Shown here piece by piece: positions 1 through 61,280 of a stretch of DNA of 61,280 nt (the first letter of the stretch is position 1; the number at the start of each line of letters is the position of its first letter). A model generated the notes under the pieces. That model searched no databases. It was not told the origin of the DNA and saw nothing but the letters and a program-made list of their open reading frames with translations. Origin of the DNA: Kiritimatiellia bacterium (GTDB taxonomy: Bacteria > Verrucomicrobiota > Kiritimatiellia > RFP12 > UBA1067); contig JAFWKK010000056.1 in the NCBI GenBank assembly GCA_017514235.1, forward strand, positions 1 through 61,280, written 5' to 3'. The position numbers were made by a program, and so were the translations under genes.

Positions 1-46
1 CTGCGGCGGCAACCGCCGCGCATGTCAGTATCAATGATCTCCTCAT
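1..46 (-). CDS. 5' end of a secreted protein (partial)
   Basis: Only the first 15 codons lie in the window; the gene runs off the left edge on the minus strand. They encode MRRSLILTCAAVAAA, a short basic start followed by a hydrophobic run, which is the beginning of a Sec signal peptide. An AGGAG Shine-Dalgarno sequence (56-60, minus strand) sits nine bases before the ATG, and a good -10 box lies further upstream. The mature protein cannot be identified from this fragment. Confidence 0.6.
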   Translation of the reverse strand, partial: MRRSLILTCAAVAAA

Positions 47-121
47 GGCCGTTTGCTCCTTTTGGAATCCTCGCCGATGGCAGCCCTCCGCCTGTATGGA
101 AGGGTCTTGATCACGACGCGT

Positions 122-127
122 ATTATA
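122..127 (-). promoter_or_regulatory. -10 box for the left-edge gene
   Basis: On the minus strand the sequence reads TTTGGTATAATACGC, with TATAAT at 127-122. This is the same extended block seen upstream of many genes in the window. It would give a leader of about 70 nucleotides for the partial secreted protein at 1-46. Confidence 0.6.
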
Positions 128-324
128 CCAAATCGCACCTTTCGGGCGCAAAACTATTAATGCAATAATTTTATATGCATAATGGAACGATCCATCTTGT
201 TGCAGGAACATGCCCCTGGGCGGCATTGGTGCCACCTGAATTGCTCATGGGGCGTTTCGTTTTCCCTATGGGCTCAAAATCCCCACCGTCCCATGCCTCG
301 CGGCAGAACGACGGCACAGGCGAT

Positions 325-1452
325 TCAGCCGTCGCTCTTGAGCGCGTTGTCGCGGCGGCAGAGCATCTGGAGGTTCTCGGGCACGGTCTTGCCGCCTCTA
401 GACCATGGAACGATGTGGTCGCCCTCCATCTCCTCGAACTCGAAGTGGTTTCCGCAAACCGGACATATCCCTTTCTGCCGCTCGTACGCTTCGCGCTTCT
501 CGTCGTCGTCGAACGTGCGCAAGTTCAGCTTCTCGCGCCGCGCTCCTCCCGAAAGCAGATATTCGTACACGCCGCTCTTCTTCTGAACCTCCTTGTCGGA
601 CATCAGAGCGACGACTTGCCTCTCCAGCTCCTTCGGATTAAACGACTTCGCGCCGAATTCCCTGTAGAGACGCCCCCACTCCAGGCCCTTCATCTCCCTG
701 CGGTATTTCGTGAAGAGCGTCTCGGCCCAGTTTATCACCTTCTGGAAGTGCAGCCAAAGCTCCGTCGCCTCCTCGTCGCCCTGGTGAATCGCCATGTAAT
801 CCTCGATCGCCTTGTCCTTGTAGGAGCCGACGACCCACGAGATCGCCTCGGAAAGATACTCCTGTCGGTCCGCGCTTCCGTTCAGGTACGGCGAGCCGAC
901 CTTTTGCGCCACGCATCCTTGCTTCGAGAAGTACCTCTTCGCGTCCGCGACCCACGGCCCCGCGTACACGGCGTTCCGCATCTCCTGCGCCGTGAGCTTC
1001 AATCCCGCGATGTTTATGACCTTGAACCACTCTATCTTCTCGGACGGTTCGCCCTCGCAGAAATACACCATCAGCTCGTAGCCGAGGAACCTCTCGCGCA
1101 CGTCCTCCGGCTGGCGGTGGAAAAACTTCGCGCCGAGCCCGCCGACTGCGCCAATCTCGCCCCACGAGAAATCGCCGTTCGCGTACTGGCACAGCGAAAT
1201 CGTGCGTTGCTGCCCGTCCATGACCTCGAACGTGCCGTCCGGGTTCTTCGCCCAGTACATGACGTTGAGCGGAAAGCCCTTCATGACGGTGGAGATCACG
1301 GCGTCGCGCTCCTTCTCCTTGTAGACGAAGTTACGCTGGTACGCCGGGCGTATGTCGAGCCTGCCGCCGTAGCCGCGCACGCCAGACTCCTCGTCGTCGA
1401 CGTATCCCTCGACCAGCTCGCGGACCGTTATGCGGTGGAGTTCGATTTTCAT
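325..1452 (-). CDS. DUF262 protein with C-terminal HNH nuclease domain
   Basis: The 375-residue protein has an N-terminal DUF262 (GmrS/ParB-like) domain. Visible marks are an RPAYQRNFVY segment near residue 37 and the DGQQRT motif near residue 78, which in this family belongs to a nucleotide-dependent DNA-cleavage module. The C-terminus is an HNH endonuclease: CPVCG, then GDHIVPWSRGG, then NLQMLCRRDN. DUF262 proteins are known from type IV and phosphorothioation-linked restriction (GmrSD, SspE/BrxU families). Its ATG overlaps the stop of the upstream EcoRI-type methyltransferase by four bases (ATGA), so the two are probably translationally coupled. This suggests a restriction-modification-like pair in which this protein is the nuclease. 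The domain calls are secure; the partnership is inferred. Confidence 0.85.
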   Translation of the reverse strand: MKIELHRITVRELVEGYVDDEESGVRGYGGRLDIRPAYQRNFVYKEKERDAVISTVMKGFPLNVMYWAKNPDGTFEVMDGQQRTISLCQYANGDFSWGEIGAVGGLGAKFFHRQPEDVRERFLGYELMVYFCEGEPSEKIEWFKVINIAGLKLTAQEMRNAVYAGPWVADAKRYFSKQGCVAQKVGSPYLNGSADRQEYLSEAISWVVGSYKDKAIEDYMAIHQGDEEATELWLHFQKVINWAETLFTKYRREMKGLEWGRLYREFGAKSFNPKELERQVVALMSDKEVQKKSGVYEYLLSGGARREKLNLRTFDDDEKREAYERQKGICPVCGNHFEFEEMEGDHIVPWSRGGKTVPENLQMLCRRDNALKSDG

Positions 1453-2498
1453 TGTGCGGATGTCTTTCTTCGGATTAAGATTCTGGAATATGGTACAACA
1501 ACCTCTCCTCTTGCTCCAATCATATATAAATCGCCATCGACTGCCCCTCGTTTCTGGATTTCCTTTCGATAACGCTTGTGCTCGGGTTTATAGGGTTTCA
1601 CACCACACTCAAGACCAAGACTCGCTATGCCAACACCAATAATCTCGAATTGTTCTGGGCAATACTTATCCATAAATGTTATGGGCACTCCCATTGCTCC
1701 ATAATAGTCATACGGAATATCTGCTGTCACATTCACATTTATCGCATCATAGTTCTCGTATTTCGGATACTCTTCTGGAGCATACTTCTTATATAGTGGC
1801 AACTTCTCATATCGTTTTGCCGTTTCTAGATTTGTAAACCACATTACGCCAGAAACCCGAATCATGCCATCACGATGATCTGAAGCTGTAGCAACATCCT
1901 TATAACGCGACCTAAAATGCGCCGCATTTCCCCGAAAGCCATAGCCTAGCCAGATTTCATTTGCCTTGATGAATGGAAATATCTCCTTGTATTTGATTGC
2001 ATTCTGATGCCCTACTATCACGAACTTTTTGCCATACTTCATTAATTGGGAAACATACTCTCGGAACAGCGAGAACGGCGGATTGGTAACGACAATGTCC
2101 GCCTCCTTCAGTATCTCAATGCATTCGTCGCTACGGAAGTCGCCGTCTCCTTTAAGCTCAAATACGCCTACTTCGTCGTCGTCAAGAACCATGTTGCCGT
2201 TCTTGTCGCCGTCGTACACCTGCTTAATGGCACGTTCGCAGTTACCCTGCGAAAATAAGTCTACGTCCTGAGACTTGTAGCACGTCGCAATGAGCCGCTT
2301 CAAGCCCAGCTTCTCGAAGTTTTCTACAAAGTACTTGAAGAATTCGCTTTCGCGTGGATCGTCGCAGTTGCAGAGAACTACCTTGCCATTAAAGTGTGCC
2401 TTATAGTGACGCAACTCGTTCTCTATGTCAACGCGCTGCGTGTAGAACTCGTCCTTCTTCGCCCGCTTCGCTTCAGCAAGTGCTGCGTTGTCCCCCAT
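1449..2498 (-). CDS. EcoRI-type adenine-specific DNA methyltransferase
   Basis: The 349-residue product resembles M.EcoRI along its whole length. Marks include DEFYTQ and DIENEL near the N-terminus, CNCDDPRESEFFKYF, GDGDFRS, the catalytic NPPFSLF motif of N6-adenine methylases, NYDAINVN, and the terminal SRILI stretch. It should methylate the second adenine of an EcoRI-like site, although specificity cannot be read from the sequence. The chosen ATG (2498) gives the normal family N-terminus and has GGAGG seven bases upstream. A second in-frame start (ATGATG at 2549) also has a strong AGGAGG. It would add a hydrophobic, signal-like leader (MMRFAVAALAMLFGGMA) that is odd for a DNA methylase. The gene overlaps the DUF262-HNH gene by four bases. 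Confidence 0.88.
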   Translation of the reverse strand: MGDNAALAEAKRAKKDEFYTQRVDIENELRHYKAHFNGKVVLCNCDDPRESEFFKYFVENFEKLGLKRLIATCYKSQDVDLFSQGNCERAIKQVYDGDKNGNMVLDDDEVGVFELKGDGDFRSDECIEILKEADIVVTNPPFSLFREYVSQLMKYGKKFVIVGHQNAIKYKEIFPFIKANEIWLGYGFRGNAAHFRSRYKDVATASDHRDGMIRVSGVMWFTNLETAKRYEKLPLYKKYAPEEYPKYENYDAINVNVTADIPYDYYGAMGVPITFMDKYCPEQFEIIGVGIASLGLECGVKPYKPEHKRYRKEIQKRGAVDGDLYMIGARGEVVVPYSRILIRRKTSAQ

Positions 2499-2914
2499 TG
2501 CCATGCCTCCGAAAAGCATCGCCAAGGCCGCAACAGCAAATCTCATCATGGCAACGCCTCCTGACATGCGCTCCAAACCGCTGCGGAGACCGCCTCGCGT
2601 GCATAAAAAGGGAGCGCATTTCCTCCCCATGCACTCAGCCAAAGCCCGACCAAAGGCCCATCTGGAATACATGAAGAAAGAGAATACGCCCCGCGCGGGC
2701 GCATCTCAGCTCACATGCCGTTCCAGATTCAATATTGGTCGTATTTTGGCTGAACGACGTGTAGCGTTGATGCTACATTGTTGAACGGCCCTTTGGATTT
2801 CTCCCATCGGCACCGCCGAATGTGACGCGGCAAACCGCGCACCTCCGAACGTCACACGGAAAAGGGTCCGCCCCTAATCCGCAAGACAAGGTTAGTATAA
2901 CATAAATCGGGCAC

Positions 2915-2941
2915 GTGCGGTTGACTTTCACGAAACCGCAC
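2915..2941. repeat. 8-bp perfect inverted repeat
   Basis: GTGCGGTT (2915-2922) and AACCGCAC (2934-2941) are perfect complements separated by 11 bases. It lies 14 bases before the transposase-like remnant. It may be a transcription terminator stem or a leftover element end; no T-run follows. Confidence 0.4.
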
Positions 2942-2954
2942 GCATTGAATCACC

Positions 2955-3118
2955 ATGCCGCCGTCTCTGAAGGACGGCGTAATTATCCCGACCGTTCCCA
3001 GGCGTCCGAGGCAGGAGGAGTTCGCGTTCGTGAAGGACTTCAAGGGGCACGAGTGGAACTACTGCGCGCTCGTCACGAACGACGCGAGGATGGACGCGGC
3101 GGCTTTGTCACGCCGCGA
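2955..3118 (+). pseudogene. Fragment of an IS1380-like transposase
   Basis: A short in-frame stretch encodes EEFAFVKDFKGHEWNYCALV followed by TNDARMDAAALSRR. This resembles the C-terminal part of IS1380-group DDE transposases, where a W-x-Y-x-x-L-V-T strand precedes the R-A-D-x-E-N signature. The frame then runs into unrelated sequence before that signature, and there is no N-terminal part. I read it as a deletion remnant. The family assignment is from memory of the motif and is uncertain. Confidence 0.35.
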
Positions 3119-3352
3119 AGAACCACCTCAACTGAGGTTCAAATGACGATTTTAGGCTTGGCGCAAGACATGATCAAGTGATGGGTGCTGAAGGTTTGAT
3201 GCCCTGAAGCGGCGTTCATGTTTCCCTGAACAGGTGGATTCTTGAGCCACATGGAGGGGAATTATGAGCCTCATGCAGAGGACTAGCCTCGCCAGTCCCG
3301 GAAAATCAAGGAATCGCGCAAGAGATAGATATGGTGGGTGGGCAGGGTAGGG

Positions 3353-3382
3353 TTGACCGCGATGGCCGGTTTTTGGTATTAT
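3353..3382 (+). promoter_or_regulatory. Promoter of the abiE operon
   Basis: TTGACC (3353-3358) and TATTAT (3377-3382) are 18 bases apart. The -10 context TTTGGTATTATGCGC matches the block used across the window. The predicted start near 3389 leaves a leader of about 27 bases. Confidence 0.6.
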
Positions 3383-3388
3383 GCGCAC

Positions 3389-3415
3389 AGTTGGTAAGAA
3401 AATATCAAAACAACT
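3389..3415. repeat. Inverted repeat in the abiE leader, possible operator
   Basis: AGTTG (3389-3393) and CAACT (3411-3415) flank an AT-rich 17-base centre directly between the predicted transcription start and the abiEi ATG. AbiEi antitoxins of known systems autorepress by binding inverted repeats at their own promoter, so this is a candidate site. The arms are short, so chance is possible. Confidence 0.3.
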
Positions 3416-4042
3416 ATGCAGGATTTGCTGGAAACTTGGCTTGAGCCATTGTCCGAAGCCCCATTCCCGATGGCGGTTCTCAATGATTTTCTCAGGGAAT
3501 ACTCGCAACCAGGCTTCAAGGCTCACATGATGGTGAAGGAAGGCAAGTTGATTCGACTGAAGCGCGGATGGTTCTGCGTCAACCCCAAATATTCAAAGAA
3601 GAGCATAAACCACGGAGTGGTGGCGAATGTCCTCTACGATGGACCTTCATACGTTTCCATCGAGACGGCGCTTTCCTATTACGGACTGATACCCGAACGG
3701 ACGATGGGCATGACATCTGTCGTAACTGGACGTTCCAAGACATTCAAGACGCCTATCGGCTGGTTCAGCTACAAGTCGATTCCAGAAGACCTGTTTCCGA
3801 TTGGCGTGAGAAGCGTAGATGGTTATCTGATGGCATCGCCTGAAAAGGCGCTCTGCGACTACCTCTACACGCGGAAAGACCTTCGTATCTACTCACCTAA
3901 GACTCTCGCGTCATATCTCGAAGAGGACGTCCGATTCGACTTCGACTCATTCACAAACCACGATCCGCAGATATTCGCCGCGTATGCAGCATGCGGCCAC
4001 AAGGCGGCTCTCTTCAACGCCGCAGAAAGGCTTTTCAGATGA
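3416..4042 (+). CDS. abiEi: AbiEi-family antitoxin (type IV toxin-antitoxin)
   Basis: The 208-residue protein has the layout of AbiEi antitoxins. An N-terminal winged-helix region (residues 1-60, with GKLIRLKRGWFCVNP) is followed by the family core: SYVSIETALSYYGLIPE, a TSVVTGRSKTF strand, and ASPEKALCDYLY. In this family the N-terminus binds the promoter and the C-terminus neutralises the toxin without a stable complex. It is the first gene of a two-gene operon and overlaps the toxin gene by four bases (ATGA at 4039-4042). No strong Shine-Dalgarno sequence precedes the ATG. The phage-abortive or plasmid-stabilising role is family knowledge, not shown here. Confidence 0.85.
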   Translation: MQDLLETWLEPLSEAPFPMAVLNDFLREYSQPGFKAHMMVKEGKLIRLKRGWFCVNPKYSKKSINHGVVANVLYDGPSYVSIETALSYYGLIPERTMGMTSVVTGRSKTFKTPIGWFSYKSIPEDLFPIGVRSVDGYLMASPEKALCDYLYTRKDLRIYSPKTLASYLEEDVRFDFDSFTNHDPQIFAAYAACGHKAALFNAAERLFR

Positions 4043-4866
4043 CACTGTTTGACAAGATGGTATACGACATGAAGCAGCAGCCGGATGTAATGGAAGACAA
4101 CATCCAGCATGAAGTCATGCAGAAGATCGCACTTGCAGGGCTTGCGCGCGGAGGATTTTTCGAGAAAGCGGCATTCTACGGCGGCACATGCCTCCGTCTG
4201 CTGCACAACATGCGGCGGTTCTCGGAGGACATGGACTTCTCCTTGCTGGAGCCAGACCTCAACTTCCGCTTCGAGGACTACTTCCCCGCCGTCGTCGAAG
4301 AATTCAAGCTCGCCGGCAAGGACGTGGAAATCAAGATGAAGCACAAGGGGCAGCCGTCTGCGATTGAAAGCGCGTTTCTGAAGGAGTCGTCCGACGTGTT
4401 TGACATCGGCTTCACGACGGAAAAGCGTCTCAAGGTCAAGATAGAGGTTGATATCGATCCGCCGCCAAAGTTCTCGACCGAGATGAAGACCGTCGCCTCT
4501 CCCCGAACATTCTGGGCGCGCTCCTACACGCTGCCAGACCTGTTCGCCGGCAAGGTGTCCGCCGCGCTCTTCAGGAAGTGGAAGCGCCGGATCAAGGGCC
4601 GCGACTGGTACGATGTCGCCTGGTACATCACAAAGCACGTGCCTCTCGATCTGGCGCATCTTGTCGAGCGAGCCAAGGAAAGCGCGCCCGAGGCGGACGT
4701 CTCTACGCCGGAGAAGGTCATCGCCGCGTTCGATGCCCGAATCGACGCCATCGACTTCGAGAACGCGAGGGCGGATGTGGAGCCTTACGTGATGGACAGG
4801 ACGGAACTCGACATCTGGAGCGCGGAGTTCTTCCGCCAGATGGTGCGCATGATCAAGTTCGCATAA
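4039..4866 (+). CDS. abiEii: AbiEii-family nucleotidyltransferase toxin
   Basis: The 275-residue product carries the nucleotidyltransferase signature of AbiEii/MenT-type toxins, FYGGTCLRLLHN then RRFSEDMDFSLL (about residues 45-70). It has further conserved stretches KVKIEVDI and the terminal-domain RDWYDVAWYI. Known members inactivate tRNA by adding nucleotides to it, in the cytoplasm. I start it at the ATG inside the abiEi stop (ATGA) because an upstream in-frame start would overlap the antitoxin by about 50 bases and adds non-family residues. The motif residues look intact, so the toxin is probably active and held in check by AbiEi. Confidence 0.85.
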   Translation: MTLFDKMVYDMKQQPDVMEDNIQHEVMQKIALAGLARGGFFEKAAFYGGTCLRLLHNMRRFSEDMDFSLLEPDLNFRFEDYFPAVVEEFKLAGKDVEIKMKHKGQPSAIESAFLKESSDVFDIGFTTEKRLKVKIEVDIDPPPKFSTEMKTVASPRTFWARSYTLPDLFAGKVSAALFRKWKRRIKGRDWYDVAWYITKHVPLDLAHLVERAKESAPEADVSTPEKVIAAFDARIDAIDFENARADVEPYVMDRTELDIWSAEFFRQMVRMIKFA

Positions 4867-4893
4867 CCCCAAAAAACGGCAATCTCTACACAC

Positions 4894-5991
4894 ATGAACC
4901 GGAAAAGAGTCTTGGTGATGATTACGCCGATCAGCTATCTGAGGATCGGCGGCGTGTCGCGGTTCGCAAAAGACCACGACTGGATACTGACCATCCACGA
5001 CCGGCTCGGCGGCCTGCCTCCGTCCACGGACTACGACGGGGTGCTTGTCACGCTTAGGGGCGACGAAAACGCCGTTCGGTACATACGGAAGATGACTGCA
5101 CGTGGAATCCCGACTGTCGATCTCACCATCCAGCACCCGCGCCTCCGCCTGCCGCGCGTCGTATCCGACCACCATCGGATCGGCGTCCTGGCGGGGCAGC
5201 ATTTCAAGGAGCGCGGCTTCAGGAACGTAGCCTGGTTTTCGGCCGGCTGGACGCACGTGCACGAACTTCGGTTCAACGGGCTTGCGGAGTCGTTCGGCGC
5301 GATGACGCAGAAATGGGTTTCCGACGACGACTCCAAGACCGTGAAGACGCTGAACGCTGCCCCGAGGCCTACAGCCGTCCTCGCCTATGACGAGACGGAC
5401 GCCGTGCGTCTGCTGCATCTCTGCCTAGCCGCCGGAATCGACGTGCCGGACGACATCGCCATCCTTTCCATCGGTGACGATCCGCTCGTCACGGACAACC
5501 AGCCCGTGCCAATCTCCTGCATCCGGCAGAACCTCGCCCGGGGCGGCTATGCCGCCGCCGCGCTCCTTGACCGGCTGATGAACGGCGGCAAGCACCCGGC
5601 AAAACCCATTCTTATCAAGCCCGAAGGCATAACCGTGCGCCGTTCGACCGATACCGTGGCCGACGACAATCCTCTCATCCGGACGGTTCTGCTCTACATC
5701 CGCGACAATCTCCACCGCCCCTTCGGCGCCGAGCAGGTCGCCGATGCCCTCGGCGAATCGCGCTCGCGTCTTGACAAGACGTGTGCCGCCCGGTTCGGGA
5801 AGTCGCTTGGCAAGGTCATACTCTCCCACCGCCTCGCCGAAGTGAAGCGGCTTCTCCTGAAAAGCGACCTCAGCATCGGCGAGATCGCTGCCCGCACGGG
5901 CTTTTGCGCCTCCAACTATCTCATCAAGAAGTTCAAGGCCGCCACAGGCCTCACCCCGTTCGTCTGGCGCAAGGGCATGGCGCGCAATTAG
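4894..5991 (+). CDS. XylR-like AraC-family regulator with LacI-type sensor
   Basis: The 365-residue protein joins an N-terminal periplasmic-binding-protein-like sensor (residues 1-255) to a C-terminal AraC helix-turn-helix pair (about 265-362). The sensor contains the LacI/GalR-type segments VLAYDETDAVRLL and GIDVPDDIAILSIGDDPLV. The C-terminus contains LSIGEIAARTGFCASNYLIK and TGLTPFVWRK. This is the architecture of E. coli XylR, a sugar-responsive activator. It starts 27 bases after abiEii with no promoter that I can see, so it may be read through from the toxin operon. No sugar gene lies on its own strand next to it, so its target is unknown. Confidence 0.85.
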   Translation: MNRKRVLVMITPISYLRIGGVSRFAKDHDWILTIHDRLGGLPPSTDYDGVLVTLRGDENAVRYIRKMTARGIPTVDLTIQHPRLRLPRVVSDHHRIGVLAGQHFKERGFRNVAWFSAGWTHVHELRFNGLAESFGAMTQKWVSDDDSKTVKTLNAAPRPTAVLAYDETDAVRLLHLCLAAGIDVPDDIAILSIGDDPLVTDNQPVPISCIRQNLARGGYAAAALLDRLMNGGKHPAKPILIKPEGITVRRSTDTVADDNPLIRTVLLYIRDNLHRPFGAEQVADALGESRSRLDKTCAARFGKSLGKVILSHRLAEVKRLLLKSDLSIGEIAARTGFCASNYLIKKFKAATGLTPFVWRKGMARN

Positions 5992-6226
5992 GGACAGGTC
6001 TCGCCGCGACAAAGACAAGCCTGTCTGTCGTGGCTTCGTCCTTTGCTGCTGCTCATACGCCAAGCAAGCGGCGGCCAAAGAATGCGCCATCGTCAATTAT
6101 GTTCTCCTTAATCCAGCTAGACGCACTTCCACAAATCACAAACATCAGTTTCGGATGCTTCTTCCGACAAGTCCAACATCCCCGACATTCTGACGAAAAT
6201 GTAAGCATCGCTGCCCTATTTCTAAA

Positions 6227-7463
6227 TCATACCGAATCCTTGCGCCCCAAAAGAAGATCTATCGGAATGATTGCGTCAAACCAGGCATTTCCCCTTATGA
6301 CCGGCGCCAATCGCCCTTCAAAGACAAGTGCCGCCCGAATGGACACGTCACGTCTCGTATGGATTCGCGCTATTTTGCCAGCCACCTCATCTTCGATCTC
6401 TTCGCCGATCTCCCTTCGGCGTTTTATCTCCACGGCAAAAATGGCCCTACGGGTCTGAACCAAAAGATCGATCTGTACGCCTGCCCCCGTTCCAGACCGT
6501 TTCTTCAAATATGGAGCGGCATACAAAATCGGAATCCCGTCAAGATGCAGAAAAGGCATAAGCTCCATTGCGTGATTAACAACCAGATTCTCAAACTGCA
6601 ATCCTAACGTCGATTCCCACCCCGGCAGTGAATCCAGCGAGGCGAAGGAGAACCTACCGGCTTCGATTTCCGGCAGATGCGGTTCGATGAAGCGCAGAAA
6701 GAATCTCGTATAATTGTCCGCAAGGCGGTACCGTCCCTGCCGTGCGCGACCACCGGTCTCCGGATTGAGGCCGGAGTCGCGCGCAACAAAGCCAGATAGC
6801 TCCAGCTCTTCAAGATTTCTTGCTATGTGCCCTCCCCGCTCGGTTCCCATACACTCAGCAATCGCCTGGCTAGTCTTGGCTCCGTCGCCAAGAATGCGCA
6901 AAATCTCACGTTTGCTGTCTGCGCTTTCGCCAAAGACATCGCTGAATATCTGTGTGAAGTCATGGACAAGCGGCCCGGAAGGACGGAAGCACAGCCGCTT
7001 GATGTTTTCGTTGGCTGAGACAGAAGGATCTATCTCCTCAAGATACTTCGGGACGCCCCCCGTCACCGAAAGGACGTCCACAATGTCACGCGTTGACATG
7101 CGAGACGCCTTTTCACCCCAAAACCGAATGCAGTCCCGCAGAGGAAGTTCGCGAAGAACGATGTCACGCGAAATCCTTCCGACAAAGCCGGTGTTGTTCA
7201 GGATGTTTGCGGAAATCCATGCGGAGACGCTTCCGCACAGGACAAGTATAAGATGCGGATGCTTCTTGAAAAGATTGTCCCACGTGATTTTCAGGTCTCC
7301 CGGGAATCCGCCGTCGTGTTTCCCCATCCACGATATCTCGTCCAAAAGGACCACAGTTCTCCGGTTCCCGGAAATCGCCTTGTCCAAAAGGGCGAACGCC
7401 GACCCCCAGTCCGGCCAGTTCCGCCTCTCTGGACAGGAAAAAGGCTCCTTCCTTGTTTCTCAT
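6227..7463 (-). pseudogene. AAA ATPase with DUF234-like C-terminus, lacking Walker A
   Basis: The gene has a promoter, a Shine-Dalgarno sequence (AGAAGGA) and an ATG at 7463 that encodes MRNKEGAFFLSREAELAGL, the usual start of archaeal-type ATPases (ATPase_2). After about 18 codons the frame shifts and the sequence jumps to WGSAFALLDKAISGNRRTVV, which in relatives lies just before Walker B. Walker B follows (VVLLDEISWM), then the sensor region (LILVLCGSVSAW), a winged helix, and a DUF234 tail with a PD-(D/E)XK-like IDLLVQ then FAVEIKRR. The 60-80 residues carrying Walker A are missing, so ATP binding should be lost. The 3' part (6227-7387) stays open for 386 codons. Confidence 0.7.
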
Positions 7464-7492
7464 GCTCGAATCCTTCTTTCGGAAACGCCGGA

Positions 7493-7521
7493 ATTATCTC
7501 ATAAACCGAACCCATCGTCAA
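7493..7521 (-). promoter_or_regulatory. Promoter of the broken AAA ATPase gene
   Basis: On the minus strand TTGACG (7521-7516) and GATAAT (7498-7493) are exactly 17 bases apart. This is close to the sigma70 consensus and gives a leader of about 20 bases before the ATG at 7463. Confidence 0.6.
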
Positions 7522-7697
7522 GCCCCCAAATTCTGAAATCTTAATTTTCGGGGCGCAAAATGGATTTCTCTAATTGGCCCCCGAAACCAGAAAATGAAGA
7601 TTTCGGGGCAGCGCTTCTTGCCGCAGAATGTCGCCTCAACAGGAGAAGGCGAAGTAAAGACAAGCCCGTCCATGGCGGCATCAAGGATCTTGCGCAA

Positions 7698-10523
7698 TCA
7701 TGGCTGCGCGAGGTCTCCGGCGCGGACGTCGGAAGACGGGTCTTCGGGATTGCGTGCGCGGTTCTGGTTCCGGGCAGCGGAGAGGAGCGGCGCGTTGACG
7801 ACCGCGTGAAGCTGCGAGGGCGTCAGTCTCTGCGGCGGATTGAAATCGTCGCTTGCGGCATATTCCACAAGCCGCGCGCGCAGCCACGCCGCCGCTGGGT
7901 CGCCCGCGTGGAACGCGAACGAGCACACGAGCAGCCGACCTTCGCCGACTCGATACTCGAACATCCCTGCCTGGCGAATGGGGAACTTCACGGACGACGC
8001 AATGTCGATGATCGGGTCGAACGGCACGTCCGCCTCAAGCTGTACGGCGCGTCCGTCTTCCATCAGCCATCTGAACTGCCAGCCGCAGAAACCGTCGTGC
8101 GGCATGCCCGCCAGCGCAGGATGTCCCTCCTTGATTACTGTCGCATAGCTTCCCGATGTGCGCCCGGCCATTCCGATGCGGTATGTCGTGGGCAGCGACC
8201 GGAACGGTTCCGCGCCCAGCAGCAAGACACGCTCGCCGCGTTCCATCGCGGCGGCAAGCTCTGTTTCGCCGATCTCAGAGGCGATTTTCACGTTGGCAGG
8301 CGCCGGCCGAGCCGTAACTTCAGGGAACGCATAAATCTCCCATTCGTTCTCGACCTTCTTTTCGCCGGCCGACAGCGTAGTGCGCAGAATGTACTTCGCC
8401 GCTTGTGCGGCAGACGGAATCTTCACGGCGAATTCGCCGAGGCCGACAAGCCGTCCGTTCGGCACATCGCCAGCCGTGCGTCGCTCCGCCCAAATAACGT
8501 CGCCATCCGGTCCGACGAGCGTGACGCAAAGATTGGCTGTGTTCATCGCCGCATCATAGTTCGAAACCGAGAAAGCCACGCGCTTCGTCTCGCCAGCCGA
8601 CACGTTGAAGTCGCTGCCGAGATCGGCGAGCAGCACGGCGGCGGAGTTGTAGCGCAGGACGTTCTCCACCGTCTCGCCCGGCTTCAAGCGGTAGAACTCG
8701 TCCATCATCCCCACCGAGTAGCCGAACGTATGCCAGTGCGTGTTAATGTCGCCGAGAAAGTCGTAGCCCGCTACGCGATCCGCCGCACGGAGCTTCTCGA
8801 ACGTGAACTTTCGGATTCGCCGCATCCATTCGCACGAGTTGCGGAAGTACGCGTCAGCCCGCCCTATCAACGCCTTCTCCGTGAGCATGCGGCGCGGCTC
8901 CGAGAAGAGTCCGACCTTCAGGATCGGCGAGTCTGGCGTATACATCTTCTCCAGGCCGAAATCGACGTAGCTTGAGTCGATGCAAATCTCGTGCGAAGTG
9001 CGCGGATTGCCGCAATATGCGTCGCCCCAAGCATCGAGATCGGCGGACGTTCCTGCGTTCAGGGACTCGTAGCTCGTAAGTCCCAGCTGGTACGAGGTGA
9101 ACATGTCGCAGAACGGCGCGATGCGCGCCATGCGCTCGGCGTTGTGCTGGAACGGCTTCTCGACGGTCGGATCCTTCCCCGGCACAAGCATGTACTCAAT
9201 GCCGCGCATCGCGCTCATCGGCGAGAAGAGCGAGTCGGTACGCTCGTGCACCATCTCAGCAACGTCGCGCAGGTACGCCTCTGCGAGCCGGTCGATGCGC
9301 GTCTCGTTGCCCGTGCAGTAGATGACCACCGACGGATGTCTGCGCGCGAACGCGATGATGGCGGCGAACTCCGGCTCGGGCACGAAGTTCGGGGATTCGA
9401 TGTGAACCAGCATGCCCAGATCGTCCGTCGCCTCCAGATACTCCACCGGCGGCACAAACGTGTGGAAGCGCACGAAATTGAAGCCCAGCTCCTTCCGTTT
9501 TGCGGTGACCATGCGGTAGTAGCCGAGATCGCGCGGCAGGTGAAGCGTCCTCGGGAAGTAGCAGTGCTCGGTGACGCCGCGCAGGTAGACGGGCTTCCCG
9601 TTCAGGCGAAACTTTTCGCCGTCCGCCGCCAGACGGCGGATGCCGAACTTCTGGCGGTACGAGCCCTGTGCAGTCGTCAAGACGAGATCATAGCGTTTCG
9701 GGCTCTCCGGCGACCAGAACGTGAACCCGTCCGTCGCGAGCGTGAAATCGCCCGTGGCAGAACCTTCAGCCACCACTGCGCCGTCGTCGGAAATCTCGTA
9801 GGAGAACGGGGTTCCGCCCGCCACATGCACGGTGAACGTCTTGAGATCCTTCGCCGTCGTTACGTACACGTCGCCCAGACCGTTCTTCGGGAAACGCAGC
9901 TCAAGGCGCCCGTTCACGCCGCCCGTCGAACGGAAGGTCGAGCGCGTCGTCAGCCCGGAAACGTAGTCGCAGTAGCCGAGATTCGGGTTGTTCGAGACGG
10001 CGAGGACGATCTCGTTCGCACCCTTCCTTAGCACGTCTTTCGGAATCTTCAGTTCGAACGGCGTGGAGAAGCCGGCGCGGAACGCCACGAAAGTTCCGTT
10101 TATCCACACGTGCACCTGGTTGCGCACGCCCTCGAACGCCAGCACGGCGTCATCCGCGCGATCAAGCTCGACCGTGCGGCGGTAGAGGAAGCATCCGTAG
10201 ATGTTCGGCAAGGTGGTGTCGTTCGCCCAGCCCGTGATTGGGAAGCGCAGGCTCTCGAAAAGCGGATTGATGCGGAACTCGTCCTTCATCCCTGCCGCGC
10301 GGAACACCTCGACCATGTCCTCCCAGTAGCCGGGAACAGCCCCGGCGACCTTCACGCCCTTGAACGCCGGATAGTCCACCGTTTCGTAGGCATACGGCTG
10401 GTACGCCATCTCCCACTCGCCGTCGAGAGGCACGGCGCCGTAAATGACATGTTCGTATCGTACGCCGCCAAGCGCTACGGCAACCAGAACAAACAGCGAG
10501 AAAACCGCGAAAACATTTTTCAT
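7698..10523 (-). CDS. Secreted glycoside hydrolase family 2 enzyme
   Basis: The 941-residue protein starts with a Sec signal (MKNVFAVFSLFVLVAVALGG). It continues as a typical GH2: a jelly-roll sugar-binding domain (about 30-200, GEWEMAYQ and VHVWINGTFVAFR), an Ig-like domain (200-295), and a TIM barrel (296 to about 700). The barrel has the GH2 entry segment FRLNGKPVYLRGVTEHCYFPR and the acid/base motif GNE (Glu407). The nucleophile is less clear; a Glu in VGLFSEPRR is a candidate. The last 240 residues are an extra beta-rich domain. GH2 covers beta-galactosidase, beta-mannosidase and beta-glucuronidase, and I cannot choose among them. It is the distal gene of the pectin-type operon, 28 bases after GH92, with GGAGA before the ATG. 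Confidence 0.85.
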   Translation of the reverse strand: MKNVFAVFSLFVLVAVALGGVRYEHVIYGAVPLDGEWEMAYQPYAYETVDYPAFKGVKVAGAVPGYWEDMVEVFRAAGMKDEFRINPLFESLRFPITGWANDTTLPNIYGCFLYRRTVELDRADDAVLAFEGVRNQVHVWINGTFVAFRAGFSTPFELKIPKDVLRKGANEIVLAVSNNPNLGYCDYVSGLTTRSTFRSTGGVNGRLELRFPKNGLGDVYVTTAKDLKTFTVHVAGGTPFSYEISDDGAVVAEGSATGDFTLATDGFTFWSPESPKRYDLVLTTAQGSYRQKFGIRRLAADGEKFRLNGKPVYLRGVTEHCYFPRTLHLPRDLGYYRMVTAKRKELGFNFVRFHTFVPPVEYLEATDDLGMLVHIESPNFVPEPEFAAIIAFARRHPSVVIYCTGNETRIDRLAEAYLRDVAEMVHERTDSLFSPMSAMRGIEYMLVPGKDPTVEKPFQHNAERMARIAPFCDMFTSYQLGLTSYESLNAGTSADLDAWGDAYCGNPRTSHEICIDSSYVDFGLEKMYTPDSPILKVGLFSEPRRMLTEKALIGRADAYFRNSCEWMRRIRKFTFEKLRAADRVAGYDFLGDINTHWHTFGYSVGMMDEFYRLKPGETVENVLRYNSAAVLLADLGSDFNVSAGETKRVAFSVSNYDAAMNTANLCVTLVGPDGDVIWAERRTAGDVPNGRLVGLGEFAVKIPSAAQAAKYILRTTLSAGEKKVENEWEIYAFPEVTARPAPANVKIASEIGETELAAAMERGERVLLLGAEPFRSLPTTYRIGMAGRTSGSYATVIKEGHPALAGMPHDGFCGWQFRWLMEDGRAVQLEADVPFDPIIDIASSVKFPIRQAGMFEYRVGEGRLLVCSFAFHAGDPAAAWLRARLVEYAASDDFNPPQRLTPSQLHAVVNAPLLSAARNQNRARNPEDPSSDVRAGDLAQP

Positions 10524-10550
10524 CCGTGAGTCTCCGTTTCAACATCCTTT

Positions 10551-12572
10551 TCAGTTCGACATCTCGAAGACAAGTTCGCCGCCTTTCACAAGGTCTGAGT
10601 GGCGAACGCGCCATTGCTTGAGTTCAAGCCCGTTCAAGCGAGCGCATTTCACCCGCCATCTGGCGGGCGAATAGTTCTTTACGACGATCTTCAGCGTTGT
10701 CTTTTGGTACGGCGTCGCGAACTTCAACGTTGCCAAGCGGACGAGCGGGGATCCGATCTCGTACTCGCCCGTCGTCGGGTCGACCGGATAGAACCCGAGC
10801 GCCGACATTATGTACCATGCGCTCATTTGCCCGCAGTCCTCGTTGCCGTCGAACCCCTTTCGGTCAGATGAATAGCAGCGGGTAAGGATCTGCCTGACCC
10901 GTAACTGGGTCTTCTCCGCCGCTCCGAAGCGGTTGTAGAGGTAGGCGCAGTGATGGCTCGGCTCGTTTCCATGAATCGAGCGGTTGCCGCGCTCGGCCTT
11001 CCAGAATTCACCGTCGAAGAAATCGTCCAGTCGCTGGACGGCCTCGGCCTTCCCACCCAGCAGCCGAGCGAGGCCGTCTGTATCGAACGGGATTCCCCAG
11101 ACAGCCGTCTTTTCCGTCTGCTCGCAATACGCCCCGTGCCCCCAGCCATGCATGCCCTTGATTTTTGCTGAAGGGGAGTCGAAACGGCCGTCCGCCCGCC
11201 TCGGGCGAAAGGATGACGACGACGCGTTCCAAAGATTGGTGTAGTTGCACGACCGGCGCCGGAACATCTCCGCATCATCCGAACGCCCAGCCGCTTCCGC
11301 TAGCACAGCTGCCGCGCGGTCGTCGAAGCAGAAATCCTGGGTGCGAGAAACGGATTCGGCCGTCTCGTCGCAAGCAACATAACCGCGACGCATATATGAG
11401 CCGAGCCCTCCGCGAGTCTCTGGCGTGCGCCCAAACATGCCGCGGTCTTCCCAGACGAATGCCGCGTCGTTTTCCTGGGGCTGCATGGCGTTCTTGTGCA
11501 CCGCCTCATAGGCAAGGCCGATGTCAAAGCCGCTGAACCCCTTCGCACATGCCTCCGCAAGCACGATTTCGGCAGGGGCTCCAATCATGATTCCGGTATA
11601 GGACGGATTCGGCCACTTGGGAAGCCATCCGCCTTCTTTGTACATTTCAAGCAGCGACTGCATCATTGCGTCCACCCGTTCTGGCGCGATCAGCGTCAGC
11701 CACGGATGTTCGGCGCGATAAGTGTCCCACAGCGAAAAGCACGTATACATGTCCCCCGAATGTATCTTGTCGTCGAACGCCGAATAGTATCGGCCGTATT
11801 CTCCGATCTGCCGGGGGTACAGCAGCGTATGGAAGACGCCTGTGTAGAAAATGCGCTTAACATCCTCGGGGGCGTCAATGTCTACGCGCGAAAAGTACTG
11901 TTCCCATTGCCCTCTGACGCCGGAAACGACCTCCTCAAAGGTCTGCGTGCCGATTTCGCGCTCAAGATTCGCCTTTGCCTGTTCAAGCGATATGAGTGAC
12001 ACACCTATCTTCAGCTCGCATTCGCCCGGATGCTGCACGACGTACCGCCAGCCCCTGAAATTAGGCAATGGGTATCCCAGCCCGGAGTCGTCGCGGTTGG
12101 CGTCGTACCCGCTGGGAAGCCACACCCCGCTGAAATCGCCTCGCAGCCAAGCGGCATGGGCGGTCGCCGTATATTCATAGACCCTGCCGGCCGCTCGCAT
12201 CCTGCAGCGATACGGCGTAGAGTCCAGGCTTTCTATCTTTCTCGGCGTCAAGGGGATGCGAACGGCGCCCCAGTCTCCCATCCATATGGCCGGCTGCCTC
12301 GTTAGGTTGAATCCTATGAGACAGTCATCGGCTTGGTTGTAGCTCAGACGCCCGACGCCATTCAGCCGCGTCATCGGCACGAGATGAAAACTTCCGAACG
12401 GAACTCCGACATAGGGCATCATTCCGCCATACTGCGTTCCCTCCCCCTCCGTGCCTATCAACGCATCAACGTAATCAATAGGCGTGCGCGAGTCCGCCTC
12501 TGCCGAAGACAAGGCCAGTCCGCATGCAACGACGCAAATAAACAGGGCCCTCGTCATGTTCGCAAACCTCAT
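10551..12572 (-). CDS. Secreted GH92 alpha-mannosidase
   Basis: The 673-residue protein has a signal peptide (RALFICVVACGLALSSAEA) and strong GH92 signatures. The N-terminal beta-sandwich begins DYVDALIGTEGEGTQYGGMM. The (alpha/alpha)6 barrel holds HGWGHGAYCEQTEKTAVWGI, GNEPSHHCAYLYN and GNEDCGQMSAWYIMSALGF; its conserved acidic residues and calcium ligands appear present. GH92 enzymes are calcium-dependent exo-alpha-mannosidases. At 673 residues it is shorter than the usual 720-760, with a compressed N-terminal domain. The ATG overlaps the upstream esterase stop by four bases (ATGA). A mannosidase is unusual in a pectin-centred operon and suggests a mannose-decorated target or broader glycan range. 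Confidence 0.9.
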   Translation of the reverse strand: MRFANMTRALFICVVACGLALSSAEADSRTPIDYVDALIGTEGEGTQYGGMMPYVGVPFGSFHLVPMTRLNGVGRLSYNQADDCLIGFNLTRQPAIWMGDWGAVRIPLTPRKIESLDSTPYRCRMRAAGRVYEYTATAHAAWLRGDFSGVWLPSGYDANRDDSGLGYPLPNFRGWRYVVQHPGECELKIGVSLISLEQAKANLEREIGTQTFEEVVSGVRGQWEQYFSRVDIDAPEDVKRIFYTGVFHTLLYPRQIGEYGRYYSAFDDKIHSGDMYTCFSLWDTYRAEHPWLTLIAPERVDAMMQSLLEMYKEGGWLPKWPNPSYTGIMIGAPAEIVLAEACAKGFSGFDIGLAYEAVHKNAMQPQENDAAFVWEDRGMFGRTPETRGGLGSYMRRGYVACDETAESVSRTQDFCFDDRAAAVLAEAAGRSDDAEMFRRRSCNYTNLWNASSSSFRPRRADGRFDSPSAKIKGMHGWGHGAYCEQTEKTAVWGIPFDTDGLARLLGGKAEAVQRLDDFFDGEFWKAERGNRSIHGNEPSHHCAYLYNRFGAAEKTQLRVRQILTRCYSSDRKGFDGNEDCGQMSAWYIMSALGFYPVDPTTGEYEIGSPLVRLATLKFATPYQKTTLKIVVKNYSPARWRVKCARLNGLELKQWRVRHSDLVKGGELVFEMSN

Positions 12573-14782
12573 TCCGAAGCGACAGAAACATGAAACGCCC
12601 CAAGGGGCAACCCCATTTCATTATAGAGGGAGCCAAACCACGGGCGCTTATGCAGGTATCGAACGGCCTTGGGGGTGTCCACCCCGTCTGCCGAGATGAC
12701 GACGTCTTTCCCGTCGAGTGCGCCTTCGTACTGCAGCTTGCCCTCCGTCCGGCGCGTTTTCGCAATGTTGAGTATCTTTGCCGGACGCCATTTCCCGTCC
12801 GCCCCGCAGATCTCAAAGCCATTCGTCATGGAGTACGCCTCGTTGTAGACATACCAGCTTTCTGCGCCTTCAAACGAAAGGACTGCCCGGGCGCCGTCGA
12901 CTCTGCAGGCCTTGAACACAGGAGAGTCATCCTTCAGCCATGAATATCCGTAGTCGCGGCGCAGGGCGTGCAGCGCAAGCCGCTTGGCGACGGTGCGCTT
13001 GTCGTTCGGGTGCACGTCGTGCAGGTTGCCCGTGTCGTTGATGATTGCGATCGCCGCGTTCTTTTCCTCCGTCGCGAACCTCGACTGCGCTTCCTGCATC
13101 ATCGGCACCAGCGGATTCCCCCATGGCGCCAGCTGGACAAAGTAAAGCCTGAGATCAGGATTGCGGAACTCTTTTGACCATCCGTTGTAGAGCGCATGCA
13201 TTTTCGCAGCGTACCGGTGATGCTCCTTCACATTCTGACAGCCCTGGTACCAGAGCACGCCGCGAACTGACATGGGGACATAGGGCGCGACCATGGCGTT
13301 CCACAATGCACTTGGCTGCTCCTCGGCCGCCGTGATCATGTTCGTCACCATGGTCTCCTTCCTGAACTCCGACTTCGGCAGGGTCTTCCAGTTTCGTTCG
13401 AACGCCAGTTCTTCAATCCCATCATATCCGACATGCGGCACCCATGGGTCGATGTGAGTGCCACCCCATGACGCATCTACAATACCCACCGGAACGCCAA
13501 GAGAATTGGCAATCTCCAACGCGAAATAATATCCGACGGCTGAAGGCATTTCCTTGCCGCTTTCATGTAGACACATCAGGCTCGGCGTCATCTTCCGCCA
13601 GTCGACGGTAACCTCGTGCAGTGGAACCGCCGACATGGACTTGGGCGTTTTCGCGAGACGCACATGCGGCTTGACCGTGCTGCAAACCGCCATGGCTCCC
13701 CATGCGTCGCGATAGCGAGGCGATTGCCCCCAAATAGGACAATCCATGTTGGACTGGCCCGAGCAAATCCAAACCTCTCCTACCAGAACGTCGGAAACAG
13801 TTTGCTCGACTTTGCTGACCAAGAACTCGGCGACAAGGTCACGGCCTTTCTTGCTCGCCGGCATAGGATCAAGCACGACCATCCACAAGCCATCAGCTTT
13901 AGCGGTCGTGGTCCTAACCTGCCCTCCGAAGGAAACGCGAACCTTTTCTCCAGGCTTTGCAGTTCCCCATATCCGGACAGGCCGATCGCGCTGAAGGACG
14001 GCTCCCTCCGAAAAGACGGGATTCATCCGGCATCCGCTGCGGGCTTGACGGTCCAGCGCTCGCCAGCCGGCGCGGATCTCCTTCGCAAATGCGGGCCAGA
14101 CGCCCATCGCCTCAAGCAGGCACTGGGCCATCATCTCGTCTCCAGCCTGAGACATGTGGACGCCGTCCCACGTCAACTTGTTGCCTTTACTGGGATTGGC
14201 TGCTCGCCTGGCGGCGAGTGTCTCGTGCATGCGCCTATTCATGTCGGCAAGCGGAATCCCGCGCTCGCGCGCGGTTTCCCTGATCCATGCATTGTAGGGC
14301 GCAAGCGCAACGTTCCTCGGATCGGCATCGTCTTCCTGAATCATCGTAGCCGTCAGCAAAACGACCTTGACGCCCGCCGCCGCGCATTCGTCAAGTATTT
14401 CCGTCACATTGCGCCTGTATTCCGGAAGCGCCACGCCTCGCGGCGGATTTTCGAAACCATGCCAGACGTCGTTGACGCCGCAAGAGAGGGTCATCAGCTG
14501 AGGCTTCTGCGACAGGACGTCGCGTTCAAGCCGCGCCAGCATTTGGCTTGAATCGTTGCCGAGAACACCGGCTTTTACACATGACGTCTTTATTCCTGCG
14601 CTCTTTAATCCGTTCCGCACCAAGTTGACGTAGCCTAGCGGCTTCCTATGCCCGTGCTCGGTAATTGAATCCCCCAAGTATGCAATCTTATCGCCATTTC
14701 TGACGATTGATCCGCCGTGTGCTGGCCTCGGCCCTGACACTCCCGCCGCCGCCAGGAGGCAAATGAACAACGGTAAAGTCAT
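12569..14782 (-). CDS. Two-domain esterase: SGNH hydrolase plus sialate-O-acetylesterase (SASA)
   Basis: The 737-residue secreted protein (signal TLPLFICLLAAAG) contains two esterase modules. Residues about 25-230 are a GDSL/SGNH hydrolase, with YLGDSITEHGH (catalytic Ser), LSCGVND (Asn block) and WDGVHMS (Asp-His). Residues about 250-730 are a sialate O-acetylesterase-like SASA domain, with VLVGEVWICSGQSNM (Ser), VLWYQGCQN and DVHPNDKR (Asp/His). Both would remove acetyl groups from sugars, fitting deacetylation of pectin side chains. The ATG at 14782 is preferred to a TTG 18 bases upstream because it starts directly at the signal peptide. It is followed without a gap by GH92. Confidence 0.85.
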   Translation of the reverse strand: MTLPLFICLLAAAGVSGPRPAHGGSIVRNGDKIAYLGDSITEHGHRKPLGYVNLVRNGLKSAGIKTSCVKAGVLGNDSSQMLARLERDVLSQKPQLMTLSCGVNDVWHGFENPPRGVALPEYRRNVTEILDECAAAGVKVVLLTATMIQEDDADPRNVALAPYNAWIRETARERGIPLADMNRRMHETLAARRAANPSKGNKLTWDGVHMSQAGDEMMAQCLLEAMGVWPAFAKEIRAGWRALDRQARSGCRMNPVFSEGAVLQRDRPVRIWGTAKPGEKVRVSFGGQVRTTTAKADGLWMVVLDPMPASKKGRDLVAEFLVSKVEQTVSDVLVGEVWICSGQSNMDCPIWGQSPRYRDAWGAMAVCSTVKPHVRLAKTPKSMSAVPLHEVTVDWRKMTPSLMCLHESGKEMPSAVGYYFALEIANSLGVPVGIVDASWGGTHIDPWVPHVGYDGIEELAFERNWKTLPKSEFRKETMVTNMITAAEEQPSALWNAMVAPYVPMSVRGVLWYQGCQNVKEHHRYAAKMHALYNGWSKEFRNPDLRLYFVQLAPWGNPLVPMMQEAQSRFATEEKNAAIAIINDTGNLHDVHPNDKRTVAKRLALHALRRDYGYSWLKDDSPVFKACRVDGARAVLSFEGAESWYVYNEAYSMTNGFEICGADGKWRPAKILNIAKTRRTEGKLQYEGALDGKDVVISADGVDTPKAVRYLHKRPWFGSLYNEMGLPLGAFHVSVASE

Positions 14783-14801
14783 TTTATCCCAAAATTCCAA
14801 A

Positions 14802-16103
14802 TCAATTGCCCTCCTTTTTCTCCAGCCACTTGTCCAACATCAGATAGTATTCGCTTCGAACAAGATGTGTCATGCCAATGCCGTTTATAATTGCCTTGTC
14901 AGACGACATCAAGTTGTTATAAGCCGCATAGACTGCCGATGGAGGGCAGGTCATGTCCGAGAACCCGACGACAAACCGCACCGGGCACTTCACGCGTGCC
15001 GCAAAAATGGCCGCATCGAAATAAGGTGCATTTGCGACGGCAGAATCCTTTTGCCCGTCTAATTGCGATTCAATCAATCGAGGCCAGCCGCTCATGCGCC
15101 CAGCCTTAAAGCCGCAGAGATCCGTCAAGGCCGGCACACAAACCGCCAAGCGGCTTATTTCCGGGCACAGTGCAGCCATATAAAGTCCAAACGCCCCGCC
15201 CTGGCTAGTGCTTGAATACGCAATGTCTTGCGCATCGACATACCGTTGGCGCATCACCCACTTGAACACCCGCCGCGTCGCCAAGATTACGCCGTAATAG
15301 AAATACTCCTCTCGACTTGCGGCGATGCCAAGAACTTGGTATTCGCCGCATCTGGCCGGATAACGTTTCTCCCATTCGGCGTTCTCCTTCTTTTGTCGTT
15401 CGATATTGTCCTTTTTGGTCGTTCCAGCAGGCGCATCATAGTAGTGCACGTTCATTTCCAAGGTCACCTGGCCTGGCCTTCCGCAACGTCCGAACGACGA
15501 CGGGCCAGCGCCTTTGCCTCCAAGGCGAAGCGGAAACGGTCCCTGTTCCAAGGCCTTTGGCCGCGAGAAAATGCCGTAGATTCGCCGCCCGCCAACCGCC
15601 GACAGCGAAATCTTGCAAACATCAAGCTCTGCGGTGGACAATGCAGGCAAAGGCTCCAGACGAATGTCTTCCTGAATCTCTGCATCATAACGCGAAACGG
15701 CCGCTTCCCAGAAATCATCAAAGTCGGGAGGAGAGGGCGTTGCAATACGAATCTGTTCGGGAGCAACTGCCACCGACCACACAAAGTTTGTCACCTTCAC
15801 CATGTTGACAGAAAGGCGCATGAAGCCAGGTCTCTCCATTTTTGCCTTGATCCTGACTGGATTTGACACGGCAAAATCATATTCCTGACGCGGCACGATT
15901 TCCTCTGTGCCGAAATTATCGACGCCTGCGCTAAACTTTCCAGAGGTCGTGGGCGCCCCATCGCCGCTTGTCGCCTCGACAGACAGGACAGCTTCTTCGC
16001 CGACGCCATATACTGCGTTCTGACGATCACAGGAGACATTGATTGTAACGCCTGAAGACGAAAGGCAACAGGCCGCCGCAAAAGCCATCAGGGAAACGGT
16101 CAT
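14802..16103 (-). CDS. Secreted acetyl xylan esterase-like hydrolase (CE7/AXE1)
   Basis: The 433-residue protein has a signal peptide (MQMTVSLMAFAAACCLSSSG), a beta-rich N-terminal domain, and an alpha/beta-hydrolase domain of the AXE1/CE7 type. The nucleophile Ser lies in YSSTSQGGAFG, matching the G-x-SQGG elbow of CE7. Asp is in VVGFSDMTCPPS and His in GIGMTHLV, in the expected order. CE7 enzymes deacetylate small sugars and oligosaccharides. I start it at the ATG that overlaps the upstream stop (ATGA at 16103-16100). A longer form beginning at 16211 would run inside the preceding gene. The extra N-terminal domain makes it longer than the usual 320 residues. Confidence 0.8.
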   Translation of the reverse strand: MTVSLMAFAAACCLSSSGVTINVSCDRQNAVYGVGEEAVLSVEATSGDGAPTTSGKFSAGVDNFGTEEIVPRQEYDFAVSNPVRIKAKMERPGFMRLSVNMVKVTNFVWSVAVAPEQIRIATPSPPDFDDFWEAAVSRYDAEIQEDIRLEPLPALSTAELDVCKISLSAVGGRRIYGIFSRPKALEQGPFPLRLGGKGAGPSSFGRCGRPGQVTLEMNVHYYDAPAGTTKKDNIERQKKENAEWEKRYPARCGEYQVLGIAASREEYFYYGVILATRRVFKWVMRQRYVDAQDIAYSSTSQGGAFGLYMAALCPEISRLAVCVPALTDLCGFKAGRMSGWPRLIESQLDGQKDSAVANAPYFDAAIFAARVKCPVRFVVGFSDMTCPPSAVYAAYNNLMSSDKAIINGIGMTHLVRSEYYLMLDKWLEKKEGN

Positions 16104-18139
16104 TTGCATATGAGCGTACCGGCCGGTCTCAAGTTCAGTCTGGAAAGGAGAACCCGCCCGGAAGCAGGATTGGACACTATGGCGGAAAGGCGCTTTGCGC
16201 GTGAAGGGCACATTCCATGTCCTCGGATTTCGCGCCGGACATCAACGCCACAATCAACGGTCTCGGAGAAGATGGATTCCCCGTCCGCATAAAATGACAC
16301 CGAAATATTCCGAATGCCGTCCGACAAGGTGCGCAGATCAATCTCGCACTTGAACGGACGTCCGGCCAGTCTCGCCGACACAGGGACGTCGCATGAACTT
16401 TCCCCATGCCCAAACGAAATGCCATCTCGACGTACCGCCACATTGCCTTTCCATCGGACAGACGGATCGGTCATGAAGTCTTTTGGAAGCGCCCGCAGGC
16501 ACCCGTCGAACGCATTGTCGCACCCTTCGGAATCCAACATCTCCAGTCCGCACGGCGCATCGGCGACGGCAAAAAGGCTAGTCGTCCCTTTCGGTACGGC
16601 GAACCGCAGGATCAGTCCCATGGGATTCGTCGCCTGAAGGCATTCCGCAGGAATGAGCCGACGGCCCGAGGCGTCCGTGGCGGCAACGGCGAAAGCCGTC
16701 CATGGCACCTTTGCGCGGCATGACGGCGGAGCCAGCCTTCCCTGCGAGGCCAGGGCCGCACAGTCTAATTCAACCTCGTATGGAACATCAATGCACGCAG
16801 AAGGGTTCCATTCCACTGGAATCTGCTTCGGGCGCGGAGCAGTCGCAGGGTCCGTCGTCAGACGCACAAGCTGATCCACGGGAGTCACGCAGACGTTCAT
16901 CCGTCGTTCGTCGTCATTGGCCGTCATGACAAGATACCGATCTCCGCAGACGAACTGAGGATGAGCGTCTGGGTGCAGACGAGACTGTCGGCTCGGCGTT
17001 GCAATCGCTGGCCGTTTGGTGTGAACGTAAACGCCGCGAAACGTCTCCCGGTTCCAGAACGCCACCGACCATGGCCGACCTCGAAACTCATTGTGTCCGC
17101 GATCGACGACGACCCACTTGTTATTCGCGCTCAAGTACGAATGATTGTTCGAATATGGACATATTCGACGTTGGCGGCCTGTTTCAAGGTCCATCGCGCA
17201 AACACCCCCATCAGGGCAACAACACCAATAGACCAACTTTCCATCATCCGAAAAATTCTCGTGAGTGGCGCGGTTCCATATCTTCGGCACAACGAGCCGA
17301 GACCCGGACGGCGAACAAAGCCACACGCGCGGGAACACGTCGCATTCGGGTCGCCATTGCGTGCGAACTCTGCCATCAGGTCCGACAAGCCTTCTGTCCC
17401 AACAGCCTTCGTAGGCGTAAAGTCCGAGTTCCGAATCGGATGGATTCAAGCTGCCATGGTTGCTGCAAAATGCCGTCACGGCCCAATCCGTAACTTTGCC
17501 GGTCTCTACATCCAGAATGCCATCGTGATACCTGCGGTCAGGCTCAGTTCCTTTGAGGGAATAATCCAGAAACGCCCGCTTGCGGTCCGGCGACATCGTC
17601 AGGTGCGTGCACATCCGGTCGACGGAGTCGGCACCGTCGAGCAGCGAACGATCGAACGAGCAGAGCTTCACGCCGACATCCGGACTCTTCGCTAGATCAC
17701 GCATCCAGAGGGACAGCTTGTCCGCCCCGATGTAGTAAAGCCTGTTGGCCTTGATGTCGAGAAACGGAAACTCCCCCTTGGAATCCCACTGCTTAAGCTC
17801 TCGGATCTCGTCCTTCAGGAAATCGACCATCCATAGCCGCCGAGACCACATGTCAGGCGGCGCTTCCAATGGGTCGCCTTTGGCATCTTTGCGTACGGCA
17901 GCAAATTCGTCGCGGGCCGAATAAAACAGAAGGAATCGACCATCTTCGGTCATCGATTTCGCGGTGAAATAGAACGACTGCTGATGAAAGTCCGCCATTC
18001 CTGGCTTAAGGATATAGCTGACGACATCTGTCTCGGGATCGACTTCCTTCACGAACAATCGGCTCGTCTCCGGAGTTTTTTGATCTGCCATCGCCGTAGC
18101 GGCGACGGCAGCAACAACTGCAATGCACCTAAAGCGCAT
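16100..18139 (-). CDS. Secreted oligogalacturonate lyase-like (PL22-type) beta-propeller protein
   Basis: The 679-residue protein begins with a signal peptide (MRFRCIAVVAAVAATAMA); the ATG at 18139 has AGGAG seven bases upstream. Residues about 30-450 form a WD40-like propeller with repeated strand blocks such as DGRFLLFYSARDEF and RLWMVDF. Two blocks recall oligogalacturonate lyase metal sites: ATHENFSDDGKLVYW (compare THEFWxxDG in known lyases) and LHPDAHPQF (compare THPHPSF). PL22 enzymes split unsaturated digalacturonate into 4-deoxy-5-hexosulose uronate, the substrate of KduI, whose gene is in this operon. The last 200 residues are an added beta-sandwich-like domain absent from PL22. Activity is inferred. 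Confidence 0.65.
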   Translation of the reverse strand: MRFRCIAVVAAVAATAMADQKTPETSRLFVKEVDPETDVVSYILKPGMADFHQQSFYFTAKSMTEDGRFLLFYSARDEFAAVRKDAKGDPLEAPPDMWSRRLWMVDFLKDEIRELKQWDSKGEFPFLDIKANRLYYIGADKLSLWMRDLAKSPDVGVKLCSFDRSLLDGADSVDRMCTHLTMSPDRKRAFLDYSLKGTEPDRRYHDGILDVETGKVTDWAVTAFCSNHGSLNPSDSELGLYAYEGCWDRRLVGPDGRVRTQWRPECDVFPRVWLCSPSGSRLVVPKIWNRATHENFSDDGKLVYWCCCPDGGVCAMDLETGRQRRICPYSNNHSYLSANNKWVVVDRGHNEFRGRPWSVAFWNRETFRGVYVHTKRPAIATPSRQSRLHPDAHPQFVCGDRYLVMTANDDERRMNVCVTPVDQLVRLTTDPATAPRPKQIPVEWNPSACIDVPYEVELDCAALASQGRLAPPSCRAKVPWTAFAVAATDASGRRLIPAECLQATNPMGLILRFAVPKGTTSLFAVADAPCGLEMLDSEGCDNAFDGCLRALPKDFMTDPSVRWKGNVAVRRDGISFGHGESSCDVPVSARLAGRPFKCEIDLRTLSDGIRNISVSFYADGESIFSETVDCGVDVRREIRGHGMCPSRAKRLSAIVSNPASGRVLLSRLNLRPAGTLICK

Positions 18140-18156
18140 TTTCGACTCCTGACGCA

Positions 18157-19419
18157 TCAGTTCACGAAAACGTCAATCGGCGCCCACAAACGTGCGCCTT
18201 CGTCTTGATTGCCCGCCCTGTCATAACGCCCCTGCGTACTGCCCTTGTTGCGCACGCCCGGACGGCAAACCGTGTAGTTCTGTTTGTAGCTGCCGCCCCT
18301 AGACACACGGTTGGCACCGACACTGATCACGCCATCCTGCTGATAAGGGCCGACAGGATCGGTCACGGCAACGGATGACATGTCCGCATGATAGTCGAGC
18401 GTATGCTCAAAGACGTTGCCGAGCATGTCATGGAACCCCCATGCATTCGGCTGACGCGTTCCCACCGGCTGCGGCTCCGTTGCATTATCGCTGTTCCATG
18501 CAAATCTGCTGAGATTGTCAGCTCCCTGTGACGATCCGTCCGGATAGATCGTCGCGACGCCGGCGCGGCAGACATATTCCCACTGGGCATCCGTCGGCAG
18601 GTCGAAAAGAACGCCAGTACGCGAACGAAGAAGACCCAGATAGCTGTCGCTCGCCACATTGTGTCCGCAATTAGGCCAGTAGCACTGATAGCTCGCCGCC
18701 ATCGGGCCGCGCAGATGGTCGTAGCTCAGTGCGTTCATCGGAAGGACGTCCGCGTCGGCACGTCCGAGAAAATCACTGTACAGGTAGTTCTTCTGCAGGT
18801 GCCTGTACTGACGCTGCGTGATTTCGTAGACACCCATGTAGAAGTCGTTCGTGAACGTGACGTAATGTAGCGTTTCTCGATTTGTGCTTCTGCCAGTTTC
18901 CCCGGAAGGCGTACCCATGCGCCACGTCACGCCGTTCGCGCAGACGCGTTTCATGAGTATCAGATCCATCTTGTACCGAGCGTCATGCACGCCACCGGGA
19001 ACGGCATTCGAACTTGCATAAAACCTCACGTGGTTCGGGAAACGAAGATCGGCCGCCATGTATTCCGGAGGATCCTGAAGCGAGCGAACCGTCACTTCGG
19101 CCTGCAACGCCCCGGCGGGGAAATCCGTCGGCAGGTCGGCATCCGCATTCCAGACAAACACATGATCGGACAGAAGCCCGGTGACGCGCTGGTTGATTTC
19201 GCCGCGCAACGTCACGACCGTTGCCTCGGGAATCAGGTTCCCAGTGGCGTCACGGAAGCGAACCGTGACAATGCCGGAGGGTTCGTCGCCCTCAAGCTGA
19301 TATGTAACCGTCACCCTGCGTGTCGCCACATCCTGCGACACCGAAACGGATTTTACGGAGATTGCAGCCGGCGACATGGTCGCCAATCCGGCCAGCAACA
19401 CAAAAAGAACGCCCTTCAT
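18157..19419 (-). CDS. Secreted SUMF1/FGE-domain protein, paralog 1
   Basis: This 420-residue protein starts MKGVLFVLLAGLATMSPA, a Sec signal; the ATG at 19419 has GGAGG eight bases upstream. Residues about 22-130 are a small beta domain that opens SVSVSQDVATRRVTVTYQLE, shared with the two neighbours. Residues about 140-420 are a formylglycine-generating-enzyme-like (SUMF1, C-type-lectin fold) domain: FYMGVYEITQRQYRH, LPTDAQWEYVCRAG, WGFHDMLGNVFEHTLD and RVSRGGSY. The catalytic cysteine pair of true FGE is not evident and there is no sulfatase in the operon, so a binding or structural role is likelier than sulfatase activation. It is the most divergent of the three copies (terminal GFRLV replaced by GARLW). 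Confidence 0.8.
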   Translation of the reverse strand: MKGVLFVLLAGLATMSPAAISVKSVSVSQDVATRRVTVTYQLEGDEPSGIVTVRFRDATGNLIPEATVVTLRGEINQRVTGLLSDHVFVWNADADLPTDFPAGALQAEVTVRSLQDPPEYMAADLRFPNHVRFYASSNAVPGGVHDARYKMDLILMKRVCANGVTWRMGTPSGETGRSTNRETLHYVTFTNDFYMGVYEITQRQYRHLQKNYLYSDFLGRADADVLPMNALSYDHLRGPMAASYQCYWPNCGHNVASDSYLGLLRSRTGVLFDLPTDAQWEYVCRAGVATIYPDGSSQGADNLSRFAWNSDNATEPQPVGTRQPNAWGFHDMLGNVFEHTLDYHADMSSVAVTDPVGPYQQDGVISVGANRVSRGGSYKQNYTVCRPGVRNKGSTQGRYDRAGNQDEGARLWAPIDVFVN

Positions 19420-19436
19420 CTTCATTCCCTCCTTCC

Positions 19437-20693
19437 TTATCTTACAGCCACGGCTGGACAAACGAGCCGGAAGCCCCGATCCGAAACGCCGGAATCTTGC
19501 CCGCACATATTCCGCAACGCCAAAGAACAGTCGTGAAGACCAGCAGTCGCAGCCCCCGCAACGGACGAATAGCAACCGCCGCGCATGACTCTGGCACTGC
19601 CCGCCGCTGCATTCGGCCCAATGGGATCCACCGCTTCGGAACTTGTCATGTTTCCATGTACGTCCAGGCACATTTCAAAAACATTGCCGAGCAGGTCGTA
19701 AAGGCCAAATGCGTTGGGAAGCTTCATTCCAACGGCATGCGTCTCATTCTGCTGCCCCTGTTCGTCAAAGGAATTCTGAGCGCACCAGGCAATGTTTTCC
19801 AAACTGCCAAGAGAGGTTTCTCCCGTGTAGAACAGCGTCCTCGCTCCCGCCCGCGCCGCATATTCCCACTGTGCATCGGTCGGCAAGTCGAACTCGATGC
19901 CTGCACGATCCCTGAAATCACGAAAAACCGAGCCTGCAAGAACATCGTGGCCTTCTTGCGGCCAGCCCAGCCATTCCGTCGACGAAGTGCCTCGCAACGT
20001 CTGGTAGGCGACGGTCTCGACTGGGCGCAGATCCCTGTCTGCCCTGTTCTTGAAAGTCGACGGGCGTTCGCCGGTCATTTTGTAGTACTGCCCCTGCGTC
20101 ACAGGATAAACGCCGATGTAGTAATCAGAAGACAGCGTGACCTTGTGGGGAACCTCGCGCGCCGCGACAACCGGATTGTTCACCAGACTTTCATATGCCG
20201 TGCACCCCATGATCCAACTGACGTTTGCCGCTGGAATCAGGCGGAAAAGCATCTTCTCGGTCTTATAGACATCATTCGTGACACCGCCAGGAACCCTGTC
20301 TGCGGATTCATAGTACCGGACATCACAAGGCTCGGCAACGCCAACTGTCATGTAATCCGGCGGACGATCAAGGGCATATGCCCTTATCTTAACGCGGACG
20401 TTGTCCAAGCTGTTGCCAGCGTAGCCCTCCTTGCGCGGTTTCCATGAGAACGTATGGCGCCCAGCCGCGACGCGCTGGTTGGTCTCTCCCGCGAACGTCC
20501 ACCTTCGGGATGACGGCACTGGTTCGTCATCAACAAGAATGTCGGCCACGACCACCGCCGGTTCGTTCAGTACGTAGGATACGCTCATGCGCTTCGACGT
20601 GTCTTGCGAGACTTGTTGTTCGGAAACACGGGGATATGCCTGGACCCCAAGGGCAAGCATCGCGGCGACTGCCATAATAAGTTTTTTCATCAT
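19437..20693 (-). CDS. Secreted SUMF1/FGE-domain protein, paralog 2
   Basis: The 418-residue protein has a signal peptide (MMKKLIMAVAAMLALGVQA) and an AAGGAG Shine-Dalgarno sequence. It shows the same two-part layout as its neighbours: an N-terminal beta domain (VSEQQVSQDTSKRMSVSYVL) and a SUMF1 domain from about residue 145. Landmarks are YYIGVYPVTQGQYYKMTG, LPTDAQWEYAARAG, FGLYDLLGNVFEMCLD, VMRGGCY and the terminal DRGFRLVCPA. The tandem copies probably arose by duplication. Its extra cysteines near the C-terminus (GGCY, HDC, NMCG, LVC) may form disulfides after export. Function unknown; probably a glycan- or surface-binding protein. Confidence 0.82.
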   Translation of the reverse strand: MMKKLIMAVAAMLALGVQAYPRVSEQQVSQDTSKRMSVSYVLNEPAVVVADILVDDEPVPSSRRWTFAGETNQRVAAGRHTFSWKPRKEGYAGNSLDNVRVKIRAYALDRPPDYMTVGVAEPCDVRYYESADRVPGGVTNDVYKTEKMLFRLIPAANVSWIMGCTAYESLVNNPVVAAREVPHKVTLSSDYYIGVYPVTQGQYYKMTGERPSTFKNRADRDLRPVETVAYQTLRGTSSTEWLGWPQEGHDVLAGSVFRDFRDRAGIEFDLPTDAQWEYAARAGARTLFYTGETSLGSLENIAWCAQNSFDEQGQQNETHAVGMKLPNAFGLYDLLGNVFEMCLDVHGNMTSSEAVDPIGPNAAAGSARVMRGGCYSSVAGAATAGLHDCSLALRNMCGQDSGVSDRGFRLVCPAVAVR

Positions 20694-20703
20694 TTAGTCT
20701 CCT

Positions 20704-21981
20704 TCATTTTGCCGAAACCACGGCTGGGCAGCACAATCTCGCAGACACCTTGCGCCAGCTGCTCGAGTTCGAGCCGTTGGCGCGAGGGTCTCCTAGAGCA
20801 CGCATGGATACATAGCTGTCGGAAAGTCCGTAATCATACGTTCCACCTCTAAGAACACGGTAGCTGCCGCTGGGCGCTCCGACCGGATCGACCTGCGCTT
20901 CACTCGGCGCGTTAGCATGATAGTCAAGTACCATTTCCTGCGTATTCCCCAAAACGTCGTACAGCCCCCAGGCGTTCGGAGCCTTCAAGCCAACCGGATG
21001 CGTCTCCATCTGCCCCCTCTCCTCTATGTACGAGTTGCCGGAATACCACGCGATTTCGTCAAGTGATTCGGCAGAGGCACGTTTGCCGCTTGGCAGAGGC
21101 AAGTATACGCCGGCGCGTGCGGCGTATTCCCACTGCGCATCGGTCGGCAAGTCAAGCTCCACCCCCGTTAGGTCGCGGAACTTCTGCAGCACGCTCCCAT
21201 CCTTTACTGCATGTCCGGACGAAGGCCATCCAGCCCAGTCCGTCGTGTCTGCGCCTGCACGATACATGTTGTAGCTGACGCCCTCAACTGGACGCGAATA
21301 GGCATCGTCTCGATTCACAAACACGGAAGGCCTTGATTGCGTTGCACGATAGTACTGCTGCTGCGTCAACGGGAAAACGCCCATGTAGTAGTCGGCTGAA
21401 AGCCTAACTTGATGCAGCTTCTCGCGATCTCGGTTATTGCCATGATCTCTGCCGATGTCCGGCTCCGCCACACCCATGGCCCACTCCACGTCCGCCGCAT
21501 GGATCCTGCGCATCAGAAGCGCATCGTGGCGATAGTAGTCATTCGTGACGGCATACGGGAGGGAGGTCGTGTCCACATAGAAGGACACGCCATTCGTCAC
21601 GACCCGAAGGTCTATCGCCATGTAATCAGGCGGACAGTTCGTCGCCCACACACGAATGACGGCCTTGACCGAACCGTCATCTATCACACGATCCGCCCAC
21701 TCGCGGTCTGGTATCCAGGTAAACGAACACGTCGACAAGACGTTGGTCACCATCTTGTTGACGTCTCCGGCGACACGACGCATGTTTGCCCCGCCAATCG
21801 AGACATTGTTCGTCCTGAAATCAGCTGTTACAATCGCCGGTTCCGCACCAAGCGAATACGACACGGTCACGACACGTGTGTCAGCATCCTGTTCAAGCGC
21901 GACGTTCGACACCGACGGGGATCCGAAAAGTGCGCTTGCGACAACGGCTGGCGCCAAGGTCAGCATTTTCTTTTTTATCAT
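20704..21981 (-). CDS. Secreted SUMF1/FGE-domain protein, paralog 3
   Basis: The first transcribed of the three tandem copies, 425 residues. The ATG at 21981 follows a perfect AAGGAGGT at seven bases. The signal peptide is MIKKKMLTLAPAVVASALFG. The N-terminal beta domain reads SVSNVALEQDADTRVVTVSY and is followed by a SUMF1 domain from about residue 150: YYMGVFPLTQQQYYRATQS, LPTDAQWEYAARAG, WGLYDVLGNTQEMVLD, RVLRGGTYDYG and ARLCCPA. It shares block order and length with paralogs 1 and 2 but differs in most positions, so the duplication is not recent. Ten bases separate its stop from paralog 2. Confidence 0.82.
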   Translation of the reverse strand: MIKKKMLTLAPAVVASALFGSPSVSNVALEQDADTRVVTVSYSLGAEPAIVTADFRTNNVSIGGANMRRVAGDVNKMVTNVLSTCSFTWIPDREWADRVIDDGSVKAVIRVWATNCPPDYMAIDLRVVTNGVSFYVDTTSLPYAVTNDYYRHDALLMRRIHAADVEWAMGVAEPDIGRDHGNNRDREKLHQVRLSADYYMGVFPLTQQQYYRATQSRPSVFVNRDDAYSRPVEGVSYNMYRAGADTTDWAGWPSSGHAVKDGSVLQKFRDLTGVELDLPTDAQWEYAARAGVYLPLPSGKRASAESLDEIAWYSGNSYIEERGQMETHPVGLKAPNAWGLYDVLGNTQEMVLDYHANAPSEAQVDPVGAPSGSYRVLRGGTYDYGLSDSYVSMRALGDPRANGSNSSSWRKVSARLCCPAVVSAK

Positions 21982-21993
21982 CACAACACCTCC

Positions 21994-22284
21994 TTACCTG
22001 AAGGATATCCAAAAGCCTGGTGCCAGCAAATCAAGAGCCATCGCTTCCGACGTCCAGACGGCAAGAAACAGAGAGACAAACGGGGACAAAGAAGTACCGA
22101 AAGTTCCATCGGCGACAAGGTCTTTACTCCCCCATGAATCAAACGTGGCGAGGATGCCAGTTCTGGACTGGCCCGCCCCAATCGGCGTCTGTTGAGCTCC
22201 CACGTCCCTCCAAGCAAGGTCTTCGGCAAGAGCGGTTGTTTGCAAAACCGCGAACGTCATAGCACTGATCACCAATTTCTTCAT
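21994..22284 (-). CDS. Small secreted protein with C-terminal G-x-x-hydrophobic-R tag
   Basis: A 96-residue protein of no family that I recognise. The ATG at 22284 follows AAGGGG at seven bases and begins a clear signal peptide (MKKLVISAMTFAVLQTTALA). The mature part is about 75 residues, without cysteine, rich in Ala, Ser, Leu and Trp (FDSWGSKDLVADGTFG, AVWTSEAMALDLL). It ends APGFWISFR. The last seven residues, G-F-W-I-S-F-R, fit the same terminal pattern as the three giant surface proteins at 29862, 39982 and 48560. It sits between GH105 and the SUMF1 genes in the same orientation. A sorting or surface-assembly role is inferred only from that terminus. Confidence 0.6.
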   Translation of the reverse strand: MKKLVISAMTFAVLQTTALAEDLAWRDVGAQQTPIGAGQSRTGILATFDSWGSKDLVADGTFGTSLSPFVSLFLAVWTSEAMALDLLAPGFWISFR

Positions 22285-22304
22285 GTTGATTTCCCCTTCT
22301 TTTT

Positions 22305-23459
22305 TCATTTGTTCCCCGTCAAAAGTGCATTTACCGTCCACATCAGCGCGGCCTGCCCATGGGCGTCGCCGATCTTGCGCGGCCGGGCGAGATAGAAGGC
22401 ATGGTCGTCATGAGCCCCCGTGCCCATGCATACCTCGTCGATATTACCATAAGCATCCAGATGCTTCAGCAACGCCAAATAAGCGCGGCGCGCGGCAGGC
22501 CCATATGACGTCGCATCCAGCCAACCGCGCTTCACGCCGGTCACCATGGCACTCGTGAACATTGCAGAGCCGGAAGTCTCGCTCCAGACCTCCGGCTCAT
22601 TCACCAGCTGCGCCCACAGGCCGTCCGGCTTCTGCAACTTCAGCAGTTCCGCCATCATTCTGCGATATCCGGCCATGATCGGTTCGCGATACTGACTCGT
22701 CGCCGACAGGTTCTTGAGAATGAGCGTCATGCCGCCCGCTACCCAGCCATTGCCACGGCACCAGTAGAATGGCGCTTTCAAGCCATGCTCGAAAAGTCCG
22801 TTCGGCTTCTGGAGCCTCTCAAGGTAGAGCACAGCCTCCTTTGCCGCACGTTCAACATATTCCGACTTCCCCGTCGCTCGCGCCCCTTCCGTCTGCAAAA
22901 GAGTGATCATGTACATATCGTCGATCCAAAAACGTGTCTCTGCCGTATAACCACGATTCCAGAGGTCCAAGCGCTCCTCCCACGGCAGATTGTGTCCGCC
23001 ATGCACGAATCGCGGCGGTGCGCCCTTGAGAGGTTTCGCCCATTGCATTGTCGCAAAGTACTCGCCCAAATCCAAACAGCGAACATCTCCGTTTGCACGA
23101 TAGACCGCATACGGCAATGCGCCAAAAACAGAGAAGTCGACATGATTAGGCACAGGAACGAGATGTATCTTCTCGTCGAAAAACGGCTCGAAATGATCTG
23201 TCAGACGTTTCACCAGGCCCTTGTCGCCAATCGTAAGGGCGAAATCTATGGCATTGACCCACAGGCTCACGATCGCGTACGGCATGACCTTGCCTTCGCC
23301 ATGATAAGCATTTGCGCCTTTGGGCGCATAAGCTTCCGGCGGTGCCGAAAGAAATTGCTCCACGACTTTTCGTCCTATTGTTTCCGGCTCAGATCCAGCA
23401 GGCCAATCCTTGAAAGGATTCGTTGCGACACAAGTCGCCAACAAAAGTGTCGTCATCAT
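22305..23459 (-). CDS. GH105 unsaturated rhamnogalacturonyl hydrolase
   Basis: The 384-residue protein matches family GH105 (YteR/YesR type) in length and motifs. RFWIDDMYMITLL holds the catalytic Asp, APFYWCRGNGWVAGG is the substrate channel block, and GDAHGQAALMWTVNALL closes the (alpha/alpha)6 barrel. These enzymes release the unsaturated uronic acid left at the non-reducing end by rhamnogalacturonan lyases. That sugar becomes 5-keto-4-deoxyuronate, which KduI and KduD in this operon process. The N-terminus (MMTTLLLATCVATNP) is a short hydrophobic run that could be a weak signal peptide. The Shine-Dalgarno sequence GAGGTAGGA overlaps the stop of the upstream DUF4861 gene. Confidence 0.9.
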   Translation of the reverse strand: MMTTLLLATCVATNPFKDWPAGSEPETIGRKVVEQFLSAPPEAYAPKGANAYHGEGKVMPYAIVSLWVNAIDFALTIGDKGLVKRLTDHFEPFFDEKIHLVPVPNHVDFSVFGALPYAVYRANGDVRCLDLGEYFATMQWAKPLKGAPPRFVHGGHNLPWEERLDLWNRGYTAETRFWIDDMYMITLLQTEGARATGKSEYVERAAKEAVLYLERLQKPNGLFEHGLKAPFYWCRGNGWVAGGMTLILKNLSATSQYREPIMAGYRRMMAELLKLQKPDGLWAQLVNEPEVWSETSGSAMFTSAMVTGVKRGWLDATSYGPAARRAYLALLKHLDAYGNIDEVCMGTGAHDDHAFYLARPRKIGDAHGQAALMWTVNALLTGNK

Positions 23460-23463
23460 GTTC

Positions 23464-24363
23464 CTACCTCATTTCCTTTCCATGTTCTTTCCCTGTTGCC
23501 ACAGAGTTCCTAAATGCCAAAACTTCCTTGTGCCACTGTTCGGCGGTGACGATTTCGCCGGCTTTCGACCATGCCGCTCCCGCCCAATACGTGAAGGACG
23601 GTTTGCGCACCGCCAAGACGCGGCAGTTGAGATGGTCGGTCAGGATTTCGACATCATGCTTCTTGTTCGGATCGATGAAAACCGCCGTCATCGTCGAACC
23701 TTCCGATTCGCTCTTTGCGTCCTCAAAAAGCGAGATGACGCCAAGGGATGCGTCTTCCCGCAGATCTCCGCCATGCCCGCGCTTCGGTTCGACGTCAAGG
23801 CCTGGGCCAGGGCGAAACTCCGGCGGCAGGCTTGGCGACTCAAAACTGACATGATTCCTGAAGAAGCTTTCGCCTCGCCTGAGCGTGATGCGGTAGGTCA
23901 TGCGCCCAAGCGAAGAGAATGCCGGATAGATAAGCTTGAATTCGCAGAGGTCGCTGGTGTTGGTTATGATCTCGCACTTCTCCCATGTCGGGTACGTCTT
24001 CCATTCCCCGTCCCCGAAAAGTGCCACGCCGCCAAGTCCTCGCGATGCGCACATCGTGTAGTTGTCGAGCACTCCTTTGTATGGAGTCACATGCCAGTTG
24101 CCGCATTTGGATGCGTTGCGTAGAAGATCGCCACAGGTGAAGGCGGCGTCGGGCATCTTGCTGAAAAGGTCAAGTCCACTCCAAACATGATAGTTGCCTG
24201 GACCATACGCCCGCATTCCGAACTTGTCGTTCTCCCAGAAGAAATCGTTCTCCCTTTCGGGCACAACGCCACAATGACAAGCCGCCTCGGCGCTCGCCGC
24301 AAAGGCAAGCGCCATCAGCAAAGATACTGTCTGTCTCTTCCCCATGCCAACAGACGGACCCAT
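23464..24363 (-). CDS. Secreted DUF4861 protein
   Basis: The 299-residue product fits DUF4861: VVPERENDFFWENDKFGMRA, then YGPGNYHVWSGLDLFSK, CASRGLGGVALFGDGEW and a C-terminal RKPSFTYWAGAAWSKAG. A signal peptide precedes it (RQTVSLLMALAFAASAEA). The ATG at 24363 has AAGGA at a good distance; a longer reading into the upstream gene is only the SDR gene in another frame. DUF4861 proteins are frequent companions of GH105 and pectin genes in Bacteroidota and PVC bacteria. Their activity is not established to my knowledge, but a role on unsaturated uronates is plausible from context. Confidence 0.8.
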   Translation of the reverse strand: MGPSVGMGKRQTVSLLMALAFAASAEAACHCGVVPERENDFFWENDKFGMRAYGPGNYHVWSGLDLFSKMPDAAFTCGDLLRNASKCGNWHVTPYKGVLDNYTMCASRGLGGVALFGDGEWKTYPTWEKCEIITNTSDLCEFKLIYPAFSSLGRMTYRITLRRGESFFRNHVSFESPSLPPEFRPGPGLDVEPKRGHGGDLREDASLGVISLFEDAKSESEGSTMTAVFIDPNKKHDVEILTDHLNCRVLAVRKPSFTYWAGAAWSKAGEIVTAEQWHKEVLAFRNSVATGKEHGKEMR

Positions 24364-24374
24364 GATCATTTCCT

Positions 24375-25067
24375 TCACCGAGCGAGCCAGCCTCCATCGA
24401 CCGGCAGTACCACGCCGTTTACATAGTCGGCGGCGGGCGAGCAGAGGAATACGCACGCGCCCGCGATGTCCGAGGCCTCGCCCCAGCGTCCGGCCGGGAT
24501 GCGCTCGAGAATCTGGCGCGAACGCACTGGGTCGGCGCGGAGCGCGGCGGTGTTGTCCGTCGCGATATAGCCGGGCGCGATGCCGTTCACGTTCACACCC
24601 TTCGGCGCCCATTCGTTCGAAAGCGCCTTCACGAGCTGCGCCACGCCGCCTTTCGATGCCGCGTAGCCGGGCACCGTTATGCCGCCTTGGAAGGAGAGCA
24701 GCGAACAGGTAAAGACGATCTTGCCCCAACCCCGCTCCACCATGTCCCGCCCGAACTCGCGCGCAAGAATGAACTGCGCATTGAGGTTCACGTCGATGAC
24801 CTTGTCCCACCAGTCGTCCGGATGTTCGGCGGCGGGCTTGCGAAGTATCATGCCCGCGTTGTTCACGAGGATGTCGATCTGGTAATCTTTCTTGATGCGC
24901 TCGATGAAAGCATACACGGCGTTGCGGTCGGAGAGGTCGCACTCCTTCGACGACGTGCGCACTACCTTCGCACCCGCCGTCTCCAGCGCGTCCGCCATGG
25001 CCTTGCCGATGCCACGGTTGGACCCCGTCACCAGCGCGGTCCTTCCAGACAAATTGTAAGTAATCAT
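24375..25067 (-). CDS. kduD: KduD-like 2-dehydro-3-deoxy-D-gluconate 5-dehydrogenase (SDR)
   Basis: The 230-residue cytoplasmic short-chain dehydrogenase has the NAD(P) site TGSNRGIGKAMA, the NNAG motif, and the catalytic Ser and Tyr/Lys in TCSLLSFQGG and YAASKGG. The stretches NEWAPKGVNVNGIAPGYIAT and PVDGGWLAR are typical of KduD. KduD interconverts 2,5-diketo-3-deoxygluconate and 2-keto-3-deoxygluconate, the step after KduI. The ATG at 25067 follows GGAGG; an upstream in-frame ATG has no ribosome site. It lies 41 bases after kduI. Confidence 0.88.
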   Translation of the reverse strand: MITYNLSGRTALVTGSNRGIGKAMADALETAGAKVVRTSSKECDLSDRNAVYAFIERIKKDYQIDILVNNAGMILRKPAAEHPDDWWDKVIDVNLNAQFILAREFGRDMVERGWGKIVFTCSLLSFQGGITVPGYAASKGGVAQLVKALSNEWAPKGVNVNGIAPGYIATDNTAALRADPVRSRQILERIPAGRWGEASDIAGACVFLCSPAADYVNGVVLPVDGGWLAR

Positions 25068-25108
25068 GTTTCCCTCCTTCCAACTAACCACTATCCACTA
25101 ACCACTAA

Positions 25109-25990
25109 CTACCTCATCTCCTCCACTGCCACCTTGTCAACATCGCCATAGTCGAGGTTCTCGCCGCCCATGCCCCAGATGAACATGTAGTTTGATGTTC
25201 CGGCGGCAGAATGCACCGACCACTCCGGCGCGGTGATTGCCTGCTCGTTGTGCAGCCACACGAGCCTCTGCTCATGCGGTTCGCCCATCTGGTGGCAGAT
25301 CGCCTGCCCTTTCGGCACGTTGAAGTAGAAGTACGCTTCCATGCGCCGTCCGTGGACATGCTGCGGCATCGTGTTCCAGACGCTTCCGGGCTTCAGTTCA
25401 GTAAGCCCCATCTGAAGCTGGCAGCATCCGCCGTCCGCGACCTTGGACAGGACGGGATGAACGATGAGCTGGTTGATGATACGGTCGTTCGACTCTTCCG
25501 CCTTTCCGGCCCTGATGTAGTTGCCGATGGTGTAGCCAGGCTTCGTGCAGCCCTGTTCGCTGGTGACGCGCTGCGTCACGTATTCCTTGTGCGCGGGAGT
25601 GGAGTTGAGGTAAAACTTCGCCGGAGTCGTCTTGTCCGCCGACTTGAAGCGGATGTCCTTCTTGCCCATGCCGACGTAGAGGGCCTCCTTGAAGTCGAGC
25701 GCATATTCCTCGCCGTCGACCGTGACGACACCCGGCCCGCCCACGTTGATAACGCCCAGCTCGCGGCGGTCGAGAAAATGCTTTGCCTTGAGCGGCGGCG
25801 GCGCATCAAGGGTCAACTCGCGCTCCACCGGCATGGCACCGCCGTACACCATGCGGTCGTACATCGTGTAGGTGAGGTTGATTTCGTCAGGCGACATCAC
25901 CTTCTCCATCACGAACCGTTCGCGGATTGTGCTTGTGTCGTAGCGCTTCACGTCCGCCGGGTGGCAGGCGGTCTGCATGGATATGTTCAT
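25109..25990 (-). CDS. kduI: KduI, 5-dehydro-4-deoxy-D-glucuronate isomerase
   Basis: The product (about 293 residues) aligns well with KduI. It has [15 protein letters not shown] near the N-terminus, [11 protein letters not shown], and the cupin zinc ligands in [16 protein letters not shown] (two His and Glu) and [10 protein letters not shown] (His). It isomerises 5-keto-4-deoxyuronate to 2,5-diketo-3-deoxygluconate in pectin breakdown. The start is uncertain. The family N-terminus corresponds to the ATG at 25978; I give 25990. An ATG at 26017 overlaps the upstream stop (ATGTTAG), may be used by coupling, and would add the hydrophobic MLAILLATS. None of the three has a Shine-Dalgarno sequence. 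Confidence 0.9.
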
Positions 25991-26010
25991 TGACGTTGCA
26001 AGCAGTATGG

Positions 26011-27387
26011 CTAACATGTTTGTCTTGTCTTGTTGGTTCTGTTTCGGTTGATGATGCACATCGCGATCGCCAGCAACCCGGCGAGAACGGCTCCAAGCCA
26101 CTTGAGCGTCACGATGAGATGGAATACGATCCAGCACCAGAACGCCGACGCGAAGTCTAGCGCCGCTCCGCCCTCGAAGCCGTCCGGCACCGCGATGCCG
26201 TCGCAGTTCGCCGCTGCGATCGCCTTTGTGAACGCAGGGGTCAGGTTCGTTACGAAGAAGAGTCCGCACATAAGGGCGACAAGCCCCACTATGAACGTCT
26301 TCGGCACATTGCCCTTTGTGATTGGCAACACGCACGGGAAGAGGTAAAACATGCCCGCGAGCGACGCGAGAGGCAGGAACTTGTTGCCCGGGAGGAACAC
26401 CGACAAAAAGAGAATCACGGGAATCAGCAGGATCGACACGACGAGCGTCGTCGGGTGCCCGATGACAAGCGCGGGCGACATGCCGATGGACAGTCCCTTG
26501 AGCCGTGCGAAGCGCGTCTCCACGAAACTCCGCGTCTGCTCGCAGATGGGTTTCAGTCCCTCGATGAAGAGTCCCGTGATGCGCGGAATCAGTTCCATCA
26601 CAGCGCCGACGGTCACGCCGAGCTTGAGGATCTGCGGCACGGAATCGGCGACTGCCTTCAGGGAATCACATCTCATCGCACCGATGGCACAGCCGATGAG
26701 CAGTCCCAAAAACAGCGGTTCGCCGAGCAGGCCGAATTTCCGTTTCATCCCCTCCGCGTCGATGTCCAACTTGCCGAACCCAGGAATGCGATCAAGCACC
26801 CAGCCGACAGCGACGGCAAACGGCGTGAAGCTCTGGCAGAACGGCTGGGGGATCGAGATGCCTTCCATATCCTTGTAGTATGACTGGAAGCCCTTTGCGG
26901 TGAAGTCGGCCATGCAGAGCGTGATCACGCAAAGAACTGTCGCCGCGTAGAACGCCCACGCGAGCGACCCCGTGGCGAAGAAGACGATCGCCCCGAGGAA
27001 CGCGAAGTGCCAGTAGTTCCAGAGGTCGATGTTGACCGTGCGCGTCATGCCCGTGACCAGCATCAACAGATTGACGCCGAGGCACACGGGAATGATGAAC
27101 GCGCCGACGGCCGTTGAATACGCAACGGCGGCCGCGGCGGGCCAGCCGAGATCGAAGAACGGCAGGTTGAGGTGGTACAGTTCCGTCATGCCCTTTAGGG
27201 CGGGGCCGAGACTGGAGGTAAGAAGCGCGGTGACCACGCCAAGTCCCACGAAACCCACGCCGACCAAGAGGCCGCTCTTCAGCGCACGCGCGGGCTTTAT
27301 GCCGATGCATACGCCGAGCGCGGTGAAGATAATCGGCATCATCACCGCCGCGCCAAGTCCTATCATGTATGCGAATACTTCCCTCAC
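26011..27387 (-). CDS. GatC-like EIIC membrane transporter (PTS galactitol family)
   Basis: The 458-residue integral membrane protein resembles the EIIC subunit of galactitol-type PTS permeases (EIIC-GAT). It has about ten to twelve hydrophobic segments, an N-terminal [20 protein letters not shown], the loop [13 protein letters not shown], and [20 protein letters not shown]. No EIIA or EIIB gene is in the window, so it may work as a stand-alone importer for oligouronides or depend on distant partners. It is the first gene of the minus-strand operon. I start it at a GTG six bases after a promoter-like TGATACACT, which would make it almost leaderless; the ATG seven codons on is an alternative. 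Confidence 0.78.
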
Positions 27388-27393
27388 GCCAAT

Positions 27394-27474
27394 AGTGTAT
27401 CACACGGCCTCCGCTCCGGTCTATTGCCAAATCAGACTTTTACGATTGCTTTTTCTGAAACCATATGATACACT
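27394..27474. promoter_or_regulatory. Divergent promoter region with inverted TGATACACT copies
   Basis: AGTGTATCA (27394-27402) and TGATACACT (27466-27474) are perfect 9-bp inverted copies 63 bases apart. Each occupies the -10 position of one divergent gene. Each ends six or seven bases before the start codon of the EIIC gene (GTG at 27387) or of the XylR-like regulator (ATG at 27482). They may be just -10 elements (GATACA/TACACT) or operator halves for the regulator. Confidence 0.5.
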
Positions 27475-27481
27475 TTAAACC

Positions 27482-28645
27482 ATGAAAAGAGCCATGCGAA
27501 TCGCCGTGCAGATCGAGACCAACCGTGCACACGGACGAGCTCTTCTGGAAGGAATCGCCGATTATGCGCTCGCACGAACCGACTGGCGGCTGGAGGCGGT
27601 GGAACCGAACGCACTAACCAATCCCCACAGCCTTCGGTGCTTCGACGGTTTCATTGTGCGCGTGATGGACGATCGTACAGCCGATGCGCTCATCAAGACG
27701 CGGAAACCTGTGATCGACACGTATGGACGGACGGATCGCGGTCCTATTCCGTTCATTCGCCTGGACGACGGCGCCATAGCACGATGCGCAGCCGACTGTT
27801 TCGCCGAACATCGCTACACGCGATGCGCCTTCTGCGGCTTCAAGGGCCTGAGGTTCTCCGAAGTACGCGGCGACGAATTTCGCAAAGCCGTCATGTCGAC
27901 CGGCGGCTCCTGCACAACGTACGACGGAGGGAACTCCAGACTGAAGGAGACATTCGTCCGCAAGGAGCGCATGGAGGACGAAACAACCGACGCCCAGGCA
28001 CTGCGCCGCTGGCTGAAATCTCTTCCCAAGCCAATTGCCGTGTTCTGCTGCAACGACATCCGCGCCTTCCAGCTCCTGAAAGCCTGCGCCGACGCCCACA
28101 TCGACGTGCCGCACGACATCGCCGTCCTTGGCGTGGACAACGACAAGGTGCTCTGCACCTTCACGAATCCGCCGCTTTCGAGCATAGACACCAACCCGTT
28201 CGCGCTTGGCCAGACGGCCGCGCAGATGCTGGACGGACTTCTCGGATCGCCAAAGAAAATGCCTCCAGCCGCGACTCTCCACAAACCGCGCAGCGTGGTG
28301 GAACGCACTTCGACGGAGTTCTATCCGATGAAGACCCAGTGGCTTTCAGATGCACTCGTCTTCATACGGCGGCATCTAGGCGACGGCATATCGGCGAACG
28401 ATGTAATCGTCCGACTGGGGTATTCGCACACTACTGTCGGCAAGGCGTTTCGTGCGGAACTTGGCTTGAGCGTGCAGCAGGAGATCATCCGCCAAAGGCG
28501 CGAGCGTGCATGCCGGCTGCTGAAGGAGACATCCAGCACGGCTGCGGACATCGCGACAGAATGCGGATACCCCTCCGCACAATACTTCGCCCACATGTTT
28601 ACGGAGCACTTCGGCATCGCTCCCGACGCATGGCGCAAGCGCTGA
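27482..28645 (+). CDS. XylR-like AraC-family regulator, probable controller of the pectin operon
   Basis: The 387-residue protein has an N-terminal LacI-like sugar-sensing domain (residues 1-280; AVFCCNDIRAFQLLKACADA, IDVPHDIAVLGVDNDKVLC). The C-terminal AraC domain (about 285-385) contains NDVIVRLGYSHTTVGKAF and SSTAADIATECGYPSAQYFA. The architecture is that of XylR, in which sugar binding to the sensor switches on AraC-type activation. It is divergent from, and 94 bases away from, the head of the 20-kb minus-strand operon, so that operon is the obvious target. The ATG lies about one to six bases after the predicted transcription start, with no Shine-Dalgarno sequence. Confidence 0.87.
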   Translation: MKRAMRIAVQIETNRAHGRALLEGIADYALARTDWRLEAVEPNALTNPHSLRCFDGFIVRVMDDRTADALIKTRKPVIDTYGRTDRGPIPFIRLDDGAIARCAADCFAEHRYTRCAFCGFKGLRFSEVRGDEFRKAVMSTGGSCTTYDGGNSRLKETFVRKERMEDETTDAQALRRWLKSLPKPIAVFCCNDIRAFQLLKACADAHIDVPHDIAVLGVDNDKVLCTFTNPPLSSIDTNPFALGQTAAQMLDGLLGSPKKMPPAATLHKPRSVVERTSTEFYPMKTQWLSDALVFIRRHLGDGISANDVIVRLGYSHTTVGKAFRAELGLSVQQEIIRQRRERACRLLKETSSTAADIATECGYPSAQYFAHMFTEHFGIAPDAWRKR

Positions 28646-28655
28646 CCTCCCCGGC

Positions 28656-28684
28656 TTGACGCCATTGGGCATATTGGGTATAAT
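28656..28684 (+). promoter_or_regulatory. Promoter of regulator-surface protein module 1
   Basis: TTGACG (28656-28661) and TATAAT (28679-28684) have a 17-base spacer. This is the best-matching promoter in the window. The -10 context is TTGGGTATAATACGT. The expected start near 28691 leaves a short leader containing AGAGG (28702-28706). Confidence 0.75.
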
Positions 28685-28713
28685 ACGTCTCGTTTTCTGG
28701 CAGAGGCATGCGC

Positions 28714-29865
28714 ATGGTTCAGCGGAACATACCGTTTTCCGTCAGCCGCAACGACGGACGGCCCTTGGTCGCCCAGGTGGCCGACGGCCTCAGGCAGGCC
28801 ATCGTCGCCGGGTTCTACAGGCCCGGCGACGTGGTTCCGCCGTCGCGCGACCTTGCGCCGAAGCTGGGCGTCAGCCGCATCGTGACGAAGGCGGCGCTTG
28901 CGCAGCTGTCGGCGGAAGGGCTGGTCGTGGCGCGCCCGCGCATCGGGACGGTCGTGCGCGACCGGAACGTGAAGCAATGGAAGGGGCGCGTGATTTTCGC
29001 CTGCCCGGAAGGTGACGAGAACTACGCGCAGACTGTTCTTGCCGGGACGCTGCGGAACAGGCTCACGGAGGCAGGGTATCTCTTTACGCAGGTCTGCCTG
29101 CCGCAGAAGGCGCGGGACAGGTACGACTTCGCGCGACTGGACGCGGCGCTGTCGCAGTCGGCGGACATGATCGTGACGATGTTCGCGCGTCCGCACATCC
29201 TCTCCCGCCTCTCGCGCCAGAAGGTCCCGTTTGCCGTGTTCGGGGAGTATGCGAAGGCACCGCGCCCTGCGGTCGGCGGCACATGGCTCAACTTCAACCT
29301 CGCGGCAGGCGAATTCGCGGCGGCGTGCAAGGCCAACGGGATCAGGAACGTCGTGGAGTTCTGCTACTGCGCCATGTGCGACGTGGCGCCGGCGCTCCGC
29401 AAGGTCGGCATAGGCATCAAGAAGATTCAGGTGCCTCCCAACAGATTGGACAGTTCCTTGATCAACGTGAAGCGCATGGGAATGGAGATATTCGGACGGC
29501 TCATCGCCAAGAAGCAGATTTCACGCGATACGGTCTATTTCTTTGCCGACGACTATTTGGCGAGTGGGGCGCTGACGGCGCTTTCGTATGCAGGACTTCG
29601 CTCGCCCGAGGATGTTCGCATCGTGACCTTCGCCAATAAGCGGCTTGGCCCGGCCTATCCACGTGAGCTTTCGCGCATGGAGTTCGATGCGCATAAGGCC
29701 GGTGACGTTCTTGCCGACGCCGTGCTGGAGTGTCTCAAAGGCGGCAAGTATCCATCGGGATCGGTCGTCGGCCCTGTCTGGGTCGCAGGCGAGACGATGG
29801 GTGCGCCGCTGTGGATTCAAGGCAAAGCTAAATCTGCAAAAGCAAAGGGAGGAAGAAAAAGATGA
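28714..29865 (+). CDS. GntR-HTH/LacI-sensor transcriptional regulator, module 1
   Basis: The protein of about 383 residues begins with a GntR winged helix-turn-helix (residues 10-75: LVAQVADGLRQAIVAGFYRP, then PSRDLAPKLGVSRIVTKAAL). A LacI/GalR-type ligand domain follows, with VYFFADDYLASGALTALSYA and RSPEDVRIVTFANKR. Such proteins repress or activate adjacent sugar genes when a saccharide binds. The ATG at 28714 is spaced correctly from AGAGG; another ATG six bases earlier is too close. Its stop overlaps the start of the LamG protein gene (ATGA), so the two are co-translated. It is the most divergent of the three such regulators in the window. Confidence 0.85.
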   Translation: MVQRNIPFSVSRNDGRPLVAQVADGLRQAIVAGFYRPGDVVPPSRDLAPKLGVSRIVTKAALAQLSAEGLVVARPRIGTVVRDRNVKQWKGRVIFACPEGDENYAQTVLAGTLRNRLTEAGYLFTQVCLPQKARDRYDFARLDAALSQSADMIVTMFARPHILSRLSRQKVPFAVFGEYAKAPRPAVGGTWLNFNLAAGEFAAACKANGIRNVVEFCYCAMCDVAPALRKVGIGIKKIQVPPNRLDSSLINVKRMGMEIFGRLIAKKQISRDTVYFFADDYLASGALTALSYAGLRSPEDVRIVTFANKRLGPAYPRELSRMEFDAHKAGDVLADAVLECLKGGKYPSGSVVGPVWVAGETMGAPLWIQGKAKSAKAKGGRKR

Positions 29866-31661
29866 AAGCGAGCAATACGGTCAAGCTGGCGGCGTTCGCC
29901 TGTGCAACATTATGCGGCATCTTGCTGGCTAAGGCAGGGGATGTCTTCTCGGACGCAGTCTCGTGGCATCGCGGATTCGTCGGGAGCGGCGCGTTCGTCA
30001 GCGGTTCGACCACGCAGTTCCCGGAATGCCTGAAGCTCGGCGACACATCAGACGCCAGCCATGCCGTTGCGGTGAGTGGCTACAACAAGGCTGACGCCAA
30101 CCAGATCACGCTCCGCTCTGAGCGCGTCATCTACCCCTACGCCAACGTGACGAACGACGAGACCGTGGGCTACTTCCAGCAGAAGGTCATCCAGAACGGG
30201 AACTACTGCGCCATCTACTCCTCGGTTCTTAAGCCATACGAGCCATTTGTGGTCTCGAACGCGAACGAGTACACGTTCTTCGTCCGATTCCGCTGGGACG
30301 GGCCGATTGCCCAATGGAACACGAGCAAAGTGACGAACCTCGTAGGACAGGCATACATTTTCAATGCCGACTACAATTATAACGGGAAATGCGGGATGAT
30401 GCTTGGGATGTACAGCAGTGGAGGCCTTCATTGGAACGCCGGGCAAAACTACGGTGGACTTGGTTTTACCGTGGCGACGAACAAATGGGCGGACTGTGCC
30501 ATCGTGGTAAAAAATGGACTCCTGAATGCGTATTTCTGCCAGGAGGGCGGCCTTCTCCAGACCAACAGCGTTTCGCTCCCGGCAGGCGCACTGAGTACGC
30601 CGACAGCCCCAGAACTTCGCCTCGGTGGACTGAAGGGGGAGAAATACACGAACATCCCGCTCAACAATGGAGACGGCGACGGCGATGCGTGGAAGGCGTT
30701 CCGCGGCAGCATTCATTCGTTCGCGTCGTGGCCGCGTGCGCTGAGCGCGGACGAGGTGCGTCAGGTGTTTGCGTGGCCGAAGACTGATCTGGTGAGGCTC
30801 GGGACGGTCAACGGCAGTTCGCTGGAGTTTGCGGGCGGCACGTCGTCGGCGACGACGGCCGGTGCGCAGACGGATCACGCGCTGATGCCGGCAACGCTCA
30901 CGGCGGAACATCCGTCCGTTACGATTTCCTTCGACGTGCCGGCACAGGACGTTGGGCTTGGTCAGGTGCTGCGCGTGACGGCGACTGGCGGCGGGCAGAT
31001 GGCGGTGAGTGCGTCGGTCAACGGCGCGGCGGCGGGTGCCATGTCCCTTCGGACGGGCCAGACGGAACTTCTGTTCCTGAAGGGCGAGCTGTTCAATGCA
31101 GGTGCGAACACGATCACGCTGACGCGCACGGCATCGACGGGCGACGTCGCCTTTGACGCGATTGCGCTTGGCGGCGGCTTCCAGCTCGGCAACCAAGACA
31201 ATAGCGAGACATCTGATTTCTCCGACACCAATGCCAGCTATCTGCACTACTATGCCACAGACGGCAACTGGAAACACGTGATGGGACGTATCATGGGGAT
31301 CAACGAATCACACAACTACCGCAAGACGCGTCTTCACGTGTACATACCGGACGAGGTTGCAGGGAATGCCAGCTATTCCGTCAGATTCTCGTTCCGTGTG
31401 AAAGTTCAGGATGGACCTTCCGGTCAGCCGGTTGGCGTTTACCTGAACGGAGCCGAGACGCCCCTGCTATCGAAACCTGTCGCGAGCGGAGCATGGCGCG
31501 AGTTCAAGTGCAAGGTTTCGGCCGAGAACCTTTTGGCGGGCGACAACGCCTTTGTAATCGCGAACGACTATCCCTGCGACACGTACACGGGGCTGTTCGG
31601 ATTCGACTGCTTCCGCTTCGAGACGGTCTTCAACAACGGACTCACGTTCGTCATCCGCTGA
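29862..31661 (+). CDS. Secreted LamG-like surface protein, module 1
   Basis: The 599-residue protein carries a signal peptide (MKASNTVKLAAFACATLCGI, cut near AKA-GD). A concanavalin/LamG-like domain spans about 80-305, with NEYTFFVRFRWDGPI, FTVATNKWADCAIVVKN, AYFCQEGG and GSIHSFASWPRALSADEV. Two further beta-sandwich regions follow. The C-terminus is VFNNGLTFVIR, the seven-residue G-x-x-hydrophobic pattern shared with three other secreted proteins here. A strong GGAGG precedes the ATG. No catalytic motif is visible; binding of glycan at the cell surface is the simplest reading. It stands between its regulator and a DUF4838 gene. Confidence 0.7.
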   Translation: MKASNTVKLAAFACATLCGILLAKAGDVFSDAVSWHRGFVGSGAFVSGSTTQFPECLKLGDTSDASHAVAVSGYNKADANQITLRSERVIYPYANVTNDETVGYFQQKVIQNGNYCAIYSSVLKPYEPFVVSNANEYTFFVRFRWDGPIAQWNTSKVTNLVGQAYIFNADYNYNGKCGMMLGMYSSGGLHWNAGQNYGGLGFTVATNKWADCAIVVKNGLLNAYFCQEGGLLQTNSVSLPAGALSTPTAPELRLGGLKGEKYTNIPLNNGDGDGDAWKAFRGSIHSFASWPRALSADEVRQVFAWPKTDLVRLGTVNGSSLEFAGGTSSATTAGAQTDHALMPATLTAEHPSVTISFDVPAQDVGLGQVLRVTATGGGQMAVSASVNGAAAGAMSLRTGQTELLFLKGELFNAGANTITLTRTASTGDVAFDAIALGGGFQLGNQDNSETSDFSDTNASYLHYYATDGNWKHVMGRIMGINESHNYRKTRLHVYIPDEVAGNASYSVRFSFRVKVQDGPSGQPVGVYLNGAETPLLSKPVASGAWREFKCKVSAENLLAGDNAFVIANDYPCDTYTGLFGFDCFRFETVFNNGLTFVIR

Positions 31662-31670
31662 TTGCGTGTG

Positions 31671-33953
31671 ATGGTGAGCATGTGGCGTCTTGCATGCCTG
31701 TCGCTGTGCGCGGCTGTTGCTGTTTCCGCGCGGGCGGAGCTTGTCCTTGCCGAGCGGGGGCAGGCGGCGGACCGCGCGATCGTCGTGCCGGAGGAAACTG
31801 CGGAGTCGGTGCGCTATGCCGCCGAGGAGCTGCGCGACTTCACGGAGAAGACGGTTGGCGTGAGGCTGCCGATCGTTACGGACGCGGATCCGCTTCCGCC
31901 TAAGGCGATACTGCTTGGGCAGACGCGATATACGCGGGATTCGGCGGGTGACGTCGGTACCGACGGGTTCCGTCTTCTGGCGAGGCCGCCGCACCTGTTC
32001 GTCATGGGCTCGCCGGAACGCGGCGTGCTATACGGCGCGTACGAGCTGCTGGAGCGCTATGCGGGATGCCGCTGGTACGCCTCGTGGCACGCGGTTGTGC
32101 CGAAGCTCGAGAGGCTTGCGGTTCCGGCTGCGCTTGACGTCACGGAGAAGCCGGCGTTCGTCATGCGCGAGCCGCACTGGTACGACGTTCTGAAGCATCC
32201 CGATTTCGCCGCCCGCCTACGCGTCAATGCGCGTTCGTGGTGCCGCACCGAAGCGAAGTACGGCGGCGAACCGTGCCGTTTCGGCGGCGGACTCGACATC
32301 TGCCACACGTTTGAGAAGTTGCTGCCGACGAAGGAGTTTTTCGATACGCATCCCGAATATTTCAGCATGATGGGCGGTCGGCGCGTGAAGGAGAAGACGC
32401 AGCCGTGCCTCACGAATCCAGACGTCCTTCGCATCGTCACGGAACGTGTTCTGGAACGCATAAGAAAAGATCCTGGCGCGCGTTTCTACGGCGTAAGCCA
32501 GAACGACAATACGAAGGGTTGTACATGCCCCGAGTGCAAGGCGGTGGACGACGAGGAGGGGAGCCGTGCCGGAACGCTCGTCCGTTTCCTGAACGCGCTT
32601 GGCGAGGCGGTGGAGAAGGAATTCCCCGACGCCGTCATCGAGACGCTGGCCTACCAGTACACGCGCCGTCCGCCGAAAAAGACCAGGCTCCGGCACAACG
32701 TGGTTCCGTGCCTCTGCACGATCGAATGCGACTTCGCGCAGCCGATCGGCCGCAGCCCGTACCGGCACAACATCGACTTTCTTTCGGATATCAAGGGATG
32801 GTCGGCGCAAACCGACGGCCTGCTCGTCTGGGACTATACGACGGACTTTTCGCACTTCCCGCTGCCGTTCGCCAATGTCCGCTCCCTGCAGGGCAACCTG
32901 CGGCTGTTCCGAGCGAACGGCGCGAGATACGTCTACGAGGAGGGCGACCACAAGGGTCGTCATGCCGACTTCGGCGAGCTGAAGACGTGGTTGCTCGCGA
33001 AGTGGATGTGGAATCCGGACTTGCCGGAAGCCGAGCTTCTTGACGACTTCTTCGCCGGATACTACGGGGCCGGCGCACCGTTCGTCAGGCGTTACTTCGA
33101 GGAGCTTCACCGGCGGCAGGGCGCGTGGTCGGCGAGCGCCGAGAATCCGCTCCTGGTCTTCGACGGGACGGAGAATCCGGCGCTGACCGACAGGTTCCTT
33201 GCTCAGGCGGCGGAATGCTGGGCGCAGGCGGCCAAGGCCGCAAGGGACGATCCGGCATGTTCCTACAACGTCAGGATGGGGTCGTTCTCCGTTGACTATG
33301 CCCGCATCGCGCGAAGCGCGAAACTGGTCAGGTTCACCGAGGCGGGCGCACTTTCGCCGGAAGAGAACCGCGCCCTCGCGCAGTCGCTGCTGGATCGCAT
33401 GGCGGAGGCGGGCGACATACGCCTTTCGCTCGGCAGCGACGCCGTGCGCGTGAAGAGGTGGCGGGCCATCGCCGACGGGTCGTACAGGCCGGCGCCGGTC
33501 GCGGAAGGGAGGGCGGAAGTAGAAGAATGCTATCTTGGCCTGAGCAATCCCGGAAGGCACGGCGAGTTCGTCATCGACCCGTTGGCGGAGGACGGCCGTG
33601 CGCTGAAGCTCTTCAACACGCATTTCGAGTGGTGCGCGACGTTCGGCATGGACAACTGCGCGTTCAGGCCCGGCGTCAGGTATGCGCTGTCGGTCCGGGC
33701 TCGGGCGGAGGTGATTGCGGACGGCGAGGCGTTCTGGGCGGGCGTGTACGACAAGGTCGAGGAACGAGGGCGCGGAGGGATCGAACCGAGGACGAAGGAC
33801 GTGCCTGACGGATACCGCTGGTATGACATAATCACGTGGGAGCCGAAGCGAAGCGAATACCTGTGGATCGGGCCAGGACGTTTCGGCAAGGACGGACGGT
33901 CTGCCGTAAGGGCCGTATGGATCGACAAGATCGCCTTCCGCCCGGTTCCGTAA
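31671..33953 (+). CDS. Secreted DUF4838 protein (GH67/GH20-like fold), module 1
   Basis: The protein of about 760 residues has a signal peptide (MWRLACLSLCAAVAVSARA). An N-terminal GH20b-like alpha/beta domain (about 20-150: AAEELRDFTEKTVGVRLPIV, YGAYELLERYAGCRWY) is followed by DUF4838 (about 165-480). The latter has HPEYFSMMGGRR, FYGVSQNDNTKGCTCPECKA and VWDYTTDFSHFPLPFAN. The C-terminal 150 residues form a beta-sandwich. The fold is related to alpha-glucuronidases and hexosaminidases, but substrate and activity are not established. Start codon choice between 31662 (TTG), 31671 and 31680 is open. It follows the LamG gene directly. A paralog with a lipobox is in module 2. Confidence 0.78.
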   Translation: MVSMWRLACLSLCAAVAVSARAELVLAERGQAADRAIVVPEETAESVRYAAEELRDFTEKTVGVRLPIVTDADPLPPKAILLGQTRYTRDSAGDVGTDGFRLLARPPHLFVMGSPERGVLYGAYELLERYAGCRWYASWHAVVPKLERLAVPAALDVTEKPAFVMREPHWYDVLKHPDFAARLRVNARSWCRTEAKYGGEPCRFGGGLDICHTFEKLLPTKEFFDTHPEYFSMMGGRRVKEKTQPCLTNPDVLRIVTERVLERIRKDPGARFYGVSQNDNTKGCTCPECKAVDDEEGSRAGTLVRFLNALGEAVEKEFPDAVIETLAYQYTRRPPKKTRLRHNVVPCLCTIECDFAQPIGRSPYRHNIDFLSDIKGWSAQTDGLLVWDYTTDFSHFPLPFANVRSLQGNLRLFRANGARYVYEEGDHKGRHADFGELKTWLLAKWMWNPDLPEAELLDDFFAGYYGAGAPFVRRYFEELHRRQGAWSASAENPLLVFDGTENPALTDRFLAQAAECWAQAAKAARDDPACSYNVRMGSFSVDYARIARSAKLVRFTEAGALSPEENRALAQSLLDRMAEAGDIRLSLGSDAVRVKRWRAIADGSYRPAPVAEGRAEVEECYLGLSNPGRHGEFVIDPLAEDGRALKLFNTHFEWCATFGMDNCAFRPGVRYALSVRARAEVIADGEAFWAGVYDKVEERGRGGIEPRTKDVPDGYRWYDIITWEPKRSEYLWIGPGRFGKDGRSAVRAVWIDKIAFRPVP

Positions 33954-33976
33954 TGGCGCTGATTCAAGGGATGTGA

Positions 33977-33982
33977 TATAAT
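33977..33982 (+). promoter_or_regulatory. -10 box for the GH78 gene
   Basis: The sequence GGATGTGATATAATGAAG holds TATAAT at 33977-33982. The -35 is poor. The leader to the GH78 start is about 50 bases and GC-rich, so this may be an internal promoter within module 1. Confidence 0.5.
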
Positions 33983-34036
33983 GAAGCGGTCCTGAAACCA
34001 CGCGAAAGCGGGTCCCAGCGGCTTGCAAACATCACA

Positions 34037-36412
34037 ATGGAGAGCATGAATGTCATGAAGGGTTCGTTCACTGCGGCATTTGCGTTATGTGCCGCCGTCG
34101 CCTTTGGCGATGGTGCGGCGCGGGCGGTTTGGGTGAAGGGCGCGGAGAAGGAGATGAACGCCTTCTACGGGTTCTCTGCTGCGTTTGACGCAGGGCGCGG
34201 GGAGCGTCCGACGCTGCGGCTCTCGGCCGGCGCGATCGCGCGCGTGTGGGTGAACGGACGGTTTGCGGGGTACGGTCCCGCCCGCTCGCCGGAAGGCTTC
34301 ATGCGCATTGACGAATGGCCGCTCGGAGACTTCGTGAAGGAAGGCCGCAACGTCATCGCCATCGAGGCGTCCAATCCCGCGATCAACACTTTCTACCTGC
34401 CGGAGCAGGAAGGCTACCTGCTTGCCGAGGTGGTTTCAGGCGGTCGGACGCTGGCAGCCACCGGGCGCGACTTTCGGGCCATGCGCCTGCCGCGCGTGGC
34501 GAAGGCGAGCCGCTTCAGCTACCAGCGCGAGTTCGCCGAGTTCTACAAGGTTTCGCCGGAGTCCTACGCCTGGCGTACGGACGGCGTGGAGGGCGCGGGC
34601 CTGCCGCTTGAGGAGCGTGCGCTGCGCAAGCCGCTGGGACGCGGTGCGCCGTATCCGACGTTCGCCCTTGACGGCACGTTCCGCCCGACCGTGCGTACAG
34701 TTCTCCGCCGCGATCCGGCGAAGAAGGTCAAGTCGCGCCTTTGCGTCGAAGACGCAGGGAAGGGCGCGTTCAAGGGCTTCGCCAAGGAGGCTCTGGAAGT
34801 CAACTTCTCCGACGCCATCCAGCATCTTGTCGCCGAGAGGATAGAGCCGGCGGGCGGCGACGCCGCGCCGTTCCGCCTGAAGGGGCTCGAGGGTGTCGTG
34901 TTCGAAGGCGAACGCAATACGGCTGGCTTCCCGAAGGTCGAGGTAAGGTGCACGAAGCCGACGACGTTGTGGCTCGTTATGGACGAGCTGGCGAGGCCGG
35001 ACGGACTGCCTGACCCCGTCCGCTACTTCGACTGCGTCAACGCCTGCGGCTGGCGGCTGGAGAAGCCTGGGGTCTATTCGCTCGAGTGCTTCCAGCCGTA
35101 CGGGCTCAAGTGCGGGCACGTCATCGTCGAGGGCGGCGAGGCGGAGATCCTCGGCTTCGACGTGCGCACTTACCTGAACCCGGCCGTGGCGCGGGCCTCC
35201 TTCCGCTGTTCCGATCCGGCGCTCGGCAAGGTCTTTGCGGCGGCGGCGCAGTCGCTCGCCTGCAATGCGGTGGACGCGTTCACCGACTGTCCCGGACGCG
35301 AGCGCGGCATCTACTTCGGCGACACGGTGTTCACGGCGCGCGGCGCCGGCGTGCTTCTCGGCGACACGCAGATGGAGAGGACGCAGTTCGAGAACTACGC
35401 GCTTGCGCCAAGGTTCCCGGACGTGCCGGACGGGCTGATACCAATGCTCTATCCGGGGGACACGAAGATCCGCGAGGCGCACTGGATACCCAACTTCTGC
35501 ATGTGGTCCGTCATACAGCTCGCGGATTACGTCCGCCGCAGCGGCGACACGGCGATGGCGGCGGACTTCCGCGCCCGGGCCGACGGGATACTTGCCTGGT
35601 TCAGGAAGAGCCGCAACGCCGAAGGGCTTCTCGAGAGCCTCCCTGGCTGGGTGTTCATCGAATGGAGCGATGCGGCGAATTTCACCAACGGCATCAACTA
35701 TCCGACGAACATGCTCTACGTCCGCTTCCTCGAAGCGTTTGCCGAGCTGTACGGCGCGGCGGACTGCAGGGCCGAGGCGGAGAAGCTGCGCGGCACGATC
35801 CGCAGCCTGTCTTGGAACGGCGAGTGGTTCCGCGACCATTCGGTGCGTGGCGCGGACGGCGCGCTTTCGACGCCCGGCGACTGCACGGAGGTATGCCAGT
35901 ACCTTGCTTTCTTCTCCGGAGTGGCGACGGCAGGCCGCAACCCCGAGCTTTGGCGGCGGCTCGTGGAGGAGATGGGACCGACGCGCAAGGCCGATGCCTA
36001 TCCGGCCGTCCACCGCTCGAACCTTCTCTTCGGCTACAGCCTCCGGTTCGTGCTGCTGTCGGAAGCCGGACTTTCCAAGCGCGTGCTAGATGAGGTGAAG
36101 GCCTGCTATCTGCCCATGGCGGAGAAAACGGGCTCCCTGTGGGAGGCTGTGTCGTCGGACGGCTACAGTTGCTGCCACGGCTTTCCGTCGCTTGCGGCGT
36201 GGCTTGTCGTGCGCGATGCGCTTGGCGTGAAGGCGATTGACCGGAAGGCCAGGACCGTCCTCATCGATCCGCCCGCCGGCGTTTCGCTCGACTGGTGCGA
36301 GGGAACCGTTCCCGTGTCGGACGGCGAGGCGATAGCCGTCAAGTGGAGCGGCGGCAAGCCAGACGTCCGCCTGCCGCCGGGCTGGCGCCGTCTTTCGGCT
36401 CAAGGCAAATGA
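34037..36412 (+). CDS. Secreted GH78-like alpha-L-rhamnosidase
   Basis: The protein of up to 791 residues has a signal peptide (MKGSFTAAFALCAAVAFGDG), an N-terminal beta-sandwich (RVWVNGRFAGYGPARS), and a GH78 (alpha/alpha)6 catalytic domain from about residue 400. The DCPGRERGIYFGDTVF block matches the D-C-P-x-R-E-R signature, whose acidic residues act as the general acid. Further blocks are WIPNFCMWSVIQLADYVRR and SLPGWVFIEWSD. The C-terminal beta domain (KAIDRKARTVLIDPPAGV) is the usual closing module. It would remove terminal rhamnose, in line with a rhamnogalacturonan diet. ATGs at 34037, 34046 and 34055 are all possible; the last starts the signal peptide directly and has GGAGA upstream. 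Confidence 0.82.
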   Translation: MESMNVMKGSFTAAFALCAAVAFGDGAARAVWVKGAEKEMNAFYGFSAAFDAGRGERPTLRLSAGAIARVWVNGRFAGYGPARSPEGFMRIDEWPLGDFVKEGRNVIAIEASNPAINTFYLPEQEGYLLAEVVSGGRTLAATGRDFRAMRLPRVAKASRFSYQREFAEFYKVSPESYAWRTDGVEGAGLPLEERALRKPLGRGAPYPTFALDGTFRPTVRTVLRRDPAKKVKSRLCVEDAGKGAFKGFAKEALEVNFSDAIQHLVAERIEPAGGDAAPFRLKGLEGVVFEGERNTAGFPKVEVRCTKPTTLWLVMDELARPDGLPDPVRYFDCVNACGWRLEKPGVYSLECFQPYGLKCGHVIVEGGEAEILGFDVRTYLNPAVARASFRCSDPALGKVFAAAAQSLACNAVDAFTDCPGRERGIYFGDTVFTARGAGVLLGDTQMERTQFENYALAPRFPDVPDGLIPMLYPGDTKIREAHWIPNFCMWSVIQLADYVRRSGDTAMAADFRARADGILAWFRKSRNAEGLLESLPGWVFIEWSDAANFTNGINYPTNMLYVRFLEAFAELYGAADCRAEAEKLRGTIRSLSWNGEWFRDHSVRGADGALSTPGDCTEVCQYLAFFSGVATAGRNPELWRRLVEEMGPTRKADAYPAVHRSNLLFGYSLRFVLLSEAGLSKRVLDEVKACYLPMAEKTGSLWEAVSSDGYSCCHGFPSLAAWLVVRDALGVKAIDRKARTVLIDPPAGVSLDWCEGTVPVSDGEAIAVKWSGGKPDVRLPPGWRRLSAQGK

Positions 36413-36431
36413 ACGAGATGTTCTGGAAGCC

Positions 36432-38763
36432 GTGATTTCCATATGTGATGCCATTGATTTGACTTTTCTTGTCCGGTCATGCGCCTGCGCATGGCTGACA
36501 TTTCTGCTCGCGTTTGCGACCCCATGCTGCGGCATGTGCGCGGCGGCGGATGAGCCAGACTGGCCGACGGTCAAGGTGGAGCATTTCGACGCCTCGCGCG
36601 TTCCGACGCCTCCGCCCGCCTGCGACCCGGCCGATGGCTTTTCGGAGCCTGTCGCGGCGGAGGTGCGGATGCGCGACGGCGCACCGTGCGTGTTCCTCAA
36701 CGGGCGTCCGTTCCCGCTGTTCTGGGGAGGCTTGGAGCAGCCGAATCCGCGCCCCGACAAACGCATGCGCATCGGCGACATTCCGTTCTCGGCGGTCACG
36801 GTGCACAACATGTACTACGAATGGCACCCGAGCAAGGAAGAGTGGAGGTTCGGGTGCTTTGACGGGCTTGCCGCGAAGTACGCGGCGGAGAATCCCGGCG
36901 CGTACTTCATCTGGGACCTCTCGGTGTATCCTCCGGCGGATTTCGCCAAGCGCCATCCGGAGGAGATGACGCAGGACGACGAGGGCGACCGCAAGCCGGT
37001 CCAGCGTTTCAGCTGGAGCTTCGCTTCCGAAAAGGCCATGTCGGAAATCAGGGAGATGGTAGACAGGGCCGTCCGCTACCTTGAAGCGTCGCCCTATGCG
37101 AACCGCATCATCGGCTACCGCGTCAACTCCGGCACGACGATCGAATGGCTGGGGTGGGAGGCCAGGCCCGGGCACGTGAACGATTTCTCGGAGCCGAGCC
37201 GCCGCGCGTTCGCCGCGTTCGTGGCCAGGCGCTACCCCGGTCTTGCCGATCCGCACGTCCCGTCGCTCGCCGAGCGCAGCGCGCTCGATTCTCCGAATTC
37301 GATCCTTTGGAACCGTGAAAAGCACTTGAATGCGTCCGCCTACATGGACTTCGCGTCGTGGATCGTCGCGCAGGACGTCCTGGCGGCGTGCGGCCAGGCG
37401 AAGGAGACGCTCGCCGCGCTCGGCCGCAGGAAGCTCGTCGGCACGTATTACGGCTACACCTTCTACCTCAACGTCAACGGAAACGACCAGCGGCGCGCGC
37501 ACTTCGCCCTGCGCGACCTGATCGCCCAGAACGCCGGGCGGGTCGACTTGTCTCATGTCGCCGCAGAGCTACGGGCAGAGAAACCTCGGCGAAACGTGCG
37601 GCGACATGAAGCCGTTCGCGACGCTGGCGGCGAACGGTATACTGCCCGTGATCGAAGACGACTCCCGCACCCACAACCATCCGCCGGGGGCATACCTCGA
37701 CTATTTCCAGACGCACAACGCCGCGCAGACGGAGTCCGTGCTCAGGCGCAACATCGGCGTAGCCCTCTGCCACGGTTCGCCGCCATACCTGTACGCGCTC
37801 TGCACCGGCACCGATCTTGACTCGCCCGAATGCGCCGAAGTCGGGCGTGCGACGCGTGCGCTGATGGAGAAGCTTGCGAAGACGGGAATGCGCCGCACGG
37901 CGGAGGTCGCGCTCGTCGCCAGCGAACGGTCGGTGACCGCATCGCCCCTGCTGAACCGCAGGGCCGAGACCGGACGGTGGATCCAGAAATACGACGGCAG
38001 CGGAACTGCGCGTCGCGTCAAGGACAGGCGGGCGGTCTTCAACGGAGAGGTGTTTGCGGCGGCTCACACGCTCTTTGCCCGCGCCGGCGCCCCCGTGGAC
38101 TATTTGCTGGCGGAGGATCTCGAAAGCCATTCCGGGAACTACAAGCTGTACGTGTTCCTTAACCAGTTCGTGTTCGACGACAAACTTCGCAGCGCCGTCG
38201 CACGCATCTACGAGCGCGGCGCGACCGTGCTGTGGCTCGTTGCGCCGGGGTGGTCGAACGGCGGTTCCCTCGCTGACATGGAGCGGCTTACGGGAATGTC
38301 GTTCGCGCAGGTGCCAGAGGGCGAGGCCGTAGTGAAGATGGCGCGGGACGGACGGCACATGGGAATGCCAGGCGTGAAGGTTGCGGAGCGCTTCAGCCCG
38401 GTAAGGCCGGACGAGGTGATCGGCACTTACGAGGATGGTTCGCCGGGCGTGGCGGCGTCGCGCATCGGCAATGCGACGGTAGTGTTTTCAGGGCCGTGGC
38501 AGCTCGACTTGCCTTTCGTCAAGGAGCTGGTGCGCCGTGCCGGCGCACACGTCTGGTGCGACTCCGGCGACCCGGTGGAGGCGAACGACTGCCTCTTCAC
38601 CCTGCACGCCCGTGCTCCCGGCAGAAAGCGCGTCCGCCTGCCGCGCAAGGCGGCGTCAGTGGAGGACGTGTTCTGCAATCGGGAAGTCGCCCGCGATGTG
38701 GACGAGTTCGAGTTTGACGCACCGCTGCACTCAAGCCGCCTGTTTTATTGGCGTGAGCGCTGA
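36432..38763 (+). pseudogene. GH42-like (clan GH-A) glycosidase gene with a frameshift
   Basis: The gene reads in one frame from a GTG at 36432 to about 37550, then continues in the +1 frame to 38763. The first part has a signal-like segment (CAWLTFLLAFATPCCGMCAA), CVFLNGRPFPLFWGG and NRIIGYRVNSGTTIEWLGWE, typical of GH-A barrels that act on beta-galactosides. The second part opens MSPQSYGQRNLGETCGDMKP and then has a glutamine-amidotransferase-like trimer domain (DYLLAEDLESHSGNYKLYVF). In relatives the two parts are continuous, so a single extra base near 37545-37555 breaks the frame. Either the gene is inactive or the base is a sequence error. Combined length, about 775 residues, is normal for the family. 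Confidence 0.65.
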
Positions 38764-38777
38764 GAAAATTATATAAT
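38748..38777 (+). promoter_or_regulatory. Promoter of regulator gene, module 2
   Basis: TTGGCG (38748-38753) and TATAAT (38772-38777) are 18 bases apart, overlapping the end of the GH-A gene. The predicted start falls at about 38784, two bases before the GTG start codon, so the mRNA would be essentially leaderless. Confidence 0.65.
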
Positions 38778-38785
38778 ACGCGCTT

Positions 38786-39883
38786 GTGGAACGGAACGAG
38801 ACATATGTCCTTGATTCTGCGGCGGCTGAGACGCTGACGGAACAGTTGACGGGCAATCTGCGCCGCGCCATCGCCAATGGCGTGTTCAAGCCAGGCGACA
38901 AGCTGCCGGGGGTGCGGCAGATGGCGGAGCTGTGCGGCACGAGCGTCCAGGTGCCGATTGCTGCCATGAAGACGTTGGCGGCGGAGGGGTTCGTGAAGGC
39001 GCGTCCTCGTATCGGCTGCGTTGTGCTGGAAGAGAACCGCAAGGTCTGGCGCGGAAGGGTGCTCATCGTGCATGTGGGCAATCACGCAAACTACAGCCAG
39101 AATGCCTTTGTGAACGAGGTGTCGACCTTGATTGAATCGGAGAACTGGCGTGTTGAACATGTGTTTGTGCCGCGCAAGGAAGGCTTTGGCGACTACATCC
39201 TGGAGTCGCTCCGCAAGAAGCTCACGGAAAAGTTCGATCTTGTGCTGCTGCCGGCTTATGATCAGCCTGTCATTGAGATGGTCAAGAAGAGCGGGATTTC
39301 CTGCATGCTGATCTGGGGCCTGCCCGGAACGATCAGAAGTCGCGTTGACTGCATCATGCTTTACAGCGGCATGCGAAAGGCTTTAATGGATTTTGTGGGC
39401 CATTGTCGAACAAACGGAATCCGGCATATCATCCAGATGTCTTTCGATGATGCAATGCCCACCGACATCCGGCAGCTGCTGCCGAAAGTCATTACGGTGG
39501 AGGATATCATTGTCCGTCCCGAGTTTTCGCCCCTGCGGGTGGAAAGCTTTTCGCGCTGCGCCTATGATGCGCTTGTGGCACGGCTGACGGATCGGCGCAC
39601 GCGGCGTCCTGATCTTATCTACTTCAATGACGACTATCTGGCGCGTGGTGGTTTCTGGGCGTTGGAAAAGGCCGGTCTGCGTGTGCCGGAGGACATCAAG
39701 GTGGTAACGCTCACGAACTATGGAAATGCGCCGTTCTACCCCAAGACGCTGACCCGCATCGAGTGCAATCCCTACCGAAATGCCGCAACTGTCGCCCGCT
39801 TGGCATTGAGGTTCCTGCGAACCCGAAGATTTGCCGGCTCCGTTGTCGAGGATGTCAAATACATCCGCGGCGAGACGTTTTAG
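38786..39883 (+). CDS. GntR-HTH/LacI-sensor transcriptional regulator, module 2
   Basis: The 365-residue protein starts with GTG. Residues 10-75 are a GntR winged helix (LTEQLTGNLRRAIANGVFKP, PGVRQMAELCGTSVQVPI). The rest is a LacI-type effector domain (LIYFNDDYLARGGFWALEKA, RVPEDIKVVTLTNYGN). The HTH-coding segment is nearly identical in DNA to that of the regulator at 47337, while the sensor halves are only moderately alike. The two should therefore read the same operator but respond to different ligands. It is followed after 98 bases by the giant LamG-repeat gene. No in-frame ATG is near, and no Shine-Dalgarno sequence precedes the GTG. Confidence 0.85.
   Translation: MERNETYVLDSAAAETLTEQLTGNLRRAIANGVFKPGDKLPGVRQMAELCGTSVQVPIAAMKTLAAEGFVKARPRIGCVVLEENRKVWRGRVLIVHVGNHANYSQNAFVNEVSTLIESENWRVEHVFVPRKEGFGDYILESLRKKLTEKFDLVLLPAYDQPVIEMVKKSGISCMLIWGLPGTIRSRVDCIMLYSGMRKALMDFVGHCRTNGIRHIIQMSFDDAMPTDIRQLLPKVITVEDIIVRPEFSPLRVESFSRCAYDALVARLTDRRTRRPDLIYFNDDYLARGGFWALEKAGLRVPEDIKVVTLTNYGNAPFYPKTLTRIECNPYRNAATVARLALRFLRTRRFAGSVVEDVKYIRGETF
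38817..38960 (+). repeat. 144-bp near-identical HTH-coding segment, copy 1
   Basis: This segment matches 47392-47535 at 141 of 144 positions by my alignment. The three differences (GCT/GCG and two GGC/GGT codons) are all silent, so about 47 residues are identical. Flanking parts of the two genes are clearly more diverged. Confidence 0.85.
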
Positions 39884-39884
39884 G

Positions 39885-39900
39885 CTGTATACATTGTGCA
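39885..39900 (+). promoter_or_regulatory. Candidate regulator operator, module 2
   Basis: CTGTATACATTGTGCA lies directly after the regulator gene. The same sequence with one change occurs at 48458-48473 in module 3. It contains the palindrome TGTATACA and overlaps TACAT-TGTGC-ATGTA (39890-39904). The rest of the two intergenic regions is less alike. It is a candidate binding site for the two regulators with identical DNA-binding domains. Confidence 0.4.
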
Positions 39901-39946
39901 TGTACGAATCTTGGTGCGCGCGGACTCTCTTAATCGTTGCTTGTGA

Positions 39947-39952
39947 TACAAT
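39947..39952 (+). promoter_or_regulatory. -10 box for the giant LamG-repeat gene
   Basis: GTGATACAATTGC contains TACAAT at 39947-39952, 30 bases before the ATG. A GAGGAG Shine-Dalgarno sequence follows. No good -35 is visible, which fits a promoter that needs an activator. Confidence 0.45.
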
Positions 39953-39981
39953 TGCTTGCACCTTTTAAATGAGGAGTACTT

Positions 39982-42900
39982 ATGAGCAAATCATTCAAAG
40001 ATCACGTTAGTGCGCCGCTTGTGCAGGTGTTCATGGGGATTGTCGGCATTTGCCTGCCGATGATCTCCAATGCAGTCGATGCGGTTTGGGACAGCACCAA
40101 GCCAAGTGGGGCAAAGTGGGTGACAGCCTCCAACTGGAAGGATGCGACAACTGGTAATGTGCTTTCTGCCGCGCCGACGACCGCTTCCGATACGGCCTTC
40201 ATTGCAAGCCCTACCGGGGCGGAGTATGTGATTGAGTTCGATAGCGTCAATGGGGGTAACGGCACAATGGAGATTGCCGTTAGAAAAGTCTATTCGGACT
40301 GGATGCCGACATTGATGTTTGGTACGGCGGCAAACAGCTGGACGGCCTTCTACAAGCAGACGTTCTCGGTTGACGATCCTGATGACTTCAAGGGTTTCTA
40401 TACCGCTTGGGAGGGACGCGGTTGTCTGAAGCTGAACGCGACACAGAGTCATGTGCCGGTCGCCTCGCATGTCGATACCTATGGCTACAACTGGATCACC
40501 GTGCCGGATGCGGGAACGAAGGCGCAGGTGCGGACGCTCTTCGGAAATGGGGCGATCAGAAAGGATGGTTCAGGCGATCTGGAGGTGCTGCAGGGCGGCG
40601 GATGGGATTCGCGCATCTATGTTGACGACGGTGCACTTGTCCTCAGCGGATCGCCCGCAGACCACGCCGAGCCGTATCTCCCGTCTGGCGCATGGGTACA
40701 TCTTGACGCTTCCGATGCCGATTCGTTAGAGACATATGAGGAGACCTATGGCAATAATCAGAAACGACTTTGCGTTGCGAAGTGGAAGGACTGCGACGGC
40801 GGATCGGTCTATGCCTTGACGAATGGGTACCACAGCGGTGCTACGCACTACATGCCGTATTCCCGCGCACCCTACATCTCATCGGTGCAGAGCGGAACAG
40901 GACGGAATCTCATCGATTTCGGTTCACAGGTTCAGGAGGCGACCGATGAGTCGCCGGCCTATTGCTGGATGAAGTTCAGTTCAAACTGCTCATCTGTGCG
41001 TGATGTGTTCTATGCCGCTTGGTGTACGGTTTCCTCAACCAACGCCTACAAGCATCAGGTGACGTTGCTCGGCTCGTCCGGCCTTGGCGAAAACCGCGAT
41101 TTGGCGGGCGGCGGCAGGGTGCGGATATTCGATACATATCCAGGTTCAGCCCCTGCACAGCACGGTGCGCTCACCTTCAACGGGCAGCGCGTTCTGAACC
41201 AGAAGATATGGGGAAGCCGCTACGGTTCCGATCCTTCAAGCCTTCATGTCGTCGGCGCAGCGTTTGACCAGAATCTGACGTTCAACGCGCTTTCCTGCGA
41301 ACGCAACATCATGTACTACACGGGCGGATGGCGCCTGGGTGAGCTGATCGTCTATACGCGAGAACTCTCGGATGATGAACGCCGCGCGGTTGTCCGCTAT
41401 CTGATGCAGAAATGGGTCAAGGACTATCGGCCTGACGACGTGGGCGAAGTCGTCCTTCACGCGGACACCGCTTCGGTCAACGTTCCCGAAGGGCGTGTGG
41501 CGCGCATCAAGTCCCTTTCCGCGCAAGGTGCCGCGAAGATCACGAAGACAGGCGGCGGAACGTTGATCGTGGACGGCATTTCACCGGCGGATGCTCCGAT
41601 TGACATCCAGGGCGGTTCGGTGCGTGTGACAACGCCTTTGGTGACGACGAGCGGACCGGCCTCGAATCCGATGGTCTGGCTTGATGCGACAGTGCCCAGC
41701 TCGTTCGTGTTCTCCAACGATGTCAATGGTGTCGCCACGCCCTATATCATGCGCTGGAACGACCGTCGTTCGGAAGTGACGACCCACTTTGCCGAGGTGC
41801 CTGCGCCGGATGCCGGAACAAGCTATTGGACATCAAACAATAGCAAGAATCATCTACCGAAAACGATGGCGTCCGCCTCTCCCACGGGTTGCGCCGCCGT
41901 TGATTTTGGATCGTGTGACAATGGCGCTTGGATGTGGATTCAGCCGCGTGACAAGGTTGATTCCTATGCTGGGTTCGTCGCCATTCGCGTAAAGAACGCC
42001 TGGACGTACAGGTTCCAGTATTTCGGTACGTCAAATACCGATCTTCTTTCGCCCGGCTGGTACACCAAGATGATGATTCAGCAGAACTACACCACGGTAA
42101 AGGGCGTGTCGTTGGGCTGGGCGATCGACGGGCGGTTTGTCGATCCATGGTTCTCCCATCAGGCCACATATGATTCGACGCAGTGGCGCATCGTCTCGTT
42201 CTCCGGCAGTCGGGCGAAGGTTCGGGCCGATTTGCTGGCTAAATACAGCGCGACAGGAGCCGACTTCTTGGGCAATGTCGAGATTGGCGAACTGATTCTC
42301 TTCGACCGTCCGCTTTCGTGGGACGAGCGGCGCAACACGGAGGCGTACCTGATGCAGAAGTGGCTCGGCAAGCCTCATCCTGAATCGGCAGAGGGCGTGG
42401 AAACCCACGACTATACGTTTGGTGGGAACGTGGACGAGGTCGTAGACACCGGTGCTTCCGATATGGTGGTGACAAACCTTTCTGGCGGTACGGGTTCGCT
42501 CATCAAGTACGGCGCGGGCACGCTCACGCTAACGGATATGACGGCACTGACAAACGGTACGTCGTTTGTGGCGGAAGAAGGAACGCTTGAACTTCCGCTC
42601 GACATCCCGGACGACGCCTTTGTCCGCCTTGACGCTTCCGATCTCTCATCCTTCACGCGCACCTACACGACAGACGACGGGGCTGGCGGACTTGTCACCA
42701 ACATCACGCGTTGGGCGGACCAGGTGTCTGGACGCGAGGCGTTTTCGGTCGCCGAGAACGGTCTTTCTTCAAGCTATGCAGGGGCGTCTGGTTCCTGCTG
42801 CACGAACCCAACGCTTGTCTATGCCGAAATGCCGGATGGCTCCATGAAACCAGCCGTCGATTTTGGCGGCTATCTCAACGTGGGAACGCTCTGGACGGGG

Positions 42901-43812
42901 TCGCCACGCCACATCACGCCGGAGAACATGAACGGCAGTGCCGGCATGAAACTGCCAGGTTTCGAAACGTCAGGTGCCTGTGGAGTAAATGAGGCGCATG
43001 TCGTGGTGGCGGACTGGGACGGCGACAGAGGCGTGTTCTTTGGGCAATGGCTCAATCAAGACTACGACTACTACACGCGCAAGGCGGGGTACATGTTCCG
43101 GTCTCCGTACCACAAGTATGGCGGCGCCATCTGCTACGGCAACGTCTATCTGGACGGCAGCAAGTTGACGGTAATGCCGCACGAACAGCCGTTCTCGCGA
43201 TACATCTTCCATCTCGTTTCCATCCAGCCTACGAATACGCTTGATGTCGGCGCGCTTTCGATGGAGCGCAACTGCAATTCGGGCGGCAACCGCATTTGCG
43301 AGTATGTCGGCTACAAGAAGGCTCATTCGCAGGAGGTGTTCGAGTTCATCCAGAAGAAACTCATGACCAAGTGGTTCGGCGCGGTGCGTCCCGACTGGTT
43401 CAGGAACTTCACGACGTTGCGCGCGGCGGAGGGGGCGACGATTGCTGTCAACACCCCTGCGGCTGTCACGGCGGGAGAACTGTCTGGCGGCGGCACGATT
43501 GCGGCACCAGAGGTGAAGGGCGTTTCTTCCATCACGGTAGATGCGGCAGGAACGCCGGTTGCCGTATCCGGCAAAGTGACGCTTGCTGCTTCGGGCGTTG
43601 TGCATGTGCTTGACATGTCTGCTGCCAGTGTGCCGGGGGATTACGCGCTCTTGTCGGCTGATGAAATTGCATTTGCGAATGGTGGGAACGCCGCCAAATG
43701 GTTGCTTGATGCGTCTCCTGTGCGCAGGTCGCATGTATGCATGCTTGTTATGGATGGTCAGACGCTTGTGTTGCGTGTCCAGCCTCGCGGTGCAGCGATG
43801 ATGTTAAAATGA
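39982..43812 (+). CDS. Giant secreted protein with three LamG-like repeats, module 2
   Basis: The 1276-residue protein has a signal peptide near residues 1-31 (APLVQVFMGIVGICLPMISN). Three copies of a roughly 250-residue LamG-like domain begin AWVHLDASD (residue 234), MVWLDATV (563) and AFVRLDASD (879). They end at YLMQKWVKD (474), YLMQKWLGK (789) and KLMTKWFGA (1126). Linkers resemble autotransporter-associated strand repeats (ITKTGGGTLIVDG, IKYGAGTLTLTD). The C-terminal domain resembles that of the module 3 protein and ends PRGAAMMLK, the shared G-x-x-hydrophobic-K tag. No transmembrane anchor, LPXTG or PEP-CTERM helix is present. A cell-surface glycan-binding role is inferred. GAGGAG precedes the ATG. 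Confidence 0.75.
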   Translation: MSKSFKDHVSAPLVQVFMGIVGICLPMISNAVDAVWDSTKPSGAKWVTASNWKDATTGNVLSAAPTTASDTAFIASPTGAEYVIEFDSVNGGNGTMEIAVRKVYSDWMPTLMFGTAANSWTAFYKQTFSVDDPDDFKGFYTAWEGRGCLKLNATQSHVPVASHVDTYGYNWITVPDAGTKAQVRTLFGNGAIRKDGSGDLEVLQGGGWDSRIYVDDGALVLSGSPADHAEPYLPSGAWVHLDASDADSLETYEETYGNNQKRLCVAKWKDCDGGSVYALTNGYHSGATHYMPYSRAPYISSVQSGTGRNLIDFGSQVQEATDESPAYCWMKFSSNCSSVRDVFYAAWCTVSSTNAYKHQVTLLGSSGLGENRDLAGGGRVRIFDTYPGSAPAQHGALTFNGQRVLNQKIWGSRYGSDPSSLHVVGAAFDQNLTFNALSCERNIMYYTGGWRLGELIVYTRELSDDERRAVVRYLMQKWVKDYRPDDVGEVVLHADTASVNVPEGRVARIKSLSAQGAAKITKTGGGTLIVDGISPADAPIDIQGGSVRVTTPLVTTSGPASNPMVWLDATVPSSFVFSNDVNGVATPYIMRWNDRRSEVTTHFAEVPAPDAGTSYWTSNNSKNHLPKTMASASPTGCAAVDFGSCDNGAWMWIQPRDKVDSYAGFVAIRVKNAWTYRFQYFGTSNTDLLSPGWYTKMMIQQNYTTVKGVSLGWAIDGRFVDPWFSHQATYDSTQWRIVSFSGSRAKVRADLLAKYSATGADFLGNVEIGELILFDRPLSWDERRNTEAYLMQKWLGKPHPESAEGVETHDYTFGGNVDEVVDTGASDMVVTNLSGGTGSLIKYGAGTLTLTDMTALTNGTSFVAEEGTLELPLDIPDDAFVRLDASDLSSFTRTYTTDDGAGGLVTNITRWADQVSGREAFSVAENGLSSSYAGASGSCCTNPTLVYAEMPDGSMKPAVDFGGYLNVGTLWTGSPRHITPENMNGSAGMKLPGFETSGACGVNEAHVVVADWDGDRGVFFGQWLNQDYDYYTRKAGYMFRSPYHKYGGAICYGNVYLDGSKLTVMPHEQPFSRYIFHLVSIQPTNTLDVGALSMERNCNSGGNRICEYVGYKKAHSQEVFEFIQKKLMTKWFGAVRPDWFRNFTTLRAAEGATIAVNTPAAVTAGELSGGGTIAAPEVKGVSSITVDAAGTPVAVSGKVTLAASGVVHVLDMSAASVPGDYALLSADEIAFANGGNAAKWLLDASPVRRSHVCMLVMDGQTLVLRVQPRGAAMMLK

Positions 43813-43835
43813 CTGTTTTGTTATAGAGATCTGAC

Positions 43836-45980
43836 ATGTTCAGGCAAAAGAAGAGAATGTTTGCGACATGGCGAATCGCATTGATTGCGACTACCCTGGC
43901 TTTGGTGCTTTCGGGCTGCTCTAAGCAGTTCGAAGTGCGCGGACCGGACGCGCCGAAACCATGGGAGAAGACCGCTGCCGAAGAGCTGACTCATTACCTT
44001 GAGCTATGTGCCGAGGGGCGGCAAGTGGCTGTCGGTTGGCGAAGTGCGGTGTTCCACGTCGGCGACACGGCATTTGCGCGGTCAAAGGGGCTGTCCCCAA
44101 GTTCGTTCAAGGACGAAGAGTGGTGCGTGAAGTCGTTCGGGCGTGACGTGGTGCTCGCGGGTGGCGGAACACGCGGAACGCTCTACGCCGTCTATCACTT
44201 TCTGGAGGATGACTGCGGAGTCAGGTGGTGGATGGATGGCGATGAGGACGTTCCGTCCGCGAAGCCGCTTAAGTTCGACACTCTCGACCGGTGCGGCAAG
44301 CCGTTCTTCCTCTGCCGCAACATCTACCGGTTCAGCACGTCCGACCCGCGCACTGCGATACGCAACCGCCTGAACGACAACGGCGACTCGCCGATTCCGG
44401 CTGAGCTTGGCGGAGCGTTTACATACGGTCCGCCGTACCTCGCGCACACCTGGGACAAGTACCTGCCGTTCGACAAGCACGGCAAGGAGCATCCCGAATG
44501 GTATGCGCTCGTCGGCGGCAAGAGGATTGGCGGACAGAACGTCGCGCAGATGTGCCTGACGTGTCCGGGGCTCACGGACGTATTTTCGCGCTGTCTTGAC
44601 GAGTTCATCGCCAAGGGCGAGGCGGATGCGGGGGCGAAGGGCGTTCCCGCGCCGCGCATCTACGACATCTCGATGAACGACAACATGCGCTTCTGCGAAT
44701 GCACGAACTGCACGGCGGCTACGGCGAAATACGGGCATTCGGGGCGTCAGCTCAACTTCATGAACGCTGTGGTCGAGAGGGCTGCAAAGGAACATCCAGA
44801 CCTGCTCTTCTCCACGTTCGCCTACTACTATTCGGAGCCGCCGCCCTCCAACGGCGTACGCGCGGCGGACAGCGTGGTCGTGCGCCTTTGCAACACGCGG
44901 CAGAACATGGCTGCGAGCATCTTCGACGAGGACAACCGCTTTATGCACGACCAGGTGCTGGAGTGGAACAAGTTCGCCCAGAACCTGTTCGTCTGGGACT
45001 ATGGCATTACGTACGGGAAAGGCAAGGGCTATCCGGTCCCCAACGAGCCGTACATCTTCGAGAAGTTTCGGTTCTACGCCGACAATGGCGTGAAGGGATT
45101 TCTTTTGGAACACGAGGATCCGGGCTGCTCCGACATGTACGAGCTGAAGTACCGGTTGGAGTGCAAGGCGATGGAAGACCCATACCAGGATCCAGGGCCG
45201 ATCATCGCGGATTTCATGTCCCGTTACTATGGCGCCGCAGGCGGCAAGGTACTGGAGGCGCGACGGTTGCTGGATCGACTCCGCCGAGAGCGCAAGGCGT
45301 TCATCACGTGGTTTCCGACGACAGGCGAGTTCAACTTTCTCAACGATGAGGATCTCGTGGAGTTCGAGCGAATGTTTGGCGCGGCGGCGGAATGTGTGAA
45401 AGGCGATGCGAAGCTGGAGAAGCGTGTCGAACGGGCGTATGCCAGCATCCGCCGTCTGACAGAGTTCCGACGCAAGTTTGGCACGAAGCATCCGCCGGAG
45501 AATGGAGTGGCAGACAAGCCGTTCTTTGATTTCCCTGCGCGCGAGAAAGGCTACACCCTCCACGATGGCGACAATGTCGGGTATGTGAAGGATCCAGACT
45601 TTGGCGATCCATTGGAAGGCGGAGAGACGGTTGTGCGCGTCAAGGCGGACGGCGATGCATCATACTATGACCTCCCGTTCGAGCTTGGCGTATATGCCGT
45701 GGCAGACAGGCGCGGCGTCGCGTCGAAGAGGTGGGAGAAGCCGCTCGGTACCGGCTATCGTTGGTACAGTCTTGGGAAGGTGACTCTGCCGGCGCGGAGC
45801 TTCTACTTCTACGCGACGCGCAAGTGGACGACTCAGCTGGCGATAAGCCTGCCCGGAATGAACGGCGGCACGTTTGAGGTCAAGGCGCTTGTCAAGTTCA
45901 CGGGCCCCCGCTTCTTCCCCGGCTCAACCGAACCGGACGAAATCCGCATCGCCCGTGTCATCTACTCGCCGATGGATTAG
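43836..45980 (+). CDS. DUF4838 lipoprotein, module 2
   Basis: The 714-residue protein has a lipoprotein signal with lipobox LSGC (Cys28, after TTLALVLSGC), so it should be membrane-anchored. The N-terminal alpha/beta domain (KTAAEELTHYLELC, GTRGTLYAVYHFLEDDCGVR) is followed by DUF4838 (HPEWYALVGGKR, ISMNDNMRFCECTNCTAA, LFVWDYGITYGKG) and a C-terminal beta-sandwich. It is a paralog of the module 1 protein at 31671, with the same domain order. The fold is related to alpha-glucuronidase and hexosaminidase families, but activity is unknown. It lies 23 bases after the giant LamG gene, so the two are probably co-transcribed. An ATG seven codons in is an alternative start. Confidence 0.8.
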   Translation: MFRQKKRMFATWRIALIATTLALVLSGCSKQFEVRGPDAPKPWEKTAAEELTHYLELCAEGRQVAVGWRSAVFHVGDTAFARSKGLSPSSFKDEEWCVKSFGRDVVLAGGGTRGTLYAVYHFLEDDCGVRWWMDGDEDVPSAKPLKFDTLDRCGKPFFLCRNIYRFSTSDPRTAIRNRLNDNGDSPIPAELGGAFTYGPPYLAHTWDKYLPFDKHGKEHPEWYALVGGKRIGGQNVAQMCLTCPGLTDVFSRCLDEFIAKGEADAGAKGVPAPRIYDISMNDNMRFCECTNCTAATAKYGHSGRQLNFMNAVVERAAKEHPDLLFSTFAYYYSEPPPSNGVRAADSVVVRLCNTRQNMAASIFDEDNRFMHDQVLEWNKFAQNLFVWDYGITYGKGKGYPVPNEPYIFEKFRFYADNGVKGFLLEHEDPGCSDMYELKYRLECKAMEDPYQDPGPIIADFMSRYYGAAGGKVLEARRLLDRLRRERKAFITWFPTTGEFNFLNDEDLVEFERMFGAAAECVKGDAKLEKRVERAYASIRRLTEFRRKFGTKHPPENGVADKPFFDFPAREKGYTLHDGDNVGYVKDPDFGDPLEGGETVVRVKADGDASYYDLPFELGVYAVADRRGVASKRWEKPLGTGYRWYSLGKVTLPARSFYFYATRKWTTQLAISLPGMNGGTFEVKALVKFTGPRFFPGSTEPDEIRIARVIYSPMD

Positions 45981-46051
45981 CAGCCCGATTTGCCGCTTGT
46001 CGAGCGACATCTTGGGCTGTAACAATGACATTTTGTCGTTTTGCAGCCCAA
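45981..46051. terminator. Mutually exclusive hairpins after module 2
   Basis: CAGCCC (45981-45986) can pair with GGGCTG (46014-46019), with TGTCG/CGACA (45998-46009) stacked inside. Alternatively TTGGGCTG (46012-46019) pairs with CAGCCCAA (46044-46051) around an AATGACA/TGTCGTT inner stem. The two structures share GGGCTG and exclude each other. The region directly follows the DUF4838 stop, so a terminator is likely, but there is no T-run after the second stem. Confidence 0.5.
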
Positions 46052-46081
46052 ATTGAGCTTTGGAGGTTCCAAAAGCGACGG

Positions 46082-46107
46082 ACGAAACTTTCGTGACGAA
46101 ATTTTCG
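46082..46107. promoter_or_regulatory. Two adjacent palindromes, candidate operator
   Basis: ACGAAACTTTCGT (46082-46094) and CGAAATTTTCG (46097-46107) are two similar palindromes whose centres are 14 bases apart. They lie over the expected -35 area of the ATPase promoter (-10 at 46129). This is a typical place for a repressor pair. Confidence 0.45.
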
Positions 46108-46128
46108 CCATGGATGTGCAGGATGTGG

Positions 46129-46134
46129 TATAAT
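46129..46134 (+). promoter_or_regulatory. -10 box of the AAA ATPase gene, leaderless start
   Basis: GGATGTGGTATAATACGCC holds a perfect TATAAT at 46129-46134. The expected start at about 46141 is two bases before the ATG at 46143. No Shine-Dalgarno sequence is present. Confidence 0.65.
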
Positions 46135-46142
46135 ACGCCAAC

Positions 46143-47252
46143 ATGAAACTGAAGAATCCTTTTTTGACGGCTGGATATGCCGGAGAAGAATACTTCTGCG
46201 ACCGTCGGCGCGAGACTGCGAAGATGATTGCGGCATTTGAGAACGACCGCAACCTTACGCTCATTGCGCCTAGACGCTACGGCAAGACAGGCCTCATAAA
46301 GAATGCGCTCGCAAAGATGCCGACGGAATTCGCCGGCGTCTATCTTGACATATTCTCCGTTGAGGACCTTGCCTCGTTCACGGCGGCATTTGCATCAGCA
46401 GTGGTGGGGGTCCTCGATTCGCCCGTCGAAAAGACGATTTCTGCCGTTGCCCGGTTCTTCAGGAGCTGCCGACCAACCATAACGCCACAGGAGGACGGGA
46501 CGCCGCGTTTTTCGTTCGACATAGCACCTTCGTCCGCAAAAGCGACGCTCGACGAGACCTTCGCCTATCTCAAATCGAAAAATCGCCGTGCCGTAATCGC
46601 AATCGACGAATTCCAGCAGATTGCCGAATTTCCGGAAAAGGGCGTGGAGGCGGCGTTGCGCAGCCATATACAGTTCGTACCTTGGGTGCGGTTCGTCTTC
46701 GCCGGATCGCGCCACCATGTCATGAGCGAAATGTTCGGGTCTGCGAAGCGACCGTTTTACCAGTCCACGGAAATCCTCTCACTTGGGACGATCGACCCCG
46801 TTGAATACGAAAAATTCGCGCGGACTCATTTTGCGGCACGGCAAAAGCGCGTCAGCACAAAGGTGTTCCAATCGCTCTACGAGAGATTCGAAGGCATCAC
46901 GTGGTATGTCCAGGCGGTGCTGAACAAAGTGTGGGAATCCGGCTGCGGACTGACGTCGGCAAGACAGATCGACGAGGCGGTGGATTCGCTGGTGGAGGGG
47001 AATGCCATCGTATTCCATGACTTGTTCCGCAGCCAAAACGACGCATCACGCACCTTGTTGAAAGCTGTGGCTGAAGAGGGATGCGTCGCATCGCCAACTG
47101 CGGGAGGCTTCCTGTCGAGACATAGTCTGCCGTCTCATTCAACTGTTCGCTCTGCGCTGAAGAATCTGATTGATGGAGACTTGCTCTATCAAACAGACAA
47201 TGGCTATGTAGTATATGATCGGCTTTTCGGCATCTGGCTTTCGCGACTGTAG
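46143..47252 (+). CDS. AAA/STAND-type ATP-binding protein
   Basis: The 369-residue cytoplasmic protein belongs to the archaeal-type ATPase group (ATPase_2-like). Residues 1-35 (NPFLTAGYAGEEYFCDRRRE) are the typical opening. Walker A is APRRYGKTGLI (about 42-52), Walker B is AVIAIDEFQQ (about 155), and the sensor segment is VRFVFAGSRHHVMSEMF. The C-terminus is a winged-helix pair (SLPSHSTVRSALKNLIDGDL). Unlike the related broken gene at 6227-7463, it is intact. It is inserted between two carbohydrate modules, has its own promoter and two palindromes upstream, and no partner gene. Family members are linked to mobile elements or stress, but their roles are mostly unknown. Confidence 0.8.
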   Translation: MKLKNPFLTAGYAGEEYFCDRRRETAKMIAAFENDRNLTLIAPRRYGKTGLIKNALAKMPTEFAGVYLDIFSVEDLASFTAAFASAVVGVLDSPVEKTISAVARFFRSCRPTITPQEDGTPRFSFDIAPSSAKATLDETFAYLKSKNRRAVIAIDEFQQIAEFPEKGVEAALRSHIQFVPWVRFVFAGSRHHVMSEMFGSAKRPFYQSTEILSLGTIDPVEYEKFARTHFAARQKRVSTKVFQSLYERFEGITWYVQAVLNKVWESGCGLTSARQIDEAVDSLVEGNAIVFHDLFRSQNDASRTLLKAVAEEGCVASPTAGGFLSRHSLPSHSTVRSALKNLIDGDLLYQTDNGYVVYDRLFGIWLSRL

Positions 47253-47297
47253 CGCACTGTCTCCCTCAGCGCGGCGAGTTGCGTCTGACGAGACTCG

Positions 47298-47326
47298 TTA
47301 CTGTCATCTGTCGTTTGTGGTATACT
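47298..47326 (+). promoter_or_regulatory. Promoter of regulator gene, module 3
   Basis: TTACTG (47298-47303) and TATACT (47321-47326) with a 17-base spacer. The predicted start near 47333 gives a leader of about four bases before the ATG at 47337. Confidence 0.6.
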
Positions 47327-47336
47327 CTACTTAGTT

Positions 47337-48455
47337 ATGGCAATCAAGGGCAATCTTCCATGTCGGCGACACGCCATTTACAGTTTGGATCCTGCGGCGG
47401 CGGAGACGCTGACGGAACAGTTGACGGGTAATCTGCGCCGCGCCATCGCCAATGGTGTGTTCAAGCCAGGCGACAAGCTGCCGGGGGTGCGGCAGATGGC
47501 GGAGCTGTGCGGCACGAGCGTCCAGGTGCCGATTGACGCCCTCAAGGCACTTGCTAACGAAGGTTTTGTCAAGGCGCGGCCGCGCATCGGTTGCATTGTC
47601 TTGGGCAAGAGCCGAAAGGTGTGGCAGGGGCGCATCCTGATGGTTCACGTGGGGGCGCACTCCAACTACGGGCAGAACGTCTTCTGCGGAGAGGTGGCGT
47701 CTCTGCTCGGCGCGGCGAACTGGCGGGTCGAGCATTTCTACGTGCCGAGACGTGGGCCGGAATATCTCGATCTGAAATCGTTCGCCAAGGCTCTCTCCGA
47801 GAAGTACGACCTTGTGCTGTTGCCGGCGCATGACCCGCCTGTAGTCGGGATTGTGCAGAAAAGCGGTCATCCCTATATGCTTCTTGCGGCGCAGGTCGGC
47901 GAACCGAAGGGCGCAGGGTGCATCGGCAGCATGGCATGGACTGACAGTCAGGCCGTAGCCGACTTTGCGGAGCATTGCCGCGAGGCGGGCGTTCGCCGCG
48001 TTCTCGTGGTGCGGCTTGAAGATTGCTTCTATGCGAATCTCAATAGGCTATCCGATGAAGGCGTCGAGGTCGAATATCTGCACATTGATGGTGAGATGTC
48101 CGACTTGCGTGCGGAAAGCGTTAGTTGCAACGCGTATGAGGCTATCCTGAAAGGGATGGCGGGCAGACGTACGTCACGCCCGGACCTGATCTATTTTGCC
48201 GACGATTATCTTGCGCGAGGTGGCTTATGGGCGTTGGAGCGGCTGGGGCTGCGTGTGTCGGAAGACATCAAGGTAGTCTCCCTCAGCAACTACGGCAATG
48301 CACCATTCTATCCAAAGCCGCTTACGAGGTTCGAGCACAATCATTTCGACTATGCCGCGAAGACGGCGCGGGCGATTCTGCGCTATCTCAGGTCGGGTCA
48401 CCTGCCGGGAACGGTGCTTTGCGCGCTACGCTACGTGCGCGGCGAGACGTTTTGA
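47337..48455 (+). CDS. GntR-HTH/LacI-sensor transcriptional regulator, module 3
   Basis: The 372-residue protein carries the same GntR winged helix as the module 2 regulator (residues 18-65 identical) on a diverged LacI-type effector domain (LIYFADDYLARGGLWALERL, RVSEDIKVVSLSNYGN). Both end in a RGETF motif. About 65-70 percent DNA similarity outside the HTH (my estimate by eye) against 98 percent inside it suggests gene conversion of the DNA-binding part. It should control the downstream beta-solenoid and DUF6259 genes. The ATG at 47337 is four bases from the predicted transcription start and has no Shine-Dalgarno sequence. Confidence 0.85.
   Translation: MAIKGNLPCRRHAIYSLDPAAAETLTEQLTGNLRRAIANGVFKPGDKLPGVRQMAELCGTSVQVPIDALKALANEGFVKARPRIGCIVLGKSRKVWQGRILMVHVGAHSNYGQNVFCGEVASLLGAANWRVEHFYVPRRGPEYLDLKSFAKALSEKYDLVLLPAHDPPVVGIVQKSGHPYMLLAAQVGEPKGAGCIGSMAWTDSQAVADFAEHCREAGVRRVLVVRLEDCFYANLNRLSDEGVEVEYLHIDGEMSDLRAESVSCNAYEAILKGMAGRRTSRPDLIYFADDYLARGGLWALERLGLRVSEDIKVVSLSNYGNAPFYPKPLTRFEHNHFDYAAKTARAILRYLRSGHLPGTVLCALRYVRGETF
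47392..47535 (+). repeat. 144-bp near-identical HTH-coding segment, copy 2
   Basis: Partner of 38817-38960, offset by exactly 8575 bases, same orientation, three silent differences. As a direct repeat within coding sequence it could also recombine to delete everything between, namely module 2 and the ATPase gene. Confidence 0.85.
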
Positions 48456-48457
48456 AT

Positions 48458-48473
48458 CTGTATAGATTGTGCA
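48458..48473 (+). promoter_or_regulatory. Candidate regulator operator, module 3
   Basis: CTGTATAGATTGTGCA, 15 of 16 identical to 39885-39900, sits just after the regulator stop, in the same place as in module 2. See that entry for the reasoning. Confidence 0.4.
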
Positions 48474-48496
48474 GATGATGAATTTTGAAGTGCGCA

Positions 48497-48525
48497 TTGC
48501 GGGATGCCGACGGCTGTGCTATATT
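48497..48525 (+). promoter_or_regulatory. Promoter of the beta-solenoid protein gene
   Basis: TTGCGG (48497-48502) and TATATT (48520-48525) are 17 bases apart. An AAGGAGGG Shine-Dalgarno sequence (48542-48549) follows and sets the start at the ATG at 48560. Confidence 0.55.
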
Positions 48526-48559
48526 GATTTCAACTTTCTGCAAGGAGGGAGAATGGGCT

Positions 48560-50218
48560 ATGGCAAGGAAAGTTTCAGATAGACGCTTTGGGACGTTCGC
48601 GTTCTGCGGTGCGGCGGTGATGGTCGGAATGTCGGTCTGTGCCGATACTTTCACTTGGCATGGACCGAGCGATATCGTTGGAAGCGGCAACTTCGGGACT
48701 GCCGGAAACTGGTTTGATTCGACAGGAAACCGCACACAGACGATTCCGGGTGCCAGTGACGATGTGAAGTTCACAAACGGGAACGACCTCTGGTCGGTGC
48801 AGACGGTGACGCTTGATGCCGACAGGTCGGTCGCGTCATTGACGGTCGAGGGTGGTAACGTGCGCGCCTTGGGCAAGGTTGCCTATGCGGCCTTGGCTCT
48901 TGACGGACATGCGCTTACAGTGAGCGGGCAGCTGTACATGGAAGGCATACAGGGCTGGGGTTCATACCGGGCAGGTCAATGCAGTGTTCGCGGCGGCACT
49001 CTCAACGTCGGATCTGTTCAGGTCGGGCGTACGGGCGAGTGGGGGCAAGGCTCAGGAACGCTGATTGTGAAGGGTTCGGGCACGACACTGTCCAGTTCAG
49101 GCGAAGTCAAGATTGAGGGGCCGTTCACGAAAATGGAAGTGTCGGACGGCGCTACATTTTCGGGCGGAAAGTTCAGGGTCGCCGGACAGCGCGCCAATCG
49201 TTCGGCGGTTGGCGGCACTGGATTTGAAAGAAGCATAGTTGCAATCTCGAACAGCAACACAAAGGTTACGTTTACCGGTTTCGCCTTGCACCATGATGTT
49301 GACGTGACGATAAGCGACGGAGCATTCGTCAAGGTGACAGGCTGGGGGTATTACAACAATAACTTTTCCGGTTTCTGGGTTGGTAGCCTTGGACGCACTT
49401 TTTATGGCAATTGCATTGGTGGCGCGTGGGGTGGCTATGGGACATCGTGCGGAAACTATGGTTCACTTGTCATCGATAATGCGACATTTGAGTCTGGCGA
49501 CCATTTTGCCGTTGGCTGTTCCCGTGCGGCTTTAGGCGGGGCGGGAGCGACGCTTACGCTTCAGAATGGTGCGAAGTTCTCGTCGGGCGAATTCTTCGTA
49601 GGATTGTCGGGTGATGGTACTGGTCAGAACTCGACCAACAACGTGCTTAACGTTCTCAGCGGTTCGGAGTTGAAAGTCACCGCATTGACTGTCAGCCGAT
49701 ATGGCAATACGTCGTTCTGCAAGATGAACGTAAACAATGCGACTGTCAAGTGCGAAACCCTTAGAATTGGCAGTTATACGTCAAGTGTGCTGAACTCCAA
49801 CGCCTGCATTACGGTGTCGGGCGCGGCACCGGCTATCACGCTTTCGAGTACGTCTGCGACGGCGTTTGAGGTGCGCATGGGTTCGCAGGTGCGCTTCATC
49901 CTGCCGGAAGACGGATTTGTCGCCGCGCCGATTTCGGTCAAGGGCGGCGTTTCGATCGTTGCGGACGAAAACGACTATGCCGTCGATCCCGTAAGGCTTG
50001 TCATTGACGCCAATGCGTTCGGCAGGAAGCATCCAAACGGAACGGCGACTTTGATCGAATGCGCCACGGCATCCGCAGAATCGTTTCAGCGTCTGGCGGA
50101 CAACCTGGTTTTTGTTGATACTCCAGACAGACGCAAGGGAACGGTTTCAGTCGTCGGCGGCACGAAACTCGTCTATGCCGCACCACCGCCGCTTGGCACA
50201 AAGCTCATGATTCGATAA
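48560..50218 (+). CDS. Secreted beta-solenoid, adhesin-like protein, module 3
   Basis: The 552-residue protein has a signal peptide (RFGTFAFCGAAVMVGMSVCA). The mature part is Gly-, Ser-, Thr- and Asn-rich with regular short strands (TLNVGSVQVGRTGEWGQGSG, ATLTLQNGAKFSSGEFFVG), as in autotransporter-like beta-helices. The last 60 residues resemble the end of the module 2 giant protein and close with PPLGTKLMIR, the shared G-x-x-hydrophobic-R tag. No beta-barrel translocator domain is present, so it is not a classical autotransporter. The ATG at 48560 is chosen by the strong Shine-Dalgarno sequence; a longer frame starting at 48485 lacks one. Confidence 0.72.
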   Translation: MARKVSDRRFGTFAFCGAAVMVGMSVCADTFTWHGPSDIVGSGNFGTAGNWFDSTGNRTQTIPGASDDVKFTNGNDLWSVQTVTLDADRSVASLTVEGGNVRALGKVAYAALALDGHALTVSGQLYMEGIQGWGSYRAGQCSVRGGTLNVGSVQVGRTGEWGQGSGTLIVKGSGTTLSSSGEVKIEGPFTKMEVSDGATFSGGKFRVAGQRANRSAVGGTGFERSIVAISNSNTKVTFTGFALHHDVDVTISDGAFVKVTGWGYYNNNFSGFWVGSLGRTFYGNCIGGAWGGYGTSCGNYGSLVIDNATFESGDHFAVGCSRAALGGAGATLTLQNGAKFSSGEFFVGLSGDGTGQNSTNNVLNVLSGSELKVTALTVSRYGNTSFCKMNVNNATVKCETLRIGSYTSSVLNSNACITVSGAAPAITLSSTSATAFEVRMGSQVRFILPEDGFVAAPISVKGGVSIVADENDYAVDPVRLVIDANAFGRKHPNGTATLIECATASAESFQRLADNLVFVDTPDRRKGTVSVVGGTKLVYAAPPPLGTKLMIR

Positions 50219-50223
50219 TCGCA

Positions 50224-50235
50224 CATCTTAAGATG
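50224..50235. repeat. 12-bp perfect palindrome
   Basis: CATCTTAAGATG lies between the beta-solenoid gene and the DUF6259 gene, 22 bases before the latter's ATG. It is too short for a terminator, but could be a regulator site. Confidence 0.3.
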
Positions 50236-50257
50236 CTGTAAGAAAAGGAACAAGGGT

Positions 50258-53200
50258 ATGCGCAGATTGATGATGGTGGCAGCATGTTGGGCCGTCGCGC
50301 TGTCGGTTTCGGCAGCAGAGGAGTGGCGGTTCGAGGTCGCGGCGGATGCGCCGAAGGTCGTGTCGTGTCCAGTCGATGCGAGCTGGGCGAAGGGCATGGA
50401 GACGCAAGAGGTAGTCGCTGTCGCAGACGATGGTTCTGCCGTTGCCGTGCCATGGACGCTCGAAACATCTGGGCTGCGTCCTGAATTGGTGTGGGTGGCG
50501 GATGGACGGCAACGCTTTGCATTGCGTGGACGCACTGTGGACGCGTCGCTACCCGAAACCGATCTGGCCGCAGAAACGGTCGGCGATGCGATTGTGGTCA
50601 GCAACTCGTTCTTCTCTCTTCGGCATCCGCTGAACGGCAAGGGCGGCTTCCCGGAGAAGATTCGCTTCGTGCAGAGCGGCGCGGCGGACGACGGACTTTT
50701 CTTCATGGATCAGTTCGTACGCAAGAACGCGTCCGGTGGCGCAGACGCCACGCCAATTCGGTGCAACGGCAGTTCGTCGGCACGGCTTGCCTTCAATTCG
50801 CCGCTTCGCGCCGTTGTCGAAGTCAAGGCAAAGGTCGCCGACATCGAGGCTGTTTATCGCTATATCTATTCGGCATGGTCGCCGCTTGTGCGAGTCGACG
50901 TGCTGTGCTGCCAGGGCGCGGGCAAGGCCTGTTCTGAAGTGTGGACGGCGGGCTTGGGCTGGCCGCGCGAGTCGCCGCGCTATCCCGAATATCTAGCGAA
51001 GGGCAGCGACAGCGCGACGCCGTTTCAGAAGAAGGGCGAGAAAAGCCGAGCGTTTTCGGACCACTGGATTGCGTTTACGGACGGCACGAACGCCGTCGGC
51101 GTTGCATCCGTCTTCGGCGCGGTAGGCTGGGATGCCTCGTCGTCGTTCGTCTATTATCTTCTCGCCCAGCGCGATGGATGGGACACGATGGCCATGGCTC
51201 GTTCCGCGCTTCTCTATCTTGGTCCTGTGCAGAGCCGCGACTGGTTCGACAGCGCGTTCGCCGGCGTCAGGCCGCAGGTGAAGGTCATGCGCGACAATTT
51301 GCAGTGGGTTCCGACCAGTCCGCTTTACGTTCGCGCAGATGCGACGTTTCTTGAGGGGCGTGGAATCCGTCTCGCTTTCGATTCGGCGGAGCGCGGCTTC
51401 AACTGCATCGGAATCGAGAACCGCGTAAACCATGATCCGGCGGCGTTCTGCCGCGAAGAGCAGGGACAGGCGGCGTTCTGGAAACTGGCGTTCTGGAAAG
51501 ACGGCTCGCCGACTAACGCGCTCGCCATAGACAATCTCGCGCCGTGCAAGAAGTCGGTCGAGTGTATGAAAGACAGATTGGTCTTCAACTGGCGCGGACT
51601 GTCACTCGGCGACGAAATGGGCGTTCTGGACGTGAAGGCGACCGTTGCGCTCACGCAGGGTGGAACGGCGGCTGAATGGCGGATTGCCGTCAAGAATCGC
51701 AGCAATCGGTGGGGACTTGCCGAGACAACCTATCCGCTTCTTCGCAACGTCGTCAAGCCGCTTGAGGCAGACGTCTTGATACCGAAGGGCAACTATTCCG
51801 GACGGCTCGCGAAGTCGTATCAGGCCGGGCAGCAGGTCGGCGGCACGTCGCTTCGGTATCCGACGAGCCTTGGCACGTCGGTTCAGACATGTGCGTACAT
51901 GCTGGGCGGCACGGGGCTTCAGTTGACCGCGCTGGACGGCAAGGGACAGACGAAGTACATAGAAATGCCGGGGTTCGACTTCAGCATCCGCTATCCAAGC
52001 CCAGACCAAGGCGTTCCCGGCACGGCGAACGCGCCGGACTTCGCGGTCGAGACTGCCGCGTTCTCCGGCGACTGGTGGCGGGTCGCGAAGCGCTACCGCG
52101 CCTGGGCGACGCGGCAGAAGTGGGCGGCGAAGGGACCGCTTGCGACGCGCGCCGACTTCAACCGGCAGCTTGGAGATGTCGGCTATTGGATCAAGAGCGA
52201 CTGGAGGCATTCTTCTCCGCAGCAAGTCTCAAACTTCATGGCGCGTGCTATGGCCGAGATGCCTGGCGTTCCGCTCGGTTTCCAGTGGTACTGCTGGCAT
52301 CAGTGCCCGTTCGACAACAACTACCCGGAACTCCTGCCGGAGAAGCCCGGAATGAAGGAGGTCGTTTCGTGGCTCAAGGGGAAGGGCGTTCTTGTGATGC
52401 CCTACATAAACGGACGACTCTGGGACGAGATTCTGCCGAGCCATGCCGCCGCCGTGCCCGCCGCCGTCAAGAACGTGGACGGAACACGCTACGTTGACAA
52501 ATACGGCGGGCACAGGCTTTCGGTGATGTGTCCGACGACGAAGCTGTGGCAAAAGAAGCTGGACGACCTCTGCGACACCATGGAGAACGAGATCGGCGTG
52601 AACGCGCTCTACCTCGACCAGATATCGGCTTCAATGCCTGCGCCCTGCTTCGACCGGACGCACGGGCATCCCCTCGGCGGCGGCTCGCACTGGACGGAAG
52701 GCTACCGCGAGCTGATGAAGACAATCCGCGAAAAGGCGGTCAAGCGCGGCGTTGCGCTCACTTCGGAAAACGCCGCCGAGCCCTACATGGACAGTTTCGA
52801 CGCGCACCTCACATGGTTCGGACACGCCTACGACGACGTGCCCATGCTGCCCGCCGTCTATTCCGGCTACACGGTCTATTTCAGCTGCGTGTCGGACAAG
52901 AGGGATTCGCTCGACTCATACTGCGCCCAGCAGGGAGAAGCCTTCATCTTCGGCTGTCAGCTCGACTGGAATGACCCATGGATTCTCGATGACGCGCACA
53001 GGGAGCATTTCGCTTTCGTGGCACGGCTTGCCAGAGAGCGCATTGCCCACAAGAAGTTCTTGCTCGAAGGCGAGCTTTTGGGTGAACTGCCCACGCCACC
53101 TGGTTTGCCGACGGTTGAAGTGAAATGGAATCGCATCGGAATGTACTACGATTCGACGCGGTTCCGGATGCCCGCCGTGCGCGGCGCTGTGTGGCGCGAT

Positions 53201-53344
53201 TTCACGGGCAAGAGGCAGTACATCGTGCTCGTCAACATCTCCGGCGATACGCAGACATTCGCGTATGGCAAGGGTGTCGCGCAAAAGACCGTCACGATTC
53301 CGCCGCGCAGCGTCATTTCTGAGCTTACGCCTGCGGCAGAGTGA
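50258..53344 (+). CDS. Secreted DUF6259-like glycoside hydrolase, module 3
   Basis: The 1028-residue protein has a signal peptide (RRLMMVAACWAVALSVSA). Residues about 25-650 are beta-sandwich regions, and about 650-930 are a TIM-barrel domain of the DUF6259 type related to clan GH-D enzymes. The barrel contains FQWYCWHQCPFDNNYPELLP, GVLVMPYINGRLWD and NALYLDQIS; the Asp of YLDQ occupies the usual nucleophile strand. A small C-terminal beta domain follows. Substrate is unknown; alpha-linked sugars would fit the clan. An AAGGA sequence precedes the ATG, 39 bases after the beta-solenoid gene. It takes the position filled by DUF4838 proteins in the other two modules. Confidence 0.72.
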   Translation: MRRLMMVAACWAVALSVSAAEEWRFEVAADAPKVVSCPVDASWAKGMETQEVVAVADDGSAVAVPWTLETSGLRPELVWVADGRQRFALRGRTVDASLPETDLAAETVGDAIVVSNSFFSLRHPLNGKGGFPEKIRFVQSGAADDGLFFMDQFVRKNASGGADATPIRCNGSSSARLAFNSPLRAVVEVKAKVADIEAVYRYIYSAWSPLVRVDVLCCQGAGKACSEVWTAGLGWPRESPRYPEYLAKGSDSATPFQKKGEKSRAFSDHWIAFTDGTNAVGVASVFGAVGWDASSSFVYYLLAQRDGWDTMAMARSALLYLGPVQSRDWFDSAFAGVRPQVKVMRDNLQWVPTSPLYVRADATFLEGRGIRLAFDSAERGFNCIGIENRVNHDPAAFCREEQGQAAFWKLAFWKDGSPTNALAIDNLAPCKKSVECMKDRLVFNWRGLSLGDEMGVLDVKATVALTQGGTAAEWRIAVKNRSNRWGLAETTYPLLRNVVKPLEADVLIPKGNYSGRLAKSYQAGQQVGGTSLRYPTSLGTSVQTCAYMLGGTGLQLTALDGKGQTKYIEMPGFDFSIRYPSPDQGVPGTANAPDFAVETAAFSGDWWRVAKRYRAWATRQKWAAKGPLATRADFNRQLGDVGYWIKSDWRHSSPQQVSNFMARAMAEMPGVPLGFQWYCWHQCPFDNNYPELLPEKPGMKEVVSWLKGKGVLVMPYINGRLWDEILPSHAAAVPAAVKNVDGTRYVDKYGGHRLSVMCPTTKLWQKKLDDLCDTMENEIGVNALYLDQISASMPAPCFDRTHGHPLGGGSHWTEGYRELMKTIREKAVKRGVALTSENAAEPYMDSFDAHLTWFGHAYDDVPMLPAVYSGYTVYFSCVSDKRDSLDSYCAQQGEAFIFGCQLDWNDPWILDDAHREHFAFVARLARERIAHKKFLLEGELLGELPTPPGLPTVEVKWNRIGMYYDSTRFRMPAVRGAVWRDFTGKRQYIVLVNISGDTQTFAYGKGVAQKTVTIPPRSVISELTPAAE

Positions 53345-53405
53345 CCTATGGTGCCGTTTTATCAGATTCTGCGGATTTACCGCCCAAACCGTGATGCGGA
53401 TGTGG

Positions 53406-53411
53406 TATAAT
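53406..53411 (+). promoter_or_regulatory. -10 box of the MBL-fold gene, leaderless start
   Basis: GGATGTGGTATAATCAC has TATAAT at 53406-53411. The same GGATGTGGTATAAT string precedes the ATPase gene (46121-46134). The expected start is about one base before the ATG at 53419. Confidence 0.65.
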
Positions 53412-53418
53412 CACATGC

Positions 53419-54351
53419 ATGAAACTGAAAAAGGCCTTAACTGAAGTTACACGCAGGAGATTCGTAGGCGAGGCGCTGGCGGCCAGCGTCATTGGAGCGA
53501 CGGGGAAACCGGCGGCGGCCGCGTCGCAAGCCGATGTCATCGCCAGGTGGCAGGCGGATACGGAACTGGTCTCCCCGGACGTCTACAGGCAGTATCTGCG
53601 CGACGGCGATGCGCGCGGCCTTGTGACGCTGGAGAAGCTTGAAGCCGCAGCCGAAAAGGTGCTGCGCGAGGTGAAGGATGTGGCCGTCGGCGACATCCCC
53701 GCCGTGTGGAGCGTGTATAACATGGGATACATCGTCAAGACGAGGGACTCGCTCTTTTCGATAGACCTCGTCCACAGGCGTGACGCGGAGTTCGCGAAGA
53801 TGCTCGATTTCGCGCTTGTCACGCACAACCACGCCGACCATTGGCGCGGAGGCTTCTATGAGGCGATGGACGGCGCGGGCAAGAAGGTCGTGTCCAACTT
53901 CCTCGACAACTACGGCGTCCGCGACTGGAGGAAGGACGGCGGCTTCACGCGTGCCAGGAAAGTTTTCAAGATAAGGGACGTGGAGGTGCGCACCTCCCTG
54001 ATCGACCACAACGACTATCTCATCGACTTCACGACCGCCTTCGAGATCCGTGTCGGGAACTGGACGCTCTACCACACTGGCGACAGCGGGAAGGGAACGG
54101 AGCCGAAGCTTGAAACCGTCTGGGGGCGCCCCGACCTGTGGCTGTTCTTTCCCGGCTGCGGCATAGACACTGCAAAGGCGGTGGCGAAGATCAACGCGAA
54201 GCGGATAGTGTTCGGGCACCTGTGGGAACTGAGTCACCGCACCGGCCACAGGGGGCGGCTCGACGAGCCGCTGATACGCCGCGCCCTTGCCGCCGCGCGG
54301 CCTGTAGTGGCAAACACCTCGTTCGCCCTGTGGGGCGACAGGATCGCGTAA
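53419..54351 (+). CDS. Tat-exported MBL-fold metallohydrolase
   Basis: The 310-residue protein starts with a twin-arginine type signal (TRRRFVGEALAASVIGATG). The metallo-beta-lactamase fold follows, with the metal motif THNHADHWRGG (about residue 136), a second ligand in LIDHNDYLIDF, and YHTGDSGKG and FGHLWELSH further on. MBL proteins are zinc hydrolases acting on varied substrates; the UlaG-like layout suggests a lactonase or phosphoesterase, but this cannot be fixed. It probably forms an operon with the next gene, a Tat-exported oxidoreductase, 62 bases away. Confidence 0.8.
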   Translation: MKLKKALTEVTRRRFVGEALAASVIGATGKPAAAASQADVIARWQADTELVSPDVYRQYLRDGDARGLVTLEKLEAAAEKVLREVKDVAVGDIPAVWSVYNMGYIVKTRDSLFSIDLVHRRDAEFAKMLDFALVTHNHADHWRGGFYEAMDGAGKKVVSNFLDNYGVRDWRKDGGFTRARKVFKIRDVEVRTSLIDHNDYLIDFTTAFEIRVGNWTLYHTGDSGKGTEPKLETVWGRPDLWLFFPGCGIDTAKAVAKINAKRIVFGHLWELSHRTGHRGRLDEPLIRRALAAARPVVANTSFALWGDRIA

Positions 54352-54413
54352 GCCGCGGCGCTGCGCCGTTTTGGAGGTTCTTGAACAAGACAAACCAAGC
54401 AAAGGAAAGGCTA

Positions 54414-55814
54414 ATGACAATGAAGAGCAAAGGTGGAATCGGCAGGAGAGGCTTTCTCGGGATGGGGGCGTCGGCCTGCGTCGCCGGGCTCGCGGGAGGC
54501 GTGCCGTTCCCTGCGATCGCGTCGGCGCGGGGGGCGAACGGCAAGCTTCGCCACGCCTGCATCGGCTGCGGTGCGCAGGGCAAGGGCGACATAGCGTCAT
54601 TCTCGTCGCACAAGCGTATCGAGATGGCTGCGTTCTGCGACGTTGACCTCAAGATGCTCGAACCGCTCCGCAGCAAGTTTCCTAAGGCGCGCTTCTATCA
54701 GAACTGGCGCGAGATGCTCGACAAGGAAGACCTGGATTCCGTCCTCGTCGCCACGCCTGACCACTCGCATTGCGAGATAATGTGCGAGGTGATGCGCCGC
54801 GGGCTGAACCTTTACGCCCAGAAGCCGCTCTGCCGCTCGTTCGAGGAGTGCCGCAGCCTCGAGTCGCTTGCCGCGTCCTCAGGCGTAGTCACGCAGCTTG
54901 GCACGCAGATTGCGGCGTGGGAGTGTGACCGCCACACGGCTGAAATGCTGCGGCGCGGCAACATAGGCACCGTGAAGAAAGTGTGGCTCTTTTCGAACTC
55001 CGGAGTCTACGCGAAGCTGCTTGAGCGCAAGTGGCCGCTAGAGCCTTCTCCCGTGCCGGACACCCTCGATTGGAAGGGCTGGCTCGCGTCCGCCCCGTAC
55101 AGGCCGTATGTGGCAGGTCATTACCACCCGTTCGTCTGGCGCGTTTGGCGCGACTTCGGGTCCGGCTGGCTGGGCGACATGGGCAGCCACCTGTTCTCGC
55201 CCGTATGGCTGGGCATGGAACTTGGCCGCACGGTGCCGCTTTCCGCGAAGGCGTCCGTCTTCGACTGCGGCTGGAGCGACGAGATGAAGCGCCAGTTCCT
55301 GCCGCTCTATTCGCACGTGACGTGGAAGTTCCCGGGCGTAAAGGCGACTGGAATGGCACCGTTCGAGGTGGAGTGGTGCGACGGGCCCGCTGGCGGGGCT
55401 CTGCCGAAGGAGTTCCTGCCGGAGGGCAAGACGGACGCGATAGCCGGCAATTCCGTCGCTGCGGCCGGGCGCGTTCCCGACGAGTTCCTGCCGCCGGCGC
55501 GGTTCCGCGAGCTCGCGGCCAAGACGCCGCTGGGCGAATTGCCGGTGCAGGGGCGCGTGATAGAGGGTTCGGACGGGTGGCTGATATCGACCCACTTCAA
55601 CCGTCCGCCGGTCGTCCTGGACAAGGAGTGCAAGCCTAAGCCGCTCAATCTCCCGTTCATCGAGCCGGTGCCGAGCCACTACCACGAATACGTGGACTGC
55701 TGCCTTGACGGCGGCAAGGCGCGGAGCGACTTCAGCTGGGCGACCAAGCTGACGGACTGGCTGCTGCTTGGCAGGAAGGCGATCGACAACCCGGGGCAGG
55801 AAGTGACCGTATAG
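54414..55814 (+). CDS. Tat-exported Gfo/Idh/MocA-family oxidoreductase
   Basis: The 466-residue protein begins with a Tat signal (GRRGFLGMGASACVAGLAGG). An N-terminal Rossmann domain follows (LRHACIGCGAQGKGDIASF, VLVATPDHSHCEI), then the family C-terminal alpha/beta domain with GSGWLGDMGSHLFSP. The usual E-K-P lysine motif appears as AQKPLCRS, as in many PVC exported members. Such proteins bind NAD(P) and carry it folded through Tat; known relatives act on sugars and glycosides. The ATG at 54414 is chosen by the signal; upstream codons in the same frame run through the MBL gene. Substrate unknown. Confidence 0.85.
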   Translation: MTMKSKGGIGRRGFLGMGASACVAGLAGGVPFPAIASARGANGKLRHACIGCGAQGKGDIASFSSHKRIEMAAFCDVDLKMLEPLRSKFPKARFYQNWREMLDKEDLDSVLVATPDHSHCEIMCEVMRRGLNLYAQKPLCRSFEECRSLESLAASSGVVTQLGTQIAAWECDRHTAEMLRRGNIGTVKKVWLFSNSGVYAKLLERKWPLEPSPVPDTLDWKGWLASAPYRPYVAGHYHPFVWRVWRDFGSGWLGDMGSHLFSPVWLGMELGRTVPLSAKASVFDCGWSDEMKRQFLPLYSHVTWKFPGVKATGMAPFEVEWCDGPAGGALPKEFLPEGKTDAIAGNSVAAAGRVPDEFLPPARFRELAAKTPLGELPVQGRVIEGSDGWLISTHFNRPPVVLDKECKPKPLNLPFIEPVPSHYHEYVDCCLDGGKARSDFSWATKLTDWLLLGRKAIDNPGQEVTV

Positions 55815-55829
55815 TCCGGCACGTTTTGG

Positions 55830-55835
55830 TATAAT
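55830..55835 (+). promoter_or_regulatory. -10 box of lysC
   Basis: TTTTGGTATAATATGCGG holds TATAAT at 55830-55835. The leader of about 45 bases carries a purine-rich Shine-Dalgarno sequence (GAGGGAAAG) just before the ATG at 55888. Confidence 0.6.
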
Positions 55836-55887
55836 ATGCGGCCGTTCGGCGCAATCGGGCGCCGTGACGGACGGAAAAGAGGGAAAG

Positions 55888-57261
55888 ATGAAGGTCTGTA
55901 AATTCGGCGGCTCGTCGCTGGCCGACGCAGCGCAGCTCAACAAGGTGATAGACATCGTGCTGGCCGACCCGGCGCGGCGCATCGTGGTGGTCTCGGCGCC
56001 GGGGAAGCGCAACTCCGGCGACACGAAGGTCACGGACCTCCTGATCGCGCTTGCGGAAACGGCGCTGCGGGGGGAGAATGCCGAGGCTTCGCTCTCGGCG
56101 GTCGTTGAGCGCTACGCCTGCATGGCCCGCGACCTGAAGCTCGGCGACGAGATCGTCGCCCGCATCGACGGCGACTTGCGCGCGCGTTTGGCGCAGAAGG
56201 ATTCGCTTGGCGCGGCGGAGTTCACCGACCTCATGAAGGCTGCGGGCGAGGACAACAACGCGAAGCTTGTCGCGGTGGCGTTCGAGGCGCGCGGAAAGAA
56301 GGCGCGCTACGCCAGCCCTAAGGACACGGGCATGATCCTGAAGGGCGAATTCGGCGACGCCACGCTCGATCCCGAGAGCTACGCTCGCCTGTCGCGCGCG
56401 TTCTCGAACTTCGAGGGGATAGTGGTGTATCCGGGTTTCTTCGGCTGCACGCGCGACGGGAAGGTCGCCACGTTCCCGCGCGGCGGGTCGGACATAACCG
56501 GCTCAATACTCGCTGCCGCCGTCTGCGCCGACGTGTACGAGAACTTCACCGACGTCGACTCCGTCTATCCGTGCGACCCGCGCATCGTCGAGGAGGTCAA
56601 GAACGGCGAGGGCATTCCGACGATGACGTACCGCGAGATGCGCGAGCTGGCCTACGCCGGCTTCGGCGTGTTCAACGACGATGCGGTCATTCCGGCGGTA
56701 AAGGCGCGCATACCGATCAACATACGCAACACAAACCATCCGTCCGCGCCCGGAACGATGATCCAGCAGTCGCGCCGCGTCGTGCCCGGCACGGTCGTCG
56801 GCATCGCGTCGGCGGACGGCTTCTGCAACATCGTGGTCGAGAAGTACCTGATGAACAGGCAGATCGGCTTCGGGAGGCGGCTTTTGCAGGTGCTGGAGGA
56901 CGCCGGCATATCCTACGAGCACATGCCTTCCGGCGTCGACTCGCAGTGCGTGGTGGTGAAGGAGCATTTCCTGCCGAAGGAACGCGAGCACAAGATCATC
57001 GCGGCGATCAAGGCCGAGCTGTCGCCCGACTTCGTGACCGTCGAGCGCGACCTGACGATGCTGATGGTCGTCGGCGAGGGCATGTGCTACACGCCCGGAA
57101 TGCTGGCGAAGGCCTGCCTTGCGCTGGCGTCCGTCGGCATCTCGATGTCGATGGTGAACCAGGGATCGAGCGAGGTCTCGTTCATGATAGCGATCCGCAG
57201 CCAGGACCGCGACCGCGCCGTCCGTGCGCTCTACAAGGCGTTCTTCGGCGCGGCCACTTGA
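55888..57261 (+). CDS. lysC: Aspartate kinase
   Basis: The 457-residue cytoplasmic enzyme phosphorylates aspartate, the first step to lysine, threonine and methionine. The kinase domain begins VCKFGGSSLAD and contains FPRGGSDITGSILAAAVCAD, YENFTDVDSVYPCDPR and the MTYREMRELAYAGFGVF helix. Two C-terminal ACT domains (from about residue 305) would bind feedback effectors; VNQGSSEVSFMIAI is typical. The chosen ATG has a good Shine-Dalgarno sequence; a GTG 24 bases upstream is in frame but unsupported. It stands alone under its own promoter, followed by rpsT. Confidence 0.92.
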   Translation: MKVCKFGGSSLADAAQLNKVIDIVLADPARRIVVVSAPGKRNSGDTKVTDLLIALAETALRGENAEASLSAVVERYACMARDLKLGDEIVARIDGDLRARLAQKDSLGAAEFTDLMKAAGEDNNAKLVAVAFEARGKKARYASPKDTGMILKGEFGDATLDPESYARLSRAFSNFEGIVVYPGFFGCTRDGKVATFPRGGSDITGSILAAAVCADVYENFTDVDSVYPCDPRIVEEVKNGEGIPTMTYREMRELAYAGFGVFNDDAVIPAVKARIPINIRNTNHPSAPGTMIQQSRRVVPGTVVGIASADGFCNIVVEKYLMNRQIGFGRRLLQVLEDAGISYEHMPSGVDSQCVVVKEHFLPKEREHKIIAAIKAELSPDFVTVERDLTMLMVVGEGMCYTPGMLAKACLALASVGISMSMVNQGSSEVSFMIAIRSQDRDRAVRALYKAFFGAAT

Positions 57262-57287
57262 TTTCGGGGCGCGGAAAAGTGTATAAT
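57258..57287 (+). promoter_or_regulatory. Promoter of rpsT
   Basis: TTGATT (57258-57263, overlapping the lysC stop) and TATAAT (57282-57287) with an 18-base spacer. The -10 is followed by ACGCCC, the common discriminator here. A CAGGAG Shine-Dalgarno sequence lies ten bases before the ATG. Confidence 0.65.
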
Positions 57288-57324
57288 ACGCCCTAAACGT
57301 ACAGAAAACAGGAGTCGGAACAAC

Positions 57325-57603
57325 ATGGCAAACATCAAAGGCGGCCGCGCCGCCCGTAAACGCGATCGGCAGAACGCCAAGGCACGCAAGCGCAACGCGA
57401 CTTGCAAGGCGAAGCTTCATGACGCCCACAAGAAGCTCTTCAAGGCCGCCGACGCAAATTCCAAGGAAGACGCTGAGAAGAAGCTCAGGGAATTCGTCTC
57501 CGGCCTCGACAAGGCGGTGAAGAAGGGCATCATCACGAAGAACACGGCGGACCGCAAGAAAAGCCGCGCTCAGCTGAAGATAAACAAGATGGCCGCCAAG
57601 TAA
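57325..57603 (+). CDS. rpsT: 30S ribosomal protein S20
   Basis: The 92-residue, Lys/Arg/Ala-rich protein matches S20 in length and pattern: an N-terminal [20 protein letters not shown], then helices ending in [18 protein letters not shown]. It binds 16S rRNA in the small subunit. It has its own promoter and probably leads a transcript with pgk, 28 bases downstream. Confidence 0.92.
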
Positions 57604-57631
57604 GGCCGCAGGATTCCCAGGAGGTCCGAAA

Positions 57632-58945
57632 ATGGATAAGATGACTCTGCGCGACGTGCAGCTTGCAGGCAAGCGCGTCGTGATGCGCGTAGATTTCAAC
57701 GTGCCGATGGCCAAGGACGGCTCCGGCAAGATCACCGACGACACGCGCATAGTGGCGGCGCTGCCGTCGATCAAGTACGTGCTTGAGCAGGGCGGCTCGC
57801 TTGTGCTCATGTCTCACCTCGGGCGCCCGAAGGGCGTCAAGCTCGGCGCCGCGCCGAACCCCGACAACGCGGCGTTCACGCTGAAGCCCGTCGCCGAGGC
57901 GCTTTCGGAGAAGCTCGGGCAGGCGGTCAAGTTCGTTCCCGACTGCATGGCGGCGGACGACGTAGTCAAGGCTCTCAAGCCTGGCGAGGTCGCGCTCCTT
58001 GAGAACACCCGCTTCTACAAGGCTGAAGACGGCAAGGTGAAGAAGGACGACGACAAGAAGGGCATTCACCTCACCGACGAGGAGTTCGCGGCGAAGAAGG
58101 CCGAGCTCAAGGCGCAGCGCGCCGAGATGGCGAAGAAGCTCGCCTCCTACGGCGACATTTACTGCAACGACGCGTTCGGCACGGCCCACCGCGCCCACGC
58201 CTCCACCGCTGTCGTGGCCGACTACATTCAGCCTGCGGTCTCGGGCTTCCTGCTCGAGAAAGAGATCCAGTTCCTCGGCGATGCCGTCGAGAACCCGGTC
58301 AGGCCGTTCGTGGCGATCCTCGGCGGCGCCAAAGTCTCCGACAAGCTGGCGGTCGTCAAGGCGCTTCTCAACAAGGTCGATACGCTCATCATCGGCGGCG
58401 GCATGGCCTACACCTTCAAGAAGGCTCAGGGCATCAAGATCGGAACGTCACTCTGCGAGGACGAGCAGGTCGCATACTGCAAGGAGATGCTCGAGGCCGC
58501 TGAGGCGAAGGGCATCAGGATCCTCCTGCCGGTCGACAACATCATCGCGAACAAGTTCCCCGAGACGAAGGACGCCTCCGACATCGAGATGAAGACGATC
58601 GAGGGCGACATTCCAGACGGTTGGATGGGCCTCGACATCGGCCCGAAGTCCGTCGCGCTCTTCGCGGACGCGGTTAAGGACGCAAAGACCGTTGTCTGGA
58701 ACGGCCCGATGGGCTGCTTCGAGTTCGCTCCGCTTTCCAAGGGCACCTACGGCGTCTGCGACGCGGTGGCGACCGTGAAGGCGCACGGCGGCGTCTCGAT
58801 CATCGGCGGCGGCGACAGCGTGAGCGCGGTGAAGAAGAGCGGCAAGGCCGCCGAGATGAGCCACGTCTCCACCGGCGGCGGAGCCTCCCTTGAGTTCCTC
58901 GAAGGCAAGGTGCTTCCCGGCGTAGCGGCGCTTACTGCGAAGTAA
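57632..58945 (+). CDS. pgk: Phosphoglycerate kinase
   Basis: The 437-residue glycolytic enzyme transfers phosphate between 1,3-bisphosphoglycerate and ADP. Family motifs are [51 protein letters not shown], and the nucleotide-binding [10 protein letters not shown] near the end. It is longer than the usual 390-415 residues because of a Lys/Asp/Glu-rich insertion (about residues 131-170, [18 protein letters not shown] onward) between the first lobe strands and [10 protein letters not shown]. An AGGAGGT sequence precedes the ATG. bioDA follows after a hairpin. Confidence 0.93.
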
Positions 58946-58974
58946 GCCGCGCAGGGCACAGGCATAAAAATTCG

Positions 58975-59002
58975 TCCCAGTCCCTCGCTAGGAGGGCTGG
59001 GA
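58975..59002 (+). terminator. Hairpin between pgk and the bioD-bioA fusion
   Basis: TCCCAG (58975-58980) pairs with CTGGGA (58997-59002), and CCCT with AGGG inside, around a short loop. There is no T-run after it, so if it terminates it is not a textbook intrinsic terminator. It could also be a processing or attenuation stem. Confidence 0.4.
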
Positions 59003-59023
59003 ACGTCTCTTCCGGCCGTCCGA

Positions 59024-60997
59024 ATGGGCGAGATACTTTTCGTTACTGGCATTGGCACCGGCGTCGGCAAGAGCGTCGTGACCGGCGAACTGGCGCGGCG
59101 GCTGCGCGAGGCCGGCCGCGATGTCATAACCGTCAAGCTGGTGCAGACGGGGAACGTTGGCCGCTCGGAAGACCTCGAACTTCACCGGCGCCTCATGGGA
59201 GGCGTGCGCTTCCCCGAGGACGATGCCGGTCTTACCGCGCCTCAGGTGTTCTCATTTCCCGCCTCGGCCGAGCTCGCCGCGCGCCTGGAGGGCCGCCGCG
59301 TGGATCTCCGGCGCATCGTCCGCTCCGTAAACGCCTGCGCCCGTCGCCGCGAAATCGTCCTTGTCGAGTCCGCTGGCGGGCTGTTCGTTCCGCTTACGGC
59401 GAAGATGCTCGCCATCGATCTCGCCGCGAAGGAGCACTGGCCGGTCGTTCTCGTGACCAACGGGCTTCTCGGATCCGTCAACCAGACGCTTGCGGCCGTC
59501 GACGCCATGCGGCGGCGCGGCGTTGCAATTCGACGCATCGTCTACGACTGGGCGCCAGACGTCGACCCTGTGATCGATGCGGACACGCCGCGCACGCTTG
59601 TCCGCGTGCTTCGCCAGTGGGGCATCGATGCGCCTGTAGAGATGCTCGGCAAGATCGCCGTGCCGGCCGAGGAGCCGGCGGTCCGCAAGGCCGAAGCGCT
59701 CCGCCGCTACGACCGCCGCCGCATCTGGCACCCATACGCCTCGCTGAAGGATCCGCCTCCGGTGCGCGTTGCGGCGTCCGCATCGGGGACGGACATCGTC
59801 CTTGCCGACGGGCGCCGTCTCGTCGATGCCGTGTCGAGCTGGTGGTGCGTCGCCCACGGACACAACCACCCGGAGATTGCCGAGGCCATGCGCCGCCAGA
59901 GCCGCGAGATGTGCCACGTCATGTTCGGCGGCTTCACTCACACGCCCGCCGTTGAGCTTGCCGAGCGCCTGGCCGCTGCCGCGCCTCGCGGACTCGATCG
60001 CGTCTTTTTCGCCGACTCTGGTTCCATAGCCGTGGAAGTCGCCGTGAAGATGGCGCTGCAATACCAGCACGCCAGGGGACGCGTCCGCCGCACGAAGATG
60101 CTCGCGCTAAAGGGCGGCTATCACGGCGACACGGCCTGCGCGATGGCGCTCTCCGACCCGGACGGCATGCACACGCTTTTCGCAGGCATGATGCCGCGAC
60201 ACTTTTTTGCCGACAAGCCGTCCGTGCCGTTCGGCGGACGGTGGAGCGACGGCGCCGGGGACTCGATACGCGAGGCCGTGCGGCGTCACCGCGACGAGAT
60301 CGCCGGCATCGTCTGCGAGCCGGTCATGCAGGCGGCGAACGCGATGAATTTCTATCACCCGAACTACCTTCGGCTCTTGCGCTCGCTTGCCGACGAGAAC
60401 GATTTCGTCCTTGTGTTCGACGAGATCGCCGCCGGCTTTTACCGCACGGGTCCGCGCTGGGCCGCAGGGGCGGCGGGCGTTAGGCCGGACGTGATGACGG
60501 TCGGCAAGGCGCTTACCGGCGGACACATCACGCTAGCTGCGACGCTGGCGTCCGCAAAGGTTGCGGACACGATCTCGAACGGCCGTCCCGGCGCGTTCAT
60601 GCACGGCCCCACCTACATGGCCAACCCGCTGGCTTGCGCGGCGGGTGTGGCGTCGCTTGACTTGTTCGCGCGGTCGGACTACGCGGCACGCGTCAAGCGC
60701 ATTGAGGGCGAGTTGCGTTCGGGACTGGCTCCGGCGCGGACGCTGCCGAACGTATGCGACGTGCGCGTGCTGGGCGCGGTCGGGGTCATCGAAGTGAGGA
60801 GCATGCCGGCCCGCGCCGACATCGATCGCGTCATCGATGCGCACGGTGTATGGCTCCGTCCGTTTGCGAACTTCATCTACACCATGCCGCCGCTCGTCTC
60901 CGACACGGTGACGGTCAGGCGCATCGTCGCGGCCATGCTTGACCTTGCGTCCGCCCCGCCTGGCCCCGCGCCCTCCGACCCAGACTTCCACGAATAA
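59024..60997 (+). CDS. Bifunctional dethiobiotin synthetase-DAPA aminotransferase (BioD-BioA fusion)
   Basis: The 657-residue protein joins two consecutive biotin enzymes. Residues 1 to about 215 are BioD, with the P-loop VTGIGTGVGKSVVTGELA, the substrate region TVKLVQTG, and ESAGGLFVPL. Residues about 222-640 are BioA, a PLP aminotransferase of class III, with IWHPYASLKDPPP, SSWWCVAHGHNHPEI, the FVLVFDEIAAGFYRTG block with the PLP Asp, and the PLP lysine in TVGKALTGGHI. BioA makes 7,8-diaminopelargonate, which BioD closes to dethiobiotin, so fusion may channel the intermediate. No other bio gene lies in the window. The start ATG lacks a clear Shine-Dalgarno sequence. Confidence 0.9.
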   Translation: MGEILFVTGIGTGVGKSVVTGELARRLREAGRDVITVKLVQTGNVGRSEDLELHRRLMGGVRFPEDDAGLTAPQVFSFPASAELAARLEGRRVDLRRIVRSVNACARRREIVLVESAGGLFVPLTAKMLAIDLAAKEHWPVVLVTNGLLGSVNQTLAAVDAMRRRGVAIRRIVYDWAPDVDPVIDADTPRTLVRVLRQWGIDAPVEMLGKIAVPAEEPAVRKAEALRRYDRRRIWHPYASLKDPPPVRVAASASGTDIVLADGRRLVDAVSSWWCVAHGHNHPEIAEAMRRQSREMCHVMFGGFTHTPAVELAERLAAAAPRGLDRVFFADSGSIAVEVAVKMALQYQHARGRVRRTKMLALKGGYHGDTACAMALSDPDGMHTLFAGMMPRHFFADKPSVPFGGRWSDGAGDSIREAVRRHRDEIAGIVCEPVMQAANAMNFYHPNYLRLLRSLADENDFVLVFDEIAAGFYRTGPRWAAGAAGVRPDVMTVGKALTGGHITLAATLASAKVADTISNGRPGAFMHGPTYMANPLACAAGVASLDLFARSDYAARVKRIEGELRSGLAPARTLPNVCDVRVLGAVGVIEVRSMPARADIDRVIDAHGVWLRPFANFIYTMPPLVSDTVTVRRIVAAMLDLASAPPGPAPSDPDFHE

Positions 60998-61280
60998 GCG
61001 ACTCACTCTGCCCCGCCATCGGCAGTATCTGGTCCACCAACAGCATACGGTCACAGGCAATAACTTGGTTTACTGGCAGTATTTGGTGAAAGCCCATAAC
61101 TTTCCGAAAATCGCCATAAATCTTAGAGTTTTCAGGATTTTACGCTTGGATTTTTGTTTGAACCTTTTCCGCATTAAATTCTTATTCTCACGCAGAACAC
61201 TAATCTCACGAATGAATAACCCCAAATTCTTTTACGACTTCAACAGAATTATTCCGCACTAAATTCTCATTTTAAATTCC
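60998..61280. other. AT-rich intergenic tail with short direct repeats
   Basis: About 280 bases with no gene that I can support. GGCAGTATCTGGT (61021-61033) recurs as GGCAGTATTTGGT (61075-61087). TTCCGCATTAAATTCTTATT (61167-61186) recurs with few changes from 61252. The last 190 bases are much richer in A and T than the rest of the window. I see no promoter, terminator or RNA signature that I would defend. Confidence 0.4.

Follow-up and report, generated by a model that had tools for sequence, protein, structure and literature searches.

Candidate glycan cassettes of Kiritimatiellae with local switches and exchangeable, C-terminally tagged surface proteins

With modest confidence, we read three neighboring gene modules of a Kiritimatiellia bacterium as privately switched glycan cassettes, each equipped with an exchangeable surface protein that is sorted by its C terminus. 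The modules lie in a window of 61,280 nucleotides (the whole stretch of DNA analyzed). Each would form a self-contained, locally switched unit, with an AraR-like one-component regulator in the cytoplasm that responds to a sugar and governs the genes around it. A second protein, of LamG, PATR/β-strand repeat, β-helix, or CBM-like type, would leave the cytoplasm through Sec, with its seven C-terminal residues serving as a sorting or anchoring signal for some further machinery. The probable role of this tagged protein is to bind substrate on the cell surface, in cooperation with a hydrolase-like exported enzyme of the DUF4838, DUF6259, or another family.

According to the original prediction, a regulator, a large tagged protein, and an exported DUF4838 or DUF6259 protein recur three times, which the analysis confirms (Table 1). 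All three regulators combine an N-terminal GntR helix-turn-helix with a C-terminal LacI-type periplasmic-binding-like domain, both above the Pfam cut-offs, and the three enzyme genes likewise score above the cut-off of their families. Module 1 is a tight operon, in which the start of the tagged gene overlaps the stop codon of the regulator, whereas in modules 2 and 3 the two genes are separated by a promoter-like element. By eye, spacer elements resembling that of module 1 also precede other regulators of its clade. The domains predicted for the middle proteins held up in part. Traces of LamG (E = 0.003) and of a CBM-like domain (E = 0.0007) in protein 1 and of PATR (E = 0.0002) in protein 2 were all below the Pfam cut-off, and the Pfam search matched no family in protein 3, whose solenoid character is judged by eye. 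BLASTP found no meaningful similarity of protein 2 to either protein 1 or protein 3. Gene calls throughout are from our own caller, in which tagged gene 3 more likely starts at position 48560 than at 48485.

Table 1. Features of the three modules, in positions of the window
Feature	Position	Strand	Basis or remark
Module 1 promoter-like stretch: -35 TTGACG, -10 TATAAT, repeat-like element in spacer (putative autorepression site)	28656..28684	+	role proposed
Regulator 1: GntR helix-turn-helix and LacI-type sensor, AraR-like	28714..29865	+	Pfam PF00392 (GntR), PF13377 (Peripla_BP_3); tree
Tagged secreted protein 1: weak LamG, CBM-like; C terminus NNGLTFVIR	29862..31661	+	
Exported DUF4838 protein 1, GH67N-like N terminus	31671..33953	+	Pfam PF16126, PF03648
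Regulator 2, clade B	38786..39883	+	Pfam (PF00392, PF13377); tree
Operator-like palindrome (putative), 62 bp before -10 (39947-39952) of tagged gene 2	39885..39900	+	
Tagged secreted protein 2: weak PATR; C terminus PRGAAMMLK	39982..43812	+	
DUF4838 lipoprotein	43836..45980	+	Pfam; lipobox LSGC read from sequence
Regulator 3, clade B	47337..48455	+	Pfam (PF00392, PF13377); tree
Operator-like palindrome (putative), 62 bp before -10 (48520-48525) of tagged gene 3	48458..48473	+	
Tagged secreted protein 3: repeat-rich, probably β-solenoid (by eye); C terminus PLGTKLMIR	48560..50218	+	Shine-Dalgarno-like AAGGAGGG upstream
Exported DUF6259 protein	50258..53344	+	Pfam PF19773; relatives at loci L152, L169

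The pairing of regulator and tagged secreted protein is conserved in relatives, but DUF4838 or DUF6259 does not hold as the constant third gene that had been proposed. In the genome of the window, 13 of 20 regulators have a strictly tagged gene within three genes downstream and 7 do not; this count takes the broken regulator of locus L038 as two pieces (12/19 if counted once), includes the weak regulator of L051, and omits that of L043, whose called start is truncated. The corresponding number for the genus is 12/16, and for other families 19/30 with a relaxed pattern, which was defined after these families had been seen; control gene triplets contain a tagged gene in 17 of 254 cases. The arrangement is directional, with tagged genes at positions +1/+2 in 40/139 cases versus 6/135 at -1/-2 (p = 3e-8). 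Within four genes downstream of 68 regulators, a tagged gene was found for 43, DUF4838/6259 for only 20, and neither for 21, which rules out an identical gene trio in every cassette. Of 36 DUF4838/6259 genes, 23 adjoin a tagged gene.

The regulators belong to a family of AraR-like GntR/LacI chimeras with 21 strong copies in the genome of the window, and profile matches in the PDB include the sensor of an arabinose repressor (3tb6). AraR from Bacillus subtilis is described as joining a GntR helix-turn-helix to a GalR/LacI sensor and repressing at palindromic operators (PMC4218819). By sequence, the regulators described here resemble AraR in domain order and sugar-type sensor, and for clade B in a putative palindromic operator. 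They differ from AraR in their copy number, with many copies beside a tagged gene of their own, and in a clade B site whose distance to the target promoter is invariant and which occurs only twice in the 3.96-Mb assembly, both times in the window.

For clade A (module 1), where regulator, tagged gene, and enzyme form one operon, a repeat element within the promoter of the regulator suggests autorepression that is relieved by sugar. Regulators 2 and 3 fall into a monophyletic clade of five (clade B; SH-aLRT 100 in a quick tree). In 5/5 clade B cassettes, the palindrome precedes the best-scoring -10 of the tagged gene by exactly 62 bp, and the middle of the intervening spacer is only 22–62% identical. 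These five sites are not fully independent, because the cassettes of module 3 and L152 are orthologous, and two of the five cassettes may be decayed or misassembled, since the tagged gene of L152 is interrupted (two frames) and the enzyme of L169 lacks its first third. Activators that contact RNA polymerase usually show such a fixed phasing to the -10. The constant distance before an extended -10 suggests that the clade B regulators activate, from about position -65. That they instead repress from the upstream palindrome, by looping or cooperative binding, is unlikely though worth keeping in mind; it would accord with the role of AraR in B. subtilis but not with the exact phasing in all five cassettes.

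The common ending of the middle proteins, also foreseen in the original prediction, was confirmed far above chance. The tag comprises the last seven residues and reads approximately G-[TMFLA]-x-[ILV]-x-[IVL]-[RKH]. Of 294 complete genes in the window and in stretches with a regulator or DUF4838, 22 end in this strict pattern, which was defined after the tails had been seen; its internal frequency in these proteins would predict 0.12. The tag is not exclusive to regulator modules: it also ends 8/294 genes in 20 hand-picked, not random, stretches of the same genome without such a regulator. Its carriers are secreted proteins of unrelated folds. A hydrophobic N terminus is present in 63/79 proteins with a broad pattern versus 425/1027 others, although the broad-pattern set holds false positives, among them a DnaX-like protein of the cytosol (L040 and L151; named by eye). 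Conserved information is confined to the last seven positions (pattern positions being fixed by selection), with nothing conserved before them. Among tagged proteins, the choice-of-anchor Q model was matched by 1/29 and 4/34, the choice-of-anchor C model by 1/34, and PATR and LamG were matched as well. These folds precede anchors elsewhere.

The tag looks like a sorting signal that apparently has not been described. No such tag was found in the titles and abstract openings of the matches listed for Kiritimatiellae and Verrucomicrobia secretion, utilization loci, PEP-CTERM, and exosortase. A seven-residue tag on a large exported set would allow surface proteins to be predicted from sequence and would suggest a novel machine for export or anchoring. 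Only tentatively, and with some doubt, do we extend this to a new heptapeptide signal with its own receptor, a display pathway of gut Kiritimatiellae, in which the cassettes are sockets of fixed switch, promoter, and enzyme that take up exchanged display proteins and refit the tag to the host lineage's dialect.

Exchange of the tagged protein is seen in two cassettes, each in the genome of a different relative. The enzyme of L158 (DUF4838) shares 77% identity with that of module 2, and the enzyme of L169 (DUF6259) likewise 77% with that of module 3. The tagged proteins of these two loci are 85% identical to each other and have no BLAST match to those of modules 2 and 3 at E ≤ 1e-5, and their tags follow the form of each lineage. 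With the assemblies taken at face value, the comparison of sequences identifies the tagged protein as the exchangeable part, replaced between a conserved switch and promoter and a conserved enzyme; the relatives are metagenome assemblies, in which chimeric contigs are possible, and the comparison covers 27 hand-chosen cassettes, with the identities of regulator 2 from separate alignments. Such an exchange at a fixed promoter would offer a naturally occurring test of which part determines specificity. The DNA alignment of L158 and L169 ends sharply before the tag, whereas the proteins align to the end. Their identity falls gradually (72% at residues 701–800 and 48% at 801–871), and the tag difference could therefore be part of a general C-terminal drift.

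This drift would fit a distinctly unlikely explanation, in which the ending is just the last β-strand of all-β proteins without a sorting role, and the modules are ordinary sugar-utilization operons. The tag residues do alternate like those of a strand, tagged proteins with called domains are mostly β-rich, and no receptor or secretion machine for the tag was found. However, the same seven-residue ending is common to proteins without detectable similarity, most of which appear exported. A conserved domain ending in FRFE, YVRAE, or YVRME precedes the tag in tagged protein 1 and two homologues. Moreover, homologues in different families carry different tags with a local form at position -7, which is glycine in 36/42 tails of the genus but in 6/25 tails of two other families (p = 7e-7).

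It also seems improbable that the tag is the substrate signal of a known system, either type IX secretion or the exosortase of these genomes. An exosortase family is present in 29/30 genomes, including that of the window, where one protein exceeds an exosortase subfamily cut-off. The tag resembles PEP-CTERM and choice-of-anchor proteins in that PATR or choice-of-anchor passengers are followed by a C-terminal signal, and some tails in other families resemble PEP motifs (e.g. LPEPSALVITVR). In contrast to PEP-CTERM, the tag has only seven residues and no transmembrane stretch, and no PEP-CTERM domain model was matched among 29 (E ≤ 0.01) and 34 (E ≤ 1) tagged proteins; one protein matched PepA, a PEP-CTERM protein family, at E = 0.28. 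The genome of the window has separate, classical PEP-CTERM proteins, with six matches at E ≤ 1. A classical PEP-CTERM signal was rejected for lack of a transmembrane part and of a domain match. Type IX secretion C termini also end in a strand and a basic residue, as the tag does, but here no conserved domain precedes the tag, and the NCBIfam models of type A and B C-terminal domains found none in the same two sets at the same thresholds. The genome of the window gave no SprA match in a search run without a positive control, and no PorV match. PorV exceeded its cut-off in 0/59 genomes, with matches below it (E ≤ 0.001) in 9/59, and the positive control also matched below the cut-off only. A tail of the type IX type B kind was set aside for want of a model match and of SprA or PorV matches in the genome of the window. 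The Pfam matches (E ≤ 0.001) of the same 29 and 34 proteins include no C-terminal β-barrel of classical autotransporters, the PATR repeats notwithstanding.

It is quite improbable that the tagged proteins serve as rapidly evolving surface antigens or as phage- or host-contact proteins, shaped by diversifying selection instead of glycan specificity and with their display timed by the regulator. Such a role would fit a middle gene exchanged between a kept switch and enzyme, but not the LamG and CBM-like domains or the frequency with which carbohydrate-type enzymes and sugar-type sensors accompany these proteins.

As glycan cassettes, the modules may be compared with the SusC/SusD loci of Bacteroidota, with which they would share a local sensor, a surface binding protein, and exported enzymes. 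They differ in the one-component regulator and in the lack of any transporter gene within the three modules. SusD, whose absence had been noted before, was indeed found in 0/25 genomes including that of the window, with a positive Bacteroides control. The tagged protein may take the place of the Sus surface binding apparatus. How Kiritimatiellae without SusD display and control their glycan-handling proteins is little described in the literature searched.

Sequence searches of DUF4838 protein 1 against solved structures gave only insignificant matches, the best to a ribosomal protein (E = 0.077) and another to a GH115 α-glucuronidase (E = 0.12). The same search with the DUF6259 protein returned nothing meaningful. 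In the literature searched by family name, DUF4838 occurs in one paper and DUF6259 in none. The genome of the window belongs to the Kiritimatiellae, and its close relatives with names originate in the ruminant gut.

The claim of a three-gene module repeated three times is sound: at every place, a GntR-HTH/LacI-sensor regulator is accompanied by two exported proteins, one of them large and the other of the DUF4838 or DUF6259 family. Tagged protein 2 is unlike tagged proteins 1 and 3, except at its very end. The regulators fit the AraR type, which likewise joins a GntR HTH to a LacI-type sensor. Sus-type loci are not supported, as SusD was found in none of 25 genomes, in line with the lack of SusD proposed earlier.

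The window is an entire contig (C49) of a 3.96-Mb assembly that is 92% complete and holds 21 strong and 3 weak matches to the regulator. Close relatives of the regulator lie on three named contigs, two of "Verrucomicrobia bacterium isolate Tb.RUG.75" (RUG denoting a rumen genome) and one of "Kiritimatiellae bacterium isolate RGIG2398 Goat_Ileum"; the remaining 11 loci of the same search are partial matches only, from other phyla. This points to a member of the Kiritimatiellae from the ruminant gut as the most likely host.

The common terminal tag, also part of the original prediction, was borne out by counting. Gene calling covered the window and 20 stretches surrounding regulators and DUF4838 genes, and C termini were searched for G-[TMFLAVI]-x-[ILVFM]-x-[IVLF]-[RKHQN]. 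This pattern ends 22 of 294 complete genes, whereas 0.12 are expected from how often it occurs internally in those proteins; the corresponding figure for a further 20 stretches of 20 kb is 8 of 294 genes (0.11 expected). No conserved position stands out upstream of these last seven residues. With the broad pattern, tag carriers are large (median 762 versus 370 residues) and more often have a hydrophobic N terminus (63/79 versus 425/1027 others). Where domains were found, they are PATR/β-strand repeats, LamG, CBM-like, choice-of-anchor, β-helix, and a few others; many carriers have no detected domain. The module 1 protein, like its homologues at loci L187 and L076, has a conserved domain with the ending FRFE, YVRAE, or YVRME, then a short linker, and then the tag. 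A handful of small carriers (78 to 94 residues) consist of hardly more than a signal peptide and the tag (L039, L155, and L189; L052 11753 with a variant end).

The tag is tied to the regulator. The regulator subfamily occurs at E ≤ 1e-30 in 15 of 40 genomes, including that of the window; the other 25, 14 of them from the same genus and many incomplete, lack it. In 58 stretches fetched from 13 relatives, a tagged gene lies at most three genes downstream of the regulator in 12 of 16 cases in the genus (13 of 20 in the window's own genome) and, with position −7 (the first residue of the tag) relaxed to G, P, or A, in 19 of 30 cases in other families of the order, where the strict pattern finds 2 of 30. 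Among control triplets, 17 of 254 have a tagged gene. The tie is directional, with tags at +1/+2 in 40/139 and at −1/−2 in 6/135 positions (p = 3e-8). Within a four-gene reach, 68 regulators (7 more had insufficient sequence) divide into 16 with tag and DUF gene, 27 with tag only, 4 with DUF only, and 21 with neither; control stretches contain no DUF4838/6259 genes. Co-conservation in relatives thus holds for regulator and tagged gene, whereas the DUF4838/6259 gene is less constant (20/68). The proposed glycan-utilization unit is partly right: the tag, its link to the regulator, the phased element described below, and, as the assemblies stand, the exchange of parts are established, whereas sugar sensing, activation, surface location, glycan binding, and sorting are inferred.

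As the assemblies stand, parts have been exchanged between such cassettes. Locus L152 corresponds to module 3, with 62% identity in the regulator, 61% in the tagged piece, and 67% in the enzyme; its tagged gene is interrupted, and a metallo-hydrolase-like gene separates that gene from the enzyme. At L169, from another family, the regulator (71%) and the enzyme (77%, without its first third) match module 3, but the tagged protein is unrelated to that of module 3 and 85% identical to that of L158, whose DUF4838 enzyme shares 77% identity with the module 2 enzyme. Among 29 pairs of loci whose enzymes share ≥45% identity, the tagged proteins match by BLAST in 5, the pairs not being independent. 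The L158 and L169 tagged genes share 86.9% DNA identity over 2555 bases, ending ∼40 bases short of the stop; protein identity is 80–95% in the first 700 residues, then 72% and 48% towards the end. Their tags differ, with PLGFVMLLR in the own genus versus SNPFTLIIQ in the other family. A similar difference separates the module 1 protein from the homologue at L187 (NGLTFVIR versus QPFTLIVR), and, with any residue allowed at −7, G occupies this position in 36 of 42 genus tails versus 6 of 25 in two other families. A protein body that moves while its tag takes the local form would be as expected of a signal fitted to a local receptor; a plainer alternative is general drift of the C terminus.

The giant PATR-repeat protein of L257, a distant class member, has by eye a PEP-CTERM-like end made up of a hydrophobic stretch plus a basic cluster, whereas that of genome G110, which also has these regulators, ends in SPGALIQIR (L255); the tag may therefore occupy the site where an anchor sits elsewhere. 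Of 30 genomes, 29 have an exosortase; there are also classical PEP-CTERM matches, few of them in the own genome. T9SS is not supported, with the limitation that no positive control of the SprA search gave a signal.

Regulators 2 and 3 (58% identity, HTH nearly identical) form one clade with those of L152, L158, and L169 (SH-aLRT 100, quick-method tree). Between regulator and tagged gene, all five loci carry the element TCTGTATAGATTGTGCAGAT or a variant, and the distance from the element start to the best-scoring −10 is exactly 62 bp in 5/5. Identity across the five is 65–100% in the operator, 58–92% in the −10 region, and 22–62% in the middle; L152 and L169 have extra DNA between regulator and element, with the distance to the −10 kept. 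At ≤1 mismatch, the pattern occurs in the own assembly at two window sites only. Because the phasing is fixed, this clade would probably activate through contact with RNA polymerase. In module 1, the tagged start overlaps the regulator stop, and a repeat-like element lies inside the spacer of a near-consensus promoter, a layout that looks like autorepression; promoters of this kind were seen before 32 of 75 regulators versus 53 of 1011 other genes.

Features in and near the cassettes
Feature	Locus	Coordinates	Remark
Module 1	window	28714-33953	DUF4838
Module 2	window	38786-45980	DUF4838
Module 3	window	47337-53344	DUF6259
Secreted glycosidase-like gene	window	36432-38763	two overlapping frames, 36432-37820 and 37555-38763
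TGGTATAAT	window	53403-53421	7 bases 5' of ATG of 53419-54351
GH88, KduI/IolB, short-chain dehydrogenase, EIIC-GAT permease	window	22305-28645	minus strand
AraC-HTH/LacI-sensor regulator	window	27494-28645	divergent from GH88/KduI cluster
Three successive secreted FGE/SUMF1 paralogue-like proteins	window	18157-21984	one tested, Pfam FGE-sulfatase
Exchanged tagged protein with internal repeats (LamG-like units)	L158	11277-13889
Exchanged tagged protein with internal repeats (LamG-like units)	L169	5688-8315
Regulator copy broken by single in-frame TAG	L038	14748-15854	rest of cassette present
Regulator, then integrase-like gene and prophage-like run replacing tagged gene	L050	7247-19636	by eye

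Neither piece of the glycosidase-like gene has a Pfam match, and the gene is probably frameshifted or mis-sequenced. The GH88/KduI cluster looks like a pectin/uronate locus. TGGTATAAT gave 1 match versus 0 in shuffles and, because it lies so close to the ATG, suggests leaderless transcription of the gene that follows. FGE-like proteins were also seen by eye beside regulators at L039, L041, L043, and L051.
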